NCBI RefSeq assembly: GCF_029318685.1
Contig: NZ_CP119677.1
Location: 620,001-684,000 of the forward strand
Source: Ruminiclostridium papyrosolvens DSM 2782
Lineage (GTDB): Bacteria; Bacillota; Clostridia; Acetivibrionales; DSM-1351
Reading direction: 5' to 3'
DNA: 64,000 bases
Shown here: positions 1 to 64,000 of the stretch, in pieces
Position numbering within the stretch: the stretch's first letter is position 1
Layout of the letters: every line of letters begins with the position of its first letter
Notes under the pieces: generated by a model
What the model was told of the DNA's origin: nothing
What the model saw: the letters and a program-made list of their open reading frames with translations, nothing else
The model's database searches: none
Translations under genes and position numbers: made by a program

Positions 1-256
1 AACACATATAAGCAGACAATTTAAGAAGCATACTGGCTTGACGATACGGTCATATATCGTTGACCGCAAGGTAGCTTATGCAAAAGAATTGCTTAACGCA
101 GGAAAAAGTGTAACTGATGTCGCTTATCTATCAGGCTTTAATAATTATTCAAACTTTATTAGGACATTTCATATAATAGAAGGGATTTCACCGGGGAAGT
201 ATGCAAAAGAACATGATAAATTAAATATATGTGGAAACATTTTGAATCAGGAATAA
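1..256 (+). CDS. AraC-family regulator, C-terminal end (partial)
   Basis: The reading frame is open from base 2 and enters from the left edge, so only the last 84 residues are visible. They form most of an AraC/XylS-type double helix-turn-helix: the segment 'AKELLNAGKSVTDVAYLSGF' is the typical second-helix region and 'GISPGKYAKE' the usual C-terminal signature. It could be a stand-alone AraC regulator or the end of a YesN-like response regulator, since the sensor domain lies outside the window. A further gene of the latter type follows at 2485. The family is clear; the ligand and targets cannot be told. Confidence 0.85.
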   Translation, partial: THISRQFKKHTGLTIRSYIVDRKVAYAKELLNAGKSVTDVAYLSGFNNYSNFIRTFHIIEGISPGKYAKEHDKLNICGNILNQE

Positions 257-695
257 TAATGCTGTGTGCTCGTTGGTATTTAAAATTACCCTTTATATCA
301 AGACAGATAACACATAGAAAGACTAAATATATTAACAATTTTATAGAATAAAAGTAAAACCTATGCTAGGTTTAAGAGTTTAGTAACCGAGGAGTACACA
401 ATTTGTGGAATTAAAAATTATGCATATCGTTAAGAAAGGACAGGTTGAGAAAATTCAATCTGTCCTTTATAATGTTGGGTTTATTAATAGGATTATGAGG
501 ATTAGAGTTTGAAATATGCGATAGCTTAGTGAAAGAGCGAATGAATAAGGAATAAATTTGCTTTACCTTAACATTTGATTTATGTTATATTGTTTGTATT
601 AAGGTATTCCAATTTGTGCTATTTGTGGGATTTATATTTTCTCCGGAAGGGTTACACCATATCACAATTATGTAGATATTTATCAGGTTAAAAAA
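257..695. other. Intergenic region with one hairpin
   Basis: No convincing gene. It contains the 14-bp hairpin at 435-468 and presumably the promoter of the sensor kinase operon. I could not pick a convincing -35/-10 pair. Confidence 0.5.
435..468 (+). terminator. Hairpin, possible terminator after the AraC gene
   Basis: Inverted repeat with 14-base arms (13 of 14 paired, the odd pair being a G-T wobble) and a 6-base loop. It is not followed by a run of T, so an intrinsic terminator is only likely, not certain. Confidence 0.45.
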
Positions 696-2480
696 ATGAA
701 GAAAATTCATATTTTGAAACGGTTGAATAATGTAAATATCAGAAATAAGCTTCTGTTTTCCTATATCTTAGTAGTATTGTTGCCTGTTCTTCTTATCGGA
801 CTTGTATTAACCCTTAGCATGATGGAAATGGCTACTGAGAGGGCAATGTATGAGGCCAGCAACAGTGTGGATAGGGTATATGGAAGACTTAACGAAACTT
901 TTAAGCTGGCGAATGATCTATTTGGGCAGTTTAACATGGATACCAACCTTGAGCGTACAGTAATGACAAGATATCAAACAGTAAATGAGGTGTTGGATGC
1001 TTATTCCGGTTACTCAGCGATTATGAATTGTACACGTTATTATTCCAGGGAAATAGAGGATATAAAGCTATATACATATAATGAAACCATGTTAGGCAGT
1101 GGGCAATTTATTATTGCTGACGGTGATATTTACGGACAAACTTGGTTTGAACAAGCTAGAATACTAAATGGAGGGGTTTATTGGCAGATGTTTAACAATC
1201 CCATTAGGAACTCCAAGCATCTATCACTGACAACTCAACTCAAAGGTGCTATTCAGTTAAAGCCTCTTGGGGTTTTGGTAATTAGTATAAAACAAAGTTG
1301 CTTGACGTCTATTGTAATAGATGAACCCTATGAGACTATTCTTTTGGATGATAAAGGAATTGTACTGGCTGCAAAAAAAGTTGAATTAGTAAATAAAAAG
1401 TTGGATATGGAGGACCTTAAAATCCTTTCAGACATGCCTTCAGGTATTCACGAAATCATTTATGGCGATAAAAAAGTAAAAGCCATTGTTAGAACATTTC
1501 TTCCTAGTACTAACAATAAGGAGTTCAGGATAGTTTCGTTAGTACCATTAGATGCTATTACTGATAAAGTCACGAAGTCTTTTATGCTTGGATTCTTAAT
1601 AATGATGATCAGCTTTGTAATGGCTGCAGTTTTGTTCATATTTTTTGCCAATTCCATCAGCAAGCGGGTAAAGCGTATAAGTGAGGATATGCATACTGTA
1701 ACTTTGGGCAACTTTGATTTTTTACCATCCATTGAAGGAAATGATGAAATTGGTCAACTTTCCAGGGATTTGGGGGTAATGGTAAAAAGTATAAATGACT
1801 TGATAAAAGAAGTGTATGTGGTGAATATGCAAAAAAACCAACTGGCTATAAGGCAAAGAGAAATCAAGTTGAAAATACTTGCAAGCCAAATTAATCCTCA
1901 TTTTCTTTTCAATGCACTAGAAGCAATTCGAATGAGAGCTTATTGTAATGGGGACGAAGAGGTTGCAGAGGTCATCATGCTTTTAGGAAAAATAATGAGA
2001 CGAAATCTGGAAATAGGGAATGAACTGGTCTTTTTCCATGAAGAAGTTAATTTGATAAAGGCTTACCTTGACATACAGAAGTTTAGATATAGAAATAGGT
2101 TTAACTATACACTGAACTATAGCCGTGCACTTGATAATTATAAGATGCTTCCGTTTATTATACAGCCTATTATTGAAAATGCTGTTGTTCACGGGTTGAA
2201 ATCAGTGGAAGAAGGTGGTGATATTTCTCTTAAAGCTGAAAAAGAGAGCGGGATATTGAGAATTATAATTGAAGACAATGGCTGTGGAATGGATGAGGAG
2301 CAGATGCGGTATATTGCTGATAGTCTGAATGAGGTAGAGGATTCTGTTGGTCAGCATATTGGACTTAAAAATGTACATCAGAGGATAAAACTCTATTATG
2401 GAGAGGATCATGGAATGACTATCACCAGTACTTTGGGAAAGGGTACCAAAGTGGAGATTACTTTACCAGCGGAAGGGTGA
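696..2480 (+). CDS. YesM-like sensor histidine kinase
   Basis: A membrane sensor kinase of 594 residues, the normal length for the YesM/LytS-type (His_kinase) class paired with AraC-type response regulators, usually for carbohydrate sensing. One membrane helix lies near residues 18-42 and a second near 293-317, with an extracellular sensor region between. A HAMP linker follows (about 318-370), then the phosphoacceptor segment 'QINPHFLFNALEAI' with His402. The ATP-binding domain has an N box 'IIENAVVHGL' near residue 494 and a G box 'EDNGCGMD'. Its response regulator starts 4 bases after the stop codon, so they are co-transcribed. The GH30 enzyme and solute-binding lipoprotein downstream suggest it senses xylan-derived sugars; that is inference from position. 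The ribosome site is weak. Confidence 0.93.
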   Translation: MKKIHILKRLNNVNIRNKLLFSYILVVLLPVLLIGLVLTLSMMEMATERAMYEASNSVDRVYGRLNETFKLANDLFGQFNMDTNLERTVMTRYQTVNEVLDAYSGYSAIMNCTRYYSREIEDIKLYTYNETMLGSGQFIIADGDIYGQTWFEQARILNGGVYWQMFNNPIRNSKHLSLTTQLKGAIQLKPLGVLVISIKQSCLTSIVIDEPYETILLDDKGIVLAAKKVELVNKKLDMEDLKILSDMPSGIHEIIYGDKKVKAIVRTFLPSTNNKEFRIVSLVPLDAITDKVTKSFMLGFLIMMISFVMAAVLFIFFANSISKRVKRISEDMHTVTLGNFDFLPSIEGNDEIGQLSRDLGVMVKSINDLIKEVYVVNMQKNQLAIRQREIKLKILASQINPHFLFNALEAIRMRAYCNGDEEVAEVIMLLGKIMRRNLEIGNELVFFHEEVNLIKAYLDIQKFRYRNRFNYTLNYSRALDNYKMLPFIIQPIIENAVVHGLKSVEEGGDISLKAEKESGILRIIIEDNGCGMDEEQMRYIADSLNEVEDSVGQHIGLKNVHQRIKLYYGEDHGMTITSTLGKGTKVEITLPAEG

Positions 2481-2484
2481 ATGT

Positions 2485-4035
2485 ATGCTCAAAGTAATGA
2501 TTATTGATGATGAGGATTATATCCGGGAGGGCTTAAAAAAAATCTTAGATTGGAATCGATATGGGTTCTACATTTGTGGTGAAGCCAGTAATGGTTTAAG
2601 AGGGTTGACACACGTTCGAGAATTAAACCCGGATCTTGTTATTGTGGATGTTAGAATGCCAATAATGGATGGCTTAGAAATGATCAGGGACTTGCGGGTA
2701 GATGATGTACCCTGTGAGTTTATTGTTTTGTCCGCATATTCCGACTTCAAATATGCGCAGATGGCTATCGAACTGGGTATTGATTCGTATATTCTCAAAC
2801 CGATAGAGCAACCTGTGCTTATAGAGAAGGTTAGCAAGGCATATGACAGGATAATGAACAAAAAACATATCAAACAGAATATGGATTTGAGCATATCTTT
2901 CTCAAGGGATAAAATACTCCAAAGTATTATATTTGACACAATAGATGTTCAAACACTTGAAATGTATTCCTCCTTTTATGGCTTTGATTTTCCGTGGAGC
3001 AATTATCGAATTGCTCTTGTAGAAATAGAAGGTGAACATTTGAAAGAAATGACTATGAAAATGAGTGTTAAAAAGAATATTGAAAGTATTATTTCTGAAA
3101 ATAAACTGGGTTATGTTTTTGATATTGAAAATTACGTCGGAATTCTTTTTAATGATATGAAGCTTATGACCAATTTAGAGATTCTTCACGATCTGCCGTT
3201 ACAGATTAACGGGTTATGTGGAGCAGATATCATAATTGTATTAGGTAGCTTAGTGGAAAATTTATCAGATATTTTGTATTCTTTTCATCATGCAAGTAAA
3301 TTGTTAAATCGTAAATTCATTCTGGGCTCAAAAAGGATTATCAGTGATACGATAGAAGATACAAATATTGCTGGTGAAGATGGAAATGTCCGGTTGGGTT
3401 ATAGCTTGGAGCATATAGTAGACAGTCTGTACAAAGGGATTGATGCTGGTAATATAGATCAAATAGAGGATGTAATGGATGGCGTATTTCAGGAATTTTT
3501 ATACGATGGATATTGTGAAGATGTGATAAAAGTTAATTATTCAAATATCTATTCGGCTACTGTAAATAAGCTGGTTTCAGTTAATCCAGAAATGCAGGAA
3601 AAACTTAGTGTCAGTCAGGAAGTTCTTAAGGAAATATGCAAAAAAGTTAGTTTGCAGGAGTTGCATGTATACATGAAGTATATATTTATAAAAATTTTAG
3701 AGGAACTTGACAAAAAACGACCCGATGATCCAGTTAAAAAAATCCTTGACTACATTGGGCGGAATTATAATCATGATTTGAAGTTGGAGACAATTGCTGC
3801 TTTATTTAATTATAACAGTGATTATCTCGGCAAGAAGATAAGACTAAATACTGGAAAACACTTCAACACATATCTTGATACCATTCGAGTTGAAAAAGCC
3901 ATACAATTCCTGAGGGAGGGGTACAAGGTATATCAAGTTGCACAAAAAACAGGATTTAAAGATATAAATTACTTTTACAAAAAATTCAAATTTTATGTAG
4001 GAGTATCCCCATCTGATTTCAAAGGTAGATCTTAG
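2485..4035 (+). CDS. YesN-like response regulator (REC + AraC HTH)
   Basis: A response regulator of 516 residues. The N-terminal receiver domain has the acidic pair 'IDDED' near residues 7-11, the phosphorylated Asp55 in 'VDVRMPIMDG' and the late Lys in 'YILKP'. A long middle region of no clear family follows, and residues about 415-516 form an AraC-type double HTH ending 'FYVGVSPSDFKGR'. It is translated just after the sensor kinase (4-base gap). AraC-type response regulators bind direct-repeat sites upstream of sugar-utilisation genes. The two genes that follow share an 18-base motif (4278-4295 and 6351-6368) that is a natural candidate binding site. Confidence 0.93.
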   Translation: MLKVMIIDDEDYIREGLKKILDWNRYGFYICGEASNGLRGLTHVRELNPDLVIVDVRMPIMDGLEMIRDLRVDDVPCEFIVLSAYSDFKYAQMAIELGIDSYILKPIEQPVLIEKVSKAYDRIMNKKHIKQNMDLSISFSRDKILQSIIFDTIDVQTLEMYSSFYGFDFPWSNYRIALVEIEGEHLKEMTMKMSVKKNIESIISENKLGYVFDIENYVGILFNDMKLMTNLEILHDLPLQINGLCGADIIIVLGSLVENLSDILYSFHHASKLLNRKFILGSKRIISDTIEDTNIAGEDGNVRLGYSLEHIVDSLYKGIDAGNIDQIEDVMDGVFQEFLYDGYCEDVIKVNYSNIYSATVNKLVSVNPEMQEKLSVSQEVLKEICKKVSLQELHVYMKYIFIKILEELDKKRPDDPVKKILDYIGRNYNHDLKLETIAALFNYNSDYLGKKIRLNTGKHFNTYLDTIRVEKAIQFLREGYKVYQVAQKTGFKDINYFYKKFKFYVGVSPSDFKGRS

Positions 4036-4446
4036 TGAATGTCAACCTGTTATCACTTCTTTTTTTATCGGAAAATGATGTAAAATTATAAACAATTCTG
4101 TTAATTTTTAATGTCGGATTTTTACATATAAAGTGCTTGGATTTTTACGGTATTACTTAATAAGTACTTATGTTATTTTATTACTATATAGTATAATTTT
4201 ACAATTATTTTCACGAAATTAAATATATATTTGGTAAATTTAAACAATAAATACTCAAATAGGGTCTAAATAAAGGTTAAATTCCATAATAATGCTATCT
4301 TATTAGTTCAATTAACCATTTCCCTGTAGAGAATGATATTACAGTAGGGATTTGAATGCAGATGGTAGTTTATAAACAGTAAGGACGTGAGTCTTGTTCG
4401 GATGCTACGTTTTTACATATAAAAAATATGAAAGGATGATAAGCTA
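4036..4446. promoter_or_regulatory. Long leader region of the GH30 gene
   Basis: 411 bases without a gene. It includes the 18-base motif TAAATTCCATAATAATGC at 4278-4295, which recurs with one change before the next gene. Around 4320-4350 there is an imperfect inverted repeat (TCCCTGTA ... TACAGTAGGGA) that could fold in the transcript. Long leaders are common before cellulosomal genes. I could not identify the promoter with confidence. Confidence 0.4.
4278..4295 (+). promoter_or_regulatory. Candidate regulator site, copy 1
   Basis: TAAATTCCATAATAATGC, 152 bases before the GH30 start codon. It matches 17 of 18 bases with 6351-6368, in the same orientation, before the next gene. A binding site for the adjacent YesN-like regulator is inferred. 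Confidence 0.45.
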
Positions 4447-6333
4447 ATGTTTAAGAATATGAAAAAAACAATCAGTAAAGTATTGGTTTCTTCAATAATT
4501 ATGTCTGCATTGTTCATGGTGTCTGCACCAGCAGGAGTTTCGGCGGCAAGTGATGTAACAGTGAATTTAGGAAGCACAAAACAAGAAATAAGAGGGTTTG
4601 GTGCATCTAGTGCATGGTGTGGAACAATTAGCGATTATGTTATGAATTCTCTCTATGGAGATCTGGGGTACAGTATTTTAAGATTGCGTATTGAAGAGGG
4701 AATAGGTGATGCATGGAAGACTGGTAACTTTAGTAAATGGTCACCAGAGCTTGCTAATGCTAAAAAGGCAAGTGCAAAGGGAGCTATTGTTTTTGCTTCA
4801 CCATGGAATCCCCCGGCTTCAATGCAAGAAAACTTTTCTAAAAGTGGTGATTCAAGTGCGCAACGATTGAGATACGATAAGTACACCGAATATGCGCAGT
4901 ATCTTAACGCTTATGTTAAATACATGAAGGATAATGGTGTTGATTTGTATGCTATTTCTGTCCAAAATGAGCCTGATTATGCACAAGATTGGACTTGGTG
5001 GACTCCACAAGAAATGCTTAACTTTATGAAAAATAATGCTGGATCAATTAATTGCAGGGTAATGGCACCGGAGTCATTTCAATTTCTGAAAAATATGTCA
5101 GATCCAATTTTAAACGATGCTACGGCTCTTGATAATATGGATGTTCTTGGATGCCACTTTTATGGTACAAGTGTTAATAATATGGCGTATCCTCTATACC
5201 AACAAAAATCAGCAGGAAAAGAGCTCTGGATGACAGAGAAATATTTTGATGATGATACTACAGGAAATATTATGAATATGTCTAAGGAAATTCATGACAG
5301 CATGGTAACTGGAAACATGAATGCCTATATATATTGGTGGATAACTTGGCCAAATGGTTTAGCTACTTCTTCAGGTACAATCTACAAAAGAGCATATGTA
5401 CTCGGTCAATTCGCAAAATTCATCCGTCCCGGCTATAAAAGAGTTGATGCAACAGCTACTCCAAATACAAATGTTTATGTTTCGGCATATACAGGCGACA
5501 ATAAAGCGGTTATTGTTGCAATAAATACAGGTACCGCTGCGGTAAGTCAAAAGTTTAACTTTCAGAATGGCTCAGCATCAAGTGTAGTTTCATATGTAAC
5601 TGACAGCAGCAGAAATATGGCAGCTGGAGCCAATATCGCAGTAACAAATGGTTCCTTTACAGCTCAACTTCCTGCTCAAAGTATTACAACCTTTGTAGGA
5701 AACACAGCTCCAGTTGTAGTAGAACCGATAGATGCTTTCAATAAAATAGAAGCGGAGAATTACTATGACCAATCAGGAACTCAGACTGAAGCAAATAGTG
5801 ACGGTAATGGAAAGAATGTAGGCTATATAGAAAACGAAGATTATCTTGTTTTCAAAAATGTAGATTTCGGAAGCGGTGCTGCAAGTTTTGAGGCTAGTGC
5901 AGGCAGTGCAACCAATGGCGGAAATATAGAGCTTCGTCTAGATAGTCTGACAGGAACATTAATAGGGAATTGCGCCGTTCCAGGTACCGGGGGATGGCAG
6001 ACTTGGACTAATGCAACCTGCAATGTCAGCCAAGTGACCGGAAAACATGACGTATATCTCAAATTTACCGGAGAAAGCGGATACTTAATGAATTTAGATT
6101 GGTTTAAGTTTAATACAAAAGTAATTCCTGTAGGTAAGTTGGGAGATATAAATGGTGATGCGTCAATAGATTCGTTAGACTTAATGTTGATAAAGAAGCA
6201 TCTGCTTGGTGAAGCAATTGAAAATACGGCATTGGCTGATTTAGACGGAAGCGGTGCGGTGGATGCAATTGATTTAGCACAAATGAAACAGTATTTACTA
6301 GGTATAATATCTGCTTTCCCCGGAAAAGCATAG
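4447..6333 (+). CDS. Cellulosomal GH30 xylanase (GH30-CBM6-dockerin)
   Basis: A secreted cellulosomal enzyme of 628 residues. A signal peptide (about 1-34, cleavage after 'GVSA') is followed by a GH30 subfamily 8-like catalytic domain (about 35-420), a CBM6 (about 430-555, 'KIEAENYYDQSG ... MNLDWFKF') and a type I dockerin (about 563-625) with two Ca-binding repeats beginning 'GDINGDASIDSLDL' and 'ADLDGSGAVDAIDL'. The catalytic acid/base is Glu175 in 'SVQNEPDY' and the nucleophile Glu264 in 'LWMTEKYF'. In characterised GH30_8 glucuronoxylanases an Arg after 'WWYIR' helps hold the glucuronic acid side chain. Here that stretch reads 'WWITWPNG', so strict glucuronoxylan dependence is unlikely. 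The start has an AAAGGA ribosome site 8-9 bases upstream. Confidence 0.93.
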   Translation: MFKNMKKTISKVLVSSIIMSALFMVSAPAGVSAASDVTVNLGSTKQEIRGFGASSAWCGTISDYVMNSLYGDLGYSILRLRIEEGIGDAWKTGNFSKWSPELANAKKASAKGAIVFASPWNPPASMQENFSKSGDSSAQRLRYDKYTEYAQYLNAYVKYMKDNGVDLYAISVQNEPDYAQDWTWWTPQEMLNFMKNNAGSINCRVMAPESFQFLKNMSDPILNDATALDNMDVLGCHFYGTSVNNMAYPLYQQKSAGKELWMTEKYFDDDTTGNIMNMSKEIHDSMVTGNMNAYIYWWITWPNGLATSSGTIYKRAYVLGQFAKFIRPGYKRVDATATPNTNVYVSAYTGDNKAVIVAINTGTAAVSQKFNFQNGSASSVVSYVTDSSRNMAAGANIAVTNGSFTAQLPAQSITTFVGNTAPVVVEPIDAFNKIEAENYYDQSGTQTEANSDGNGKNVGYIENEDYLVFKNVDFGSGAASFEASAGSATNGGNIELRLDSLTGTLIGNCAVPGTGGWQTWTNATCNVSQVTGKHDVYLKFTGESGYLMNLDWFKFNTKVIPVGKLGDINGDASIDSLDLMLIKKHLLGEAIENTALADLDGSGAVDAIDLAQMKQYLLGIISAFPGKA

Positions 6334-6350
6334 GAATAGAACATATTCAC

Positions 6351-6368
6351 TAAATTCCACAATAATGC
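6351..6368 (+). promoter_or_regulatory. Candidate regulator site, copy 2
   Basis: TAAATTCCACAATAATGC, 17 bases after the GH30 stop codon and 39 bases before the lipoprotein start. It repeats the motif at 4278-4295 with a single T-to-C change. It may instead be part of a promoter for the lipoprotein gene. Confidence 0.45.
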
Positions 6369-6407
6369 GGAAAAAACATTACATTAGTGGGAATAGGAGG
6401 ATTACTT

Positions 6408-8117
6408 GTGAAAAGAGTTTTAGGCTTTATATTGGTAGTAGTGATGGTACTGGTTTCGTATTCAGGCTGTGGGTCAGTGCGTACAAAAACACTTGATTCC
6501 GTCAGTATAGATTCATCTAAGTCAGCATCAAAGGATATGCCTACAACTCCTATTAGCTTCTCTGTATATATTGGAGAAACAAGCACTTACACCGATAATT
6601 GGGATACTCCGGTGGCAAAAAAAATTACTGAGCGTACGGGAGTTTCTCTAAAAATCGAAAATGCTGTAGGTGATGCTAAACAGAGAATTTCTCTTATGGC
6701 GGCCAGTGGTGATTTGCCGGATATGATATTTGCAAAGACATACTTGAATCTTTTGCTGGATGTCAATGCGGTAGAAAAGTTAGATGACCTCATTAATCAA
6801 TATGGGCCTAATATTAAAAAGCTATACGGAAATGAATTAAAGAGACTTAAATGGAGCCAGCAAGACCCCAATATTTTTTGTTTGGGGGATTTTGGAGTCG
6901 GAGATGAAGATGGTGATCCTGTCAGTGGCTTCTGTTTACAGCATGCAGTTGTAAAAGAAGAGGGTTATCCAAAAATCAAGACCCTTAAAGATTTTGAAAA
7001 TGCTATAAAGAGTTATTATGCAAAGCATCCTACATTCAAGGGAAAATATGGAAAAGAACGACCCACAATCCCCCTTCTTTTAAATGGAAATGACTGGGGT
7101 TATTTTATATCAATTAGCAATCCGGCTAACCTTGCCACAGGTTATACCGACGACGAATGGGCTATTAAGCTAAATCCAATTGAAGCAAAGCGCCATATCA
7201 TAACAGATTCCAATAAGGAATATTTTAAATGGTTGAATGGAATGTGGAATCAAAACCTAATTGATAAGGAAAGCTTTACGCAGCAGGTTGAGCAGTATAA
7301 GGCAAAGCTTTCATCCGGTAGAGTATTAGGAATCATAGATGCCTCCTGGAATTATGAAGGAGAAGTTCATAAAGCATTACGAAGTGCCGGTCTAGAAGAT
7401 AGGATGTATGGTAGATATCCATGTACATTAAACGAAAATATCAAGTACCCTGAGTATCAGAATAAAGGATATATAGGTTTTGGTTCTGGAATGGCAATTA
7501 CTTCAAAATGTAAGGACAAGATTAGAGCAATGCAGTTCCTAAATTGGATGGCAGGGGAAGAAGCTCAGATATTGACAAATTGGGGTATTAAAGGTGTTCA
7601 CTGGACATATGACAATAAGGGTAAGCGTGTATTCCTTCCACAAATATTGAAGCAAAGGAATGAGGATGAAGGGTTTGGAAGGAAAACCGGTATTGGTTTG
7701 TATGTATATCCATGGCCAAGGTATGGTACTGCTTATAGGGACTCGACAGGGAATCCGTTATCTGTAAGCACAATTGAGGAGCTTTCAAAAAACTATACTC
7801 AAACGGAAAAAGACATACTTACTGCATACGGAGTAAAATTCTGGAAGGACCTATACCCCCAAAAAGGTGAGTTCCCCGTTAAACCATATGGTGCTGCTTG
7901 GAAGATTGAAAGTAGTATGAGTAATGAATGGACGGCTACAGCTAATAAAGTTACTGAAATTAGCAAGAAATACTGTCCAAAGCTTATTATAGCTAAATTT
8001 GGAGAGTTTGATGGAATATGGATGAAATTCGTTAAAGAAATGGAAGAGGCTGGTGTGAGGGAACTTGAGACACAATTTACAAAGACTGTAAAAGATAGGA
8101 TGGATCTCTGGAAATAA
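6408..8117 (+). CDS. Family 1 extracellular solute-binding lipoprotein
   Basis: A sugar-binding lipoprotein of 569 residues, the size of the long LplA/YtcQ-like family 1 binding proteins that feed CUT1 ABC importers. The GTG at 6408 is preferred over an in-frame upstream GTG at 6387 because AGGAGG lies 8 bases before it and it places the lipoprotein signal first: hydrophobic stretch then 'SYSGC' lipobox. The body includes 'ITERTGVSLKIE' and 'MAASGDLPDMIF', typical of the family. No permease or ATPase genes follow, so its transport partners must be elsewhere or absent. The shared 18-base motif and its position behind GH30 suggest induction together with it. Confidence 0.88.
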   Translation: MKRVLGFILVVVMVLVSYSGCGSVRTKTLDSVSIDSSKSASKDMPTTPISFSVYIGETSTYTDNWDTPVAKKITERTGVSLKIENAVGDAKQRISLMAASGDLPDMIFAKTYLNLLLDVNAVEKLDDLINQYGPNIKKLYGNELKRLKWSQQDPNIFCLGDFGVGDEDGDPVSGFCLQHAVVKEEGYPKIKTLKDFENAIKSYYAKHPTFKGKYGKERPTIPLLLNGNDWGYFISISNPANLATGYTDDEWAIKLNPIEAKRHIITDSNKEYFKWLNGMWNQNLIDKESFTQQVEQYKAKLSSGRVLGIIDASWNYEGEVHKALRSAGLEDRMYGRYPCTLNENIKYPEYQNKGYIGFGSGMAITSKCKDKIRAMQFLNWMAGEEAQILTNWGIKGVHWTYDNKGKRVFLPQILKQRNEDEGFGRKTGIGLYVYPWPRYGTAYRDSTGNPLSVSTIEELSKNYTQTEKDILTAYGVKFWKDLYPQKGEFPVKPYGAAWKIESSMSNEWTATANKVTEISKKYCPKLIIAKFGEFDGIWMKFVKEMEEAGVRELETQFTKTVKDRMDLWK

Positions 8118-8336
8118 ATTCTTCAGAGTATCTATAAAAAAATATAAATGAGAAAGAATATGGCGAAAAGTATTAGAAAGAAAAGTTTATTAGCACTAAT
8201 TGTATGTAAGTCTTAAAATGATATTTTCAAAAATAAAGTGCAGAAATATATTTAGATAATTATGAACTTTAAAAACTCCATGACGAATAGAGCATCTGCT
8301 ATAGGTGATTAAAAAAATTAGTATTTAGAAAAAGTG
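8118..8336. other. Short region without a gene
   Basis: AT-rich DNA between the lipoprotein gene and the transposase remnant; I see no coding frame or clear signal in it. Confidence 0.4.
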
Positions 8337-8617
8337 TTAAGCAGCCTTTATGTATACCTGCTTTGTTTCTTCAAGATGGTATATAACTCTTACAAGCTTT
8401 TTTGCAGCATGTGAAATAGCGACATTGTAATGTTTGACTTCACTACGTTTCTTTTTGAGATATGCTGCGAAAGTTGGGTCCCAGTGACAAACGAATTTGA
8501 CTGCATTGAATAATGCGTAACGTAGATATCTGGAACCACGCTTTTCCATGTGAGAGTAAGCTGATTCCAATTGTCCTGACTGGTAGGTTGATGGAGATAA
8601 TCCAGCATATGCAAGTA
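8337..8617 (-). pseudogene. IS110-family transposase, C-terminal remnant
   Basis: The minus-strand frame gives about 90 residues that are the C-terminal half of an IS110/IS116/IS902 transposase (Transposase_20 region). It begins 'LLAYAGLSPSTYQSGQLE', continues 'MEKRGSRYLRYALFNA' and ends 'HYNVAISHAAKKLVRVIYH', the usual end of this family. The catalytic N-terminal DEDD domain is missing. Upstream of 'LLAYAG' the sequence breaks into a stop (near 8621-8623) and unrelated GC-richer DNA, so this is a dead fragment left by deletion. Distant from any other part of the same element in the window. Confidence 0.85.
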
Positions 8618-8905
8618 GGGTCTAGCCCGCCCGGCGATGAGGGCAAAAGAAAGATATCAGACCAGGCGCCGGTTTGACATAGAAAGGCACCTCCATATTG
8701 GAAGTGCTGAATAAACAAAACTTAATATTTCCCAGAGGAGTGTCAACCCAAGTACCGTTCAGGACACATTAGCAATAGCATTTACTGTATTATTTATCTT
8801 TGTTTGAATTCCTAACTATTTGTAAGAGGAGCAGAATGAATATTCTCAAATCATTGATATGACTTGCCACCGCAATGTAGTCACTCACAATCATTAGTTA
8901 TGCAA
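8618..8905. other. Non-coding stretch next to the IS110 remnant
   Basis: No gene. Bases 8621-8680 are clearly more GC-rich than their surroundings and abut the broken transposase. They may be the element's other (non-coding) end, brought next to the C-terminal fragment by an internal deletion, or unrelated DNA. Confidence 0.35.
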
Positions 8906-9118
8906 TCAAAATAAGGTCACAGCTTCCTTATCTTTAAATAGTGTAACTTTTCCAAGCATTAAATCGGATAGTGAAAGACTGTCTTTATAATATAGGAATT
9001 GAATAGTTAGAAAGTTAGCATTTCCTGATACATATTTGCCTTGCCGCTCACGAATATTTCTACTTGGCTTATCAAAAACAGTTAATACATCTTCGGGCTT
9101 TATTTCACTTAATTTCAT
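8906..9118 (-). CDS. Small conserved-looking protein, function unknown
   Basis: A 70-residue protein starting 'MKLSEIKPEDVLTVFDKP'. This start is chosen over upstream in-frame codons because AGGAGG lies 8 bases before it. I do not recognise the family. It is soluble, mixed charged and hydrophobic, with no membrane segment. It lies downstream of the cold-shock gene on the same strand, separated by a terminator-like hairpin, so partial read-through could link them. Confidence 0.6.
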   Translation of the reverse strand: MKLSEIKPEDVLTVFDKPSRNIRERQGKYVSGNANFLTIQFLYYKDSLSLSDLMLGKVTLFKDKEAVTLF

Positions 9119-9159
9119 CCAAATACCTCCTATTTTATAGTTTTTGCACACATTAAATC

Positions 9160-9189
9160 AAAAAAGCTACCTCATAAAGAGATAGCCTT
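9160..9189 (-). terminator. Terminator of the cold-shock gene
   Basis: On the minus strand an 11-bp stem (two G-U pairs) with a short loop is followed directly by six T residues, 14 bases after the csp stop codon. This is a textbook intrinsic terminator. Confidence 0.75.
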
Positions 9190-9202
9190 ATTCAACGGAA
9201 AT

Positions 9203-9403
9203 TTAAGCAAGATAAACATTAGTTGCTTGAAGACCACGTTGACCTTTTTCGATATCAAAGTTCACTCTTTGACCTTCATCCAAGCTTTTGTATCCACTTG
9301 ACTGGATTGAAGAAAAATGAACGAATACATCTTCTCCACCATCCACGGTAATAAACCCAAATCCTTTTTCTGCGTTAAACCATTTTACTATACCAGTATT
9401 CAT
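9203..9403 (-). CDS. Cold-shock protein (CspA family)
   Basis: A 66-residue single cold-shock domain, the full family length. It begins '[18 protein letters not shown]' (RNP1 'KGFGFI') and has RNP2 'VFVHFSSI'. It binds single-stranded RNA and DNA as an RNA chaperone in the cytoplasm. The start has a GGAGG site 7-8 bases upstream; longer in-frame extensions toward 9487 would run through a hairpin and are not real. The gene has a strong promoter at 9533-9561, so the transcript would carry a leader of about 120 bases containing a 25-bp hairpin. Confidence 0.96.
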
Positions 9404-9449
9404 GTTGGTACCTCCATAAATTATATTATATTTCGTTGCAAAAACAAAA

Positions 9450-9503
9450 GCACATACTTTTGTAAACGATTTTAATGTTAAAATCATTTACAAAAATATG
9501 TGC
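9450..9503 (-). promoter_or_regulatory. 25-bp hairpin in the cold-shock mRNA leader
   Basis: Two 25-base arms (9450-9474 and 9479-9503) are separated by 4 bases. The only two departures from perfect pairing are G-U pairs in RNA made from the minus strand and would be A-C mismatches in RNA from the plus strand. So the structure fits the csp transcript. It lies between the promoter at 9533-9561 and the ribosome site near 9410. Long structured leaders control other csp mRNAs by temperature. Confidence 0.75.
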
Positions 9504-9532
9504 AAATAATCATCGCTTTTAAATACTTTTCC

Positions 9533-9561
9533 ATTTTAGCACATATATAATAATGTGTCAA
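9533..9561 (-). promoter_or_regulatory. Promoter of the cold-shock gene
   Basis: On the minus strand TTGACA (9556-9561) and TAAAAT (9533-9538) are separated by exactly 17 bases, a near-consensus housekeeping sigma promoter. The start point would be near 9526. Confidence 0.8.
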
Positions 9562-9844
9562 ATAATCTAACAAGTTATAGGTAATTCAATAATTATTTCT
9601 GAGAAGGTCGATTATGAAGAGATTACAGGATTAGCCTGACGTTTATATGTATAGTCAACGATTGGGATCTGGAAACAGAGCAAAAATGACTTGAATAATC
9701 CATCGTGCTTATGCTGAATAATATTTTGAATTTGAACAAGTTAATAAAATAATGTAGTATTATTATAAAAGCTGGATTGTCTAGGGTAATATACAAATAA
9801 GGAACTCTTATAGCAGTAAAAATATAGCTTTAAAAGGGAGCAAA

Positions 9845-10588
9845 ATGAAAAATTATAAAATAATAGTCCAATACGATGGAAGCAAATATAAGGGTTGGCA
9901 AAAGCTCAAAGATAGTGACCTTTCAATTCAGGGAAAGATTGAAACAGTGCTTTCGAAGATGTCTGGAGAAGAAATCCAAGTAATTGGGTGTGGAAGGACA
10001 GATGCTGGCACTCATGCTGAGAACTACGTGGCAAATTTTCATACAAATTCAAGGATGTCGCCCAAACTAATATTAAATCATCTATACGAATTCTTGCCTC
10101 AGGACATTGTTGTAAGGTCAGTTGAGGAGGTAGATGAAAGATTCCATGCGCAGCACAATGCGAAAGCAAAAACTTATGTATATAGTATTACTAAGGGAAA
10201 ATTCAGAAATGTATTCAATAGAAAATATTCATTTCACTCAGAAGAGAAGCTTGATCTTGTTCAAATGAAAAATGCGGCTGAATATTTAATTGGAACTCAT
10301 GATTTTCAGAGCTTTACCAGTTTAAAAGAGGGCTCGAAATCCACTATAAGAACTATAAATTCCTTAGATATTATTGAAAATGGCATGGTAATTGAGATTA
10401 TAATAAATGGTAATGATTTCTTGCTGCACATGGCAAGGTTGGTTGTTGGGGCTCTTCTGGAGGTAGGGAAAAATAAGATAAAAGCCATAGACGTTCAAAA
10501 AATATTAAATGAAAAAAAACGCACAGAAGCTGTACCAATGGCTCAGCCAAAGGGTCTTTGCTTAAGAGACGTTAAATACAGCTTTTAA
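9845..10588 (+). CDS. truA: tRNA pseudouridine(38-40) synthase TruA
   Basis: A 247-residue TruA, normal length. It isomerises uridines 38-40 in tRNA anticodon arms. The catalytic aspartate is Asp53 in 'GCGRTDAGTHA', with the N-terminal 'YDGSKYKGWQ' and the C-terminal 'NDFLLHMARLVVGALLEVG' motif of the family. The start has an AAAGGGAG site 5 bases before ATG. It is followed on the same strand by a second tRNA-modifying enzyme. Confidence 0.96.
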   Translation: MKNYKIIVQYDGSKYKGWQKLKDSDLSIQGKIETVLSKMSGEEIQVIGCGRTDAGTHAENYVANFHTNSRMSPKLILNHLYEFLPQDIVVRSVEEVDERFHAQHNAKAKTYVYSITKGKFRNVFNRKYSFHSEEKLDLVQMKNAAEYLIGTHDFQSFTSLKEGSKSTIRTINSLDIIENGMVIEIIINGNDFLLHMARLVVGALLEVGKNKIKAIDVQKILNEKKRTEAVPMAQPKGLCLRDVKYSF

Positions 10589-10661
10589 TTGAAGTAAATC
10601 CTATGCAGGTTATGGCTTAAATTACTATATAAACTATTTGGGGATAAGGAAAATGTGATAT

Positions 10662-11360
10662 ATGTTAATACCATCATATCTTGTGAACGAGCAGTTTGAT
10701 GATCGATATTTTGATGTAGTTAATGCGCTGGACGAAGCACAGCAGATTTATTTCAGGAATAATAATCTTATTGAACGGATTATTATGGGGATAGAATCGA
10801 AAACCCCTTTTATAATTGGTGAAACAGGTTTTGGCGCTGGACGCGTGGTACTTTCACTTATGGAATTTATGGAGAAGAGCGGTTTGAAAAATGTTTCTAT
10901 AGAATATAATTCAGTTGAATTGTATCCCTTGAGTCCTGAGAGAATGCTAGATATCCTAAACGGATTTAAAGATCGGGTCGGTGAGGGGATTCATACACTT
11001 GTGGAAGCATATCGGAGTATTGATATCTCGGTATCCGGCTGGCACTCAATGAAAATACAGCAATCATTTGGAACGCTTGAGATTAATCTTTGGATAGGTG
11101 AAGCCCTTGAAATGGTGAATGCCTTGGAAAAGCTCTGCGACGTCTGGTTTCTTGATGGGCACAGTCCCAAAAAAAATCCTTCAATATGGCGCCCGGAGTT
11201 GCTTATGGAGATTGGGGAAAAAACAAAAACTGGAGGCACCTGTGCCACCTTTACTGTAGCAGGTGCTGTGAAAAGTGCCCTCATATCCGCAGGTTTTACA
11301 CTTAAGAAACTTCCCGGGTGCGGTGGCAAAAATGAAGTTCTGCACGGAGTAAAAGGTTGA
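10662..11360 (+). CDS. mnmD: MnmD-like tRNA wobble-uridine methyltransferase
   Basis: A 232-residue SAM-dependent methyltransferase of the DUF752 type, equivalent to the N-terminal half of bifunctional MnmC. Motifs are 'GETGFGAGRVVLSL' (SAM-binding loop), 'DVWFLDGHSPKKNPSIW' and 'GGTCATFTVAGAVKSAL' followed by 'GFTLKKLPGCGGKNEVL', the usual end. It would methylate the nm5 group on U34 of tRNA to mnm5. The FAD oxidase half of MnmC is absent, as in other stand-alone MnmD proteins. Located 73 bases after truA. Confidence 0.85.
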   Translation: MLIPSYLVNEQFDDRYFDVVNALDEAQQIYFRNNNLIERIIMGIESKTPFIIGETGFGAGRVVLSLMEFMEKSGLKNVSIEYNSVELYPLSPERMLDILNGFKDRVGEGIHTLVEAYRSIDISVSGWHSMKIQQSFGTLEINLWIGEALEMVNALEKLCDVWFLDGHSPKKNPSIWRPELLMEIGEKTKTGGTCATFTVAGAVKSALISAGFTLKKLPGCGGKNEVLHGVKG

Positions 11361-11497
11361 GTTGGAAGTTGTTCATTATTAAGGTAAAAACTTAATAACA
11401 TTGTGAAATATATGTTATAGCAGCACAAAAACAAGAAAAGGCAACTAATGATATGAATGTAAATTCTGGTACAAGGGTAATCATAAAAGGAGAAAAA

Positions 11498-12742
11498 ATG
11501 TTATTTGATGAATTAAATCTCATTTCGCCAATTCAGAAGGCACTAATGGCGGAAGGATATACTGCACCTACCGATATACAGAAACAGACTATTCCGCTCC
11601 TGCTTGAAGGAAAAGATCTGGTCGGGTGTGCTCAGACCGGAACAGGAAAGACAGCGGCATTTGCTATTCCCATACTGCAAATGCTTTCTGTAGAACAAAG
11701 GGATTCAAAAGAACTTAGAAGGATTAAGGCCTTAATATTAACTCCGACACGCGAGTTGGCAGTCCAAATTGGAGAAAGTTTCACAGTTTACGGACAATAT
11801 TTAGGTCTTAAAAATAGCGTGATTTTTGGGGGAGTGTCACAGAAGCCTCAGACAGATGCTTTAGAAGAAGGAGTAGATATTCTGATTGCAACTCCCGGCA
11901 GATTACTTGATTTAATTAATCAGAAATATATAAACCTTCATCATATAAAGTTCTTTGTGCTTGATGAGGCAGACCGCATGCTTGATATGGGGCTTGTGGC
12001 TGACGTAAAAAGAATCATATCACACTTGCCTAAAATAAGGCAAACGATGTTATTTTCTGCAACCATGCCGCCGGATGTTTCAAAGCTGATAGACTCTATA
12101 TTAACGGATCCTGTAAAAGTGGCAGTTACTCCTATTTCATCGACAGTTGACATTATTGAGCAAGCAGTATATTTTGTAGGGAAAAAAGACAAGAAACTAC
12201 TACTTACTCAACTTTTAAAAAACAAATCCATAACTTCTGCACTGGTGTTTTCACGAACAAAACATGGAGCTGATAAAATTGTAAAAGAACTTGCTAAAGT
12301 AAGGATACATGCGGAGGCTATTCACGGGAATAAGTCACAGGGAGCACGACAAAGGGCACTAAATAATTTTAAAGACAAAAAGACAAGGGTCTTAGTAGCG
12401 ACGGACATAGCTGCCAGGGGAATTGATGTGGAAGGATTGTCATATGTAATTAATTATGACTTGCCTAATATACCTGAAACGTATGTTCATCGGATTGGAC
12501 GTACCGGAAGAGCTGGATTAGGTGGAGTAGCACTTTCTTTTTGTGATGCGGATGAAAAGCCATATCTGAAAGATATTGAAAAACTCATATCCAAGTCAAT
12601 ACCTGTAATTGAAGACCACCCTTATACCTTAACTATAACGGAACCGGCAGAACATAAGGATAAAACAAGGAAAGCTGTTGGCGGAAAACCAGACCCAAAT
12701 GGCTATTTCAGGAGTAACAGAAGAAAGTCACCAAAAAAATAA
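11498..12742 (+). CDS. DEAD-box RNA helicase (RhlE-like)
   Basis: A 414-residue ATP-dependent RNA helicase. The ATG at 11498 is chosen because AAAAGGAG lies 5-6 bases upstream and the Q motif follows at once; a start at 11453 would add 15 non-homologous residues. Motifs in order: Q motif 'GYTAPTDIQKQTIP', Walker A 'AQTGTGKT', 'PTRELA', 'DEAD' in 'VLDEADRMLD', 'SAT', 'ATDIAARGIDV' and 'HRIGRTGRAG'. A short basic tail follows ('NRRKSPKK'). It unwinds RNA in ribosome assembly or at low temperature, fitting the cold-shock gene nearby, though they are on opposite strands. Confidence 0.95.
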   Translation: MLFDELNLISPIQKALMAEGYTAPTDIQKQTIPLLLEGKDLVGCAQTGTGKTAAFAIPILQMLSVEQRDSKELRRIKALILTPTRELAVQIGESFTVYGQYLGLKNSVIFGGVSQKPQTDALEEGVDILIATPGRLLDLINQKYINLHHIKFFVLDEADRMLDMGLVADVKRIISHLPKIRQTMLFSATMPPDVSKLIDSILTDPVKVAVTPISSTVDIIEQAVYFVGKKDKKLLLTQLLKNKSITSALVFSRTKHGADKIVKELAKVRIHAEAIHGNKSQGARQRALNNFKDKKTRVLVATDIAARGIDVEGLSYVINYDLPNIPETYVHRIGRTGRAGLGGVALSFCDADEKPYLKDIEKLISKSIPVIEDHPYTLTITEPAEHKDKTRKAVGGKPDPNGYFRSNRRKSPKK

Positions 12743-12802
12743 ATATTAATAATGAATCCTTTTCGTATGTCCACTAACAAGGTGTTATAGAGTAAAATGT
12801 AA

Positions 12803-12834
12803 AAGCATGAAAGACAAGGTATTCTTTCATGCTT
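12803..12834. terminator. Terminator between convergent genes
   Basis: A perfect 12-bp inverted repeat with an 8-base loop lies between the converging helicase and AraC genes. A/T tracts flank it only weakly, but the position suits a two-way terminator. Confidence 0.65.
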
Positions 12835-12860
12835 AGTTTATTACATTTAAATAAAAGCTT

Positions 12861-13763
12861 TCACAATTTGTATTTTGCTTTTGTGAAACCGAATCTTTCA
12901 CGAAAATTTGCAGGAGTCATATTAACATGTTTTTTAAAAAGCTTATGGAAGTATGTTATGTTGTTTATGCCACACATAATACTTATATCAGATATTTTCA
13001 TATTCGTTGTAGTCAATAATCTTTTTGCGGTATTCATCCTGCTTTGAATAATATAATCAAATGGTGATAGTCCGATTATGCTTTTGAATATCTTACAATA
13101 GAAATTTTTACTAACTCCACATCTTTCGGCAAGATCTAACAAGGTTAAATCCTTATGTAGGTTGTTATCTATGTACTTTTTTGAAGACTTTATTATTTCA
13201 TAATTATTTTCAAAAGACCGTGTATTGATTCTTTTAATAGTGTTTTCGGGGGATACAAGTAAGAGATTTAATATGTTCATAAGGTGCGCTTTCAAAATCA
13301 ACTGGCAATTCTGCTGATTTTTGATAAACTCATTGAATACGGATTTGAATAAGTACTCAATCTCATAATTAAAAGTTGTAAGTTTATAAGGCACGTCTTT
13401 GAAAAATCCAATATTGGAAAGCATTTCTTTTTCATTTGTAATCCAGTAAGGGGAAGAGCTTGCGTAAATACCTTTTCTGGATATATCATAAAAAGCGTCA
13501 AACATAATGACAATAAAATAATAGCCAGAATATCCTTCAACTATTGTGCCGGGCTCTCTTAAAAACACATCTCCTTTTGAGGCTTTAGCAGTTTCACCGT
13601 TGGTAATAATAGTTCCATTTCCTCCTGTAATTAGTTCAAGCTCATAGAACTTGACAACTCTCTCTTCAAAATGGGTTTCTACAGGATAGGGGACATTTTT
13701 TTCGTTGATGCAATAAACCTCAATAATATAGGGATTAAATATTGATTGATTGTCATTAATCAT
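12861..13763 (-). CDS. AraC-family transcriptional regulator
   Basis: A 300-residue one-component regulator: an N-terminal cupin-like ligand-binding domain (about 20-160, 'EDR'-poor, with 'KGDVFLREPGTIV') and a C-terminal AraC HTH (about 195-295) ending 'VNMTPANFRERFGFTKA'. The start has a GGAAG site 5-6 bases upstream. It is transcribed away from the GH5-dockerin gene at 14051 with 287 bases between the start codons, so it probably controls that gene. The ligand is unknown; a short beta-glucan oligosaccharide is a guess. Confidence 0.92.
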   Translation of the reverse strand: MINDNQSIFNPYIIEVYCINEKNVPYPVETHFEERVVKFYELELITGGNGTIITNGETAKASKGDVFLREPGTIVEGYSGYYFIVIMFDAFYDISRKGIYASSSPYWITNEKEMLSNIGFFKDVPYKLTTFNYEIEYLFKSVFNEFIKNQQNCQLILKAHLMNILNLLLVSPENTIKRINTRSFENNYEIIKSSKKYIDNNLHKDLTLLDLAERCGVSKNFYCKIFKSIIGLSPFDYIIQSRMNTAKRLLTTTNMKISDISIMCGINNITYFHKLFKKHVNMTPANFRERFGFTKAKYKL

Positions 13764-14050
13764 ACTATCTTCCTTATCAGGTTTTAAATAGTACTAATTT
13801 TTATTCTTTGATAATGTTAAAAAGCACTTTCTTTGTTCTACGTCTCCATGCTTCTTAAAATTAAATAATGTATGAGACAATTTCTGATATTAATATAATC
13901 ATAACACATATAGGTACTTCTGTGGTATAAGAATTTTTAATAATTGAGTAATATATTACAATTGAGTGCTATGTTAGAATTGCATTCAAAGTTGTCAGTT
14001 TATATAATTAAATTAGATAATTTGTAAAATTAATACAGGGGGGATTATTA
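13764..14050. other. Divergent intergenic region, AraC / GH5
   Basis: AT-rich region shared by two divergent genes. A plausible promoter for the GH5 gene is listed separately. I found no clear inverted repeat for the regulator. Confidence 0.4.
13992..14021 (+). promoter_or_regulatory. Possible promoter of the GH5 gene
   Basis: TTGTCA (13992-13997), an 18-base spacer and GATAAT (14016-14021), giving a short leader before a GGGGGG ribosome site and ATG 14051. Moderate match only. Confidence 0.45.
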
Positions 14051-15793
14051 ATGAAAAAGATATTAGCACTGATTATATCGTGCAGTATTATTATGAGCTT
14101 GTTACCTATGTCTGTCTATAGCGCTACCAGTTCTCAGGATATGGTAAAAAAGATGGGAATAGGAATGAACCTTGGAAATACGTTCGACGCACCAACGGAA
14201 GGTTCTTGGTCAAAGGCAGCTCAGGAGTACTATTTTGATGATTTTAAACAGGCTGGTTTCAAGCATGTTAGAATTCCAATTCGTTGGGATCAGCATACAC
14301 AAGCAAACAGTCCTTATACTATTGACAGCAACTTCTTAGACAGAATTGAAAAAGTAGTAGATTGGTCACTTTCCCGTGGATTTGTGACGGTAATTAATTC
14401 TCATCATGATACTTGGCTTATGGATAACTATAGTCAGAATATCGGCCGGTTTGAAAAAATATGGGAACAAATTGCACAACGTTTTAAAGGCAAGTCTGAA
14501 AATCTGGTTTTTGAGATATTAAATGAGCCACATGGTAATATAACAGATAGCCAGATAAACGATATGAACAAAAGAATTTTAAATATAATAAGAAAGACTA
14601 ATCCCACTAGAAATGTAATTATTGGAGCAGGTTTCTGGAATAGCTATAATTCATTAAGCCAGTTAGAAATTCCAAACGATCAAAATCTTATAGCAACTTT
14701 TCACTATTATGACCCATACTCTTTCACTCACCAGTGGCAGGGTACATGGGGAACCAAAAATGATATGGATGCCATAGCAATGGTTTTTAACAAGGTAAAA
14801 AAATGGTCTGATAAAAATAACATACCTGTATATCTTGGAGAATATGGTGTAATGGGACATTCAGATAGAACATCTGCTGTAAAATGGTTTGATTTTGTAA
14901 GTGATCAGGCTACAGCAAATGGATTCTCTTGTGGAGCTTGGGATAATGGAGTATTTGGCTCTGTTGACAATGATATGGCATTTTACAATAGAGATACCAG
15001 ACAGTTTGATAAGGAAATCTTAAATTCAATATTAACTACCGGGACCACCTATAATTGGACTCCTTCACCTGAAACAGATCCAGATCCTCCTCATACACCC
15101 GCAACACCGGCTTACGGGGAACAGCTTATTGAAAATTTCGAAGGTGCTATGCAGTGGTCGGCATATTCCGGTGTTGATGCTACTGCATCATGTAAGATCT
15201 CCAGTGGCAAATCAAATAACGGTATGGAAATAAAATATGCAGGTTCATCAAATGGATACTGGGGTGTTGTAGACAATGGACATAGAAATCAGGATTGGGA
15301 AAAATGGCAAAAAATATCCTTTGATATAAAATCCTCAAATACAAATGAAGTTAGACTGCTTATAGCTGAAAAAAGTAAGATTGAAGGAGAGGATGGAGAA
15401 CACTGGACTTATGTCATAAAACCTAGTACTTCTTGGACTACGATTGAGATTCCATTTTCATCTTTCACAAAAAGAATGGATTATCAGCCATCTGCACAAG
15501 ATAGCAGTGAAACTTTTGACTTATACAAAGTAGGTTCCTTGCATTTTATGTATAATAACGGTAATTCAGGTACTCTAAATATTGACAATATTAAGTTGAT
15601 TGGCCTACCCGAAGGAAAAATTGGAGATGTAAATGAAGATGGCAATGTTGATTCAATAGATTCTGCATTGTTAAAAAAATACTTGCTGGACCCATCTATT
15701 AGCATTAATAAAGTGAATGCAGACATTAATTTGGATGGAGAAATCAATGCCATTGACTTTGCAAAGCTGAAAATGATGCTACTTGGAAAATAA
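14051..15793 (+). CDS. Cellulosomal endoglucanase (GH5-CBM11-dockerin)
   Basis: A secreted endo-beta-glucanase of 580 residues. A signal peptide (about 1-26, cleaved after 'VYSA') precedes a GH5 catalytic domain (about 27-345) that begins '[14 protein letters not shown]', the pattern of GH5 subfamily 4. Catalytic acid Glu159 lies in 'FEILNEPHG' and nucleophile Glu264 in 'YLGEYGVMG'. A Pro-rich linker ('[13 protein letters not shown]') leads to a CBM11 (about 360-515, e.g. 'GYWGVV', '[11 protein letters not shown]', 'SLHFMYNN'), which strongly resembles the CBM11 of C. thermocellum CelH and binds mixed-linked beta-glucan. The C-terminal type I dockerin (about 520-580) has two repeats starting '[14 protein letters not shown]' and '[14 protein letters not shown]'. 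Probable substrates are lichenan, barley beta-glucan and cellulose. Confidence 0.95.
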
Positions 15794-15844
15794 TATCATA
15801 AGCATATTTTTATAATTTAATTATGTAAGGTACTCAAGGGTACT

Positions 15845-15884
15845 AAAAAAGTCGTAGGTATAGCAAATAACCTACGACTTTTTT
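15845..15884 (+). terminator. Terminator of the GH5 gene
   Basis: A perfect 15-bp stem with a 10-base loop; the 3' arm runs into a T-tract. Strong intrinsic terminator, 52 bases after the stop codon. Confidence 0.85.
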
Positions 15885-16030
15885 ATGCGTTGTGTGTCCA
15901 GCCAAGCTTGGTCACTGATGAAAATATTGTATACCAGAACAAATGCAAAAGTTAACTTTCATATTCAAGGATGGTCTGAAACTGGAATGGATAATATAAA
16001 CAAAAGTACTTATAAAAATCCAAAAAAATA
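15885..16030. other. Short region without a gene
   Basis: Nothing recognised between the GH5 terminator and the NAD operon promoter. Confidence 0.4.
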
Positions 16031-16086
16031 TTGACAAGAAAATATAAATAGTATTATACTGATATTATCAAATTAATAATATCAGT
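16031..16086 (+). promoter_or_regulatory. Promoter and palindromic operator of the NAD salvage operon
   Basis: TTGACA (16031-16036), an 18-base spacer and TATACT (16055-16060) form a strong promoter. A perfect 11-base inverted repeat with a 7-base centre (16058-16068 and 16076-16086, arms ACTGATATTAT) begins inside the -10 box and covers the start region. This is where a repressor would bind. The first gene encodes an NrtR-type regulator, so autoregulation by NrtR is the simplest reading. Confidence 0.7.
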
Positions 16087-16114
16087 CAATAAATAACAAA
16101 TTGAGGGTGATGTA

Positions 16115-17026
16115 ATGCAGGATAATATATTAAAAAATAAATTGGGTCTTACCGAAGAACAGTTTTTGGCAACATATGATGCAAGTAATTTTGAGAGACC
16201 TTCGGTGACAGTGGATATGCTGATTTTTACAGTAACTGATGAGGAAAAGAAAAGCTACAGGAAACTTCCTGAAAAAGTCTTAAGACTATTGATGATAAAA
16301 AGGGGTGACCACCCATATATTGGACAATGGGCTCTTCCCGGCGGATTTGCACAAATGGATGAAAGCTTGGATGAAGCAGCTTTAAGGGAATTAAAAGAGG
16401 AAACAAACATTGATAAAATATATATGGAGCAGCTTTATACATGGGGAGATGTGGGCAGAGATCCACGTACAAGAGTAATAAGCACTTCATACATGTCCTT
16501 GGTTGAATGTTCAACACTTGATATCAAGGCGAGTGACGATGCAGATGATGCAAAGTGGTTTACGGTTTCCTGTAGGTTATATTAAGAACAAAAGACAATA
16601 ACTGAAAATGGACATGTTTTGAAAAGACTGTTTAAACTGAGTTTATCCAATGATGAAAATAACCTATCTGCAATAGTGAGAATTATAAAGACTGTTGAGG
16701 GTAGGGTAACAAAAGTAGAAAGAGAAGTGGTTGAATCAAACGGAATAGCTTTTGACCATGCAAAAGTTATTGAATATGCGATTGAAAGATTACGCAGCAA
16801 AATTGAGTACACGGATATCGCATTTAATCTTATGCCGGAGTTATTTACTCTTACAGAGCTTCAGCAGGTGTATGAAGTTATTCTTGATACCGAACTGTTA
16901 AAAGCAAATTTCAGAAGAAAGACAGCCGATATGGTTATTGAAACAAATGAGTTTACAAAGGATGCAGGTCATAGGCCTTCAAAATTATTCAGGTTTAACC
17001 CGAACTGGAGTAGAGAAGCAGAGTAA
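16115..17026 (+). pseudogene. nrtR: NrtR NAD regulator, interrupted by an in-frame TAA
   Basis: NrtR joins a Nudix domain, which senses ADP-ribose, to a winged HTH that represses NAD biosynthesis genes. Here the Nudix part (156 codons, with a nearly canonical Nudix box 'GGFAQMDESLDEAALRELKE' then 'ETNI') stops at a TAA at 16583-16585. The same reading frame continues without any shift for 147 codons to 17026, encoding the typical NrtR C-terminal part ('GIAFDHAKVIEYAIERLR', 'LFTLTELQQVYE', 'LKANFRRK'). One base change (for example CAA to TAA) explains the break. A TTG at 16619 could restart the HTH half separately. Called a pseudogene, but separate or read-through products cannot be excluded. 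Upstream of pncA-pncB. Confidence 0.85.
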
Positions 17027-17040
17027 AAGGAGAAATTAAT

Positions 17041-17712
17041 ATGAAAATGATAAATAAAAATGAGTTTATAGAAAGTAGTGTTGAAACTCTTGGGGAAATC
17101 TTTGACATACTGGCAAAGCTCCCGGCTATTCAATTTAAAGACTTACAGGGTAAGCAAACTGCCCTTGTTATAGTCGATATGATAAATGGTTTTGTCAGGG
17201 AAGGGGCGTTAAAAAGCCCGAGAGTGGAAGGCTTGATACCTGAAATAGAGAAATTGTCAAAGACTTGCGATGAATTACACATTACAAAGCTTGCTTTCGC
17301 AGACTGCCACACAATAGCATCACCGGAATTTGATGCTTATCCGGCACACTGTATGATTGGTACCAGCGAAGGAGAAATGGTTGATGAGCTCAGGGAACTC
17401 GGAGGTTATACGCTCATTCCTAAAAACTCTACCAATGGTTTTCAAGAAGCGGTATTTCAGCAATGGCTTAAGGAAAACGAACACATAAATACTTTTGTAA
17501 TTACCGGTGACTGTACCGATATATGTGTACAGCAATTCGCAGTAACACTAAAGACCTGGTTTAATATGCAGAATAAGAAAGTAAGGATTATTGTGCCTAT
17601 AAATACGGTTGACACTTATGATTTAGACCTGCATAACGGGGATCTGATGAATGTAATGGCACTATATAACATGATGATTAATGGAATAGAAGTGGTTCAA
17701 GGGGTGGAATAA
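17041..17712 (+). CDS. pncA: Nicotinamidase (isochorismatase family)
   Basis: A 223-residue amidohydrolase that converts nicotinamide to nicotinate in NAD salvage. The catalytic Asp46 lies in 'VIVDMINGF', the metal-site segment is 'FADCHTIASPEFDAYPAHC', and the nucleophile is Cys162 in 'TGDCTDICVQQF'. The start has an AAAGGAG site 8-9 bases upstream and 14 bases separate it from the NrtR frame. The next gene, pncB, starts on the base after its stop codon, so product and substrate enzymes are translationally coupled. Confidence 0.92.
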   Translation: MKMINKNEFIESSVETLGEIFDILAKLPAIQFKDLQGKQTALVIVDMINGFVREGALKSPRVEGLIPEIEKLSKTCDELHITKLAFADCHTIASPEFDAYPAHCMIGTSEGEMVDELRELGGYTLIPKNSTNGFQEAVFQQWLKENEHINTFVITGDCTDICVQQFAVTLKTWFNMQNKKVRIIVPINTVDTYDLDLHNGDLMNVMALYNMMINGIEVVQGVE

Positions 17713-19155
17713 ATGGATAAGATGAATTTAACTATGCTCACGGATTTTTATGAATTAACCATGGCAAATGGGTATTTTCAGAATGGGTTAAAAGATAAGC
17801 AGGCGTATTTTGATATGTTTTTCAGGAAGGTTCCTGATAATGGTGGTTTTGCAATAATGGCTGGAGTTGAGCAGCTTATAGAGTACCTGAAAAACCTTAA
17901 GTTTGAGGATAAAGATATTGAATACCTGAGGAGTAAAGCTTTATTCGGTGAAGAATTTTTGCAATACCTTAATAATTTTAAGTTCAGCTGTGATGTTTGG
18001 GCTATACCTGAAGGAACTCCAATATTTCCTAATGAGCCTGTAGTTACTGTAAGGGGACCTGTTATTGAAGCACAGTTTGTTGAAACTATGATTTTATTAA
18101 CAATAAATCATCAAAGTCTTATAGCAACAAAGGCAAACCGAATTGTCAGAGCTGCCCAGGGAAGAGATGTTATGGAGTTCGGTTCAAGAAGGGCACAAGG
18201 CTATGATGGAGCTATATATGGAGCAAGGGCTGCATACATAGGTGGCTGTGTTGGAACTGCATGCACAATAGCAGAGAAGGAGTTCGACATTCCGACTATT
18301 GGTACAATGGCCCACAGTTGGATTCAGATGTTTCAAACTGAATTAGAGGCTTTCCGTGCTTATGCAAGAACCTATCCGGGCAATTGTACATTTCTTGTAG
18401 ATACCTACAATGTGTTAAAATCCGGTATACCCAATGCAATAAAAGTGTTTAACGAGGAAATAGTTCCGAGAGGATTCAGGCCCAAGGGAATAAGGATTGA
18501 TAGCGGTGATATTACGTATCTTTCGAAGGAAGCCAGAAAAATGCTGGATAAAGCGGGGTTTCACGACTGCAGCATAGTGGCGTCAAATTCATTGGATGAA
18601 TATATTATCAGGGATATACTTATGCAAGGTGCACAGGTGGATTTATTCGGTGTTGGGGAACGACTAATCACTTCCAAGTCAGAGCCTGTGTTTGGGGGGG
18701 TCTACAAGTTGGCAGCAGTTGAAGAAAATGGCGAAATAATTCCTAAAATAAAGCTTAGTGAAAATGTAGGGAAAATAACCAACCCGGGATTTAAACAGGC
18801 TTGGAGACTTTTTGACAAGGAAAGCGGAGAAGCAATTGCAGATGTGCTTACAGTAAATAATGAGACAATTGATGAAAGCAAGCCTTATGAACTATTTGAC
18901 CCTGAATATACATGGAAAAGGAAGACGGTAACAAATTTTACTGCAAAAAGGCTTTTGGTTAGGATTTTTGATAAGGGAACCTGTGTATATGAAAGTCCGA
19001 AGTTAAGAGAAATAAAAAGCTACTGCAAAGCGCAAACCGATACATTATGGGATGAGATAAAGAGGTTCGAAAACCCACATAAATACTACGTAGATTTGTC
19101 AAGGCCACTGTGGGAGATGAAGGAAAGATTGTTGCAGGAGTATTCGGTAAAATAG
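17713..19155 (+). CDS. pncB: Nicotinate phosphoribosyltransferase
   Basis: A 480-residue PncB-type enzyme that makes nicotinate mononucleotide from nicotinate and PRPP. It begins 'LTMLTDFYELTMANGYF', typical of the family, has the phosphoribosyl-binding region 'FGSRRAQGYDGAIYGARA', and the autophosphorylated histidine is His201 in 'GTMAHSWIQ'. Another conserved block is 'GIRIDSGDITYLSK'. The ATG directly follows the pncA stop codon. Control should be by NrtR at the operon promoter; if NrtR is inactive, expression would be constitutive. Confidence 0.95.
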   Translation: MDKMNLTMLTDFYELTMANGYFQNGLKDKQAYFDMFFRKVPDNGGFAIMAGVEQLIEYLKNLKFEDKDIEYLRSKALFGEEFLQYLNNFKFSCDVWAIPEGTPIFPNEPVVTVRGPVIEAQFVETMILLTINHQSLIATKANRIVRAAQGRDVMEFGSRRAQGYDGAIYGARAAYIGGCVGTACTIAEKEFDIPTIGTMAHSWIQMFQTELEAFRAYARTYPGNCTFLVDTYNVLKSGIPNAIKVFNEEIVPRGFRPKGIRIDSGDITYLSKEARKMLDKAGFHDCSIVASNSLDEYIIRDILMQGAQVDLFGVGERLITSKSEPVFGGVYKLAAVEENGEIIPKIKLSENVGKITNPGFKQAWRLFDKESGEAIADVLTVNNETIDESKPYELFDPEYTWKRKTVTNFTAKRLLVRIFDKGTCVYESPKLREIKSYCKAQTDTLWDEIKRFENPHKYYVDLSRPLWEMKERLLQEYSVK

Positions 19156-19404
19156 AACGGAGTGGTCGTTATCAACTCCCCATAATTTCCTATGTATGGT
19201 TTATAATTGTCATTAAAAGTAAGTAAATATATGTTTACTGTGAAATAAGCAATGGATTTTAAAAGAATATTAGATTGATAAAAAAATGCTAAGTAAAGCA
19301 GGAATATTTAATAAAGGATAAGTTTATAAATATTAATAGAATATTTCTACCAGAAAAAGATATTTAAGTAAATTATATATTACTATACAATTATGGAGGG
19401 TTAT
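19156..19404. other. Region without a gene
   Basis: AT-rich intergenic DNA between pncB and the carbonic-anhydrase-like gene. No terminator or promoter stands out. Confidence 0.4.
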
Positions 19405-19950
19405 ATGAATGGATTGGTAAGAGTGGATAACGAAAGCGATATATTTGAGAAATATATGGGAACACCAATAGAACTGTTATTTAGATATCATAATTTTGCC
19501 CAACCTTTCGATAAGTATGTTGATGCTCAGTTATTGATAGGAATGTGCATGGATAACAGAAAACAGCTAAAAATACCAAATAACTTTGCATATGTTCTTC
19601 GGTCAGGTGGAGGAAATCTCAGACACAGCGAATTTAAGATATCATATGCTATAGCTATAGGCGGAGTAAAGTGTGTAGCTATTATTGCGCATAATAAATG
19701 CGGCATGGTTAATTTGATTTCAAAAAAAGATCAATTTATCCGTGGAATGGTTGAAAATGCCGGTTGGGATGAAAAACATGCCGAAGAGCATTTTATAAGC
19801 TTTGCACCTATCTTTGAAATTGAAAATGAGTTAAGTTTTCTTATGGGTGAAATTAATCGCTTGAGAAGTATCTACCCTAAAATATTGTTTGCACTACTGT
19901 ACTACAATTTGGACGATAATTTTTTATATTTAGTTGCTGATGACAATTGA
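19405..19950 (+). CDS. Beta-carbonic-anhydrase-like protein
   Basis: A 181-residue member of the beta carbonic anhydrase superfamily. The zinc ligands and catalytic dyad are present: Cys48, Asp50 and Arg52 in 'MCMDNRK', then His96 and Cys99 in 'HNKCGM'. Also present is 'RSGGGNLRHSEFKISYAIA', resembling the family's 'R.AGN' segment. The ATG at 19405 follows GGAGGG by 4 bases and is preferred to an ATG at 19393. It would hydrate CO2 in the cytoplasm, but related proteins may use other substrates (for example CS2 or COS). The following DNA is mobile-element debris on the other strand. Confidence 0.82.
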   Translation: MNGLVRVDNESDIFEKYMGTPIELLFRYHNFAQPFDKYVDAQLLIGMCMDNRKQLKIPNNFAYVLRSGGGNLRHSEFKISYAIAIGGVKCVAIIAHNKCGMVNLISKKDQFIRGMVENAGWDEKHAEEHFISFAPIFEIENELSFLMGEINRLRSIYPKILFALLYYNLDDNFLYLVADDN

Positions 19951-20657
19951 GTTTGGAAGGAGAATTATCCTTATTTGTACAAAGATAGAGAGCATCGCTG
20001 GCTGCTTTTAGCATCACAATATGGAGGGGTCTCATCAAATTTATATAGGCATCATCCGGTGCTGCAAGCCTTGATTTATATAAATCTCTAAAATTAAGAG
20101 GAAATTTCATTTTTTTATTATAATATAAAAGCATTGCTTCGGCATAGCCAATGGAGCCAGCATTACGTTCCTTGGCGGTACGACTGATTTCCTTGGTCGA
20201 ATATCACCCTCCTATGCTCCAACACATAATCGCAAAGTACGATTCAGAACTTTATTTGAAGATATGAACAGACCATAAGATTTACAAGGGATTTTACAAT
20301 TAACTGCTCATCATTACTTGCTTCGACATTTGCCATAAATATTTCATATGGAAGTAGCGATTTGACATATTTTTGCTGGTTGGCAAAAATATCAGCCTCT
20401 ATAGCATAATCCAAATCATAATAAACATACACCAAACTGGCGTTTCACGAGAATCAGATACATTTGCAATAATTTCAATTGTGTGCTGACCATTGAAAAC
20501 ATAGTTGATTCCGCCACGACGACTGACTTTTACCGGATTTATCTGATAAACATCAAAATTTTCTACCGTACGTCTTACATGCGTAGTAGAAAGGTTATGT
20601 TGATACTCTTGGTTGGATACTAGATTTTTAATAGGTATCTGTTCAATAAAATTTCCT
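19951..20657 (-). pseudogene. Decayed ParB-like (DUF6551-type) mobile-element gene
   Basis: On the minus strand three blocks of one protein can be read in different frames: an N-terminal block ('FIEQIPIKNLVSNQEY', 'NPVKVSRRGGINYVFNGQHT', about 20655-20430), a middle block after a frameshift ('DYAIEADIFANQQKYVKSL', about 20430-20245), and a C-terminal block ('RTAKERNAGSIGYAEAMLLY', then 'NFRDLYKSRLAAPDDAYINL', about 20215-19960) after a deletion. The 'GQHT.E' segment resembles ParB-like nuclease domains found in clostridial integrative elements; the family name is from memory. It is clearly dead and marks a lost mobile element. Confidence 0.7.
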
Positions 20658-20800
20658 CCCTTATTGCTTTTAGCATAGCGTTTATAGTCTCATTTAGATT
20701 CAATAATTCTTTCTCAAGCCGGAGCCTTGCCTGTATTGATGTTTCTTTAAGTTTTGCAGCAGAATGTGTCCTTTTTATTGAACTTGCCCATGATGGAATT
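20645..20800 (-). pseudogene. Remnant of a small gene upstream of the ParB-like gene
   Basis: A minus-strand frame of about 45 residues ('AAKLKETSIQARLRLEKELL', then 'NLNETINAMLKAIREEIL') ends at the start of the ParB-like block. It is helical and charged with no start codon visible; it looks like the leftover of a small accessory gene of the same element. Function unknown. Confidence 0.4.
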
Positions 20801-20951
20801 GTAAGGGATAGGCTGGAAATTTAGGCATGAGGGTCATAAGCGGGCATATCCAATATAGCTACCAGCTTCATCAGATATCTTTTTATATATAAGCTGGATA
20901 TGATTTCGGAAACATTATATCAAGATAAATCTACACGTAACAATATAAAAA
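20801..20951. other. Region without a gene
   Basis: Boundary between the decayed element and the WYL regulator; nothing identified. Confidence 0.35.
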
Positions 20952-20992
20952 CAAGAACATGACACGTAGTTGTCGTGTTCTTGTGCTATAAT
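20952..20992 (+). promoter_or_regulatory. Palindromic operator and -10 box of the WYL regulator
   Basis: A 13-base inverted repeat with a 6-base centre (20952-20964 and 20971-20983, one mismatch, arms like CAAGAACATGACA) ends 3 bases before a perfect TATAAT (20987-20992). The palindrome covers the -35 position, so binding by the encoded regulator would directly affect polymerase. Confidence 0.65.
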
Positions 20993-21044
20993 GGATCAAT
21001 GAGTGTAATAATATGGTAAGCATAAAAGTATCGGAGGGTAGTAT

Positions 21045-21950
21045 ATGAAACTTGACCGTCTGCTTGGTATTCTCACAATTCTTCTCAAAAACGATCGCGT
21101 AACCGCACCTCAGCTTGCCGAAAAGTTTGAGGTTACACGCCGCACTATCGGGCGGGACATTGATACGCTTTGTCAGGCAGGAATACCCATTGTAACACAT
21201 CAGGGCGGAGGCGGAGGTATTTCGATTGCCGACGGCTATAAACTGGACAAAAGCATTCTCACCACCGACGAGCTTTCCAGCATTATCGCAGCGCTTAAGG
21301 GGATTGGCAGCGTATCCGAGAAATCTCATGTTGAACGGACGCTTGATAAGCTGTCAACCAACAAAGACACTGTGGTGTCTTTAAGGGAGCCTATAGTCAT
21401 TGACCTTGCATCCAATTATAAAGGCAGCCTGACACCTAAAATTAAACTTATCAAGCAGGCCATTTTGGGGCAAAGGCTGATAGAATTTGATTATTACTAT
21501 GAAAAAGGCCAGACACACCGTCGGATTGAACCATACTTTGTTATTTTTCAGTGGACGTCATGGTATGTATTCGGATTCTGTTTGGAGAGGCGGGACTGGC
21601 GGATGTTTAAGCTAGCGCGGCTGTGGGATTTACAGTTGTGCGAGGAAACATATACCCAGCGTGAAATACCGTCGGAAAGGCGGGATTTTAACGCTCACCT
21701 GCCTGACGACAAAAAGCTGGTGGTGTTGTTTGAACCATCTGTGAAATATCAGTTGATTGAAACTTACGGCTTTAATTGTTTTACTGAAACAGAGGGCGGC
21801 AGACTGCGGCTAGAGATCGGCTATACCAGCCGGGAGTACACAATAAGCTGGCTGCTGGGCTTCGGGAAGAAGGCAAAAGTTATTGAGCCCACTGATATGG
21901 GTGATGAGATAAAAAGTATTGCCGAAAATATTATTCAAAACTACAAATGA
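21045..21950 (+). CDS. YafY-type HTH/WYL-domain transcriptional regulator
   Basis: A 301-residue DNA-binding regulator: N-terminal HTH_11 (about 1-60, 'RVTAPQLAEKFEVTRRTIGR') and a WYL domain (about 135-215) with 'WTSWYVFGFCLERRDWRMFK', followed by the WCX extension. WYL regulators respond to small ligands or nucleic acid. The start follows GGAGGG by about 8 bases. GC content is visibly higher than in the genes at 24-28 kb. The next gene, a flavoprotein-like pseudogene, starts 66 bases later; the palindrome upstream suggests autoregulation. Confidence 0.92.
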   Translation: MKLDRLLGILTILLKNDRVTAPQLAEKFEVTRRTIGRDIDTLCQAGIPIVTHQGGGGGISIADGYKLDKSILTTDELSSIIAALKGIGSVSEKSHVERTLDKLSTNKDTVVSLREPIVIDLASNYKGSLTPKIKLIKQAILGQRLIEFDYYYEKGQTHRRIEPYFVIFQWTSWYVFGFCLERRDWRMFKLARLWDLQLCEETYTQREIPSERRDFNAHLPDDKKLVVLFEPSVKYQLIETYGFNCFTETEGGRLRLEIGYTSREYTISWLLGFGKKAKVIEPTDMGDEIKSIAENIIQNYK

Positions 21951-22016
21951 ACAAGACAGGCTGTTATCCTGTTCGGGATGATATGATGGATAAAAATAAC
22001 GAGGAGGAACAGATGT

Positions 22017-22428
22017 ATGGAAATTATAGCAAAAGCCATAGAGATGCTGGCAAAAAGTAATGAGATTACTCTTGCATCAGTAAACGAAAATGGCTATCCA
22101 ATAATTTGTGCGCTTTCAAAAATCAAGTCAGAGGGAATAAAGAAATTTTGGGTTGCAACCGGATTATCGTCTACAAAAGTAAGCCATTTTAAGACAAATT
22201 CAAAAGCTAGTGCATGCTTTTATAGCGGTGGGAACAGTATAACCTTAATGGGCAAGGTATCTGTAAATCAAGATTATTAGGTCAAGGCTTAAATGTGGCT
22301 TGATTGGTTTATCAACCACTTTTCTGGGGGATTGACGACCCAAATTATTGCATACTCAAATTTGTTACTGAGGAAGCAACATTATGGATAGACAATGAAT
22401 TTATAACATTGAAGGATGAACAGATATG
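22017..22428 (+). pseudogene. Pyridoxamine 5'-phosphate oxidase-like protein, broken
   Basis: The first 87 codons encode the N-terminal split-barrel part ('ITLASVNENGYPIICALSK', 'FWVATGLSSTKVSHFKTN') of a small FMN-binding PNPOx-like protein. After 'VSVNQDY' there is TAG (22278-22280) and, in the same frame, TAA four codons later, then 'MWLDWFINHFSGG'. A one-base frameshift near 22332 leads to the proper ending ('DDPNYCILKFVTEEATLWID', then 'EFITLKDEQI') at 22428. So the full gene is present but cut by two stops and a shift. The start has GAGGAGG 9-10 bases upstream. Confidence 0.82.
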
Positions 22429-23121
22429 ATTCAAAACTATAACGATTTTGTAAATTCTCTGCTTGATGCAGGCTTTTCTATGGGCGGAGGAAACAACGAG
22501 GGGATTTTTTCTGTAGTGTCATGGAGCTGGGATGAAGCTCCCCCCTACGACACACCTGTTCGCTGGCATACCGGCGATCCGGAAACCGACCCTTGGGAGT
22601 GGCGTATCCGTGTTTTGGACGAACGTGACGATATTGCTTATGCAAAGCTGTTTTACAAAAAGAGTGGATATATTACTAAAGAATGGTACCCATATTTTTT
22701 AGCAGTAAGGCGGGGGGGCGGGAATTTTATGGACGAATACTCAGATGGTACGATGAGCCACTTTGCTAAGCGTATTTATGACGTTATCATCGAAAATGAA
22801 GCCTTGCCGCTTCATGCAATCAAACAAATCGGCGGCTTTTCGAAGGAGGATACCTCCAAGTTTGACAGGGCTTTAGTTAATCTGCAAATGAAAATGTACC
22901 TGACTATGTGCGGAAGGCAGCAAAAGCTCTCGAAAAAAGGAGAGGAGTACGGCTGGTCATCCACAGTATTCTGTACGGTTGAAAGGTACTTCGGTAAAGA
23001 CATAATTGAAAAAGCGGCTAAAATCAATGAACGGGAAGCCATAGAAAAAATAACAGAACAGATTTATAGCTTAAATTCTGCAGCAGATCCAAAAAAGATT
23101 ACAAAATTTATTAAGGGTTAG
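22426..23121 (+). CDS. AlkZ-related protein
   Basis: A 231-residue soluble protein. I recall it as the family annotated 'AlkZ-related', distantly like the DNA glycosylase AlkZ/YcaQ; I cannot confirm this. Notable segments are 'WSWDEAPPYDTPVRWHTG' and 'LTMCGRQQKLSKKGEEYGW'. The ATG at 22426 overlaps the end of the broken oxidase gene (TGA at 22426-22428), so the two were once coupled. No signal peptide or membrane helix. A role in base repair is inference from the family name only. Confidence 0.6.
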   Translation: MIQNYNDFVNSLLDAGFSMGGGNNEGIFSVVSWSWDEAPPYDTPVRWHTGDPETDPWEWRIRVLDERDDIAYAKLFYKKSGYITKEWYPYFLAVRRGGGNFMDEYSDGTMSHFAKRIYDVIIENEALPLHAIKQIGGFSKEDTSKFDRALVNLQMKMYLTMCGRQQKLSKKGEEYGWSSTVFCTVERYFGKDIIEKAAKINEREAIEKITEQIYSLNSAADPKKITKFIKG

Positions 23122-23155
23122 GGTGAATGCTATGAAAATTGAAAGAGGGGTAAAC

Positions 23156-24028
23156 ATGATTGATTCACGTTGTGGATTGCACTGCACCGGATGCGAGTGG
23201 AAAGAAACTAATGGCTGCGGCGGCTGCATAGAAACAATGGGACATCCCTTTCACGGTGAATGTCCGATAGCGATATGCTGTCAGGATAAAGGATTGATGC
23301 ATTGCGGTGAGTGTGACATTATTCCATGTGCCAAGCTTTACGGCTATTCATATCTCGACTCGGAACACGGTGATAAGCCACAAGGTGCGCGGGTAGAGGT
23401 CTGTCGCTGCTGGGCCGCTGAAAGCGGGAAACCGGCTTGGAGGAATGTTCTGCTCACTTCGGCTGGATTTGAGGATATGGACGGAAAGCAAAAGTCGAAT
23501 ATTGCTGATTGTTTCCGTGAAATGCTTGGCAAGTCTGCAAACGATGCTAAAGTGCTGTTTATCCCAACCACAGCCGTTAATAATGATGCAAAGGAAATGG
23601 ACGATTGGTGCAGGAGGGAACTAATCCATATTGGTATTTTGCCCGAAAATATTACTACATACGATATTGACGGTAGCTTATACGAGGATGACGCAATGAC
23701 ATATGATGTCATTTACTTCACGGGTGGCGATACCGGTTATTTGCTCAGGAGAATCAAAGAGACAGGCTTTGATATAATCATAAAAAAGATGGTTTACACG
23801 AACAAGGTTTACGTTGGCGTAAGCGCGGGCAGTATCATTGCCACTCCAAACATAGGCAACCCATTTGACGAAAGCACAGCGGGACTATGTCTGGTTAACG
23901 CTTATCTCTCGGTCCACTGCCCAGAGAATATGGAACTAAGAACAGATCTGCCACTGCCACACATCCCTCTAACGGATAATCAGGCTTTGGTTGTAACATG
24001 TGATGGATATAAGGTGGTTGAAGGGTAA
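23156..24028 (+). CDS. DUF3795 - peptidase S51-like fusion protein
   Basis: A 290-residue two-domain protein. The N-terminal part (about 1-85) is a Cys-rich DUF3795-like module ('CGLHCTGCEWKETNGCGGC', later 'HCGECDIIPC') that probably binds metal. The C-terminal part (about 95-290) is a PepE-like S51 / class I amidotransferase-like fold with 'YDVIYFTGGDTGYLLRRI' and the nucleophile elbow Ser in 'GVSAGSII'. The ATG at 23156 is chosen because it follows AGAGGGG and gives the usual DUF3795 beginning; an ATG at 23132 is possible. S51 enzymes cleave aspartyl dipeptides, but the substrate here is unknown. Confidence 0.78.
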   Translation: MIDSRCGLHCTGCEWKETNGCGGCIETMGHPFHGECPIAICCQDKGLMHCGECDIIPCAKLYGYSYLDSEHGDKPQGARVEVCRCWAAESGKPAWRNVLLTSAGFEDMDGKQKSNIADCFREMLGKSANDAKVLFIPTTAVNNDAKEMDDWCRRELIHIGILPENITTYDIDGSLYEDDAMTYDVIYFTGGDTGYLLRRIKETGFDIIIKKMVYTNKVYVGVSAGSIIATPNIGNPFDESTAGLCLVNAYLSVHCPENMELRTDLPLPHIPLTDNQALVVTCDGYKVVEG

Positions 24029-24109
24029 TAACAAAAGAATATTCACAACTCACAAATCAAAACTCAGCCAATGATTTGTTCTATACTGTTCCTACAAGGT
24101 GGTGATAAG

Positions 24110-24256
24110 GTGTTTGAATGGCGTAAAACCATACAGGCGATGGTTGATATTATTGAGAAGCAGCTTTACAATAATTTTGATGAAGAAACAACTGACCTCA
24201 TTGGCAAAGGAACTCGGGTATTCAAAATTCCATATATCTTGGGCATAGAATATTGA
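24110..24256 (+). pseudogene. AraC-family regulator N-terminal fragment, frameshifted
   Basis: GTG at 24110 follows AGGTGG and begins 'FEWRKTIQAMVDIIEKQLYNN', the opening HTH helix of AraC regulators of the SoxS/Rob-with-effector type. After that the matching sequence ('LTSLAKELGYSKFHISWA') continues in another frame, then ends. So this is a truncated and frameshifted remnant. No C-terminal half follows. Confidence 0.7.
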
Positions 24257-24284
24257 TATAAATGATATTTTAGGGGGACTTTAT

Positions 24285-25049
24285 ATGAAATTTAAAGTTG
24301 TTATAGTTATATCTATGTTTTTATTATTTGCATCAGGATGTTCTAACAAAGATGAATTAGATAGTCTTATGAAACCTCCAAAGTTATCAGCTTTACAGTC
24401 ACAAATTTCAGAAATTATGGGTAAATTCATACCTAAAGACGCAAGATTAATTATCCCATCTTATGGTGAAAATCAAAAATCAATTGAATATATAGATATT
24501 GATGGTGATAAAAAAGACGAAGCAATTATTTTTTTTAAAGAAGAAGGAAAGCAATCATATGATTCTAAAATAGGATTTCTTATATTAATACAAATAAAAG
24601 ATAAGTGGACTAATGAAGCATATATAAGTGAATACGGTAATTCCATTGAATCAGTAACTTTTAAAGATGTTGACGGGGACAGGAAAAATGAAATTATTCT
24701 AGACTATAAGATGGAAGGGAGTTCTATTAAGAATATTGGTATTTACAAAGAGAATGAAAGCGATTTCAAAAAAATATTTTCAGCGCCTTGTTCCAATTTC
24801 ATTTTAGAGGATTTAGATATGGATGGAACAATGGAATTGATAGTATTTAATGATGAAAAATGTACTTTATACAAGGATGATAAGCAAGGATTAAGTGAAA
24901 AAGATGAGGCTGATTTTCTTGGCTTTGAAGGATGTTCTATAGTTGTACAGGTAGTTAATAAAAGCTCCAAAGCAATTTTTGTAAAATCAGAAAGTTTTTC
25001 TAAAGAGATTATGGTAAAAGATAATAAGCTGCAGATTATAGAAAACTAA
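24285..25049 (+). CDS. Lipoprotein with FG-GAP/VCBS-like repeats
   Basis: A 254-residue predicted lipoprotein: hydrophobic signal followed by lipobox 'FASGC' near residue 19. Three short Asp-rich repeats, 'DIDGDKKDEAIIFF', 'DVDGDRKNEIILDY' and 'DLDMDGTMELIVF', are spaced as in FG-GAP/VCBS beta-propeller-like repeats. Function unknown; perhaps a surface-anchored sensor or accessory to the two-component system that starts 26 bases downstream in the same direction. The start follows AGGGGG. Confidence 0.75.
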   Translation: MKFKVVIVISMFLLFASGCSNKDELDSLMKPPKLSALQSQISEIMGKFIPKDARLIIPSYGENQKSIEYIDIDGDKKDEAIIFFKEEGKQSYDSKIGFLILIQIKDKWTNEAYISEYGNSIESVTFKDVDGDRKNEIILDYKMEGSSIKNIGIYKENESDFKKIFSAPCSNFILEDLDMDGTMELIVFNDEKCTLYKDDKQGLSEKDEADFLGFEGCSIVVQVVNKSSKAIFVKSESFSKEIMVKDNKLQIIEN

Positions 25050-25075
25050 AGGAAATTTTAAAAAGGGAGTAGATT

Positions 25076-25771
25076 ATGAAACGTGTATTAATTGTAGAGG
25101 ATGAAGAAGATATAAGAGAATTCATAGTTATTAATTTAAAAAGAACAGGATTTGAAGTAGTTGAAGCTGAAAGTGGAGAAGAGGCACTAGCCATTATACA
25201 AAATGAAAAAAATTTAGACATTATGCTTTTAGATATTATGCTTCCGGGCATTGATGGTTATAAAGTTTTAAAGAAGACTAGGGAAAATAATTCTTCAATC
25301 GGAGTCATAATGCTTACGGCTAAAAGTCAAGAAATTGATAAAGTAACAGGACTCAGCTATGGAGCAGATGATTATATTGTTAAGCCTTTTAGTCCAATAG
25401 AGTTAATTGCTAGGATAGATGCTATTTTAAGAAGAATAAATAATGTAAACAATATAGAAAATAAAAAGATATTAACTTCGGGAATATTTAAACTAGATTT
25501 GGAGAGTAAAAGATTTTTCAAAGAAGATAAAGAAATTGAGCTTACACAAACAGAATTTTTATTGATAGAACTTTTTTTGAAAAATGAAGGGAAAGTCTTA
25601 AGCAGAAATGAAATTCTAGATAGTGTTTGGGGCAGCGACTATTTTGGTGATATAAAAGTTGTAGATGTAAATATGAGAAGAGTAAGGCAAAAAGTAGAAA
25701 ATGATTCTTCTTCACCGGAATATATCAATACAGTAAGGGGCTTTGGTTATAAGTGGGGAAAGGATAAGTAA
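25076..25771 (+). CDS. OmpR/PhoB-type response regulator
   Basis: A 231-residue response regulator with a receiver domain ('VEDEEDI' acidic patch, phosphorylated Asp53 in 'MLLDIMLPGIDG', Lys in 'DYIVKPF') and a C-terminal winged HTH with 'ELTQTEFLLIELFL' and 'VDVNMRRVRQKVE ... TVRGFGYKW'. The kinase gene begins 2 bases after its stop codon. The DNA is very AT-rich compared with the WYL block just upstream. Targets probably include the lipoprotein genes on either side. Confidence 0.95.
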   Translation: MKRVLIVEDEEDIREFIVINLKRTGFEVVEAESGEEALAIIQNEKNLDIMLLDIMLPGIDGYKVLKKTRENNSSIGVIMLTAKSQEIDKVTGLSYGADDYIVKPFSPIELIARIDAILRRINNVNNIENKKILTSGIFKLDLESKRFFKEDKEIELTQTEFLLIELFLKNEGKVLSRNEILDSVWGSDYFGDIKVVDVNMRRVRQKVENDSSSPEYINTVRGFGYKWGKDK

Positions 25772-25773
25772 AG

Positions 25774-27165
25774 ATGAAAGGAATTAAAAAGAGATTATTT
25801 TTAAATTACTTAATCGGTGTTTGCTTAGTACTTTTTTCTGTTGAATTAATTCTTATGATATCTATAAAAAATTATTATTATAAATCAGTAGAACAAAGTC
25901 TTAATGAAAAAGCTCAATCTTCAGCAACATTTTATGATCAATATTTAAACAAAAATTATGCTAATCTTAGTGACTCATTAGCACCACTTGTTGAAAATAA
26001 TACTGAACAGCAAAATATAGAAATTCAAATTATAGATAAAAAAGGCAATATTCTTTTAAGCAGTGGAATAGTATCGGCTGAAAAAATACAAACGAATGAT
26101 TTTCAGAAAGCACTTAAAGGTGAAGCATCAACTTGGACAGGTAATAACTTTGATACTAATGAAAAAGTTATGTCTGCATCAAATGCACTTAAGGATTTAG
26201 ATTCCAATATAATAGCAGTTATAAGAGTTGTTACATCTTTAGAAGATGTGAATAACCTTATTTTAAAGTATTTATTTTTATCAATGACTTTATTAATTGT
26301 TATTTTAATTTGTATTTTTATATCAAGCACTATTTTAAGTAAAACAATTATTGAACCTGTAAGAGAAGTTAATGATATAGCACGTAAGATGTCAAAAGGG
26401 CAATTCAATGAAAGGATAAACAAACATTATAATGATGAAATTGGAGAACTTTCAGATACTTTAAACTATATGGCTTCAGAAATTTTGAAAGCAGAGGAGA
26501 CGAAAAATGATTTTATATCTTCTGTTTCCCATGAATTGAGGACTCCGCTTACAGCTATAAAAGGGTGGGGAGAAACAATTATTACCGGAAGTTTTGAAGA
26601 TAAAGAAGAAATTGAAAAAGGGTTAAAAGTAATATTAAGAGAAACGGATAGACTAAAAAATATGGTAGATGAACTTTTAGATTTTTCAAAATTAGAAGGC
26701 AATAAGCTGGTTTTGAATATGGAAAAAACTGATATAAAAGAAGAGATAGAAGAAATATTAAGATTATATGATGGAAGGGCAAAAAAAGAAAGAATTTCTC
26801 TTCAGTCAAAATTTACAGAAAATATCCCAGAGTTTTCAGTAGACAGAAATAGATTTAAACAAGTAATTATTAATATTTTAGATAATGCTATGAAATTTTC
26901 ACCGAAAGATTCAAACATACTAATAAATGTTTCTACTTTAGAAAATGAGCTGATTATTGAAATAATAGATAATGGCTATGGAATAGCTAAAGAAGATCTT
27001 CCGAAAATTAAGGATAAGTTTTTTAAAGGTAATTCAAAAAAATCCGGTAGTGGCATAGGTTTAGCTGTTTGTGATAAAATTATAAAATTACATGGGGGCA
27101 GCTTAGAGCTAAAAAGTGAGTTAAATAAAGGAACTAATGTAATAATTAAATTGAGGATAAATTAA
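25774..27165 (+). CDS. Membrane sensor histidine kinase
   Basis: A 463-residue kinase paired with the preceding regulator. Membrane helices lie near residues 8-30 and 165-187 with an extracellular sensor domain between; then HAMP (about 188-240), HisKA with His253 in 'SSVSHELRTPLTAIKGWGE', and HATPase_c with 'NILDNAMKFSP' (N box), 'DNGYGIAKEDL' (G1) and 'GSGIGLAVCDKI' (G2). The signal is unknown. Confidence 0.95.
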   Translation: MKGIKKRLFLNYLIGVCLVLFSVELILMISIKNYYYKSVEQSLNEKAQSSATFYDQYLNKNYANLSDSLAPLVENNTEQQNIEIQIIDKKGNILLSSGIVSAEKIQTNDFQKALKGEASTWTGNNFDTNEKVMSASNALKDLDSNIIAVIRVVTSLEDVNNLILKYLFLSMTLLIVILICIFISSTILSKTIIEPVREVNDIARKMSKGQFNERINKHYNDEIGELSDTLNYMASEILKAEETKNDFISSVSHELRTPLTAIKGWGETIITGSFEDKEEIEKGLKVILRETDRLKNMVDELLDFSKLEGNKLVLNMEKTDIKEEIEEILRLYDGRAKKERISLQSKFTENIPEFSVDRNRFKQVIINILDNAMKFSPKDSNILINVSTLENELIIEIIDNGYGIAKEDLPKIKDKFFKGNSKKSGSGIGLAVCDKIIKLHGGSLELKSELNKGTNVIIKLRIN

Positions 27166-27176
27166 ATAGGTGAAAG

Positions 27177-27210
27177 AAAATAATAGGCTAGCATACTGGT
27201 TTATTATTTT
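27177..27210 (+). terminator. Possible terminator after the kinase gene
   Basis: A 9-base AT-only inverted repeat (27177-27185, 27202-27210) followed by further T residues. Weak stem; plausible only by position. Confidence 0.35.
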
Positions 27211-27361
27211 TTTTGTGAATAACAGAAAACAAACATTTTGTTACCTAATTGTAACTATAAAGTATACTAGATGTAATTATTAAGTTTAGAAAATTTTGTA
27301 TGATAATATTACAAAGTGATTTCAAGTAGTTTTTATAAATATGAAAGGAATGAATATTATC

Positions 27362-28456
27362 ATGAAAAGAAGAGTAATAATAATAGCTTTACTTTTAAGT
27401 TTGACAGCTATTTTAGGAGGGTGTAATAAAAGTAAAAGTGTGTTAAATAATACAAAATACACTAGCTCGTCAGTTAAAACTACTGCTAAGGTAAGTACTA
27501 ACGAAAACAATTCTATTACACAAACTAAGAGTTCAACTGTTTTGACAATGACTGAATTATTAAATAAATTGCAAGGTGAATGGTATAATTTAAATGATGG
27601 AAAATCCATTAAAGAAAATGGTGTGCAGCGTTCGATAATGATTGAGAAAGAGGGAAATGATTATAAACTAATAGACACTTTTCCAGATACAGCTCTCTCA
27701 TACAAAGTAAGTAGTATACGATATCTTGAAAATAATAATTCATATTTAATTATAACTCATAATGGAGACGATAAGAAAAATATTGGCTTTACATTTAATA
27801 TAAGCGATGATTTTAAAAGTATAAATATTACTTCTGATTATGATAAAAATGTTAAGTATGTTAAGGCCACTGATGAGACTAAACAATATGTACAAATGCT
27901 TCAATTGGTAGGAACTTATAAGGATGGTCAAGATAAAGAATTTGTTTTCACAGATGGAGGTATTGCTGCATGGCCAAATAAAACATTTAAGTTCTCAGTT
28001 TCATTTATAGAAAAGCTTTTTCCAAATTCATCACCGTGGAAAGCAGTATATAATTATATAATAGTAAATGATAATAATGGAAAAGAGACTATGAGATATC
28101 TTTATGAGATTATTGGTAATAAACTTACTATATATAAAACAACATTAGACAAAGAAAATAACTATATAAAGGGTGCGCTGGTTGTAACTTTAACAAAGTC
28201 AAATGGAATAACAGATTTAATTCAAAAGGCAATTGATATTGTAGGTAAAAAATATAATGCAGTTGTAGACTATAAAGTTGAAAGTGGAGATATGATTTAC
28301 AAATCAGATATAGGTGAAATTTCCTTTGATTGCTCAGGTCCAGATAAAACAAATAAATATAAAGTCAGTATATTTAAAGAAAGTACCAGTGGTTCAGATA
28401 TCTTTAAGGAATTCAATGTAGATGTTATAAGTGGAAGTGTTGAGGAGATTAAATAA
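27362..28456 (+). CDS. Predicted lipoprotein, function unknown
   Basis: A 364-residue lipoprotein: 'MKRRVIIIALLL' signal and lipobox 'ILGGC' at about residues 18-22. A Ser/Thr/Asn-rich spacer follows, then a region without recognised domain. The start at 27362 is favoured because AAAGGA lies about 13 bases upstream and the lipoprotein signal starts there; in-frame ATGs at 27341 and 27350 are alternatives. It follows the two-component system with the same AT-rich base use and is probably one of its targets. Confidence 0.7.
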   Translation: MKRRVIIIALLLSLTAILGGCNKSKSVLNNTKYTSSSVKTTAKVSTNENNSITQTKSSTVLTMTELLNKLQGEWYNLNDGKSIKENGVQRSIMIEKEGNDYKLIDTFPDTALSYKVSSIRYLENNNSYLIITHNGDDKKNIGFTFNISDDFKSINITSDYDKNVKYVKATDETKQYVQMLQLVGTYKDGQDKEFVFTDGGIAAWPNKTFKFSVSFIEKLFPNSSPWKAVYNYIIVNDNNGKETMRYLYEIIGNKLTIYKTTLDKENNYIKGALVVTLTKSNGITDLIQKAIDIVGKKYNAVVDYKVESGDMIYKSDIGEISFDCSGPDKTNKYKVSIFKESTSGSDIFKEFNVDVISGSVEEIK

Positions 28457-28612
28457 AGTTTTTCATAGGAGCATATTGAAGTGGTGCTTAATGTGGTCCT
28501 TAAGTTTAAACCCACTGATATAGTATTTTACGCTTATATGGTTTTGGGCAGATTTCTTCTATTTCAGGTTATAATGAACCCATAAAGCTGACACGGTATT
28601 GAGAGATTTAAG

Positions 28613-29101
28613 TTGTATGTGGAATCAAATAATTCATATAGCTATCGTGCCTCAATGGTTGAGTGGAACAATAAGCAAATTAACATCAAACGCCAGGCGG
28701 ATCATACCTATCCATATCTGCTTAGGAACCTTGAAATAACCCGTCCTAATCAAGTTTGGAGTATCGATTTGACCTATATCCCTATGAAAAATGGCTGGAT
28801 GTACATGTTTGCTGTTATTGACTGGTATTCGCGCTGTATCGTTGCATGGGAGTTATCCAATACCCTTGATACTGCATTCATTGTCAGATGCTTGATGAAA
28901 GCATTTGCAAAGGCTAAGCCTGAGATTATAAACAGTGACCAAGGCTGCCAATTCACAAGCCACAAATACATTGACCTTCTGAAGTCCAATAATATTAGGA
29001 TCAGCATGGATGGCAAAGGAAGGGCTACTGACAATATTGTCATAGAACGCTTCTTCCGAAGCCTCGAATACGAGAAGCTATATCAGGATGTACCACACTA
29101 G
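28613..29101 (+). pseudogene. IS3-family transposase OrfB fragment
   Basis: About 162 residues covering the integrase core (rve) of an IS3-family OrfB. The DDE residues are visible in 'VWSIDLTYIPM', 'IINSDQGCQFTS' and 'DNIVIERFFRSLEYEKLY'. The HTH_21 N-terminal part is missing (the frame opens after a TGA at 28589-28591) and the C-terminus ends early after 'LYQDVPH'. So it is an inactive fragment. Confidence 0.85.
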
Positions 29102-29136
29102 CTCTTAAAAAATTTGTGTCTTGACAACGGGGTGCA

Positions 29137-29424
29137 TTATACTTTGACAGCCTGTGACTTAATCGCTTCAGAGTAAAGTTTATTATTAGATAACGTCTGT
29201 AGTCCCTGTTCTCTATGTAATCTATATATACGGAGCCAATCAGAAAAGGATTTTTTACTAATTTGCAGTTCAAAACAGATTTGAGAGGGTCCTCTTTTGC
29301 CAGACAAGTAATCTTCGATTGCCCTTAATTTTTCATTTATTAAAATTTTAGCTTTTCTCCCAAATAAATATGCCCCCTTTTAGAAACAGTTTTATTATTT
29401 AAACTGTCTACCATAAAGGGAGCA
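29137..29424 (-). mobile_element. Left end and OrfA fragment of a second IS3-family element
   Basis: On the minus strand, reading from 29424, the DNA starts TGCTCCCTTTATGGTAGACA, which looks like the left terminal inverted repeat of an IS3/IS150-type element. It continues into an OrfA fragment ('GRKAKILINEKLRAIEDYLS', then 'RGPSQICFELQISKKSFSDW') and stops at 29137-29139. The rest of OrfA and all of OrfB are missing. Orientation is opposite to the OrfB fragment at 28613, so these are two different insertions. Confidence 0.7.
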
Positions 29425-29535
29425 TATCATCTTAACCATAAAAGAGTATTTCCTATGTTTCATACACAAAATTATTTACAGCGTTGCTTTTTACAGTAGT
29501 TTTGCGACACTCCCTCAATAATGTTTAATTCAATA

Positions 29536-30084
29536 CTACTTTGCAAGGTCTGTCTTCAACAGTCCATAGATGTAATAATCACACCATGTACTGACCATTT
29601 TGCCTTGCCTGATAAGGCCTTCTCTATAAAAACCACATTTTTCAAGAAGCTTGACGGATGCTTCATTTCTGACATCCACATCGGTCCAGAGCCTTTGAAG
29701 CTCCGTGTTTTCAAAGCAGAACGTGATTGCAGCTATTAACGCTTCAGAAGCGATTCCTATCCCATGGTATTCATTGGAGAGGCGTATCGCTACCTTTCCC
29801 ATCCGGTCATTCTCAATCAGATAAATCCATAACTCACCGATTGCTTTTTGATTATCTTTTATAACAATTCCAAGATGAAAACTCTTTGTGGGTTTTTCCT
29901 CTTTTTCAAATAACAATTCAGGATTCTTATCCGTCCTCCCAGGTCCTTTTCCCCAATAAGTGTATAGGGACTTATCCCGCATCCATTCTTTCAGAGCCGG
30001 GATGTCAGTGGCCTGCAATTGTCTTATAAAAAGCCGATCAGTTTCGATAGTGGGTTTATCATAAAAATAATCTGCTAATGCCAT
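29536..30084 (-). CDS. GNAT-family N-acetyltransferase
   Basis: A 182-residue RimJ/RimL-type acetyltransferase: 'IETDRLFIRQLQATDIPAL' at the N-terminus, acetyl-CoA loop 'NEYHGIGIASEALIAAI', and 'VRNEASVKLLEKCGFYREG' at the C-terminus. Substrate could be a protein N-terminus, an amino group on a drug or a small molecule. The start follows GGAGAGG. It lies 12 bases after the TrmO gene on the same strand, probably co-transcribed. Confidence 0.92.
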   Translation of the reverse strand: MALADYFYDKPTIETDRLFIRQLQATDIPALKEWMRDKSLYTYWGKGPGRTDKNPELLFEKEEKPTKSFHLGIVIKDNQKAIGELWIYLIENDRMGKVAIRLSNEYHGIGIASEALIAAITFCFENTELQRLWTDVDVRNEASVKLLEKCGFYREGLIRQGKMVSTWCDYYIYGLLKTDLAK

Positions 30085-30096
30085 GTTGCCTCTCCT

Positions 30097-30573
30097 TTAA
30101 AAATTGAATTCGGCTTCCCAGTCAAAATCTCCACTATCTTCAACCGATTGTGGCCAATGATGGCACCACGAAGGGGTAATCGGTCTTTCAACTCTGTCAA
30201 GGCTTGGTGTATAGGGTTTGATATCAAGTACCATACTTCCATCATTGGCATCAATATACGCAAGCCCAACAGTACCGTTTTCTTCATCCACATAAGTGAC
30301 AAAGGCATTTGATACGGCTATTGGGTTTGGTCTTTCAGGAGATCTGAGTGCAAATACGCCAATTTGTTCCGGTCCATTCTTGTAAGGCTTGCATTCAACA
30401 AGTGTATTTCGATCTGCCTGGTTGTCACAGCCGTCCAACCACCAAATAATCTGGGCGTATCCATAATCAGCAAGTCCTTTCAAGCCTGCCGCATACTTTG
30501 GCTCAAGGGTTACCGAAACGTTACCATTTTTATTACTAATTCTTCCGATGGAAAATACTTTTATACTGTTCAT
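30097..30573 (-). CDS. trmO: TrmO-like tRNA methyltransferase (TsaA family)
   Basis: A 158-residue TsaA/YaeB-domain protein. Characterised TrmO N6-methylates t6A37 in tRNA-Thr using SAM. The family signature 'FALRSPERPNPIAVS' and 'YIDANDGSMVLDIKPYTPSL' are present, and the N-terminal 'FSIGRISN' is usual. GGAGG precedes the ATG. Archaeal-type family members lack the C-terminal extension of E. coli TrmO, as here. Confidence 0.88.
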   Translation of the reverse strand: MNSIKVFSIGRISNKNGNVSVTLEPKYAAGLKGLADYGYAQIIWWLDGCDNQADRNTLVECKPYKNGPEQIGVFALRSPERPNPIAVSNAFVTYVDEENGTVGLAYIDANDGSMVLDIKPYTPSLDRVERPITPSWCHHWPQSVEDSGDFDWEAEFNF

Positions 30574-30660
30574 GTTGAACCTCCATTATATTCTTTTCGG
30601 GCCCGATATCCTAATTGTAGCAAGTATTATTTATACTTCAACCCCTATTTTTAAGGCAAA

Positions 30661-30697
30661 CAAAATGGGAAACCAATTTTCTCGGTTTCCCATTTTG
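30661..30697 (-). terminator. Terminator after the beta-lactamase-like gene
   Basis: A perfect 14-bp inverted repeat with a 9-base loop, T-rich on the minus-strand 3' side. It separates the beta-lactamase-like gene from trmO. Confidence 0.7.
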
Positions 30698-30732
30698 CTT
30701 ATATGTGACTTATAAGACAGGATTAACTATGG

Positions 30733-31710
30733 TCAGTTTTCAAATATTGGCTCAATATATCCCTTAATGAATTCTATTCTATCCTTGGCCTCCGGGGTAA
30801 AAAGAGAAGCGATAGAAATAACCAGTTGTTTTTTCGTATTGACATAAATCACATTTCCTCCGTCTCCCATAGCTGCATAACTATCTCTATCAATGAGCCA
30901 CCAAAGATAGCCATAGGACAGATTGCCCCATTGAACACATTGGCTATGCTCCCTTGTGCTTTCTGATATCCACCCCGCCGATACGATTTGTTTGCCATTC
31001 CACACTCCGCCATTCAGGTATAATTGCCCTATTTTTGCCATTTCCACAGGTGTCAGGAAAAGTCCCCAGCTTGCCGTGTTTATCCCCTGTGGGTCGACAG
31101 CCCAGCCACGGGTGTTTTTGTCGTTCATAACAGAGAAATGCTCTTCTTCACTACGCAGCACAACATTATGAGGAACACTGATTTCCAGCTGCGAGAATAA
31201 ATTTTCTGTGGCAAAATCAAGTATGGAGCGTCCAGTCGCTTTTGCAAGGACACCTGATAAAATATGGGTTCCTCCAATGGCTGAATAATTAAATTCCCCG
31301 ATAGGATCATCCCCTCCCAATAGGTCCAGCGCATCTTGAATGGGATTCCGGCTGGCGAAAAACATCTCGTACGGTTCTGTTTTATATTTATATGGCGCAG
31401 TCATAGTAAGTAAATTTCGAATAGTAATGTCTTGTATTGTTCTCTCTCCAGTATGAACAGTGTAATCTGGAAAAAAGTCCAATACCTTCTGGTCTACACT
31501 TTTGATATCACATTTATCAATGGCGATGCCAATCAAAGCCGAAATAATGCTCTTTGTCACCGAGTACACATGAACGGCGTTATCTGAGGTATATTCATTG
31601 AAGTAATTTTCATATAATTTTATGCTGTTTTTTTGAATAACGATGCCCGTAATATTGCTATAATCATCGCTGATTATCTTTTCAAACTCTTTGATTTTTT
31701 CTTGGTTCAT
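30733..31710 (-). CDS. Beta-lactamase-family serine hydrolase
   Basis: A 325-residue class C beta-lactamase / EstB-like hydrolase. The SxxK nucleophile motif is in 'YSVTKSIISALIG' and a Tyr motif in 'FNYSAIGGTHIL'. There is no signal peptide, so it is likely a cytoplasmic esterase or amidase, not a secreted lactamase. The start follows AAGGAGA by about 7 bases. Substrate unknown. Confidence 0.88.
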   Translation of the reverse strand: MNQEKIKEFEKIISDDYSNITGIVIQKNSIKLYENYFNEYTSDNAVHVYSVTKSIISALIGIAIDKCDIKSVDQKVLDFFPDYTVHTGERTIQDITIRNLLTMTAPYKYKTEPYEMFFASRNPIQDALDLLGGDDPIGEFNYSAIGGTHILSGVLAKATGRSILDFATENLFSQLEISVPHNVVLRSEEEHFSVMNDKNTRGWAVDPQGINTASWGLFLTPVEMAKIGQLYLNGGVWNGKQIVSAGWISESTREHSQCVQWGNLSYGYLWWLIDRDSYAAMGDGGNVIYVNTKKQLVISIASLFTPEAKDRIEFIKGYIEPIFEN

Positions 31711-31873
31711 ACAATTAAATCTCCTTCTGTCAAGTTATGAAGGATATCCTCAAATAAAGGATAAGGCCATTAAAAATCAATTTCAAGCCCAATTTAAAAT
31801 AAATATTAAATAAATAATTTTCCATCAAACTGCATTCCAAGCAAAAGATATGTTGTCTGACATTTAACTCATA

Positions 31874-32167
31874 TTAATTTTCAATATCTTTTGCCTTCAT
31901 TTTGTCTAATTCTCTTTGCTGGTTCTTTTTATACTTTTCACGTCCGGAAATCCAATCTCCAAGCATAAAAGAAATAAGCAAGATGAATGGAAAGAGTGAG
32001 TTTTTGCTTGGTTGTATTAAGCTGCTTGCAAAAATGTAAATGGTGCCGACTATTAGGATTAATGGAATAATTCCTCCCCACATGGGGTTTCTCAGCTTTG
32101 CACTAAGGAAATACTCTACCGCCATCAATATTGCAGCAATGCTAAGACCAATAACCATATCAATCAT
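31874..32167 (-). CDS. Small membrane protein
   Basis: A 97-residue protein with three predicted membrane helices (about 3-22, 31-50, 58-75) and a charged tail ('REKYKKNQQRELDKMKAKD'). The ATG at 32165-32167 has AAAAGGAG upstream and overlaps the end of the DUF2089 gene by 8 bases, so translation is coupled. Function unknown; control by or with the DUF2089 protein is inferred. Confidence 0.75.
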   Translation of the reverse strand: MIDMVIGLSIAAILMAVEYFLSAKLRNPMWGGIIPLILIVGTIYIFASSLIQPSKNSLFPFILLISFMLGDWISGREKYKKNQQRELDKMKAKDIEN

Positions 32168-32465
32168 TATTTTTCTCCTTTTCTTTTTTGTATTTTTCAA
32201 TGATGATTTTTGCGGTTTCCAAATCAATTCGAGAATCAACAGCTAAACCTTTGATAAAGGTTTGGAAAGGTTCTTCTTCCTGTTGGTCGTTCATTTCGAT
32301 TTTTTGAATGAGTTTATCTAATCTTAGCCGAACAGTGGGATAAGAAACGTCATATAGTTTTGCTATCTCTTTTAAAGACCCCGACTTCAGAGCAAAATTT
32401 TTAAGAAAAGTAGCATCCTCTGGTTCCAGAGCAAGCAGCCAAAGAGGGATTTTATCAATATCCAA
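32160..32465 (-). CDS. DUF2089-family HTH protein
   Basis: A 101-residue protein with 'PLWLLALEPEDATFLKNF' and an HTH 'SLKEIAKLYDVSYPTVRLRL', the pattern of DUF2089 proteins. The start is taken as TTG at 32463-32465 because AAAGGAG lies 8 bases before it; ATGs farther upstream (32504, 32483) have no ribosome site. Proposed to be a small DNA-binding regulator of the membrane-protein gene that overlaps it. Confidence 0.8.
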   Translation of the reverse strand: MDIDKIPLWLLALEPEDATFLKNFALKSGSLKEIAKLYDVSYPTVRLRLDKLIQKIEMNDQQEEEPFQTFIKGLAVDSRIDLETAKIIIEKYKKEKEKNND

Positions 32466-32599
32466 TTTAAAATCTCCTTTCATATTTACTTTAATAAAAT
32501 TCATTATATACTAAATATTATTAAAGTCAATATACATATATAAATGAATATTATTACAAAGGGACTATCTGCACCAGACTTATCAACAAGAAATACTTC

Positions 32600-32651
32600 T
32601 TGACAGTTGAAAATATACTCAACTATAATACAGTTGAATATACTTTCAATT
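32600..32651 (+). promoter_or_regulatory. Promoter with tandem operator of the ABC-ArsR operon
   Basis: TTGACA (32600-32605), 18-base spacer, TATAAT (32624-32629). Two inverted repeats of the same design flank the -10 box: AGTTGA-8-TCAACT (32605-32624) and AGTTGA-8-TCAATT (32632-32651), 27 bases apart. This matches how ArsR/SmtB repressors bind, and the operon's last gene encodes one. Confidence 0.75.
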
Positions 32652-32665
32652 GAAGGAGGATTTAC

Positions 32666-33364
32666 ATGAAATTATCTATAAATGATGTACGTAAGTTTTA
32701 TGGAGAAGGAGGGAGTAGGGTTGAAGTCTTACGAGGAGTAAATTGCGAAGTGGAGAATGGACAGATATGCGTTCTCTTGGGACCTTCCGGTTCGGGAAAA
32801 TCTACGTTGTTAAATATCATTGGAGGAATTGAAAAGGCTGATTCCGGTTGTATAGATATTGGAGGTGACTGTACTTCAGAAATGACGGAAAAGCTGTTAT
32901 GCCAGTATCGCAGAGAGCATCTTGGATTCGTGTTTCAATTTTATAACCTTGTGCCTGACTTAACCGTTAAAGAAAACATTGAAGTATGTGAGTATCTTAG
33001 TAAGAAACCACTGAATATTGATGAACTGATAAAAACATTAGGCTTATGGGAGCATAAAGATAAGTTGCCTAATCAGTTGTCAGGTGGTCAGCAGCAAAGA
33101 TGTGCAATCGGAAGAGCTCTTGTTAAGAATCCTGATATACTACTTTGTGATGAACCTACGGGAGCGCTTGATTATAACACTTCTAAGGAAATTCTTGAAC
33201 TAATAGAAACTATTAATAGAAAGTATCAAAATACAATAATAATTGTTACCCATAATAGCGCAATCAGGCATATGGCACATAAGGTTATGAAAATGCGTGA
33301 TGGCCAGATCATAGAGAGTTATATCAATGAAAATATCGTATCTGCGTGTAATCTGGAGTGGTAA
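32666..33364 (+). CDS. ABC transporter ATPase (MacB/LolD type)
   Basis: A 232-residue ATPase with Walker A 'GPSGSGKST', signature 'LSGGQQQRCAIGRAL', Walker B 'ILLCDEPTGALD' and the His switch 'IIIVTHNS'. It powers the FtsX-like permease encoded next. The start follows GAAGGAGG by 7 bases. The promoter and ArsR sites lie directly upstream. Confidence 0.95.
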   Translation: MKLSINDVRKFYGEGGSRVEVLRGVNCEVENGQICVLLGPSGSGKSTLLNIIGGIEKADSGCIDIGGDCTSEMTEKLLCQYRREHLGFVFQFYNLVPDLTVKENIEVCEYLSKKPLNIDELIKTLGLWEHKDKLPNQLSGGQQQRCAIGRALVKNPDILLCDEPTGALDYNTSKEILELIETINRKYQNTIIIVTHNSAIRHMAHKVMKMRDGQIIESYINENIVSACNLEW

Positions 33365-33412
33365 GTAAATTTTATTAATCAAACTGAGTACATATGGGAA
33401 TGGAGAGTGAAA

Positions 33413-35668
33413 ATGAAAAAACCGCTGAATAAAAGATTTCCAAGAGAGCTGAAAAAGAATAAAGGCAGATATTTGGCAATATTTCTCCTTATGACATTGA
33501 CCATTATTTTTGGATCTGGGTTTTTAGTAGCATCTGACAGCGCCAAATATACGATGGAACAGGACTGGAAAGATAATCATGTGGAAGATGGTCAGTTTAC
33601 ATCATTCTATGAATTAGATGAAGCTAATCTAAAAACAGTAACAGAGCAGGGAGCTTTTGTTGAAAAAGAATTTTTTAAAGATTTTACTATAAATACGAAT
33701 AAAGGTTTGAACTTGCGTGTGTATAAGAATCGAAGTTACATTAATGCAGTAAGCGTTCATGAAGGTAAGCTTCCGTCAAACAGCGATGAGATAGCAATAG
33801 ACAGATTGTTTGCAAAAAATACTAATATTTTAGTTGGTAATAGTCTTAAATTGGATGGAATAAAGTTTAAAGTTGTTGGTACGATATCCATGCCGGACTA
33901 TTCCTCACTATTTAAGAGTAACAATACAATGGTCATGGATGCGCTTCATTTTGGTATTGCTGTTGTGAATGCAGATGCATTTAAAAGCTTTGCAAATAAG
34001 AATTTGATTTACCGATATTCTTATTATTTTAATGAGCGTGATTTAGGACAGAATGAAATTGGCAATCGCAATAATGAAATAAGGAAGAAGCTTGCAGCCA
34101 CAAAGATGCTATCTTCCTTCGTAACTGCCGAAGATAATCAAGCAAGAACATTTTGTAGTAATGATTTTGGTGGGGATATCCCAATGATGAAGACACTAAT
34201 TTTTATCATAATCACTATTATGGCATTTGTATTTGGAATAATCAGCAATGCTACAATTGATGAAGAAGCTTCTATAATTGGAACCTTGCGGGCTAATGGT
34301 TATACAAAAGGAGAAATACTTAAACATTACATAGCACTCCCGGTTATTGTGACAATTGCAAGTGCAATTGTGGGGAACATTATTGGATACACGCTGATGG
34401 TTAAACCTTTTGCAAAAATTTATTATAATAGCTACTGTCTTGCTCCACTTGATATGCGCTGGAACTTGGATGCATTTATATTAACTACAGCGATTCCAGT
34501 TTTTATTATGTTAACTACTAATTATCTAATGCTAAGGAATAAACTGTCAATTTCTCCACTTCGTTTTTTACGTAAAGATTTAAAAAAAGGTACAAATAAG
34601 AAACCTGTTAAACTTCCTAATTGGAAATTCATACATAGATTTCAGACAAGAATTATCTTACAGAATAAAGCAATATTCTTAATGCTTTTCATTGGAATAT
34701 TTTTTGCTAGCTTGTTATTGGTGTTTGGTTTAGGATTGTTACCTATCGTAGAAAATTATGTAGATACTGTTGATAAAACAATGATGTCAGAATATCAGTA
34801 TATTTTGAAATCTCCTGTAGAAGTTGATGGCGGTGAGAAAATGACAGTCTCCACGTTTAAGACGTTTTATAAACTGGGAAGCAGAGATGTAGATGTAACA
34901 GTATATGGATTATTGGAAAATTCCAAATATTTCTCTTCAAAAGTATTACCCGATGATAATTCAATACTTCTGGGAAGTGGTTTTTCAGGTAAACTGGATT
35001 ATAATACAAATGATACAATAACTTTTACAGATTCCTATGATAAGGAAATAAAATATAAACTAAAATCTTCAGGCATAGTAGATTATAATTCCGGCTATGC
35101 AATATTTATGAGCCAAAATAAACTTAACAAATTGTTGAATAAGGATGCAAACTATTATAATGGTTATTTATCAAACAAAAAACTGGATATAGATGAAAAT
35201 TATATAGCCATGACTGTAACAAAATCAGATATGGTAAATGCAGCACAACAGATGACGGCATCTATGAATGATATGATGATAATGGTAAAGTCGTTTTCAG
35301 TGCTAATCTATATAGTTCTTATGTATATTTTGACTAAGGTTGTAATTGATAAAAATGCCATATATATGTCGTTTATGAAAGTGTTTGGGTATGAATCAAA
35401 GGAAATTAGAAGATTATATCTTAATGCATCAACATTTACGGTAATGATATCCTTAATTTTATGTCTTCCATTAGAGATGCAGGTAATGAAGGCTTTGCTT
35501 GTATATGCAATGAGTGATGTCGAAGGTTATTTGCCTTTTTATCTTCCTTGGTATCTGTTGATTGAAGTAATATTAGCAGGAATGATTTCTTATTTATTAA
35601 TTAACATAAGACACATTAGAAAGGTAAACCGCATACGGATGGGAGATGCGCTAAAGAACAGGGAGTGA
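33413..35668 (+). CDS. ABC transporter permease (FtsX/MacB type)
   Basis: A 751-residue permease with two FtsX-type units. One helix near residues 17-38 precedes a large extracellular domain; helices cluster near 260-380 ('IFIIITIMAFVFGII'), a second extracellular part follows, and helices resume near 625-740. The start is the ATG at 33413 (GGAGA 6 bases upstream); GTG 33407 is the alternative. Such exporters move peptides, lipoproteins or antibiotics, or act as sensors. The ArsR gene begins 4 bases after its stop. Confidence 0.9.
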   Translation: MKKPLNKRFPRELKKNKGRYLAIFLLMTLTIIFGSGFLVASDSAKYTMEQDWKDNHVEDGQFTSFYELDEANLKTVTEQGAFVEKEFFKDFTINTNKGLNLRVYKNRSYINAVSVHEGKLPSNSDEIAIDRLFAKNTNILVGNSLKLDGIKFKVVGTISMPDYSSLFKSNNTMVMDALHFGIAVVNADAFKSFANKNLIYRYSYYFNERDLGQNEIGNRNNEIRKKLAATKMLSSFVTAEDNQARTFCSNDFGGDIPMMKTLIFIIITIMAFVFGIISNATIDEEASIIGTLRANGYTKGEILKHYIALPVIVTIASAIVGNIIGYTLMVKPFAKIYYNSYCLAPLDMRWNLDAFILTTAIPVFIMLTTNYLMLRNKLSISPLRFLRKDLKKGTNKKPVKLPNWKFIHRFQTRIILQNKAIFLMLFIGIFFASLLLVFGLGLLPIVENYVDTVDKTMMSEYQYILKSPVEVDGGEKMTVSTFKTFYKLGSRDVDVTVYGLLENSKYFSSKVLPDDNSILLGSGFSGKLDYNTNDTITFTDSYDKEIKYKLKSSGIVDYNSGYAIFMSQNKLNKLLNKDANYYNGYLSNKKLDIDENYIAMTVTKSDMVNAAQQMTASMNDMMIMVKSFSVLIYIVLMYILTKVVIDKNAIYMSFMKVFGYESKEIRRLYLNASTFTVMISLILCLPLEMQVMKALLVYAMSDVEGYLPFYLPWYLLIEVILAGMISYLLINIRHIRKVNRIRMGDALKNRE

Positions 35669-35672
35669 TTAA

Positions 35673-36029
35673 ATGAGACGAAGCAAAAATGGTTGTGATT
35701 GTGAAGCTATTCACGGTGATGTTATTGAAACCGTTAAGAGGAATATACCAGATATGAATAAAACTGTAAGTATTGCTGATTTCTTTGCAGTATTCGGGGA
35801 TCGCACAAGAATAAAAATTCTACTTGCACTGGACCAAAGTCCCATGTGCGTTTGTGATCTGGCAGTATTACTTGATATGACAAAATCAGTAATTTCTCAT
35901 CAGCTTAGCAGCTTAAAAAAGATTAACTTAGTTAGCAGCCATAAAGAAGGGAAACACAGCTATTATGCCCTTGCCGATGATCATATAAAAAAAATTATAG
36001 AAATGGCAGTAGAGCATTTAGAGGAATGA
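35673..36029 (+). CDS. ArsR/SmtB-family metal-sensing repressor
   Basis: A 118-residue winged HTH repressor. The C-terminal helix 'DDHIKKIIEMAVEHLEE' carries Asp102, His104, His115 and Glu118 with exactly the spacing of the SmtB alpha5 zinc site (D-x-H, 11, H-xx-E). It also has Cys residues in 'GCDCEA' near the N-terminus and 'MCVCDLA' before the recognition helix ('TKSVISHQLSSL'), as in CadC. Zn, Cd or Pb sensing is therefore likely. It is the last gene of the operon and probably binds the tandem operator at 32605-32651. Confidence 0.92.
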   Translation: MRRSKNGCDCEAIHGDVIETVKRNIPDMNKTVSIADFFAVFGDRTRIKILLALDQSPMCVCDLAVLLDMTKSVISHQLSSLKKINLVSSHKEGKHSYYALADDHIKKIIEMAVEHLEE

Positions 36030-36303
36030 ACAAATGGCTTTAATTGTACAGTTAATGACGGGGGAGCCTGCACTGTTAAAACTCACAAAGGATTTAATAG
36101 TCAAAAGAAGTGGAAAGGTAGTACCATGTGGAGGAAAGTCCTGAGATAATTGAGAAGGAAATGTGGGAAATAGTGAAGTTTGAAAGACGAGACAGTTTGC
36201 CTTTACTGAAAAATATGGTTTAAAGATGATAATGCTACAGATAAACTGTTCAGTAGTCAGGCTGCTGTTCAACTATAGGGAATAATGCTTATAAATAACA
36301 TTG
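36030..36303. other. Region without a recognisable gene
   Basis: Open stretches in several frames are short and I recognise none. It may hold a broken gene that once followed the metal regulator. Confidence 0.35.
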
Positions 36304-36331
36304 TTGACAATAAATGTAAATAATATATAAT
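36304..36331 (+). promoter_or_regulatory. Promoter of the secreted glycosidase gene
   Basis: TTGACA (36304-36309), a 16-base spacer and TATAAT (36326-36331), followed by AAGAAGGAGG. The start ATG at 36361 is preceded by a two-codon mini-frame (ATG AAA TGA at 36356-36364) that overlaps it. Confidence 0.65.
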
Positions 36332-36360
36332 TTTCATATAAAAGAAGGAGGTTATATGAA

Positions 36361-39183
36361 ATGAGAAAAAAATTCAAGCTTGTACTTTCAGTTTTATTGT
36401 CATTGGTTATTGCAGTTGTCTTTCAGATGAAAATGGTGGTTCCGGCAAATGCGACTGTAATGGATTACAGCTATTTTTTAAGTGATTATCCTTACAATTC
36501 TTCACTCACAACGGCTGCCTTCAACCCTATCCGAATGGATCAAAGTTTTAATGCAAACAGTATACGGTTAAATGGCAATACCTATGCCAAAGGAATAGGG
36601 ACACATGCAAATAGTACAATTGTCTACGACCTCAAGCAAAACTTTAACACTTTTACTGCTTATGTAGGCGTAGATAACGAAGTAGGAAGTGGTAATGGGT
36701 CTGTAAAGTTCATTGTAAAAGTAGATGGTGTTCAAAAATATCAGTCCCCCACATTAACCGCAAGTTCCACAGCTCAAAAGGTAATGGTTGACATAACTGG
36801 AGCTGGTAAATTGGAACTCATTGCAGATACAGCAGATGGTTCTACTTCAAATGACCATGCTGATTGGGCGGAGGCAAAAGTAACCAAAACACATCCCTCA
36901 AGCACCTTGACACTGACAGCAGATACCAGTATTGCCGATAGCATAGACCTTCAGTCAAAATTTCAGTGGGCAAAAGATAAGGCATTGAGCTATGTAAGAA
37001 CTGCTAACAAATTTGATTATATTCCAAGTTACTTTGCTGCCATGACAGATGATGGAACCAACAGCCAAGGGCAATTTTGTGCACGAGATGTAGCTCATTA
37101 TATGGAAGGGGCACATTTGCTGGGCTTAGATTTGGAGAATTTCTCTATGATGAAGGTATTTGCCACAGGTGCAAACGGCAGAGTAGGACAGCAAACCACG
37201 GATTATTACTGGCCGCGCTGGTGGTATAATTATAATTTAAAAAATCTGGACGGTACACCCAATGAAGATTTTAGAAGCAGTCAGTGGCGAACGTTGCCTA
37301 CTGCGTTTGACATGATATGGCGGAGCTATGAACAGTATCTTTGGACAGGTGACAACAAGTGGATTAATGATACTGAGATGTCAAATTTCTATACCAATAT
37401 AAATACTAATTTCATGAATAGTCAAGGGAAAAATACAGATGGAGCTGCTACAGAAACCACTCAATTAGCATCCTATTATGAGTTTCCAAACCCCAGCGAG
37501 CACTTTGTTGTTGCCGGAGATTCAATTGGATGTCAGTACCAGTCTCTATTGGCGTATGCAAACATCCTTACATGGAAAGGACTCACTGCTGAATCGCAAA
37601 CCTACAAAGCCAAGGCTGATTCCCTTCGTTCCAATTTTGAAGCACACTGGTTTGACAGTACGAATAACCGTTATGTACGGGGATTTGGCCCGGGCAAGGT
37701 TACAGGTACCCAATTTGGTACATCAGGCTCATTTGGTAACGACTCTTCTACAACTTCTGACAAAGCCACTGACGGCAACATAAATACATGGTCGGATAGT
37801 GCAAACGCCAACGGCGCATATACCGGGATAGATTTGGGAGCCGGAAATGAGAAAAGAATATACAAAATCAGATACTATCCAAGGAACGGCTGGGCAAGCA
37901 GAATGTTGGGAGGAAGGTTTCAAGGTTCCAACACCAGCCAGACAGCAGGATATGTTGATTTGCACACAATAACCACCATGCCTGCTTCAGGTATCTTTAC
38001 AGAAGCAACTGTGTCAGATACAACTCAATACAGGTACTTGCGATATGTATCTCCTGACGGAGGCTACTGTAACGTTGCGGAATTGGAGTTTTATTCGCCT
38101 TCTGTTGTTCCAAATACATCCACCGATAGTCTGATTGGGCCTGTTAAACTTGGAGGTACCCAATTTGGTACATCAGGCTCATATGGCGATGACCCTGTTG
38201 CTACTTCTGACAAGGCAACAGACGGAAACATAAATACATTTATGGATAGTGCAATCGCCAACGGAGCTTTCACTGGGATTGACCTTGGGGCAGGAAATGC
38301 CAGCAGTGTATCCAAGATAACCTATTATCCCAGAAACGGATGGGCAAGCAGAATGGTAGGAGGAAAGTTTCAGGGCTCCAACACCAGCCAGACGTCAGGC
38401 TTTGTGGATTTGTATACCATTGGAACTACACCTGCTGCAGACACCTGGACAACGGTGGAGGTATCTAATCCAACTGCCTATAGATATTTGCGCTATTTGT
38501 CACCAGACGGAGGCTACTGTAATGTTACAGAAATCGGATTCTATACATCAACAGGAAAGAATTTCAGATCCGACTGGGGACATGAGAATAGTTTCTTTAT
38601 GCCTATGACTTTAATAACAGATAATGCTTCAAGAACAGATACCTATCTGGAATACATAAAGAACTCTGTTGATAGTATGGAGACTTCCGGTAACTCACTG
38701 AATATTGAAGCAAAAACATATTTGCCTGAAACATTCTACAAGCATGGGAAGAACGAATACGGATGGAAATATTTAAAACAAATTCTGGATTCCAATGCAA
38801 CTTATCCAGAGGTACCATTTGTCTGTATAGGAAGTACAATCTCAGGATTGATGGGAGTAACTCCGGACGCACCCAACAATACTGTCAGAACGTTGCCCCA
38901 ATTACCTGCTGCTACAAAAATTCCATGGGTAGAAGCCAACCATATTAAAGTTGGGAGCAATGACCTGAAGATTCGTCACGATGGTAACACACAAACCACC
39001 TTGACAAACAACGCGGGAGGCTCAATTACATGGAAAGCGTGTTTTGACGGAAGAATAAGCAAACTCTATATAAATGGTTTGGCTAAAAATGCTGTTCAAG
39101 AGACATCAAACGGAAGACCAATATCCTCTGTGAACGTTAGTGTGTCCTCAGGTAAAGCAGTAACGGTAAAAACAACACCATAA
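36361..39183 (+). CDS. Secreted glycosidase-like protein (NPCBM, split helical domain, two discoidin modules)
   Basis: A 940-residue secreted protein. Signal peptide about 1-32 (cleaved near 'ANA'). Residues about 35-175 form an NPCBM/NEW2-like module ('RLNGNTYAKGIGTHANSTIV'). From about 185-445 runs the first half of an (alpha/alpha)-barrel 'six-hairpin'-like domain ('QFCARDVAHYMEGAHLLGLD', 'YYWPRWWYNYN'). Two F5/8 type C (CBM32-like) modules (about 446-580 and 597-728) then interrupt it, and the helical domain resumes at 'GKNFRSDWGHENSFFMPM' to about 870. A beta-rich C-terminal piece ends the protein. There is no dockerin, so it is free or cell-bound. Enzyme family and substrate not identified; glycosidase activity is inferred from fold and modules. 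Confidence 0.8.
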   Translation: MRKKFKLVLSVLLSLVIAVVFQMKMVVPANATVMDYSYFLSDYPYNSSLTTAAFNPIRMDQSFNANSIRLNGNTYAKGIGTHANSTIVYDLKQNFNTFTAYVGVDNEVGSGNGSVKFIVKVDGVQKYQSPTLTASSTAQKVMVDITGAGKLELIADTADGSTSNDHADWAEAKVTKTHPSSTLTLTADTSIADSIDLQSKFQWAKDKALSYVRTANKFDYIPSYFAAMTDDGTNSQGQFCARDVAHYMEGAHLLGLDLENFSMMKVFATGANGRVGQQTTDYYWPRWWYNYNLKNLDGTPNEDFRSSQWRTLPTAFDMIWRSYEQYLWTGDNKWINDTEMSNFYTNINTNFMNSQGKNTDGAATETTQLASYYEFPNPSEHFVVAGDSIGCQYQSLLAYANILTWKGLTAESQTYKAKADSLRSNFEAHWFDSTNNRYVRGFGPGKVTGTQFGTSGSFGNDSSTTSDKATDGNINTWSDSANANGAYTGIDLGAGNEKRIYKIRYYPRNGWASRMLGGRFQGSNTSQTAGYVDLHTITTMPASGIFTEATVSDTTQYRYLRYVSPDGGYCNVAELEFYSPSVVPNTSTDSLIGPVKLGGTQFGTSGSYGDDPVATSDKATDGNINTFMDSAIANGAFTGIDLGAGNASSVSKITYYPRNGWASRMVGGKFQGSNTSQTSGFVDLYTIGTTPAADTWTTVEVSNPTAYRYLRYLSPDGGYCNVTEIGFYTSTGKNFRSDWGHENSFFMPMTLITDNASRTDTYLEYIKNSVDSMETSGNSLNIEAKTYLPETFYKHGKNEYGWKYLKQILDSNATYPEVPFVCIGSTISGLMGVTPDAPNNTVRTLPQLPAATKIPWVEANHIKVGSNDLKIRHDGNTQTTLTNNAGGSITWKACFDGRISKLYINGLAKNAVQETSNGRPISSVNVSVSSGKAVTVKTTP

Positions 39184-39216
39184 GGTGAAAAATAAAATTA
39201 ATTAAATATGTTCGCT

Positions 39217-39254
39217 AAGGTCTGATTCCCATATTCCATGGGGGTCAGACCTTT
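39217..39254 (+). terminator. Terminator of the secreted glycosidase gene
   Basis: A stem of 9 perfect pairs (AAGGTCTGA / TCAGACCTT), extended by Cs and Gs, followed by TT. Located 33 bases after the stop codon. Confidence 0.7.
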
Positions 39255-39675
39255 TAGCTTATTTTGAGAGTTTTTTGAGAGAACTCATTGATAAAATGTC
39301 ATAGTAAATACAGAAACAAAAGGAGTGTAAGAAGATTTATGAGCAGATTACATAAAAAAACATCTAAAGACCTCCTTAAAGGATTTAAAACTGGCAAAGA
39401 CAGACAAAAAATATTAAAAATGATAAAGGTAATGTTGATGTTAACGTGAAGTTTGATAAAGCGGTTGTTGATAATATCAGTGACAGTGAGAGTCATACAA
39501 TAAAGCTTTCGGTACAGGGCAAAATTGGCAAACTGAAAGTGGAGCTGAATGTTAAACTAGTAAATACGTTATGAAGTAATGACGTAAATATAGAAATTGA
39601 GACATATATGGGAACATATTTACTGCCTGCTTCACAAATCAAAACACCAAACAGAGACAGACCCTTTTTAACCTT
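39255..39675. other. Region with a possible small gene remnant
   Basis: At 39339 a 36-codon frame ('MSRLHKKTSKDLLKGFKTG ...') follows a GGAGTG-like site. At 39389-39574 another frame without start codon encodes 'NVDVNVKFDKAVVDN' and 'IKLSVQGKIGKLKVELNV', which looks like strands of a beta-sandwich. Together they suggest one small frameshifted protein gene. I do not recognise it. Confidence 0.35.
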
Positions 39676-40194
39676 TTAAATATAGCGCCTTACTTCATTC
39701 ATATAATTTTTGTACTCTCCTCCAAATTTATTTATGCACCATCTTTCTTCAGACAAGATAATCCAATGAGCTGATATTTGAAAAACTATTAATAATGTTA
39801 GCAGGATTATCGACTGAGTAAGAAAAACACAGCCTAAAAAATAAATAAAATAAGCTACATACATAGGGTTACGAGAAATCTTATATAATCCGTTAACATT
39901 GATGCCATTTTCCTCTGGTTTAGCAAAATTGTATACTGATGTAAGACATAGCAATAACCCTAATCCGGATATCACTAAACCTGCACAAAACCAATACGAG
40001 TCAGTTGTAATCTTAAGGAAGAATAAATAGACAAAGAATAAGAGGTTTGAAATCTGATAAAACCAGTATATTACCTTTTCTTTTCCAATCAGCGGAGCGA
40101 ATAAGGCCGCACGTTTTATCCCATCCTTGTTTAATATGTTTAATAAACCGAATCTTATCAGTATAAATGCAATTAATAAAAGAGAGGCGTTCAT
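39676..40194 (-). CDS. Isoprenylcysteine methyltransferase-like membrane protein
   Basis: A 172-residue protein with four or five membrane helices and the C-terminal SAM-binding signature of the ICMT/PEMT-like family: 'GLYKISRNPMYVAYFIYF' then 'SEERWCINKFGGEYKNYMNE'. Bacterial members methylate lipids or small molecules; the substrate is unknown. The start follows AAGGAGA. It stands alone between oppositely oriented genes. Confidence 0.85.
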   Translation of the reverse strand: MNASLLLIAFILIRFGLLNILNKDGIKRAALFAPLIGKEKVIYWFYQISNLLFFVYLFFLKITTDSYWFCAGLVISGLGLLLCLTSVYNFAKPEENGINVNGLYKISRNPMYVAYFIYFLGCVFLTQSIILLTLLIVFQISAHWIILSEERWCINKFGGEYKNYMNEVRRYI

Positions 40195-40497
40195 TTTATC
40201 TCCTTGTACTTAAAAAATAATGAGGGGTCTAAGTCTATGTATATGGTAAAGTATACCATAAGTTTATGTGTAACAAAATAACGGTAATAACCTAATTTAT
40301 GCTGACATCAAATAAATAATTTCCTTTAAGAAGCGGTAGACATTGAATTGATTCTTTGTATTATATAATTATAAAATTAAAACAAGTGTAGAATTCTAAT
40401 CTGGATGTAATTTTTTATTGAGATTAGTGCCAACTATAACTGTATTTAAAATTCTATTTCTAAACACTCAAAAATATTTCTAATAGGAGTGATACTC
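40195..40497. other. Divergent intergenic region
   Basis: About 300 bases of AT-rich DNA between the methyltransferase-like and chemotaxis genes, with no gene. Promoters for both must lie here, but none is clear. Confidence 0.35.
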
Positions 40498-42729
40498 ATG
40501 AAAATTCAACAGATAACAAAAAAAACCAGGTTACTTATCAATTCATTTACTGCATTGCCGGCCAGAATAATTAAAATTGGAAAGCACGGTGAAATTATTC
40601 AAACTGAAATAAATAAAAAAGGTAAGAGAAAAAATGTAACTGATTATCCGAGTAAATTTCTTATATTGAGAAGATTTGGAATCAAGATGCGGCTAATAGC
40701 CGCTTTCAGCCTGGTATTGATTGCAATTTTAGTCATTACAGGGATAACATCGTATAAAAGTTCTACAAATACCATTGATGAAAAAGTCAAAAGCTATTCG
40801 TTGGAACTAATGAATCAAATCAGCATAGTTTTGGATAGAAAAATAGCGGAGGTTGAATCTAAATTTGTTGACATAATGGTGGCTCCTGAGGTTCAAGGTG
40901 ATCTTGACAAAATTGATGGCAGTGATAAGTACGATAGTATAGTAAGACAGGGAAATATTAGGGTTTTTATGACAAACAAATTCATAGCAACACAGAACAT
41001 ATTAAATTGTACTTTATTATATGGTAAAAACTTTTCGAAGAGTATAGTTTATAATAGCGATAATAATATTAATATAAATACTGATCAAATTATTAAAACA
41101 ACTACAAATAAGCTGACATGGGTGGATTATGATATTGATATGGAAAGCAAAAAGAATAAATATTTTGCACTCCAAAAGGACATAACGGATATAAAAAGCG
41201 GAAATGTAATTTCAAAGATGGTATTGATCCCTAATTTGAATTTCCTTGTAGAATTATTTCAAAATATGAATATAGGAAAAGATTCAAATAACACAAAGGG
41301 TTTTCCTATTATAGTTATAAATAAGGACGGAAAAATAATATCATCCAGAACTACAGAAAGTTATGCTGTTGGAGCTGCTAATGCAGCGTCAAAATTAATA
41401 GCTGATGAGATAATTAAGACTGAAAGTAAAAATCATGGAAACTCTTCGGCTAATATGGAGCTATATATAAACAAGCAAAAAAGCTTGGTTACATATTCAA
41501 AACTAACAGCATCAAGTGATAACTGGTATGTTGCATCGATTGTGCCATATTCATTTTTAAATAGTGCTGCAGAGACACTTAAAATTCAATATATAGTAAT
41601 TGGGATAGTATGCCTTTTTATAGCACTAGTAGTGTGCCTATTGATTGCAGGAAGCATTTCAAAACCTTTGGATAGACTTATTGTATCAATGGAAAAGGCT
41701 AAAGAAGGTGAGCTGACGTGTCGGATATCTGACTATGGAAGAGATGAAATATCTAGAGTATGTTATAATTTTAATGATATGCTTTTAAATATAAATACAC
41801 TTGTATCACAGGTAAGAAATACTTCCGAGAGTGTACTTAGTGCTGCAAACACTATTTCATTAACTTCAAATGAAACGCATAGTGCATTAGAACAAGTAGC
41901 GGCAACTGTTGATCAAATAGCAATTGGAGCAGTAGATCAAGCCTCTGAGATAAACGATAGTGTCGTTAATATGGACAAGCTTTCAGAAGGTATTACTTAT
42001 GTAGAGAATGATATATGTGAGGTTATGGAAATTGCAAAAAAAGTAAATGATCTGGATAGTAATGCATCAAAATCAATTGAAAATTTAATTGCAAAGTCAG
42101 ACCAAGTATATAATACAAGTAAAAAAGTGACGCTAACTATTAATGAGCTAAGCCATAGCATGAATAAAATCAAAGATATACTGAAAATGATAATAGGAAT
42201 TTCAAGTCAAACTAATTTACTATCTTTAAATGCGTCGATAGAGGCAGCTCATGCGGGAGAGCTTGGTCATGGATTTGCTGTGGTGGCAAACGAGGTCAAG
42301 AAGCTTGCAGATCAGACAAAAGAGTTTACAGAAAATATTAACAATATTATTACCGATATTGAAAGGAGAACTGCGGAAACAGTTGCTGAAGTTATGGTAT
42401 CCAATGATGCAGTTAATGATCAAATATTTGCTGTTAAAGAAACCGATACTTTCTTTAAAATGATATTTGATTCTATGGACAATGTTATAAATAGCATTGG
42501 AAAAACAGAAATATCTGTTAAAAATATTATGAAATTAAAGGTTGACGTTAATGAATCACTTGAAAATATTTCAGCAGTTGCTCAGGAATCAGCAGCTACC
42601 ACTGAAGAGATTTCTGCCAGCACAGAGGAACAGATGGTGTCAGCACAAGAGCTTTCCGGCAAGGCAAAAGAGCTGCGTGACTTATCGGAGGTCCTGATGG
42701 TAGAGGTTAATAGATTTATAACTGAATAA
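40498..42729 (+). CDS. Methyl-accepting chemotaxis protein
   Basis: A 743-residue receptor. An unusually long basic cytoplasmic N-terminus (about 1-60) precedes helix 1 (about 63-85); an extracellular dCache-like sensor (about 90-360) and helix 2 (about 363-385) follow, then HAMP (about 386-437) and the signalling domain with the conserved tip '[20 protein letters not shown]'. It transmits ligand binding to CheA/CheW to steer movement. The ATG at 40498 follows AGGAG by 8 bases; GTG 40489 is an alternative. Ligand unknown; being beside a sugar locus, a sugar is a guess. Confidence 0.94.
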
Positions 42730-42743
42730 TAGGCCTTTTTTGA

Positions 42744-42787
42744 ACAGCACCTTGTTTGTTTTATCAATTAAAAAGACAAGGTGCTGT
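42744..42787. terminator. Two-way terminator
   Basis: Perfect 12-bp inverted repeat with a 20-base loop between the convergent chemotaxis and AraC-GH39 genes, T/A-rich on both sides. Confidence 0.65.
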
Positions 42788-42802
42788 AAACAGCTTCATA
42801 AG

Positions 42803-45139
42803 TTATATTTCTCTGACGATATCCCACAGACATACTGTATGTGCAGATAGCGTTGTGATAATGTTGAGGTCTGCTGTGATATCCAGATAGATGGTTCGCT
42901 CTTCAGGAATGCACGCCTGCGACAGATATTGAAGCTGCTTGGGCGAAGGATTATCTATTTTGTGTAAGTAAATATCCTCAGTAATATTGTTGCTTGCCAG
43001 CAAGCCACCTAATTGAATGTCTAGTGCACTTCCGTGACTTCTATCAAGAAGATAGCGGCGAATACGATATACTCCCGGTTTCAAGCCGGTCAGTTGAAAA
43101 TTTATTTGAACTGGCGGAACTTCTTCAAATATAGTATAAACATTTTTAAATGATTGTAAATCAGTTTCCTGCAAAAAAGTATGATTTGATAAATAAGCAA
43201 ATTGATAAGCCAAAATTTGATAGTGGTTATATTCACTTTGCGTTATACAGAAGTTTTCACCTTGTTCTATCAGCGAGCCTCCGAGTTTGTTTAGCAGTTC
43301 GTACGCGTAAAACGCAGGCATCTTTATTCCGCTTTTGGCAATAAGGCTAATACGGGACTGTGGACCAGTAGTTAGTTTTTTAGGATTGTAAGCTAAGTCA
43401 CTTAACATCCTGTAGCCGATAAGCTCTGAGTGTTCATGAAGATTTAGCAGGTTGTAGCAGAGAAATGCCGCTTGATAACAGGAATAATCAATAAATGTAT
43501 CAGCTAAAATTGATGAGTTGAATTCTGTAATATAAAGTGGTATTTCACGTCTGAAAACTTCTTTAATATTCTTTAATATCCATTTTTGTTTTTTTAGTAA
43601 TGAATCTTTATCAGGTGGCAATATAGGCATATTTTTATTAACTTCATTATAATGCTGAATTTCGAAAAAATATGCAGAAACAAAATCCGGAAATATATTC
43701 TCATTATAAAACGCCTCTAAACAAGAGGTGAAATCTTCCTGTTTCAAGCAGGTATCATATCCTGGCCCCCCCAACTTGGCGGAAGGAATATACTGGTGAA
43801 TAATAAAATGTATCTCTTGATATTCTTTAATATAGCTTGCCACCGATTCAAATTGAACCTTCCCAAACTCAAAAATCCACTGACTGTACCAGTTGGAATC
43901 ATAACGCAGTGTTATAAATTCAAGGAAAGCCGATAGCATCGACTGAAACTGTCTGTTTTTATGATATGCTCCTTTTCCTAATTCAATAAATGGAAGAGTG
44001 TTTTGTTCATAAAGAAAATCAAGGATTGCAGTGACATCTGCAAAATAATATTGATTATTCGGAGCAAGTGTTGGAATTAAAGCGTCACTTATAAGATTCT
44101 CTAAACGGACAAAGCAAAAGCTTAGCTTAATTTTGGCGTCGGCAAACTGCTTCTGAAAGCCGCTGAACAGCAAATTGCCTGCAGAGCCAATATTAATAAG
44201 TTTACAATAATTACAGTTTACCGGGGTGGAATGTTGCACATCAACGCAGATTTGTCTGCTGTGTATAAAGTTGCTGGAAATCAGATGTGTAGTTTCGGTG
44301 CTGTCCATAGGAAAATCATAATCCAGAGTTGTTGTCTGATGGTATTTTTTACGGTAATTCCTTGGAGAAATATGGTAAACTGAGCGGAAAAGCTTACTAA
44401 AGGTAGTCGCATTGAAAAATCCATGGCGTAATGCGATATCAGTAATGGAATCATTAGTGTAGCAGATATCACGTAAGGCATGCTGGATTCTAAGATGGTT
44501 TAAATATTCATTGAATTTTACATGAAAATGCTTCTTAAAGTATTTGGAAAGATACTGCTGGCTCATGGAAAGAGAATCTGCCAATGAGGCTAAAGTAATA
44601 GGCTGATTATAATTCCGATAAATATAATTTTGTATTACCTGAATTCTATCCTGATATTTTTCATTTTCCGTAATAGGGTTATCAGGTAATGATATCAGGT
44701 AATCTTTATGTAGGCAGTCCATAAGCTGAAATAGAAGCCCATAGATTGACAATTTATGGCTTGAGAAGTTGTCCAGATATTGAGAAGCTATACTGGATAG
44801 TAATCTCTTAAGAATTATATGATTACGGTTTGGCTCTAAGACAGAGTCACAGACAATCAGGCTATCCTGCCCAACATATTCTTCTAAAAAAGAGAGTAGG
44901 ATACCTAAATGCAGAATTATGTTGTTTCCTGCCGGTTCTAAGACATAGTCCTGATTACTATGCAGAGTAAAGACATTTCCGCTGGCATAAGTACGGCTTA
45001 ACGATTTGCTGGAAGAGATTATTATCTGACCTGAGATAATATAAATAATATCAAATGTCTTAGGTACTATATGGGTAGTCTGTGTAAGCTGGTATTGATG
45101 TAAAAAGGAAATTGGGAAATTTAGGTCATGTTTCATCAT
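42803..45139 (-). CDS. AraC regulator fused to a GH39-like domain (second of pair)
   Basis: A 778-residue protein: cupin-like N-terminus, AraC double HTH (about 175-280, 'SLSMSQQYLSKYFKKHFHVK' and 'HISPRNYRKKYHQ'), and a GH39 beta-xylosidase-like domain (about 310-690). The nucleophile Glu is kept in 'PLYITEFNSS'. Where GH39 enzymes have the acid/base in 'WNEP' this one has 'FEFGKVQFE', so the acid/base Glu is lost. It is most likely a sugar-sensing domain, not an enzyme. No signal peptide. Its ATG lies 14 bases inside the end of the preceding gene, so the two are coupled. The redox/transport cluster beginning at 47834 is the likely target. Confidence 0.85.
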   Translation of the reverse strand: MMKHDLNFPISFLHQYQLTQTTHIVPKTFDIIYIISGQIIISSSKSLSRTYASGNVFTLHSNQDYVLEPAGNNIILHLGILLSFLEEYVGQDSLIVCDSVLEPNRNHIILKRLLSSIASQYLDNFSSHKLSIYGLLFQLMDCLHKDYLISLPDNPITENEKYQDRIQVIQNYIYRNYNQPITLASLADSLSMSQQYLSKYFKKHFHVKFNEYLNHLRIQHALRDICYTNDSITDIALRHGFFNATTFSKLFRSVYHISPRNYRKKYHQTTTLDYDFPMDSTETTHLISSNFIHSRQICVDVQHSTPVNCNYCKLINIGSAGNLLFSGFQKQFADAKIKLSFCFVRLENLISDALIPTLAPNNQYYFADVTAILDFLYEQNTLPFIELGKGAYHKNRQFQSMLSAFLEFITLRYDSNWYSQWIFEFGKVQFESVASYIKEYQEIHFIIHQYIPSAKLGGPGYDTCLKQEDFTSCLEAFYNENIFPDFVSAYFFEIQHYNEVNKNMPILPPDKDSLLKKQKWILKNIKEVFRREIPLYITEFNSSILADTFIDYSCYQAAFLCYNLLNLHEHSELIGYRMLSDLAYNPKKLTTGPQSRISLIAKSGIKMPAFYAYELLNKLGGSLIEQGENFCITQSEYNHYQILAYQFAYLSNHTFLQETDLQSFKNVYTIFEEVPPVQINFQLTGLKPGVYRIRRYLLDRSHGSALDIQLGGLLASNNITEDIYLHKIDNPSPKQLQYLSQACIPEERTIYLDITADLNIITTLSAHTVCLWDIVREI

Positions 45140-47564
45140 TAATGCTCCTCTCGGTATTAGGTAAGGGGATGCTGTAATCTATTAACAACAGATGAATCTC
45201 CTGTGGGTTAAGTAGTATAGAAAACTCCAGAATTTTTTGTTCTGTAACCTTGATTGTGTACAGACTGAAGGCTGGTTTAGCAAGGGATTTAAAAAAATCG
45301 ATATCTTTTTTTTCATAAATATTGATAAAGGCACTTTTGTACCAGTTATATAAAATGTTGCCGTGTGTATGATTAATTGTGTTTACTTTAACTAAATAAT
45401 AACCCGGTTGCACATTATGCAAGCGGAAACGCATAAATTGCGGTGGAACAGCTTCAAAAAGTTGTTCTCCCAAAGTTAAATCTTGTAAACTAAGGTTATT
45501 ACTTGAAACTGCTTCCGTTATATGAGCATAATTAAAAAAGAGGCCCTGAAAACTGGTGCTTGAGCCGGAGGTGATGATATAGTTATCGCCCTTACTCAAC
45601 ATCGAAGCCCCTAGACTCTGGAAAAAAGAGTATATATAAAATGCGGGCTTGGGAATTCCTTGGTAACTATATAACCCATTTCCGCCAAACAGCATATTAT
45701 CTGAATCTGTATAACGTGTACTAACATCAGATAAGGAAAAGTAGGCTAAGCTATCTGCAATATCCAGATTTTGAATTAAATAGCGAGCCAGAAAGGTTGC
45801 CTGAAACAGAGTGTCATTCAGATGATTCCTGGCTGTATGGCAGGAATTAAATTCGCTTACCAAAATAGATACCCCGGGATATTTTTTATGGATAAATTCA
45901 ACGACATTTCTGGTTCTGTCATTTACTGTTTCCTTATCAAGTGAAAGATGCATATCCGCGCCGTAGCCTGTTGCAGAAAAAACCTGCATGCTTATAAAGT
46001 CAGGATGTATTTTGAGAGAGTCAAAGCTGCTCAGAATATTTTCCAGTTTTGTTAACGGCTCGTGAGTATTAAATCCCGGTCCGCCTACAATGCATTCAGG
46101 AACGATTGAGTGGATTACGGTCGTAATATTTTTAAAATAATTTGCATATTGTCCAAAAGTTAACTGTGAGGTATTATCGTAAAAATCATAGCAAATTTCA
46201 AACCTCCATTTTTTTACATAACTTATACCATAACGGTTACAGCTGCTCCTTATAAATTCAGGGAGGATTTGTAATAACCGATTATAATATATAATGGGCT
46301 GTTCTGCGTTATTTAGAACCTGTGTTTCCTGAAAATTAACGTTAATTTTTACAGGTCTGTTGCTCAACTCAAGAAAAGGAATCATATTCAGAGAGTCCAT
46401 CAGATCAATAATTTGATAAATGAGTTCAAAGCTGTATAGTTTTGTCCCATGAACCTGTTCAATACCAGCTAAGTCAAAAATTCTACAAATACGTCCATAA
46501 TTAAAGTGTACTTTTTCCTGAATTTCCCTAAGTTGACTTTGAAGATTCGGACTTATAAGCTGATAAGCAAATCCAAGATTTATGAGATACTTCCAAGAGT
46601 CAGAAACAGGCCTATGTTTAAGAATATTTATATCTGCTCTGGTGACCAGAGGTACCTGCCCTCTTTTTACTATCTGAAAAGTAGGGGGATCATCCGGCAG
46701 TTCTGAAAAAATGGAGTCGGGTTTTAAAATAATTGTCGCGTCATCAAAAGTTGACGGAACAGAAGGTAACCTGCTGTTTTTGCGAATATCATCTGCTGAA
46801 CAGTGATAATATAGCCGGATTGCTTTATGATAGCTTGTTAAATTCTGAAACCCCATAAAATCAGATATTTCTTGATCGGACAATTGTGTATAAATTAACC
46901 AGAAATAGCACTTTGATGCTTTTAACCGGTGAACGTATTCAATGAAAGTACATCCAAAGGATTTTTTAAAAAAAGCGGCCAGATATTGAGGAGTCAACCC
47001 GATTGCCTCAGCAGTATCCTGCAGTCTTAAGAAATCTTTTGAATGCATCTGTAAATATTCAAGGATTTCTCTATTTCTCTTTCCGTTTTCCCGGGTAGCA
47101 GCATCTGTACAAACTGATTCTGACACAAGGTGTTTCTGAATTATTGAGATACAGCAAAACAATTCAGAAAGGATTTCGTATTCATGCTCGTTTATGTTCA
47201 TATAATAACGTGCAATTAAAATTGCATGCGGATACAGGGTCTGTAAGTAAGGAGTCTTAATACTGCCATAAATCTTATCGAATAGGTTCTGACAATCCAG
47301 TGTGTTTAACAAAAACCAAGGCTTTATCTGAAGAATCAGACATAGAGCATATTTATCAGGTTTCAGGTTTACCGAAAGACCGGGGGGCAATAAAATTACA
47401 TCTGTCTGCAGATAATGAGAATGTTGATTTTCAAACTCAATACGAAGGCTTCCTTCTAACGTACAAAGTATTGAATAATCACAGAGACAGAGTGTAACCG
47501 GGTTAGTTATTTGGTGTACATTCAGTTGAGAAATTATTTGGGATATACGGTATTGTGGCTGCAT
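45126..47564 (-). CDS. AraC regulator fused to a GH39-like domain (first of pair)
   Basis: An 812-residue paralogue of the downstream gene with the same order: N-terminal cupin-like domain, AraC HTH (about 165-265), GH39-like domain (about 300-690; 'CIVGGPGFNTHEPLTK', 'YSYQGIPKPAFYIY'). The nucleophile is kept in 'ILVSEFNSCHT'; the acid/base position in 'RFEICYDFYD' appears to be Asp, not Glu. The start follows AGGAGG by 4-5 bases. It is transcribed away from the flavoprotein operon with 269 bases between start codons. Two related sensors may form a heterodimer; that is inference. Confidence 0.85.
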   Translation of the reverse strand: MQPQYRISQIISQLNVHQITNPVTLCLCDYSILCTLEGSLRIEFENQHSHYLQTDVILLPPGLSVNLKPDKYALCLILQIKPWFLLNTLDCQNLFDKIYGSIKTPYLQTLYPHAILIARYYMNINEHEYEILSELFCCISIIQKHLVSESVCTDAATRENGKRNREILEYLQMHSKDFLRLQDTAEAIGLTPQYLAAFFKKSFGCTFIEYVHRLKASKCYFWLIYTQLSDQEISDFMGFQNLTSYHKAIRLYYHCSADDIRKNSRLPSVPSTFDDATIILKPDSIFSELPDDPPTFQIVKRGQVPLVTRADINILKHRPVSDSWKYLINLGFAYQLISPNLQSQLREIQEKVHFNYGRICRIFDLAGIEQVHGTKLYSFELIYQIIDLMDSLNMIPFLELSNRPVKINVNFQETQVLNNAEQPIIYYNRLLQILPEFIRSSCNRYGISYVKKWRFEICYDFYDNTSQLTFGQYANYFKNITTVIHSIVPECIVGGPGFNTHEPLTKLENILSSFDSLKIHPDFISMQVFSATGYGADMHLSLDKETVNDRTRNVVEFIHKKYPGVSILVSEFNSCHTARNHLNDTLFQATFLARYLIQNLDIADSLAYFSLSDVSTRYTDSDNMLFGGNGLYSYQGIPKPAFYIYSFFQSLGASMLSKGDNYIITSGSSTSFQGLFFNYAHITEAVSSNNLSLQDLTLGEQLFEAVPPQFMRFRLHNVQPGYYLVKVNTINHTHGNILYNWYKSAFINIYEKKDIDFFKSLAKPAFSLYTIKVTEQKILEFSILLNPQEIHLLLIDYSIPLPNTERSINDET

Positions 47565-47833
47565 AATACCTCCTGAATTAATAAAGCTTTTTTATATTAT
47601 ATAAGATTTCAGATAAAGTATTCAATAAGTCTAAACAAAAAAATTAATAATATTACATAAAAATTAATATTTTTAGATGGAAAAGAAACAAAAATTGATT
47701 TAGTTCAAAAAATGATAGTATTAATAGAGAAAAAGAACTGCTGTGAACAAGAATATTGTCTGGTTTAAACCTATAATAAGAATAAATCAACTTACTATTA
47801 TGTTGACATAAGAAAGTGGAAGGTGGGGATATA
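47565..47833. other. Divergent intergenic region, regulators / redox operon
   Basis: Very AT-rich. It must hold promoters for both directions. I found no copy of the 12-base motif seen in front of the transporter operon, and no clear palindrome. Confidence 0.4.
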
Positions 47834-49288
47834 TTGAAAATATATGAAACACAAATTGCTATAATTGCTGCCGGTCCTTCAGGTTTGTCTGCTGCTGTGC
47901 AGGCAGCGCAGGATGGCGCTAAAGTGATTTTGCTGGAAAAAGCAGCAACAATCGGAGGGGCGGCTAATATGGGAATGGGGCCGTTGGGAATTGGTTCACG
48001 CTATCAAAAAGAACAGATGATTGATCTATCTGTTGAAAAGGCATTTAATATGTTCATGGACTACACACATTATAATGTAGACGCACGCTTGATTAAACGC
48101 TATTTTTCACAGTCTGCTGATACAATTGCATGGTTGGAGGATATAGGTGTTGAATTTGAAGGAGCTTTTCGCTATTTTCCACAATCAGAAGCTACCTGGC
48201 ATATTGTAAAAACAGATAAGGGAATAGGTCCGAGAGCAGCCTCTTTTATGAACAGAGCTTTATATGAGAAAGCGCTGGAATTAGGAGTAACAGTATTGCT
48301 GGAGCACCCTGTACAGGAAATACTGAAAAAAGATGGGAAAGTCATTGGTGTAACAGCAAAAGATCCATCCGGAGAGGAGGTACGCATCAACTGTAACGCA
48401 GCTATTATCTGTACCGGAGGGGCAGGGGCAAATAAACAGATGATTAAAGAAATGACTGGGCTGGAACATGGAAAAACAGTGTTTAACTTCGCTATTCCGG
48501 GAGTCGTAGGCGATGGACTAAAGATGGCTTGGGAGGCAGGAGCAGGCAGGATGCCGGTGCGTATTGAGGCCGCAGCGGATACAGGAGGCGGTGAAGCAGT
48601 AACAGCAGGGGTTACCAACATCATGCGGCAGCCGAATTTGCTGGTAAATAGGTTTGGAAAAAGAATTATGAATGAAGATTATATGCAAAACACTACTTAT
48701 TTGAGTAATGTTGCCTGTCACCAGAAAGATAAAGTATGCTTCAGTATCGTTGATACATCGATAGTAAAATATTATATTAAAAACGGAGTAGATGTTACCA
48801 GTCTTGTGCAGCCTGATGCGGATGTATCTGATTTTTATGAAGGAATTGAAATGGTGATCAAGAACGGTTCAAAGAATTACTTTGTGGCGGATTCCATTGA
48901 AGAGCTGGCTGAAAAAGCAGGGATAGATGTGGAAAACCTGAGAAAAACCATAGACGATTATAATTATTTCTGTGACAGCCGTGATCAGGAATTCTTTAAA
49001 AACCCAAAATATCTACGTCCGCTGTTTAAGCCGCCTTATTATGCGGCTGCCATTCATCCGGGAGGATATGGTACTGTAGGCGGTGTGAGGATAAATGAAA
49101 ACTGTGAGGCATGTGCCGATGATTATTTGCCTATTCCGGGCTTATATTGTGCGGGTGCAGACTCCTGCAATATTTATGATGACAGCTATATGTTTTTACT
49201 TCCCGGTAACTCTATGGGATATGCAGTAAATACAGGAAGAATTGCCGGAATGAGTGCGGCAAACTATATAAAAGGGGAGGAGGCATAA
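47834..49288 (+). CDS. Fumarate-reductase-like flavoprotein (FAD-dependent oxidoreductase)
   Basis: A 484-residue FAD_binding_2 protein. The start is TTG at 47834 (GGTGGGG 6 bases upstream); this gives 'MKIYETQIAIIAAGPSGLSA', the FAD dinucleotide fold, in which the first Gly of GxGxxG is Ala. Other FAD contacts are 'LLEKAATIGGAANMGMG' and the C-terminal 'PIPGLYCAGADSCN ... NSMGYAVNTGRIAG'. The active-site region 'HPGGYGTVGGVRIN' resembles the His/Arg segment of fumarate reductase-type enzymes. No signal peptide or heme motifs, so it is soluble and should exchange electrons with the two iron-sulfur proteins encoded next (2-base gap, then 4-base overlap). Substrate unknown. Confidence 0.88.
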   Translation: MKIYETQIAIIAAGPSGLSAAVQAAQDGAKVILLEKAATIGGAANMGMGPLGIGSRYQKEQMIDLSVEKAFNMFMDYTHYNVDARLIKRYFSQSADTIAWLEDIGVEFEGAFRYFPQSEATWHIVKTDKGIGPRAASFMNRALYEKALELGVTVLLEHPVQEILKKDGKVIGVTAKDPSGEEVRINCNAAIICTGGAGANKQMIKEMTGLEHGKTVFNFAIPGVVGDGLKMAWEAGAGRMPVRIEAAADTGGGEAVTAGVTNIMRQPNLLVNRFGKRIMNEDYMQNTTYLSNVACHQKDKVCFSIVDTSIVKYYIKNGVDVTSLVQPDADVSDFYEGIEMVIKNGSKNYFVADSIEELAEKAGIDVENLRKTIDDYNYFCDSRDQEFFKNPKYLRPLFKPPYYAAAIHPGGYGTVGGVRINENCEACADDYLPIPGLYCAGADSCNIYDDSYMFLLPGNSMGYAVNTGRIAGMSAANYIKGEEA

Positions 49289-49290
49289 GT

Positions 49291-51414
49291 ATGGCAGTCC
49301 TAACAATTGATGGAATTCAGCTTGAGGTACCGGAACATAAGGGTGTTTTAGAATGTGCACTTGAAGCGGGCATTTATATTCCACATCTTTGTCATCATCC
49401 GGATCTTCCGGAGAATGCCTCCTGCAGGATGTGCATTGTGGAAGTAGAAGGAACAGAAGGTGTTGTTCCCTCCTGTACATTACGTGCAAAGGATGGAATG
49501 AAAGTAAAAACAAAAAGCCAACGGTTGGCAAAACTACGTTCTTTGGCTCTCGAACTGCTTCTGGCAGGGCATCCCGAAGACTGTTCGACTTGCCCTAAAT
49601 ATGGAAATTGTGAACTTCAGACATTGATTCAGTATATGGGTGGTGCAGGAGCGGATATGAAGTACCGTGTAAAAGGCTTCAAAACACAAGAGGAAAATCC
49701 TCTGCTTGTCCATGATATGAACCGATGTGTGCTCTGTGGACGCTGTGTAAGGGCATGTAATGATTTGCGAGGGGTTGGAACTTTACAGTATCAGAAAAAA
49801 GATATGGAGACTTATGTAGGAACTCTGCATGACAAACTGTTAATTGATGCCGATTGCAGATTTTGTCAGGCGTGTTCGGAGGTGTGCCCGACAGGTTCCA
49901 TATGTGACAAACTTATGATGGCTAATTCAGATAACAAGCCCAAGGAGGAGGTTGTCGTACCTTGCCGCGCAGCATGTCCGGCCCACACAGATGTACCTCG
50001 TTATATAAGGTATATCAAAGAGGGCAGGTTTAATGAGGCGGCAGCAGTTATCCGTGAAAAAGTACCATTTCCGAAATCACTGGGTCGTATCTGTACAAAC
50101 GTTTGTGAATTTCAATGCAAGCGTGGTAATGTTAATGAGGCCATGGCAATAAGAAATCTGAAGCGCTATGCAGCAGATCAGGATACAGGAGAAATATGGA
50201 GAGGAAAGGGAAAACAGTTACCTGATTCGGGGAAGAAAGTCTGCGTTATTGGTGGAGGCCCTGCCGGAATGACAGCGGCATACTATTTGAGAAAGCAAGG
50301 TCATGACGTTACAATAAAAGAAGCATTGCCTACCATTGGCGGAATGATGTGTTATGGAATACCTGAGTATCGTCTTCCAAGGGAAATTGTGTCAGAGGAA
50401 TATACTATTATTGAAGAGACAGGTATTCATACAGAAGTAAATACCAGAGTGGAATCGCCAAAAGCGTTGCGGAAAGACTATGATGCTGTATTGATGGCGA
50501 TAGGGACACATAATGGTATTTCTCTGCCTATAGAGGGTAACGAGCTTGCAGGGGTATTGTTAAATACCGAGTTTTTGCGTAAGGCAAGTTTGCATCAGGA
50601 AACAGGAATTGGGAAAAAAGTTATTATCCTTGGTGGTGGTAATGTAGCTTTTGATTGTGCAAGAACAGCCAAGAGGCTGGGAGCACAAGAAGTACATCTT
50701 GCCTGTCTTGAGGCGAGAGACAAAATGACAGCTTCTGAAGAAGAAATACTGGAAGCGCAGGAGGAAGGTATTAAAATTTATCCTGCAAGGTCTTTTGAAC
50801 GGATTACCGGTATTGATTCTGTAACAGGTGTTGATTTTATGAAGGTTTTATCTTTTGAATTTGATGCCAATCGCAGAGCAGTTATTAAAAAGGAAGAAGG
50901 GTCCGAAGAGCATATTGACGGAGATACGGTTATATTTGCTACAGGACAGCGTCCTGCTATTACGGAAGAGGCGGGTCTTGCACTTGGAAGGGGCAATTGC
51001 ATTGCCGTAAGGGAAAGAAGTCTTATGACATCTGAAGAGGGTATCTTTGCAGCAGGGGATGCCGTATATGGAACTAAAACGGTGATTCAGGCAGTTGCAT
51101 CGGGGCGTGAAGCAGCTATTGAAATTGACAGATATCTTGGTGGCGATGGAAATATTAGTGAAATACTGGCACCAATAGAAAAAGCAGATGGATTTATAGG
51201 AAAGCAGAAACAATTCGGATATGAAAAGAGAGCAACGGGACAGATTGTTGCTGCAGAAAAGCGGCAGGATAATTTTAAAGTGATGGATTACGGAATTTGC
51301 AGTGAAGATGTATGTCAAGAAGCTGGAAGATGCCTGCAATGCGATTTGCGTCTTCAGATAACTCCTCCAAGGCTGTGGGGTGACTTTAAAGGCAGAGAGG
51401 AGGACGTTGTATGA
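49291..51414 (+). CDS. NuoG-like / GltD-like fusion iron-sulfur flavoprotein
   Basis: A 707-residue multi-domain electron carrier. In order: NuoG-type 2Fe-2S domain (about 1-75; Cys in 'HLCHHPDLPENASCRMC'), His-Cys domain (about 80-115; 'HPEDCSTCPKYGNC'), two 4Fe-4S clusters (about 140-215; 'CVLCGRCVRAC', 'CRFCQACSEVCPTGS'), then a GltD-like part from about 228 ('CRAACPAHTDVPRYIRYI') with FAD fold 'VCVIGGGPAGMTAAYYLRKQ' and NAD(P) fold 'VIILGGGNVAFDCARTAKRL'. It probably takes electrons from NAD(P)H (or ferredoxin) and passes them through the clusters to the flavoprotein. Its stop codon overlaps the next ATG. Confidence 0.9.
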   Translation: MAVLTIDGIQLEVPEHKGVLECALEAGIYIPHLCHHPDLPENASCRMCIVEVEGTEGVVPSCTLRAKDGMKVKTKSQRLAKLRSLALELLLAGHPEDCSTCPKYGNCELQTLIQYMGGAGADMKYRVKGFKTQEENPLLVHDMNRCVLCGRCVRACNDLRGVGTLQYQKKDMETYVGTLHDKLLIDADCRFCQACSEVCPTGSICDKLMMANSDNKPKEEVVVPCRAACPAHTDVPRYIRYIKEGRFNEAAAVIREKVPFPKSLGRICTNVCEFQCKRGNVNEAMAIRNLKRYAADQDTGEIWRGKGKQLPDSGKKVCVIGGGPAGMTAAYYLRKQGHDVTIKEALPTIGGMMCYGIPEYRLPREIVSEEYTIIEETGIHTEVNTRVESPKALRKDYDAVLMAIGTHNGISLPIEGNELAGVLLNTEFLRKASLHQETGIGKKVIILGGGNVAFDCARTAKRLGAQEVHLACLEARDKMTASEEEILEAQEEGIKIYPARSFERITGIDSVTGVDFMKVLSFEFDANRRAVIKKEEGSEEHIDGDTVIFATGQRPAITEEAGLALGRGNCIAVRERSLMTSEEGIFAAGDAVYGTKTVIQAVASGREAAIEIDRYLGGDGNISEILAPIEKADGFIGKQKQFGYEKRATGQIVAAEKRQDNFKVMDYGICSEDVCQEAGRCLQCDLRLQITPPRLWGDFKGREEDVV

Positions 51415-52652
51415 CAATTTTAGAGAAAGCTCAAAAATATGGAAGAGAAGCTGTATTAAAAAAAATACAAAAGGCTGATATTCAGGAATATGGACTATAT
51501 CATAGTTCGCTTTATCATAAAATACATACAATAAAGGAAGAATATTTCAGTGAGGATGGTCCCATGCGGGTGGCTGGTGGGCTCAATAATAATGACTTCA
51601 GACATATGATTCTTAAAATACTCAAGGATACACCGGAAAAAGTACTTCAGGGCTTGGCAATCTTGTCATGGCTGATGGAGGCCTCAGAAATGTTGTTATA
51701 TATTCCGGAGGGTGAAGAAGGCTTAAAACAAGAAGTATTGAAAACAGCTCAAGAGTTGAAGATAGACGTTGATATTCGTACCGAAATTGTAGATATGCGC
51801 CTCATGAGTAACGGCTGCATTTGTCATATTGAAACATTGTGCATGCTTGCAGAAGCAGTAAATGATACCTATGTTCCCGGTACTTGGGTAAGCATACTGA
51901 AAATATCGGATTTCGGCTGCACTGAGCTAAGAGAAGCAGAGTATGTTAAATTCGGAACAAAAATAGGGTGTCTGGTTAAAATTGATGCAAATGATATAAA
52001 AGCGGTACAGATTGGCAGTAAGTTGTATGATGCTTCGGTTCTGGAGAAGGAAATTACTCCGGAGCTTGTCATGGGGGACGGAGTAATAACTATCTATGAT
52101 AAGTCATGCTGTATGATTGCCCAAGCCGAGAAAGCTCTGTTGGAGAGCAGAAAAAAGAGCTGTGGCAAGTGTACCTTCTGCAGAGAGGGACTTAATCAGC
52201 TTTTTGTCAGGATAAATGAAATTACAAAGGGAAAAGGTGAATCAAATGGTCTGAGAATCATGGAGGATATAGGCGAAGCGATGAAATTTAGTACCATATG
52301 CTCTATAGGGCAGTATGGCAGTGCGTTTACATTGGATACTATACATCTTTTTTCAAATGAGTACGAGAATCATATCAAAAAGAAGAAATGTACTGCTGGA
52401 ACTTGTCCTAATTTTATTAATGTTTATATTAATGCTGCAAAATGCGTGGGATGCGGGATATGCATCAAAAGCTGCCCGGTAGACTGTATAGAGGGGCTTC
52501 CGGGATATATACACATGATTGAGGACATAGACTGCACAAAATGCGGAAAGTGTATAGAAGTCTGTGAAGCAGGTGCCATTATTAAGACTATGGAAAAGGT
52601 TCCTGAACTTCCGGATAGGTTGACCCGCATAGGGCGTTTTAAAAGGTATTAG
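51411..52652 (+). CDS. NuoF-like iron-sulfur protein with 2[4Fe-4S] tail, no NADH motifs
   Basis: A 413-residue protein. From about 60-255 it keeps the skeleton of NuoF ('VLQGLAILSWLMEASEMLLY', 'HIETLCMLAEAV', SLBB-like part) but the NADH/FMN motifs of NuoF (GRGGAGFPTG, the NADEGEPG loop and the CGEETAL loop) are absent. The NuoF C-terminal cluster is intact ('CGKCTFCREGLNQLF', later 'CSIG ... CTAGTC'). Two ferredoxin clusters close the protein ('CVGCGICIKSCPVDCIEG', 'CTKCGKCIEVCEAGA'). It is best seen as a structural electron wire in a complex with the two preceding gene products. Overlaps the previous gene by 4 bases. Confidence 0.87.
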   Translation: MTILEKAQKYGREAVLKKIQKADIQEYGLYHSSLYHKIHTIKEEYFSEDGPMRVAGGLNNNDFRHMILKILKDTPEKVLQGLAILSWLMEASEMLLYIPEGEEGLKQEVLKTAQELKIDVDIRTEIVDMRLMSNGCICHIETLCMLAEAVNDTYVPGTWVSILKISDFGCTELREAEYVKFGTKIGCLVKIDANDIKAVQIGSKLYDASVLEKEITPELVMGDGVITIYDKSCCMIAQAEKALLESRKKSCGKCTFCREGLNQLFVRINEITKGKGESNGLRIMEDIGEAMKFSTICSIGQYGSAFTLDTIHLFSNEYENHIKKKKCTAGTCPNFINVYINAAKCVGCGICIKSCPVDCIEGLPGYIHMIEDIDCTKCGKCIEVCEAGAIIKTMEKVPELPDRLTRIGRFKRY

Positions 52653-52657
52653 TATGT

Positions 52658-52696
52658 AACAAAAGCAGGCGAAACTTATTTTCGCCTGCTTTTGTT
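52658..52696 (+). terminator. Terminator of the redox operon
   Basis: Perfect 17-bp stem with a 5-base loop, directly after the operon's last stop codon (6-base gap), ending in a short T-rich run. Very strong. Confidence 0.85.
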
Positions 52697-52736
52697 AAAT
52701 AAAAAATGTGTATTGTGATATTGGAATATAAACAAA

Positions 52737-52767
52737 AAAGATTACCGTATTTTTAGCGGTAATCTTT
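52737..52767 (-). terminator. Terminator of the VOC gene
   Basis: An 11-bp stem with a 9-base loop; on the minus strand the 3' arm continues into TTTTTT. It lies 21 bases beyond the VOC stop codon. Confidence 0.75.
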
Positions 52768-52788
52768 GATGATATTATCTTAAACTGT

Positions 52789-53286
52789 TTATTTTTGTGG
52801 ATCATAGTCAAGAGCAGGACGTCCCGGTGCGATATTTCTGTAGCATTCTACAATCAATCCGAGTTGATCTCTTAAATCCAAATAGGAGAAATCCATAAGA
52901 TTGTTCATAGCCTGTCCACGTATCCAAGGTTCTTTGCCTGTTTTTTCTTTGTATTTTGCAAGAACATCATCGTAAGCATCTTCTGTAACAACAGCAATAT
53001 GATGAATGCCAGGGCCATGTTCCTCAAGCCATTTCTTGTATGGTGTATCTCCGATTGGCTGTATTAATTCAAACTCCATTCCAAATCTGCGAAGGAATGC
53101 CATCTTTGATACTTCACCATCAAATGGTTGTCCGTCAATCTTTAAATCAGCTAAATGCCCTTGATTGGACATAACGGAAACTTCCCAAGGACCCATTCCA
53201 AATTCCTCTTCAAATAGTTTTACTGAGGCGTCTACGTCTTTAACGATAATTCCAATTTGTAATAATTGTTTAAATGCTGGTTTCAT
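52789..53286 (-). CDS. VOC-superfamily protein (glyoxalase / epimerase-like)
   Basis: A 165-residue two-module VOC metalloenzyme resembling methylmalonyl-CoA epimerase in pattern ('IGIIVKDVDASVKLFEEEFG', 'GPGIHHIAVVTEDAY'). Likely metal ligands are His in 'IHHIAVV' and Glu in 'FELIQPI' and 'LIVECYR'; the usual first His is Gln ('LQIGII'). The start follows AGGAGG by 7-8 bases. It faces away from the ABC operon, sharing its regulatory region. It may epimerise or isomerise a sugar-derived intermediate; CoA metabolism is not supported by neighbours. Confidence 0.85.
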   Translation of the reverse strand: MKPAFKQLLQIGIIVKDVDASVKLFEEEFGMGPWEVSVMSNQGHLADLKIDGQPFDGEVSKMAFLRRFGMEFELIQPIGDTPYKKWLEEHGPGIHHIAVVTEDAYDDVLAKYKEKTGKEPWIRGQAMNNLMDFSYLDLRDQLGLIVECYRNIAPGRPALDYDPQK

Positions 53287-53322
53287 AATGTTACCTCCTG
53301 AATGAATTGTTATTATGGTGTT

Positions 53323-53378
53323 ATCATATCGTTAAAAAAAAGACATGTCAATACTTTTTTTTATAAATTTGCAAAAGT
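53323..53378 (-). promoter_or_regulatory. VOC gene promoter with upstream 12-base motif
   Basis: On the minus strand TTGACA (53346-53351), a 17-base spacer and TATGAT (53323-53328) make a good promoter. The motif ATTTGCAAAAGT (plus-strand reading, 53367-53378) lies 15 bases upstream of the -35 box. Confidence 0.65.
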
Positions 53379-53546
53379 AAAAAAGAAAGATATACAATAA
53401 AATTTGTATTTATATCCGAAGTAACTTAAAATTCCATATTGGCATATTGGAATACCAAATCTTACCACAAGAAATTTATACTTTTTATATCTTGTGTAAA
53501 TAAGGTTTAGTAGGCTTTTCCAGTATTCAATGACTTTATTTTATAT

Positions 53547-53599
53547 ATTTACAAAAGTAATAAATTAAGATTGACAAATTAACATGCTTATGAAATAAT
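53547..53599 (+). promoter_or_regulatory. ABC operon promoter with upstream 12-base motif
   Basis: TTGACA (53571-53576), a 17-base spacer and AATAAT (53594-53599). ATTTACAAAAGT (53547-53558) ends 12 bases before the -35 box. Leader length would be about 107 bases. Confidence 0.6.
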
Positions 53600-53712
53600 A
53601 GAGACACATTATTTATTAATAGAATTAGAGGAGGGTAGTAAATTAAGAAAAAGTATAATAATAAACAAAGCACTTAATTTGTATTAATATTCGTAAAGGA
53701 GGAAGTTGTATT

Positions 53713-54924
53713 ATGAAGTTAATGAAAAAGGCTCTGACGGTTTTACTAGTGGGTGCAATGTGTACTGGTCTATTTGGATGTGGTTCTAGTCAAAATTCTA
53801 CTGATTCCACTAAAAAAGAAGGTGAGAACACAAGCGCTACAAGTACAAATGTAAAAACTGGAATGACTATTGCTCAGAATAGCTTCGTTGCTGGAGATTA
53901 TGCATTTAGTACAATGGCAAAAGCCTCAAAGGTTATAGTAGAAGGAACCAAAAATAAATTTAAAGAATTAACTGATAATGCAAATATCAATAATGTACAA
54001 TCTGATGTTGAGAATATGATTAACTCCGGAGTAGATGGAGCTTTATGGTGGGGCGTTCTGGATTCTTATTTCCAAGTTGGACCGCAGAACTTCAATAATG
54101 CCGGTAAATATTTTGCATTTTTTGATTGTGCGCCTTCAACAGCAAAAATACAGGATCCAATTAATAAAATGCAATATTATGCAGGTAGCTGTATCGGCAA
54201 TGACGAAGAGTTTGGCAAACAGATGGCAGAACAGGCGCTTAAGGATGGATGTAAAGAAGCTATTGTATTTGCAAACGAAATTGGAAGCAGTGTAGCAAAA
54301 CGTGCAGATAAATTTAAAGAAGTATTTGAGGCCGGCGGTGGAAAAGTAGATGAAATTTCTCATGTCGGTACTGCTGCAAATGCACATATTGAAGCAATAC
54401 AGAATATGCTTGCTACTTATAAAAAGGCGGATTGTATTTATGGAGTATCTATTGCATATGCAACAGGCGCGTATTCCGTTACATCACAGATGCCGAATCG
54501 CAAGGTAAATATTTATGCCACAGATATTACTCCAGATGCGCTTAAGTATTTGAAAAATAATAATATTCAGGGTTTGAATGGCGGTGCATGGGTAAATGCA
54601 TATGTTGCTTCAGCTTTGTTAATAAATGCAATTGACGGAAATACGATTAAAGATAGTTCCGGGAGCCCGGCGAATCTTGTTGTTAATCCTGTTGCTATCA
54701 CACCTAAGCAAGCGGAGCTTTATGAAAAGTTCTGGATAAATGAAATGCCATATGCATATGACGACTTGAAGAATCTACTGTATCGCGAAAATTCAAAAGT
54801 TACCTATGATGATTTCAAGAAGTTTGTTGATGAATATTCTTTTTCAACTGTAATGGAAAATAAATTAAAGCAAGGCAAGGTTACTCAGAAAGAGTTGGAT
54901 GATGCAGGCGTTAACTTGAAGTAA
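53713..54924 (+). CDS. Sugar ABC transporter substrate-binding lipoprotein (RbsB type)
   Basis: A 403-residue lipoprotein: signal 'KALTVLLVGAMCTGLFGCGS' with lipobox 'LFGC', a Ser/Thr-rich linker, then a family 4 periplasmic-binding domain (about 50-330) with 'NMINSGVDGALWWGVLDSYF' and 'QNMLATYKKADCIYGVSIAY'. The C-terminal extension (about 330-403) is longer than usual for RbsB. Start follows AAGGAGG by about 8 bases. First gene of a four-gene transporter operon; ligand not predictable beyond a sugar-like compound. Confidence 0.9.
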   Translation: MKLMKKALTVLLVGAMCTGLFGCGSSQNSTDSTKKEGENTSATSTNVKTGMTIAQNSFVAGDYAFSTMAKASKVIVEGTKNKFKELTDNANINNVQSDVENMINSGVDGALWWGVLDSYFQVGPQNFNNAGKYFAFFDCAPSTAKIQDPINKMQYYAGSCIGNDEEFGKQMAEQALKDGCKEAIVFANEIGSSVAKRADKFKEVFEAGGGKVDEISHVGTAANAHIEAIQNMLATYKKADCIYGVSIAYATGAYSVTSQMPNRKVNIYATDITPDALKYLKNNNIQGLNGGAWVNAYVASALLINAIDGNTIKDSSGSPANLVVNPVAITPKQAELYEKFWINEMPYAYDDLKNLLYRENSKVTYDDFKKFVDEYSFSTVMENKLKQGKVTQKELDDAGVNLK

Positions 54925-54944
54925 CTTGAGAAGGGGTATACTAT

Positions 54945-55928
54945 ATGTCGGAAAATAAATTGTTTTTATCACAAGAAACACGACAGGGAAGAATAATAAA
55001 TATGCTGATTTTTCCGGCAATATTCCTTGCTGTATCTGTCATCATGAATATTGCTATTAAGGGAGAATTGCTTACGCCTCAAAATTTAAGTATTATTATG
55101 GTCAACTGCGTACCTAATGTATTTGTAGCTTGGGGAGTAAGTTATATATGGTCAACAGGTCCTGATTTTTCAAGTGCTGCCAGCATGGTGCTGGCAGCAC
55201 AGGTAGGCGGCATTCTTGCAGTAAATTTCCATCTTGGATATTTAGGCATGTTTGGAGGAAGCATAGTTACCGCTGTTGTTCTTCAGCTCATATCAACATT
55301 TTTGAGGCTAAAGCTTAATATGCGTCCATGGGTGATTGGGATTGCTATGTGTTTGATTTATGAATCATTTGGAATTATGTATGCTACTGTATGTGCTGCA
55401 AAAGGGCAGGAAACGGTATCATTGCCGGTAGGTATGTGCTCGGGTATCATAAAGATGCCCCAGATTATTATTTTGTTGGCTGTCGGACTTATCTTTATGT
55501 ATTTGATACATACAAGAACAAGTTTTGGTATGAATTATCGGGCAATTTCCTGCAACGAGTATATTTCGGAATCTATGGGCATCAAGCGTACAAAAACCAT
55601 CTACATCGGAGTTGGTATTGGTGCAGTGATGCTGGCGATTGCAGGAGCCCTTACAATGATTTTAAGCAGCCGTATAACAGCACCATCAAATCTTGGAAGT
55701 TTTGCAACTATATCAAAAGGCTTGTGTGCATGGCTTTTATCAGCAGGTATGGACAAAAAGGTCAATCCTCCTGTAGCAATTTTTATAAGTGGTTTGTTTA
55801 TTGCGATTATATTTAATTTCTTTACCAGACTTGGAGTACCTCAGGGCACTTGGTTGGATACAGTACTTGGAGGATTTATATTACTGTTTCTCTGTTTGGC
55901 ATCACGTGCGTCAAAGGAGGATGTTTAA
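54945..55928 (+). CDS. Sugar ABC transporter permease (RbsC type), first
   Basis: A 327-residue membrane protein with about eight to ten helices and the BPD_transp_2 fold. It begins after a short cytoplasmic N-terminus ('MSENKLFLSQETRQGRIINM'). Its stop codon (55926-55928) overlaps the ATG of the ATPase gene by one base. A second, different permease follows the ATPase, so the transmembrane part is probably a heterodimer. Confidence 0.92.
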   Translation: MSENKLFLSQETRQGRIINMLIFPAIFLAVSVIMNIAIKGELLTPQNLSIIMVNCVPNVFVAWGVSYIWSTGPDFSSAASMVLAAQVGGILAVNFHLGYLGMFGGSIVTAVVLQLISTFLRLKLNMRPWVIGIAMCLIYESFGIMYATVCAAKGQETVSLPVGMCSGIIKMPQIIILLAVGLIFMYLIHTRTSFGMNYRAISCNEYISESMGIKRTKTIYIGVGIGAVMLAIAGALTMILSSRITAPSNLGSFATISKGLCAWLLSAGMDKKVNPPVAIFISGLFIAIIFNFFTRLGVPQGTWLDTVLGGFILLFLCLASRASKEDV

Positions 55929-57436
55929 TGAGCCAGAATGAAATTATTTTTGAAGCAAAAGGAATAAATAAATATTTTGGCCCTACTCATGCAAACCGTG
56001 ATATTGATTTTGCAGTAAAGCGGGGAGAAATCCATGCATTAGCTGGTGAAAATGGTTCAGGTAAATCCACATTGTTAAGCATAATTTGCGGAATTCAACA
56101 GTGTGATATTGGAAGTATGGTTATAAATGGTGAAGAATATTCACCAAAAAATCCAATTGAAGCAAATGCAAAGAAAATAGGATTTGTTGTTCAGGAATTA
56201 GGTCTTATCAATACTTTATCCGTTGCAGTGAATATGTATATCGGACGTATGGAAAAGTATAAAAAGTTTGGAGTCCTCAATATGAATCGGATTTATGAAG
56301 ATGCCAAAAAGGAACTGAAAAAGTATGATTTCGAAGCTATTAATCCAAGATATCCTGCGGGAGCTCTGTCTGTTGAGAATAGGAAAATTGTTGAGGTAGT
56401 AAAAGCACTATCAGTTGCACCTGATATTCTGATACTGGATGAGACAACGCAAGCATTATCATATGATAATCGAAAAAAGTTATATACAATCATTCAGAAA
56501 GCAAAAGAGTTAGGAGTAGCTGTTTTACTTGTAACACATGATCTGGAGGAAATGGTAGAATTGGCGGACACTGTTACTGTTCTCAGAGATGGTGCCGTAT
56601 CGGCTAATCTGTCCGGAAGTGATATTACTGTAGATAAAATCAGGACTGCGATGGTAGGACGTAAAATGGTAGGTAGCTATTATCGTACCGATTATGGAGT
56701 GCCAATAGATGATGAAGTTACACTGCGTGTAGAGAATTTGTGCGTAAAAAATTGCTTCGAAAATATTAGCTTTGATTTACATAAGGGAGAAATTTTGGCA
56801 CTTTGCGGATTATCTGATGCAGGAATCCATGAAGTGGGAAAAGCATTAACAGGTGTAATAAAACCTTCATCAGGTAAAGTTCAAGAAATGGAGAAAAAAA
56901 CGTTCATTAAAAACCCCGGAGACGCAATTGCTGCTAAGATTGCATATGTTCCAAAAGACAGAGATCGTGAAGCTCTTATGATGAATACAACTATACGAGC
57001 TAATCTCTATATGCCATCTGCAAAGGAACTGGCTGGAAAGCTAAGATTTATATTACCTAGAGCCGTTTCAAAATTAGCAAAAGATGCTTCTGAAAAGTTT
57101 AATGTACGGTGCCTTGGGATTGATCAGGCAATAAGTGCACTGTCTGGTGGAAATAAGCAAAAAATAAGTATTGGTAGATGGCTCATCAAGGATTTAAATA
57201 TACTGGTTATGGATTGCCCTACTCGTGGGGTAGATGTATCAGTTAAACAATATATTTATAGTTTGATGCAGGAACTGAAGGCAGAAGGAAAATCTATGAT
57301 ATTGATTGCAGATGAAATGGCAGAAGCAATCGGTATGGCGGACAGACTGTTTGTTATGAAAAATGGAAAAGAATCCGGTATTCTTGAAAGAAGTGAGCAA
57401 CTTACGGAATCACAGGTAATTGAGGTGATGATATGA
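55928..57436 (+). CDS. Sugar ABC transporter ATPase (RbsA type, two domains)
   Basis: A 502-residue double-ATPase. The first domain has Walker A 'AGENGSGKSTLL', Walker B 'ILILDETTQAL' and the loop 'LLVTHDLEEM'. Its signature motif is weak ('ALSVENRKIVEV'). The second domain starts after about residue 250 with a degenerate Walker A ('ALCGLSDAGIHEVGKAL') and keeps signature 'LSGGNKQKISIGRWL' and 'VMDCPTRGVDV'. This asymmetry is normal for RbsA. The ATG at 55928 follows AGGAGG by 7 bases. Its TGA overlaps the next ATG (ATGA). Confidence 0.94.
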   Translation: MSQNEIIFEAKGINKYFGPTHANRDIDFAVKRGEIHALAGENGSGKSTLLSIICGIQQCDIGSMVINGEEYSPKNPIEANAKKIGFVVQELGLINTLSVAVNMYIGRMEKYKKFGVLNMNRIYEDAKKELKKYDFEAINPRYPAGALSVENRKIVEVVKALSVAPDILILDETTQALSYDNRKKLYTIIQKAKELGVAVLLVTHDLEEMVELADTVTVLRDGAVSANLSGSDITVDKIRTAMVGRKMVGSYYRTDYGVPIDDEVTLRVENLCVKNCFENISFDLHKGEILALCGLSDAGIHEVGKALTGVIKPSSGKVQEMEKKTFIKNPGDAIAAKIAYVPKDRDREALMMNTTIRANLYMPSAKELAGKLRFILPRAVSKLAKDASEKFNVRCLGIDQAISALSGGNKQKISIGRWLIKDLNILVMDCPTRGVDVSVKQYIYSLMQELKAEGKSMILIADEMAEAIGMADRLFVMKNGKESGILERSEQLTESQVIEVMI

Positions 57437-58413
57437 AAAATAAAATTAGAATCCCTTGGGGGAGTTTTGCACCGGCACTTTTTATATTATTTCTTATAAC
57501 AGTCTTTGCTGTAATAACCGGTGGAAAATTGGTACAAGCCAATACACTTAAATCTTTATTGACACAGTCTATCGGATATTTGATAGGTGGTCTTGGAATG
57601 ATTTTTGTTATGGCACTGGGAGAAATAGATATGTCGCTTGGTGTCAATATTGCCTTTTCTTGTACGACTGCCTCAATGCTGGTTGGGGATAAGGGGTGGC
57701 TTGCAGTTGTTTTAGTGAGTCTTGTTATAGGTGCATTGGTTGGAGGCATTAATGCATTTTTTGTTTCAGTGTTTCATGTACAGGGCTTCATGGTTACAAT
57801 TGCTCTGCAAATTGGACTTAGAGGAGCTATAAAAGGATTGTTTTTATTATTGCCGGAGGGGCGTATAGCATTTTCTCCAGAAATTCTAGCGTTTAATACA
57901 TTATCAATAAAGCTAACTATACTTCTGATTGTTACAATAGTTGTTATATATCTTATGGAATTTTCGACTTTTGGAAGCTGGCTGAAGGCGGTTGGAGAAA
58001 ATGAAGTATGTGCTTATATAACGGGAATTCCGGTAAAAAAGATTAAGGCAGCAGCATATATCTTATGTGGTCTTTTTACAGGTGTTGCAGCACTATTTAT
58101 GTGCAGCCGTCAAGGCGGTGTGACAAGTGATACCGGTTCAGGGTTTGAAATGACAGTAATGCTTGGAATGTTTTTAGGCGGTATCCCTGTAGAAGGTGGT
58201 ATGGAAACAAAAGTATACAAAGCAATTATTGGTATCCCCTGTCTTATTATTATTCAGAGTGGATTAACAATACTTGGTGTAAGTGCCGGTATTTATCAGT
58301 TTGTAGAAGCTGTAATTCTATTGGCAGTAATTATAATGTCACATTTCTTTAAAGATTATTCAAGAAAGCGTGATGATAAGATTATGGCACAGATTTCTTT
58401 AGAGAGTAAGTAA
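57433..58413 (+). CDS. Sugar ABC transporter permease (RbsC type), second
   Basis: A 326-residue permease with the same fold as the first and typical RbsC motifs ('IGYLIGGLGMIFVMALGEID', 'LKAVGENEVCAYITGIPV'). It ends in a basic cytoplasmic tail. Overlaps the ATPase gene by 4 bases (translational coupling). The aldo/keto reductase follows 39 bases later. Confidence 0.93.
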   Translation: MKNKIRIPWGSFAPALFILFLITVFAVITGGKLVQANTLKSLLTQSIGYLIGGLGMIFVMALGEIDMSLGVNIAFSCTTASMLVGDKGWLAVVLVSLVIGALVGGINAFFVSVFHVQGFMVTIALQIGLRGAIKGLFLLLPEGRIAFSPEILAFNTLSIKLTILLIVTIVVIYLMEFSTFGSWLKAVGENEVCAYITGIPVKKIKAAAYILCGLFTGVAALFMCSRQGGVTSDTGSGFEMTVMLGMFLGGIPVEGGMETKVYKAIIGIPCLIIIQSGLTILGVSAGIYQFVEAVILLAVIIMSHFFKDYSRKRDDKIMAQISLESK

Positions 58414-58452
58414 ATGTAATTATAATAACATATACAAAGGAGATTAAAAAAT

Positions 58453-59427
58453 ATGGAATACTCAAAATTTAATTCGATTGACAAGAAAGTGAGCCGCTTT
58501 ATCGTTGGTACTATGTCGATAGTTGACAAGGAAGACCTTAAAGAAGACTTTGAAAGACTGGATACCGCAGTAGAGATGGGCATTAACACTCTCGATACTG
58601 CGATGGGATATGGAAGGGGTACAACTGAAATAGCTCTTGGTAAGTATTTCAAAAGCAGAGGAAACAGAGATCAAATTTTCCTGATTAGTAAAGCTTGCCA
58701 CCCGTCACCATGGAGAACACGTGTAAATACGTTTGATTTGGAAGCAGATTTAAATGATGCACTTGTAAAAATGAATACAGATTATATTGATTTATATATG
58801 CTTCACCGCGATGATGTTACCAAACCTGTAGGACCTATTATAGATACGTTGTACAAATATTATAAAGCCGGAAAAATTCTTGGTTATGGTGTTTCAAACT
58901 GGACTGTTGAAAGAATAGAAGAAGCCAATAATTATGCAAAGGCTAATAATATGCCTGCACTTATTGTATCAAGCCCAAATTACAGCTTGGCACAGCAATA
59001 CGCAGAACCATGGGCACCAGGATGTATTACAATCAGCGGACCTGAAAACAAAAAGTCTCAGGATTGGTACATAGCTAATCAAATGCCTGTGCTTGCATAT
59101 TCCAGCATGGCACGTGGTTTATTCTCAGGAAGAATAACTCGTGAACAGTGGTTGAACCGTCCGGAGGAAATTGATCCTGTATGCATGAAAGCATATTGTG
59201 GTGATACAAACTTTACCAGACTTGAACGTGCTGAACAGTTAGCAAAAGAAAAGGGTGCATCCATTCCTCAGATTGCACTTGCTTTTATCCTTTGCGGTGA
59301 AATGAATGTATTTCCAATAATAGGTGCTGCTAATAAAGAAGAGTTGACATCCAGTATCGGATCATTGCTTGTAAAACTTACCAAGGAAGAAGTAGAATGG
59401 TTGGATTTAAAAAGAGATAACAGATAA
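58453..59427 (+). CDS. Aldo/keto reductase
   Basis: A 324-residue NAD(P)H-dependent TIM-barrel oxidoreductase. The catalytic tetrad can be seen: Asp and Tyr in 'LDTAMGYGRGTTE', Lys in 'IFLISKACH' and His in 'LYMLHRDD'. The cofactor-binding end is 'FPIIGAANKEELTSSI'. Start follows AAAGGAG by 9 bases. Being in the transporter operon, it may reduce a keto-sugar or aldehyde formed from the imported compound. Confidence 0.92.
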   Translation: MEYSKFNSIDKKVSRFIVGTMSIVDKEDLKEDFERLDTAVEMGINTLDTAMGYGRGTTEIALGKYFKSRGNRDQIFLISKACHPSPWRTRVNTFDLEADLNDALVKMNTDYIDLYMLHRDDVTKPVGPIIDTLYKYYKAGKILGYGVSNWTVERIEEANNYAKANNMPALIVSSPNYSLAQQYAEPWAPGCITISGPENKKSQDWYIANQMPVLAYSSMARGLFSGRITREQWLNRPEEIDPVCMKAYCGDTNFTRLERAEQLAKEKGASIPQIALAFILCGEMNVFPIIGAANKEELTSSIGSLLVKLTKEEVEWLDLKRDNR

Positions 59428-59434
59428 GTAAGTG

Positions 59435-59482
59435 TTAAAATAGGTGATACTACTAAATATGAAATAGCATCACCTGTTTTAA
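59435..59482 (+). terminator. Internal hairpin, possible attenuator
   Basis: 14-base arms (13 of 14 paired, the other a G-U) with a 20-base loop in the 93-base gap after the aldo/keto reductase. No strong T-run, so it may reduce rather than end transcription. Confidence 0.5.
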
Positions 59483-59520
59483 TATTGGAACATCTTTAAA
59501 CGAGACAAGGTAGGTGTAAA

Positions 59521-60492
59521 ATGAAAGTACTTGGAATTTCTTTTGGAAGAAAAAATGGCAATTGCGATATTCTAATGAAGCAAGCACTTCTAGGTGCAAT
59601 AAAAACAGGTGCAGAAGTAAGCTTTATGAATACCTGCAACTTGAAAATTGACCGGTGCACAGGATGCGGTGCTTGTGACAAGGTAAGGGACAGAGGCGGA
59701 ATGTCTCTGTGTGTACTGAAGGATGATTTTTTGTTCGTACGTGAAGCGATTATGGATGCGGATGCATTAATGGTAGCGGCTCCTGTATATTCAGTAGGAC
59801 CGACAGGCCAGTATAAAAATCTTGTGGATCGTATGGGGGCATCTCATGACCGTGCAGCTCTGTTGAAAGAAAATCAGAGAAGGCGTAGTCTTGGGTGGGG
59901 CGAGGATAAAATGTTAGATCCCCGGGTATTTAAAAATCGTCCGTTTGCTGTGATTTCAGTAGGAGGTGCCCGCACAGAAGGATGGACATCCCTGGGACTT
60001 CCAAACCTGCATTTGCTGGGATTTTCAAATCAGATGATACCGGTGGATCATATTAATGCATACGGAATGGGAGATAGAGTTAATCCGGCCTTTGATGAAA
60101 AATTTATGAACCGTCTTTTTAAATTGGGAGAAAATGTGGCAGGAGCAGCAGGTATGCCGGAAGAGCAGATAGAATGGAAAGGTGATGATGCGGGTATGTG
60201 CCCAACGTGTCATTGCAGGCATCTGTTCATAAAGAGCGGAACAGAGGTGGAATGTGCTGTCTGTGGTTCGGCAGGAACTCTGAGGATTGATGGCGGAGAG
60301 ATAAAGGTTGATTATACGGAAGAGGAAATAAAACGCTCAAGGTATCATATGGGCGGGTTGCTAGAGCATCAAGAGGAAATTTCCGATATGATGGTGAATG
60401 TCTCAAAAGTACTGGCAAAGCGTGGAGGAGAACTGGAGCAATTGTTATCCCCTCTAAAGGACATACCGGAGATAAAACCGACAAAGCTTTGA
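59521..60492 (+). CDS. NAD(P)H-dependent FMN reductase with Cys motif and zinc ribbon
   Basis: A 323-residue flavodoxin-fold protein: N-terminal 'LGISFGRKNGNCDILMKQAL' (FMN phosphate loop), a Cys cluster 'CTGCGACDKVRDRGG ... C', the flavin contact 'MVAAPVYSVGPTGQYKNLVD', and a C-terminal zinc ribbon ('CPTCHCRHLF', 'CAVCGSAG'). The extension makes it about 100 residues longer than ordinary family members. It could reduce quinones, enones or free flavin. Same strand and spacing suggest it belongs with the operon. Confidence 0.82.
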   Translation: MKVLGISFGRKNGNCDILMKQALLGAIKTGAEVSFMNTCNLKIDRCTGCGACDKVRDRGGMSLCVLKDDFLFVREAIMDADALMVAAPVYSVGPTGQYKNLVDRMGASHDRAALLKENQRRRSLGWGEDKMLDPRVFKNRPFAVISVGGARTEGWTSLGLPNLHLLGFSNQMIPVDHINAYGMGDRVNPAFDEKFMNRLFKLGENVAGAAGMPEEQIEWKGDDAGMCPTCHCRHLFIKSGTEVECAVCGSAGTLRIDGGEIKVDYTEEEIKRSRYHMGGLLEHQEEISDMMVNVSKVLAKRGGELEQLLSPLKDIPEIKPTKL

Positions 60493-60519
60493 GAAATCCT
60501 TGAAAGAAGGTGCGTTGAA

Positions 60520-61047
60520 TTGAAAGAGACGTTAGTTGACTTAAAAAACAGACGCAGCGTAAAGAAATTTAAAAAAGAGCAAATTAAGGATGAAGAATTA
60601 ATGGAAGTAATACAGGCTGGCATGAATGCTCCTACAGGTGGAAACAAACAGTCACCCGTATTTATTGTGGTTCAGAATCCTGAATTGTTGCATAAATTGT
60701 CCGTACTGAATGCACAAATAGCAGGAGCACCGGAGGGAGTGGATCCTTTCTATGGTGCTCCTACAGTAATCCTTGTTCTTGCAGAAAAAGGTCTTGGAAA
60801 TCCTGTAGAGGATGGCAGCCTTGCAATCGGTAATATGCTTAATGCAGCTTATTCTATTGGTCTGGGCAGTCGCTGGATTAATAGGGTACGGGAAACTTTT
60901 GAAACAAACCTCGGAAAGGAAATTATAAGGGAAAGCGGATACATAGGAGAGTATGTAGGGGTTGGATCGTGTATTCTGGGATATCCCGAGGGAGGATATC
61001 CGGAGCCCCTACAAAAAAAGGATAATTATTTTAAAATAATAAGGTAG
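60520..61047 (+). CDS. Nitroreductase-family FMN protein
   Basis: A 175-residue nitroreductase-fold enzyme. 'NRRSVKKFKKEQIKDEEL' is the FMN-binding N-terminus, 'AGMNAPTGGNKQSPVFIVV' the second contact, and 'GVGSCILGYPEG' the C-terminal loop. The start is TTG at 60520 with AAGAAGG 9 bases upstream. Family members reduce nitro groups, quinones or enones with NAD(P)H, or remove iodine or hydrogen. Follows the FMN reductase by 27 bases. Confidence 0.9.
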   Translation: MKETLVDLKNRRSVKKFKKEQIKDEELMEVIQAGMNAPTGGNKQSPVFIVVQNPELLHKLSVLNAQIAGAPEGVDPFYGAPTVILVLAEKGLGNPVEDGSLAIGNMLNAAYSIGLGSRWINRVRETFETNLGKEIIRESGYIGEYVGVGSCILGYPEGGYPEPLQKKDNYFKIIR

Positions 61048-61117
61048 ACTTAAAAAAACTTAAATTTTGTATGTTTACCAAATCCTTGCAATATGATATT
61101 CTTTTTACGGTGATTAT

Positions 61118-62224
61118 ATGGAAAATAAAAATAATAGCGAAGTTAGAATTAATAACATAAAAAGAGTGATTAATATACTATTTCATCAAGGACCAATGAC
61201 AAAGCAGGAACTAGCATTTAAGCTTGACATAAGTTTGCCTACTGTTACAGTAATCATGAAAGAATTATCGTCAAGGGGTCTGATTACTAATGGAGAGGTA
61301 CTTAAGTCAACAGGTGGAAGAAAACCAGTCCGTATAACACCTGTGTTTGATGCAAAATACTCAATTGGTATTGAAGTCTCTATGAATGAAATGCGGATAG
61401 TATTAGTTGATCTGGGTCCGAAGAAGGTTGCTGTTGAACGGTATCCTCTAGGTGTTCAGAACACAAGAGAATATTGGGAGCATGTTAATACTATTCTAAT
61501 GGATTTTATTAATAGGAATTTAGCAGAAAAGGAAAAATTGCTGGGAGTAGGTATAGCTCTTCAGGTGCCGATTAAGGAGAAGAAAGTAGTATTGTCAAAA
61601 AACATGCCATCAAATCTAAGTATTGATCTTAATATGGCAGAAGCTTGTTTTGAACTACCGGTTGTATTCTACAGCAGCGGAAAAATGGCGGCTATATCTC
61701 AGATATGGGCACTGAATGAATGTGATAATTTCATTTTCCTTTCAATTGGTTCCTATATGGCAGGTGCAATTATTCACAATGGACAGATTGTAGGATTCTC
61801 TGACAGAAACGGAGAATTTGGAAATATGCTTATCAGTAACGATAACAAAAATAAAAAATTTGAGGATTATTGTACCAGTCGTGCAATTTGCGAAAAATCC
61901 GGCTTATCGGTTAAAGAATTCTTTAAATTATTGGAGCAGGATAATGAGGAATGCATAAAAATATGGGATGAATATCTAGATATGCTTAGTGTGTGCCTGC
62001 ATAATATCCATTGTGTTTTTGACTGGAATATTGTTATCGGCGGTGAAATGAGTGAATACATTGATAGATATTGGTCTGAAATTAAGTCACGGCTAGATGA
62101 TTTGACAGATTATAACGATGAGTCTACATCTTATGTGAAGATTAGTGACTTGGGTGTATTTGGACCTGCGGTAGGTGCGGCATTGACACAGAATGACAGA
62201 TTCCTTAATTTTGATTATGAATAA
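61118..62224 (+). CDS. ROK-family transcriptional repressor
   Basis: A 368-residue XylR/NagC-like regulator: winged HTH (about 10-75, 'MTKQELAFKLDISLPTVTVI') and a ROK sugar-binding domain (about 85-360). The ROK zinc motif (GHxxxxxxxxxCxCGxxGC) is absent; there is 'YCTSRAICEKSG' instead. The ATP loop is weak as in other ROK regulators. It is probably the local repressor, released by a pathway intermediate. It shares an operon with the enzymes upstream or has its own weak promoter. Confidence 0.9.
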   Translation: MENKNNSEVRINNIKRVINILFHQGPMTKQELAFKLDISLPTVTVIMKELSSRGLITNGEVLKSTGGRKPVRITPVFDAKYSIGIEVSMNEMRIVLVDLGPKKVAVERYPLGVQNTREYWEHVNTILMDFINRNLAEKEKLLGVGIALQVPIKEKKVVLSKNMPSNLSIDLNMAEACFELPVVFYSSGKMAAISQIWALNECDNFIFLSIGSYMAGAIIHNGQIVGFSDRNGEFGNMLISNDNKNKKFEDYCTSRAICEKSGLSVKEFFKLLEQDNEECIKIWDEYLDMLSVCLHNIHCVFDWNIVIGGEMSEYIDRYWSEIKSRLDDLTDYNDESTSYVKISDLGVFGPAVGAALTQNDRFLNFDYE

Positions 62225-62251
62225 ATAGTACATGAAAAGGAACTAAATATT

Positions 62252-62286
62252 GAACTGCTCACTCACTATTTTAAAGTGAGCGGTTC
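62252..62286 (+). terminator. Hairpin after the ROK gene
   Basis: 12-base arms (one G-U) with an 11-base loop, 27 bases after the stop. No T-tract follows, so terminator status is moderate. Confidence 0.55.
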
Positions 62287-62418
62287 TCTGATAAGCATAC
62301 CCTTTTTGATTGTTAGTCTTTAAACTCACATCTGAATTTATCATTTTTATTTTAAATAACCCATTTATTTAACACCGTAAAATAACGTAGAATATTTTAA
62401 CTAGACTTAATTTTATAG

Positions 62419-62460
62419 TTTTGCAAAAGTGTTGACGATTCAATAATAATCTTCTATTAT
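62419..62460 (+). promoter_or_regulatory. Isomerase-gene promoter with 12-base motif
   Basis: TTGACG (62432-62437), 17-base spacer, TATTAT (62455-62460). TTTTGCAAAAGT (62419-62430) ends one base before the -35 box and includes the perfect palindrome TTTTGCAAAA. Confidence 0.6.
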
Positions 62461-62500
62461 TATAATAGATATAACAAAACGAAAATCAGGAGGTAGCGAT

Positions 62501-63460
62501 ATGAAAACTAGCATTAGCACTGAGTTGGTTGATCTACATCATCAAGCTCCTAACCGCAATCGACGTGAAAGCAAATACTATTGGGATGAGCTTTATTCAC
62601 ACATTAGTGCGGCAGGATTTACATCTATTGAAATTCCATATGAACCTAAATGGGATTTTGGGGGCAGATCAGGTATTCCGCTCACTTTACGTTCTATAAC
62701 AACTAAGTTTGAAACTGTAGACAACTATATACGTACACTGAATTCTTATGGCATTGATGGTATAGTAAGTGTTCATCTTGACCCTACTATTTTCTGTTCA
62801 GGAAATATGCAGATGTATTTTGGAGCCTTTTCCCACTTTGCTACAGATGCTATCACTTTTGCAAAAGAGGCAAATGCAGAGGTTGTTACATTAACTGCTA
62901 CACCTTCCTACTATGCTGTTTCTTCACTGTGTGGTAAGGATCAAGCATTTGACATTTTTGAGGAAGAATTTCTTAATAAAACAGCGGAAGCTATTGATTC
63001 ACTCGCTGATATTGCTGAAAAGGCGGGTATTAAGTTATGCGTTAAAAATGAGTATTGGGGCTTGCTCCGTGGAGATAAAATCGTATCATTCCTTAAAAGA
63101 TTAAAGAAACAAGTTTACCTGGATATTGATACAGCAAATATACAAATAGCCGGTGTGGATGTACCTTCTTTTATATATAAAAATATAGATAAGATTGGAA
63201 TTGTACATTTTACTGATACTTCTTTTGTAGATTGTGAAGAAGCTTATAAGCAGCCGCTTCCTGAATTCCCATCCCAAAATGCAACGAAGGTATTTCGTGA
63301 TATAGGACAGGGGAATGTAGATTTTCAGGCAATATACGCTGCATTAAAAGATGTTAATTATGGCGGGTGCATTGTCTATAATTGCAGACATTCGTATAAT
63401 TCCTGTCGTTCACTTTTAAGAACACGCTACTATATCAAGAATACGCTTGGTGAAAAATAA
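62501..63460 (+). CDS. TIM-barrel sugar isomerase/epimerase-like protein
   Basis: A 319-residue AP_endonuc_2-type (xylose isomerase-like) TIM barrel. It opens 'TELVDLHHQAPNRNRRESKY' and has likely metal ligands in 'LCVKNEYWGLLR' (Glu), 'VYLDIDTANIQIAG' (Asp), 'IGIVHFTDTSF' (His, Asp) and near 'DIGQGNVDFQAIYAAL' . Start follows AGGAGG by 8 bases. The substrate may be a keto-sugar. A related gene follows 14 bases later, so the two may form a hetero-complex. Confidence 0.85.
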   Translation: MKTSISTELVDLHHQAPNRNRRESKYYWDELYSHISAAGFTSIEIPYEPKWDFGGRSGIPLTLRSITTKFETVDNYIRTLNSYGIDGIVSVHLDPTIFCSGNMQMYFGAFSHFATDAITFAKEANAEVVTLTATPSYYAVSSLCGKDQAFDIFEEEFLNKTAEAIDSLADIAEKAGIKLCVKNEYWGLLRGDKIVSFLKRLKKQVYLDIDTANIQIAGVDVPSFIYKNIDKIGIVHFTDTSFVDCEEAYKQPLPEFPSQNATKVFRDIGQGNVDFQAIYAALKDVNYGGCIVYNCRHSYNSCRSLLRTRYYIKNTLGEK

Positions 63461-63474
63461 AGGGAGGTTGTCAC

Positions 63475-64000
63475 ATGTCAAATATAAAGCTTTCTCATAT
63501 GAGTCATTGGAAAACAATACCTTATAAGAAAATTAACAATTTTAGAGATTTTTATTATGAGGATAAAAGTAATGTGCCATACTACATGGACTGGGATAAA
63601 ATTCTACGCTATCATGCGGCAACAGGATATGAGGGAATAGAACTGGCACCGTGGGATTTATCAGAAATACTTGGTTTGTTCCATACGCCAAAGGAATATG
63701 TTGATTTTGCAGCTGGCTATGGTATTAGCGTCAGCGGTATGTTCCACGGAGCGGATAATTCATTTATTGCTGATAAATATGACGAAGTCCTTCAAGCTGG
63801 CAAGTCAGCCATTGATACGTGCAAAGCATTCGGAGGCAAGCATTTGAATATGTGTCCTGCAAATAACTACTACGGTGTTGGTCCTCTTGATGATGAGGCA
63901 CTGAAAAATGCTGCCAAGGTAATAACAGATATCGGACGTTATGCGGTAGACAATGGTATACAAATTGGTCTACATAATGAGTTTTTCTGTGCAGTTAATA
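63475..64000 (+). CDS. Second TIM-barrel sugar isomerase/epimerase-like protein (partial)
   Basis: Starts at ATG 63475 after GGGAGG and is open to the right edge (175 codons visible). It begins 'MSNIKLSHMSHWKTIPYKKI' and contains 'HAATGYEGIELAPWDLSEIL', 'GISVSGMFHGADN' and 'NGIQIGLHNEFFCAVN', typical of the xylose isomerase-like TIM-barrel family with a metal-ligand Glu in the last segment. The C-terminal third is outside the window. It is the second member of an isomerase pair and shows that the operon continues. Confidence 0.85.
   Translation, partial: MSNIKLSHMSHWKTIPYKKINNFRDFYYEDKSNVPYYMDWDKILRYHAATGYEGIELAPWDLSEILGLFHTPKEYVDFAAGYGISVSGMFHGADNSFIADKYDEVLQAGKSAIDTCKAFGGKHLNMCPANNYYGVGPLDDEALKNAAKVITDIGRYAVDNGIQIGLHNEFFCAVN

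Follow-up and report, generated by a model that had tools for sequence, protein, structure and literature searches.

Gene content and organization of the locus

The right-hand part of the analyzed window, a 64,000-nucleotide stretch of the Ruminiclostridium papyrosolvens DSM 2782 genome, raises the question of which substrate is served by its dense set of genes for regulators, redox proteins, an importer, and TIM-barrel proteins. The gene island probably imports a plant aromatic glycoside, which would be cleaved with no classical glycosidase involved and its aromatic part reduced after release. The observations behind this proposal are the gene content, cluster ligands, a replaced dicarboxylate site, a missing FMN motif, gene fusions, and co-location, and from these we infer every reaction and substrate discussed here.

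All genes named in the initial annotation were found as open reading frames at the positions it gave, and Pfam recovered the same families. Its claim of close coupling also held, with gaps of −4 to +93 bases within three runs. The first run encodes a redox trio of a flavoprotein, a NuoG/GltD protein, and a NuoF-like protein (gaps of 2 and −4 bases). The second run (20, −4, −4, 39, 93, 27, and 70 bases), on the forward strand, encodes an importer composed of a substrate-binding protein (SBP; 53713..54924, Peripla_BP_4 39.8 bits), permease 1 (54945..55928, BPD_transp_2 43.8 bits), a double ATPase (55925..57436, ABC_tran in two stretches), and permease 2 (57433..58413, BPD_transp_2 95.8 bits). 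These are followed by an aldo/keto reductase (58453..59427, PF00248 182.7 bits), which is a candidate 3-keto-sugar or carbonyl reductase, a flavodoxin-type FMN_red reductase (59521..60492, PF03358 51.2 bits) with CxxC pairs at 46, 227, and 245, the latter two C-terminal, a nitroreductase-family protein (60520..61047, PF00881 66.2 bits), and a ROK repressor (61118..62224, PF00480 61.4 bits plus HTH matches). On the reverse strand, an epimerase- or racemase-like VOC/Glyoxalase_4 protein (52789..53286, PF13669 51.3 bits) scored 38.3 bits against the methylmalonyl-CoA epimerase model, below its cut-off of 114.95.

The third run, from TIM1 to Gfo (gaps of 14, 15, and 25 bases), continues past the right edge of the window. 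Both TIM-barrel isomerase-like proteins of the initial annotation were present on the forward strand, TIM1 (62501..63460, AP_endonuc_2 by Pfam) and TIM2 (63475..63999, AP_endonuc_2 94.9 bits), the latter being cut at base 64000 and whole in L003:3475-4395. A third barrel, TIM3, follows, together with the Gfo/Idh/MocA gene that had been predicted to lie to the right; the two occupy the stretch from 411 to 2577 bases past the window end (base 64000).

Six families were detected at the locus (Oxidored_FMN+Pyr_redox_2, FAD_binding_2, FMN_red, Glyoxalase_4, AP_endonuc_2, and GFO_IDH_MocA), each of which includes characterized polyphenol enzymes in Table 1 of PMC8824206, a likeness that is broad and at Pfam level only; in that paper, a polyphenol utilization gene cluster (PGC) means at least two polyphenol-enzyme homologues close together.

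TIM-barrel proteins and Gfo

TIM3 aligned with structure 8ro4 over residues 19-325 of 329 (181.6 bits). This entry was deposited as a 2-hydroxy-3-keto-glucal hydratase, and we take it to be AtHYD. Glu, Asp, His, and Glu of metal-type motifs matched by eye between the two proteins, and these four residues are presumed metal ligands. TIM3 also matched 2zds over most of its length (347.5 bits). TIM2, a candidate 3-keto-glycoside β-eliminase, is an AP_endonuc_2 barrel carrying metal-type motifs and scored 29.2 bits against 8ro4. TIM1 has a degenerate metal site and is a probable TIM2 partner: its last metal Glu, presumably a ligand, is replaced by Asn in the alignment with the TIM2 family, and His is lost too in two relatives. 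No eliminase-named hit was obtained for TIM1 or TIM2 among solved structures at E 0.001. The sugar isomerase-like and glucuronide-3-dehydrogenase chains in PDB (8tcd, 8tcs, 8tct, and 8tdi), which we take to be parts of a gut 3-keto-glycoside pathway, were weak matches to TIM2 (21.6-25.8 bits) and Gfo (29 bits).

Among solved structures, IolE scored highest against TIM1 and TIM2 (28.6 and 45.4 bits, respectively), and the IolE model matched TIM1, TIM2, and TIM3 with 44.1, 75.6, and 52.1 bits, far below its cut-off of 290. A cyclitol- or inositol-type pathway (IolE/IolG-like) instead of glycoside cleavage would explain these matches, but we give it only a small chance for the TIM-Gfo operon, as TIM3 scored 181.6 bits against the keto-glucal hydratase and 27.4 bits against the IolE structure, and TIM2 relatives and the close-clade trio (see below) occur in genomes with CGDB (DUF6379, PF19906), the β subunit of Dgp.

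Glycoside cleavage has precedents in two systems. The Agrobacterium tumefaciens O-glycoside pathway is GlycDH-AtOGE-AtHYD-Gfo (PMC10628242). The present locus shares its oxidize, eliminate, hydrate, and reduce logic, the hydratase homologue, and Gfo in the operon. Unlike that pathway, it adds the redox trio and aglycone-type enzymes, its TIM1 and TIM2 carry no eliminase-named hit, and no GMC flavin dehydrogenase was found among the locus proteins given to Pfam. The second system, the Dgp/Dfg clusters for flavonoid C- and O-deglycosylation, is described for Dorea PUE, Eubacterium cellulosolvens, and Catenibacillus (PMC8563793, PMC11170127), with DfgCD working on O-glucosides (PMC11170127). Gfo and AP_endonuc_2 proteins are common to these clusters and the locus, and trio relatives in other genomes lie close to CGDB. 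The locus differs in that its Gfo reached just 32.1-39.1 bits against three DgpA entries, compared with 246-334 bits against other Gfo structures, and in the lack of CGDB. The initial annotation had expected this gene to the right of the window, but the whole window genome gave 0 matches; the same search exceeded the cut-off in 5/391 genomes of the class and 34/396 genomes of one family. A full Dgp system is thus ruled out, and Dgp-type C-glycoside cleavage is therefore unlikely here. The initially proposed breakdown of a glycoside by oxidation, elimination, and reduction is partly supported, by Gfo and the hydratase homologue, although not in its C-glycoside form; an O-glycoside variant of the scheme with a hydration step would fit the locus better.

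The sugar operon genes also occur together in a genome of the same order (G026), at 78% for TIM3, 64-68% for Gfo, 44 and 58% for TIM2, 47% for VOC, 53% for buk, 49% for ptb, and 62% for CocE.

Redox trio

The flavoprotein (47816..49288, forward strand, FAD_binding_2 154 bits) is of the fumarate-reductase/ketosteroid-dehydrogenase type and would be the catalytic subunit of the trio; it falls into what is called the close clade below. Its best NCBIfam model was vinyl phenol reductase (290.6 bits, below the cut-off of 600), and the Foldseek matches of a fusion model (see below) included ketosteroid and cyclohexanone dehydrogenases. The positions of Fcc3 H365, R402, H504, and R544 were all replaced in the alignment, with A (30) or S (3), Q (33), G (33), and L (33), respectively, in the 33 close-clade sequences including that of the window. 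We take Arg402 to be catalytic in Fcc3 and the other three residues to bind the substrate. With these dicarboxylate-site residues replaced, a fumarate or dicarboxylate reductase is ruled out.

It is very unlikely that the flavoprotein instead oxidizes glycosides and passes electrons to NAD(P)+ via the other two subunits: with NAD(P)+ as acceptor, formation of a 3-ketone from a sugar is uphill, the operon already encodes a Gfo oxidoreductase, and the named model closest to the flavoprotein is that of a reductase. Such a role would parallel the flavin dehydrogenase GlycDH with which the Agrobacterium pathway opens (PMC10628242), and dehydrogenases do occur within the same fold.

The NuoG/GltD subunit (49291..51414, forward strand; Fer2/NuoG, Fer4_20, and Pyr_redox_2) is a relative of StnC/NfnA. 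The 21 positions listed as cluster ligands, as well as Lys291 and Arg361, were unchanged in 81/81 sequences, and Lys291 aligned with Lys in the StnC and NfnA rows and with Glu in two NfnB-type rows. The third subunit (51411..52652, forward strand), initially called NuoF-like, has a NuoF-type 4Fe-4S domain with its cluster ligands retained, plus ferredoxin domains, and is better described as HydB/StnB-like. Its nine best HydB-type matches started at residue 181-219. The glycine-rich FMN loop or NADH-loop pattern was found in 0/68 HydB-like sequences, using patterns that matched no other open reading frame in the loci and hence lacked a positive control. NADH entry via an ordinary NuoF site is ruled out by the missing patterns. 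The full 2x[4Fe-4S] pattern was present in the ferredoxin-like C-terminus of 60/68 sequences, and because this C-terminus is retained, a ferredoxin link is possible. HydB-like protein and flavoprotein were fused in 11/80 loci (the best 80 of at least 582 relatives). A Foldseek search with the predicted structure of one fusion matched HydB/NfnB chains; the N-terminal part of the HydB-like subunit is predicted to keep a HydB-like fold, and loose FMN binding is therefore possible. We infer that NAD(P)H would enter at the NuoG/GltD subunit and that the HydB-like subunit would act as an iron-sulfur conduit to the flavoprotein.

StnABC and NfnABC are described as electron-bifurcating transhydrogenases of the Bfu family (PMC10482914, PMC9304861). 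The trio shares with them NuoG-GltD and HydB-type subunits, conserved cluster ligands, and the StnC-type Lys, but differs in the missing FMN/NADH pattern and the added fumarate-reductase-like flavoprotein; no thioredoxin-like HydC/StnA gene was found among the neighbours in the window. Bfu membership is ruled out, as its authors define the family by an FMN-binding BfuB with an NAD(H) site. Bifurcation at the GltD FAD appears less likely, given that a Lys of the StnC type occupies the proximal position and that StnC reportedly does not bifurcate (PMC10482914).

Among flavoproteins, the FAD_binding_2 fold is shared with vinyl phenol reductase, with Cgr2 of Eggerthella, which reduces digoxin (PMC5953540), and with the polyphenol enzymes of family OR4 (PMC8824206). 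For Cgr2, a membrane-linked haem protein is the proposed donor (PMC5953540), whereas the donor in the trio would be a soluble iron-sulfur wire from NAD(P)H to FAD. The Adlercreutzia equol cluster, a single induced cluster, likewise combines reductases and a racemase with a dedicated pair of electron-transfer proteins (PMC6566806). That pair is described as an electron flavoprotein, unlike the trio, and the portion of PMC6566806 consulted makes no mention of glycoside-elimination genes. The best matches in the open-licence literature contained no description of the trio, which is no proof of its absence from print; it is apparently an undescribed three-part electron-transfer enzyme.

Neighborhoods of trio relatives

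A scan for NuoG-GltD proteins gave at least 594 pattern matches and at least 582 relatives, of which the best 80 were kept; this set therefore represents the nearest relatives and is no random sample. It comprised 33 close-clade loci, 30 distant-clade loci, and 17 without the flavoprotein, many of them ending at contig edges, and record L075 was duplicated as L013/L014. Flavoproteins were also counted in a sample of 396 genomes from a single family (f42, presumably Lachnospiraceae).

In the 396 genomes, CGDB was present in 12/12 genomes with a close-clade flavoprotein (hypergeometric p 2e-14) and 16/27 distant-clade genomes (p 1e-12), so the latter were also enriched; these p-values exaggerate independence because genomes of one family are related. 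The close clade accompanied CGDB across 11 genera. Close-clade copies lay within 12 kb of CGDB in 10/12 cases, against 0/34 for the distant clade, whose copies may be undercounted since scoring was limited to the three best candidates in each genome. TIM2 relatives (E 1e-50) occurred in 4/396 genomes, 3 of which were close-clade (p 8e-5), and in two of these the distance between TIM2 and the flavoprotein was 5.2 and 10.7 kb.

Among the best 80 of at least 582 relatives, CGDB was found in 14/33 close-clade loci compared with 3/30 distant-clade loci and 1/17 without flavoprotein. The CGDB contrast was weaker in this set than in the 396-genome sample. Eliminase- or hydratase-type barrels were found in 16/33 close-clade and 4/30 distant-clade loci, and FMN reductase genes in 16/33 and 7/30, respectively (Fisher p 0.066). 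The OYE profile was left out of these counts as nonspecific, being positive in 33/33, 30/30, and three control stretches. Trio and AraC-GH39 relatives adjoin Dgp-type genes in other genomes, so that the initial claim of a gene set that stays together withstood the neighborhood comparison in this respect; it did not extend to the 17/33 close-clade loci without any such barrel, several of which are on short contigs. The trio is not tied to glycosides alone.

The association with CGDB over 11 genera would also suit a trio working on the sugar side, by reducing 2-hydroxy-3-keto-glucal or a 3-keto-sugar, or merely re-oxidizing NADH. The elimination product 2-hydroxy-3-keto-glycal is an α,β-unsaturated ketone (PMC10628242), and the Foldseek matches to ketosteroid and cyclohexanone dehydrogenases point the same way. 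We nevertheless regard this as unlikely: a hydratase homologue for that intermediate, TIM3, is already at the locus; DgpA is reported to regenerate NAD with 3-oxo-glucose, which allows redox neutrality on the sugar side (PMC11239390); and trio relatives in L026, L043, L051, and L075 (the last distant-clade) have aglycone-type genes nearby, namely CocE, ptb, buk, or OYE.

Regulators and operator-like motif

Two AraC-GH39 fusions are encoded on the reverse strand with an overlap of 14 bases: A (42803..45139; HTH_18 77.6 bits, GH39 54.9 bits), likely a ligand-sensing activator, and B (45126..47564; HTH_18 39.1 bits, GH39 122.3 bits). The NEP acid/base motif was absent from both GH39 domains, and the nucleophile-like TEFN was retained in A; we take NEP and TEFN to be the GH39 catalytic motifs. 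In the more tentative joint reading of the trio given below, these domains would be glycoside sensors and not glycosidases.

In a survey of 50 hand-chosen genomes with 111 GH39 rows, 84 rows were used for neighborhood comparison; those left out comprised additional fragments of a gene already represented, most frames below 750 aa, a few above 1500 aa, matches that did not reach the cut-off, and all rows from the window genome itself. Among the 84 rows used, 68 long and 7 short frames were in CGDB genomes. A frame among the left-out rows (G659:C116, 588 aa) adjoins CGDB. GH39 was found in 4/7 distant-clade-only genomes (G467, G559, G641, and G688), and the sole match in G463 was below the cut-off.

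The shared promoter motif of the initial annotation is real at three sites, forward-strand 21-mers that precede the promoter-like sites of VOC (53359..53379) and SBP (53539..53559) and abut that of TIM1 (62411..62431); none of the three lies upstream of the flavoprotein. The pattern derived from them, TTTTATANNTTTRCAAAAGTR, had no further match with fewer than two mismatches in the 5.03 Mb genome, and 6 matches at up to two mismatches compared with 2 for a reversed control. In a fairer test within the window, a single site as probe retrieved 2 more sites at up to three mismatches, against 0.04 expected. Relative to the −35 element of the promoter-like sequence, the motif ends 7 bases upstream for VOC, 11 for SBP, and 0 for TIM1, an activator-like placement; such promoter-like matches barely exceed chance in the region (69 vs 57.9).

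The missing site before the trio, and the many trio relatives in loci without glycoside-elimination genes (among the best 80 of at least 582), would be expected if the trio, importer, and TIM-Gfo operon served different substrates and had become neighbors by chance or island assembly. This is rather improbable given the 10/12 close-clade copies within 12 kb of CGDB against 0/34 distant ones, and the paired AraC-GH39 genes near trio relatives in L078, L080, L087, and L098, as at this locus.

Proposed pathway and its implications

We consider it moderately likely that the locus serves the use of aromatic, polyphenol-type glycosides, more likely O- than C-linked, and that the trio, with NAD(P)H as donor, reduces a C=C bond in the aglycone. 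In this pathway, the AraC-GH39 proteins would detect the glycoside and switch on the ABC importer. Gfo would oxidize the sugar at C3, TIM2 with its degenerate partner TIM1 would eliminate the aglycone, and TIM3 would hydrate 2-hydroxy-3-keto-glucal. Glucose would then be regained from the 3-keto-sugar by Gfo or by the aldo/keto reductase. The soluble three-subunit complex would reduce the freed aglycone at a C=C bond, with electrons passing from NAD(P)H to the GltD-domain FAD, the NuoG-type and HydB-type clusters, and the flavoprotein FAD. The VOC protein, two OYE-type flavoenzymes, and FMN reductase may act in later aglycone processing.

More tentatively, the trio may represent a novel type of soluble C=C reductase complex that depends on NAD(P)H and is possibly also ferredoxin-linked, built on a Stn/HydB-type scaffold minus the bifurcating FMN site plus a fumarate-reductase-like subunit. 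Its close clade would supply the missing aglycone-reducing half of glycoside metabolism of the Dgp type in gut Clostridia, with the GH39 domains as sensors. The trio would then exemplify how a bifurcating scaffold can be put to new use once its bifurcating flavin is gone. GH39 genes number 21 in C. scindens and 28 in C. decagia (Catenibacillus), and β-glucosidase and xylosidase tests of C. scindens are reported as negative (PMC11170127); sensor domains would be a simple account of such large gene numbers. The trio also offers a testable partner for the known C-glycoside-cleaving genes. The locus hints at the fate of a polyphenol freed from its sugar in anaerobes, namely a complex with its own electron supply, through which the trio would turn the aglycone into an electron sink.

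Gene content of the locus and its right-hand continuation

The window covers bases 620001-684000 of the 5.03 Mb genome (one contig), and all genes listed in the initial annotation, which had proposed a glycoside-catabolism locus, were present in it with the families assigned to them. These included a redox trio, consisting of a flavoprotein (47816..49288), a NuoG-GltD subunit (49291..51414), and a NuoF-like subunit (51411..52652), and two TIM barrels (TIM1, 62501..63460; TIM2, from 63475). Since TIM2 was truncated at the window end, the sequence was read on to the right (stretch L003). The rest of TIM2 (L003:3475-4395) was followed by a third barrel, TIM3 (L003:4411-5400), and a Gfo/Idh/MocA oxidoreductase (L003:5426-6577), the latter at the place foretold. 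After Gfo, an ACPS-like and a TetR-like gene (TetR_N 21.4 bits, below the cut-off of 24) lay on the opposite strand. A right-hand run on the forward strand then encoded a CocE/S15-type hydrolase, a PTA_PTB-type protein (called ptb), an acetokinase-family protein (called buk), an iron alcohol dehydrogenase, an MFS transporter, a protein without Pfam match, a D-2-hydroxyacid dehydrogenase-like protein, and an OYE-type flavoenzyme. A second gene was named as OYE-type because of its reading frame and because it clustered with the first. Genes in L003:7880-20000 (CocE, ptb, buk, iron alcohol dehydrogenase, MFS, hydroxyacid dehydrogenase, and OYE-type) had counterparts of 60-88% identity close to the trio in four other loci (L026, L027, L039, and L043). 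Directly left of the locus, a 746-aa frame (40489-42729) resembled by eye a methyl-accepting chemotaxis receptor.

The GC content of the trio (0.41-0.43) overlapped that of the remainder of the window (0.27 to 0.43), so composition alone says little on origin. The flavoprotein had no match at E 1e-100 in 10 other species of the genus, and TIM2 was found at E 1e-50 only in this genome and G026 among 58 genomes of the order. Acquisition of the locus from outside the genus is plausible.

Gene neighborhoods of the trio in other genomes

The 80 loci retrieved by NuoG-GltD alignment, the closest relatives among the matches listed, were compared. A flavoprotein was present in 63 and a separate NuoF-like gene in 61, in addition to 11 fusions; several other loci were on short contigs. 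Two flavoprotein clades were distinguished, one close (33 loci, >=60% identity) and one distant (30 loci), leaving 17 loci without flavoprotein. The DUF6379 protein (PF19906, the Dgp beta subunit; hereafter CGDB), whose identity was confirmed by Pfam for two representatives, occurred in 14/33 close-clade loci, 3/30 distant-clade loci, and 1/17 loci without flavoprotein (p = 0.0046; Fisher p values compare close with distant clade, in genomes that are related and not independent). Given in the same sequence of groups, the counts were as follows: the CGD alpha-type barrel (15, 2, and 1; p = 0.00057), Dgp-type Gfo (16, 4, and 2; p = 0.0033), TIM3-type barrels (9, 0, and 0; p = 0.0022), and GH39 (13, 1, and 2; p = 0.00059). 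Differences between the 33 close-clade and 30 distant-clade loci were not significant for CocE (5/1), ptb (4/2), buk (3/2), VOC (4/0), nitroreductase (5/0), or TIM2 (1/0).

A stricter test used 396 genomes sampled evenly from one family. The close clade was represented by 12 copies in 12 genomes of 11 genera; CGDB was present in 12/12, and 10 copies lay <=12 kb from it. The distant clade had 34 copies in 27 genomes, which were enriched for CGDB (16/27, p = 1e-12) with 0 copies <=12 kb from it, indicating a preference for CGDB genomes, not CGDB neighborhoods. TIM2 relatives occurred in 4/396 genomes, of which 3 belonged to the close-clade set (p = 8e-5). In L043 (uncultured Eubacteriales), 22 kb contained a TIM3-type barrel, Gfo, CGDB, CGD alpha, and all three trio genes, together with CocE (83%), ptb (77%), buk (76%), MFS (63%), and OYE (79%), which links the right-hand run to islands of this type. 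The gene association is real and recurrent.

A PucR-type regulator gene (Pfam, one representative) was found in 20/30 distant-clade and 0 close-clade loci among the closest 80 listed; the distant clade therefore probably has a different substrate. Relatives of the window nitroreductase (60520-61047) with 66-69% identity adjoined the flavoprotein in L045, L046, L050, and L090, and a VOC protein 60% identical to that of the window lay beside a close-clade flavoprotein in L094. In L016 (G041:C65), read by eye, a trio relative adjoined OYE-type and kinase-type genes and apparent 2-oxoacid:ferredoxin oxidoreductase genes.

Predicted architecture of the redox trio

The NuoG-GltD subunit was nearest to NfnA-type chains (424.7 and 408.2 bits), with StnC at 344.5 bits, among electron-bifurcating transhydrogenases, and 21 listed cluster ligands were invariant in 81 sequences (window and closest loci among the matches listed). 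The NuoF-like subunit matched HydB, NfnB, and StnB chains in its C-terminal part only (nine best matches starting at residue 181-219). Across 66 NuoF-like sequences from the closest loci listed, 15/16 Cys from residue 234 on were kept in 62 to 66, and Cys359 in 41. The pattern of the glycine-rich FMN loop or of the NADH loop was found in 0/68 NuoF-like proteins of these loci, a set in which the patterns had no positive control. A naturally fused protein of L074 was modeled (mean pLDDT 83, pTM 0.61), and in Foldseek the model matched fumarate reductases, urocanate reductase, and ketosteroid dehydrogenases. Its matches to HydB/NfnB/StnB chains mostly spanned ~450 columns including gaps; most had an rmsd of 7 to 10, and TM by target was 0.43-0.58 (in a list without aligned ranges). 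Given the retained Cys, the missing motifs, and these matches, the subunit resembles a HydB scaffold in which the wiring persists and the flavin motif is gone.

In StnABC, the GltD-domain FAD is described as non-bifurcating, accepting electrons from NADPH and handing them on via clusters (PMC10482914). The window NuoG-GltD shares a Lys with the StnC and NfnA rows of the alignment, where two NfnB-type rows have Glu. By this residue and the StnABC precedent, we infer that electrons would enter the window trio at the same FAD. The NuoF-like subunit and flavoprotein formed one polypeptide in 11/80 closest loci listed (3 close-clade: 8 distant-clade; L057, L058, L062, L066, L068, L074, L079, L082, L089, L093, and L100), which argues that the two subunits bind each other. 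As far as open-licence literature searches tell, the trio is an undescribed assembly.

The best named model for the flavoprotein was vinyl phenol reductase (290.6 bits, below the cut-off of 600). Dicarboxylate reductase was rejected because H365, R402, H504, and R544 of Fcc3 aligned with A, Q, G, and L. Among the closest loci listed, these positions were A 30/S 3, Q 33, G 33, and L 33 in 33 close-clade sequences (window included) and Y 29, G 28, G 30, and T 28 in 30 distant-clade sequences, so the two clades have different pockets.

Putative sugar pathway and role of the aglycone

TIM3 was homologous over almost its full length to 2zds (347.5 bits) and to 8ro4 (181.6 bits), deposited as 2-hydroxy-3-keto-glucal hydratase. 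TIM2 matched 8ro4 weakly (29.2 bits), as well as 8tct, 8tcs, and 8tcd (21.6-25.8 bits), which we take to be parts of another 3-keto-glycoside pathway. The nearest solved structure for both TIM1 and TIM2 was IolE, and no eliminase-named match was found for either among solved structures. TIM2 keeps metal-type motifs; TIM1, its diverged paralogue at 21% identity, has Asn in place of the last metal-type Glu, with more losses in relatives. The two genes are adjacent in the window, at two places in G026, and at one in Faecalicatena orotica L048. From these features, TIM2 may be an eliminase and TIM1 its non-catalytic partner. The Agrobacterium pathway cleaves a 3-keto-glycoside by beta-elimination, then hydrates the 2-hydroxy-3-keto-glucal and reduces 3-keto-glucose with a Gfo enzyme (PMC10628242). 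The enzyme proposed for its hydration step is of the kind to which TIM3 is homologous.

The DUF6379 partner expected to the right was not found anywhere in the genome (0 PF19906 matches), while the same search gave matches above cut-off in 5/391 class genomes and 34/396 genomes of one large family. Without CGDB, C-glycoside cleavage of the Dgp type is unlikely here, and O-glycoside cleavage, as reported for the two-gene DfgCD system (PMC11170127), would be the better analogue. The glycoside reading is partly supported, by the recurrent association, Gfo, and the hydratase homologue; its C-glycoside part is not.

The proposed pathway, in which the sugar would be oxidized, the aglycone eliminated, the keto-glucal hydrated, the 3-keto-sugar reduced, and the freed aglycone then reduced by the trio, follows from these gene families. 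DgpA is reported to recycle its NAD with 3-oxo-glucose (PMC11239390); recycling of this type would make the sugar half redox-neutral, so the aglycone, acting as an electron sink, is the likelier target of a dedicated complex that consumes NAD(P)H. The locus contains six Pfam families that each include characterized polyphenol enzymes (Table 1 of PMC8824206), and in the equol cluster, as described in PMC6566806, reductases likewise occur together with a racemase and an electron-transfer protein belonging to the cluster.

Regulation and AraC-GH39 proteins

A 21-mer occurs three times, before VOC, the importer operon, and the TIM-Gfo operon, each time ending 0 to 11 bases upstream of the -35 of a promoter-like site; the rest of the genome has no other site with <2 mismatches. 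This position is activator-like, though promoter-like matches barely exceed chance in the region. The trio, oriented divergently from the AraC-GH39 pair, has no such 21-mer in front of it.

Long GH39-bearing frames of AraC-GH39 size (compare window 42803-47564) cluster beside CGDB genes in one family. In other genomes, 31/68 such frames, their AraC part judged from frame length, lay <=12 kb from CGDB vs 2.5 expected under random placement, and 14 lay <=12 kb from a close-clade flavoprotein, in 8/12 genomes. The count used 84/111 rows, dropping second gene pieces, most frames <750 aa, a few >1500 aa, sub-cut-off rows, and the genome studied here; G659:C116 (588 aa, beside CGDB) was among the dropped rows. 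In 50 hand-chosen genomes, GH39 (E 0.001) was detected in 12/12 close-clade, 4/7 distant-clade-only, and 3/20 genomes with neither, in the present genome, and in 8/10 CGDB genomes without flavoprotein match (one below cut-off). NEP, the GH39 acid/base motif, occurred in GH39 context in 0/24 GH39-type frames (loci and window; several contig-cut, no positive control); of four NEP triplets, three fell within the AraC part, and the fourth, at residue 344 of an L056 frame, had an unrelated context. The AraC-GH39-sized proteins may be sensors. For Catenibacillus, 21 and 28 GH39 genes have been reported (PMC11170127), and sensor-type GH39 frames may account for them.
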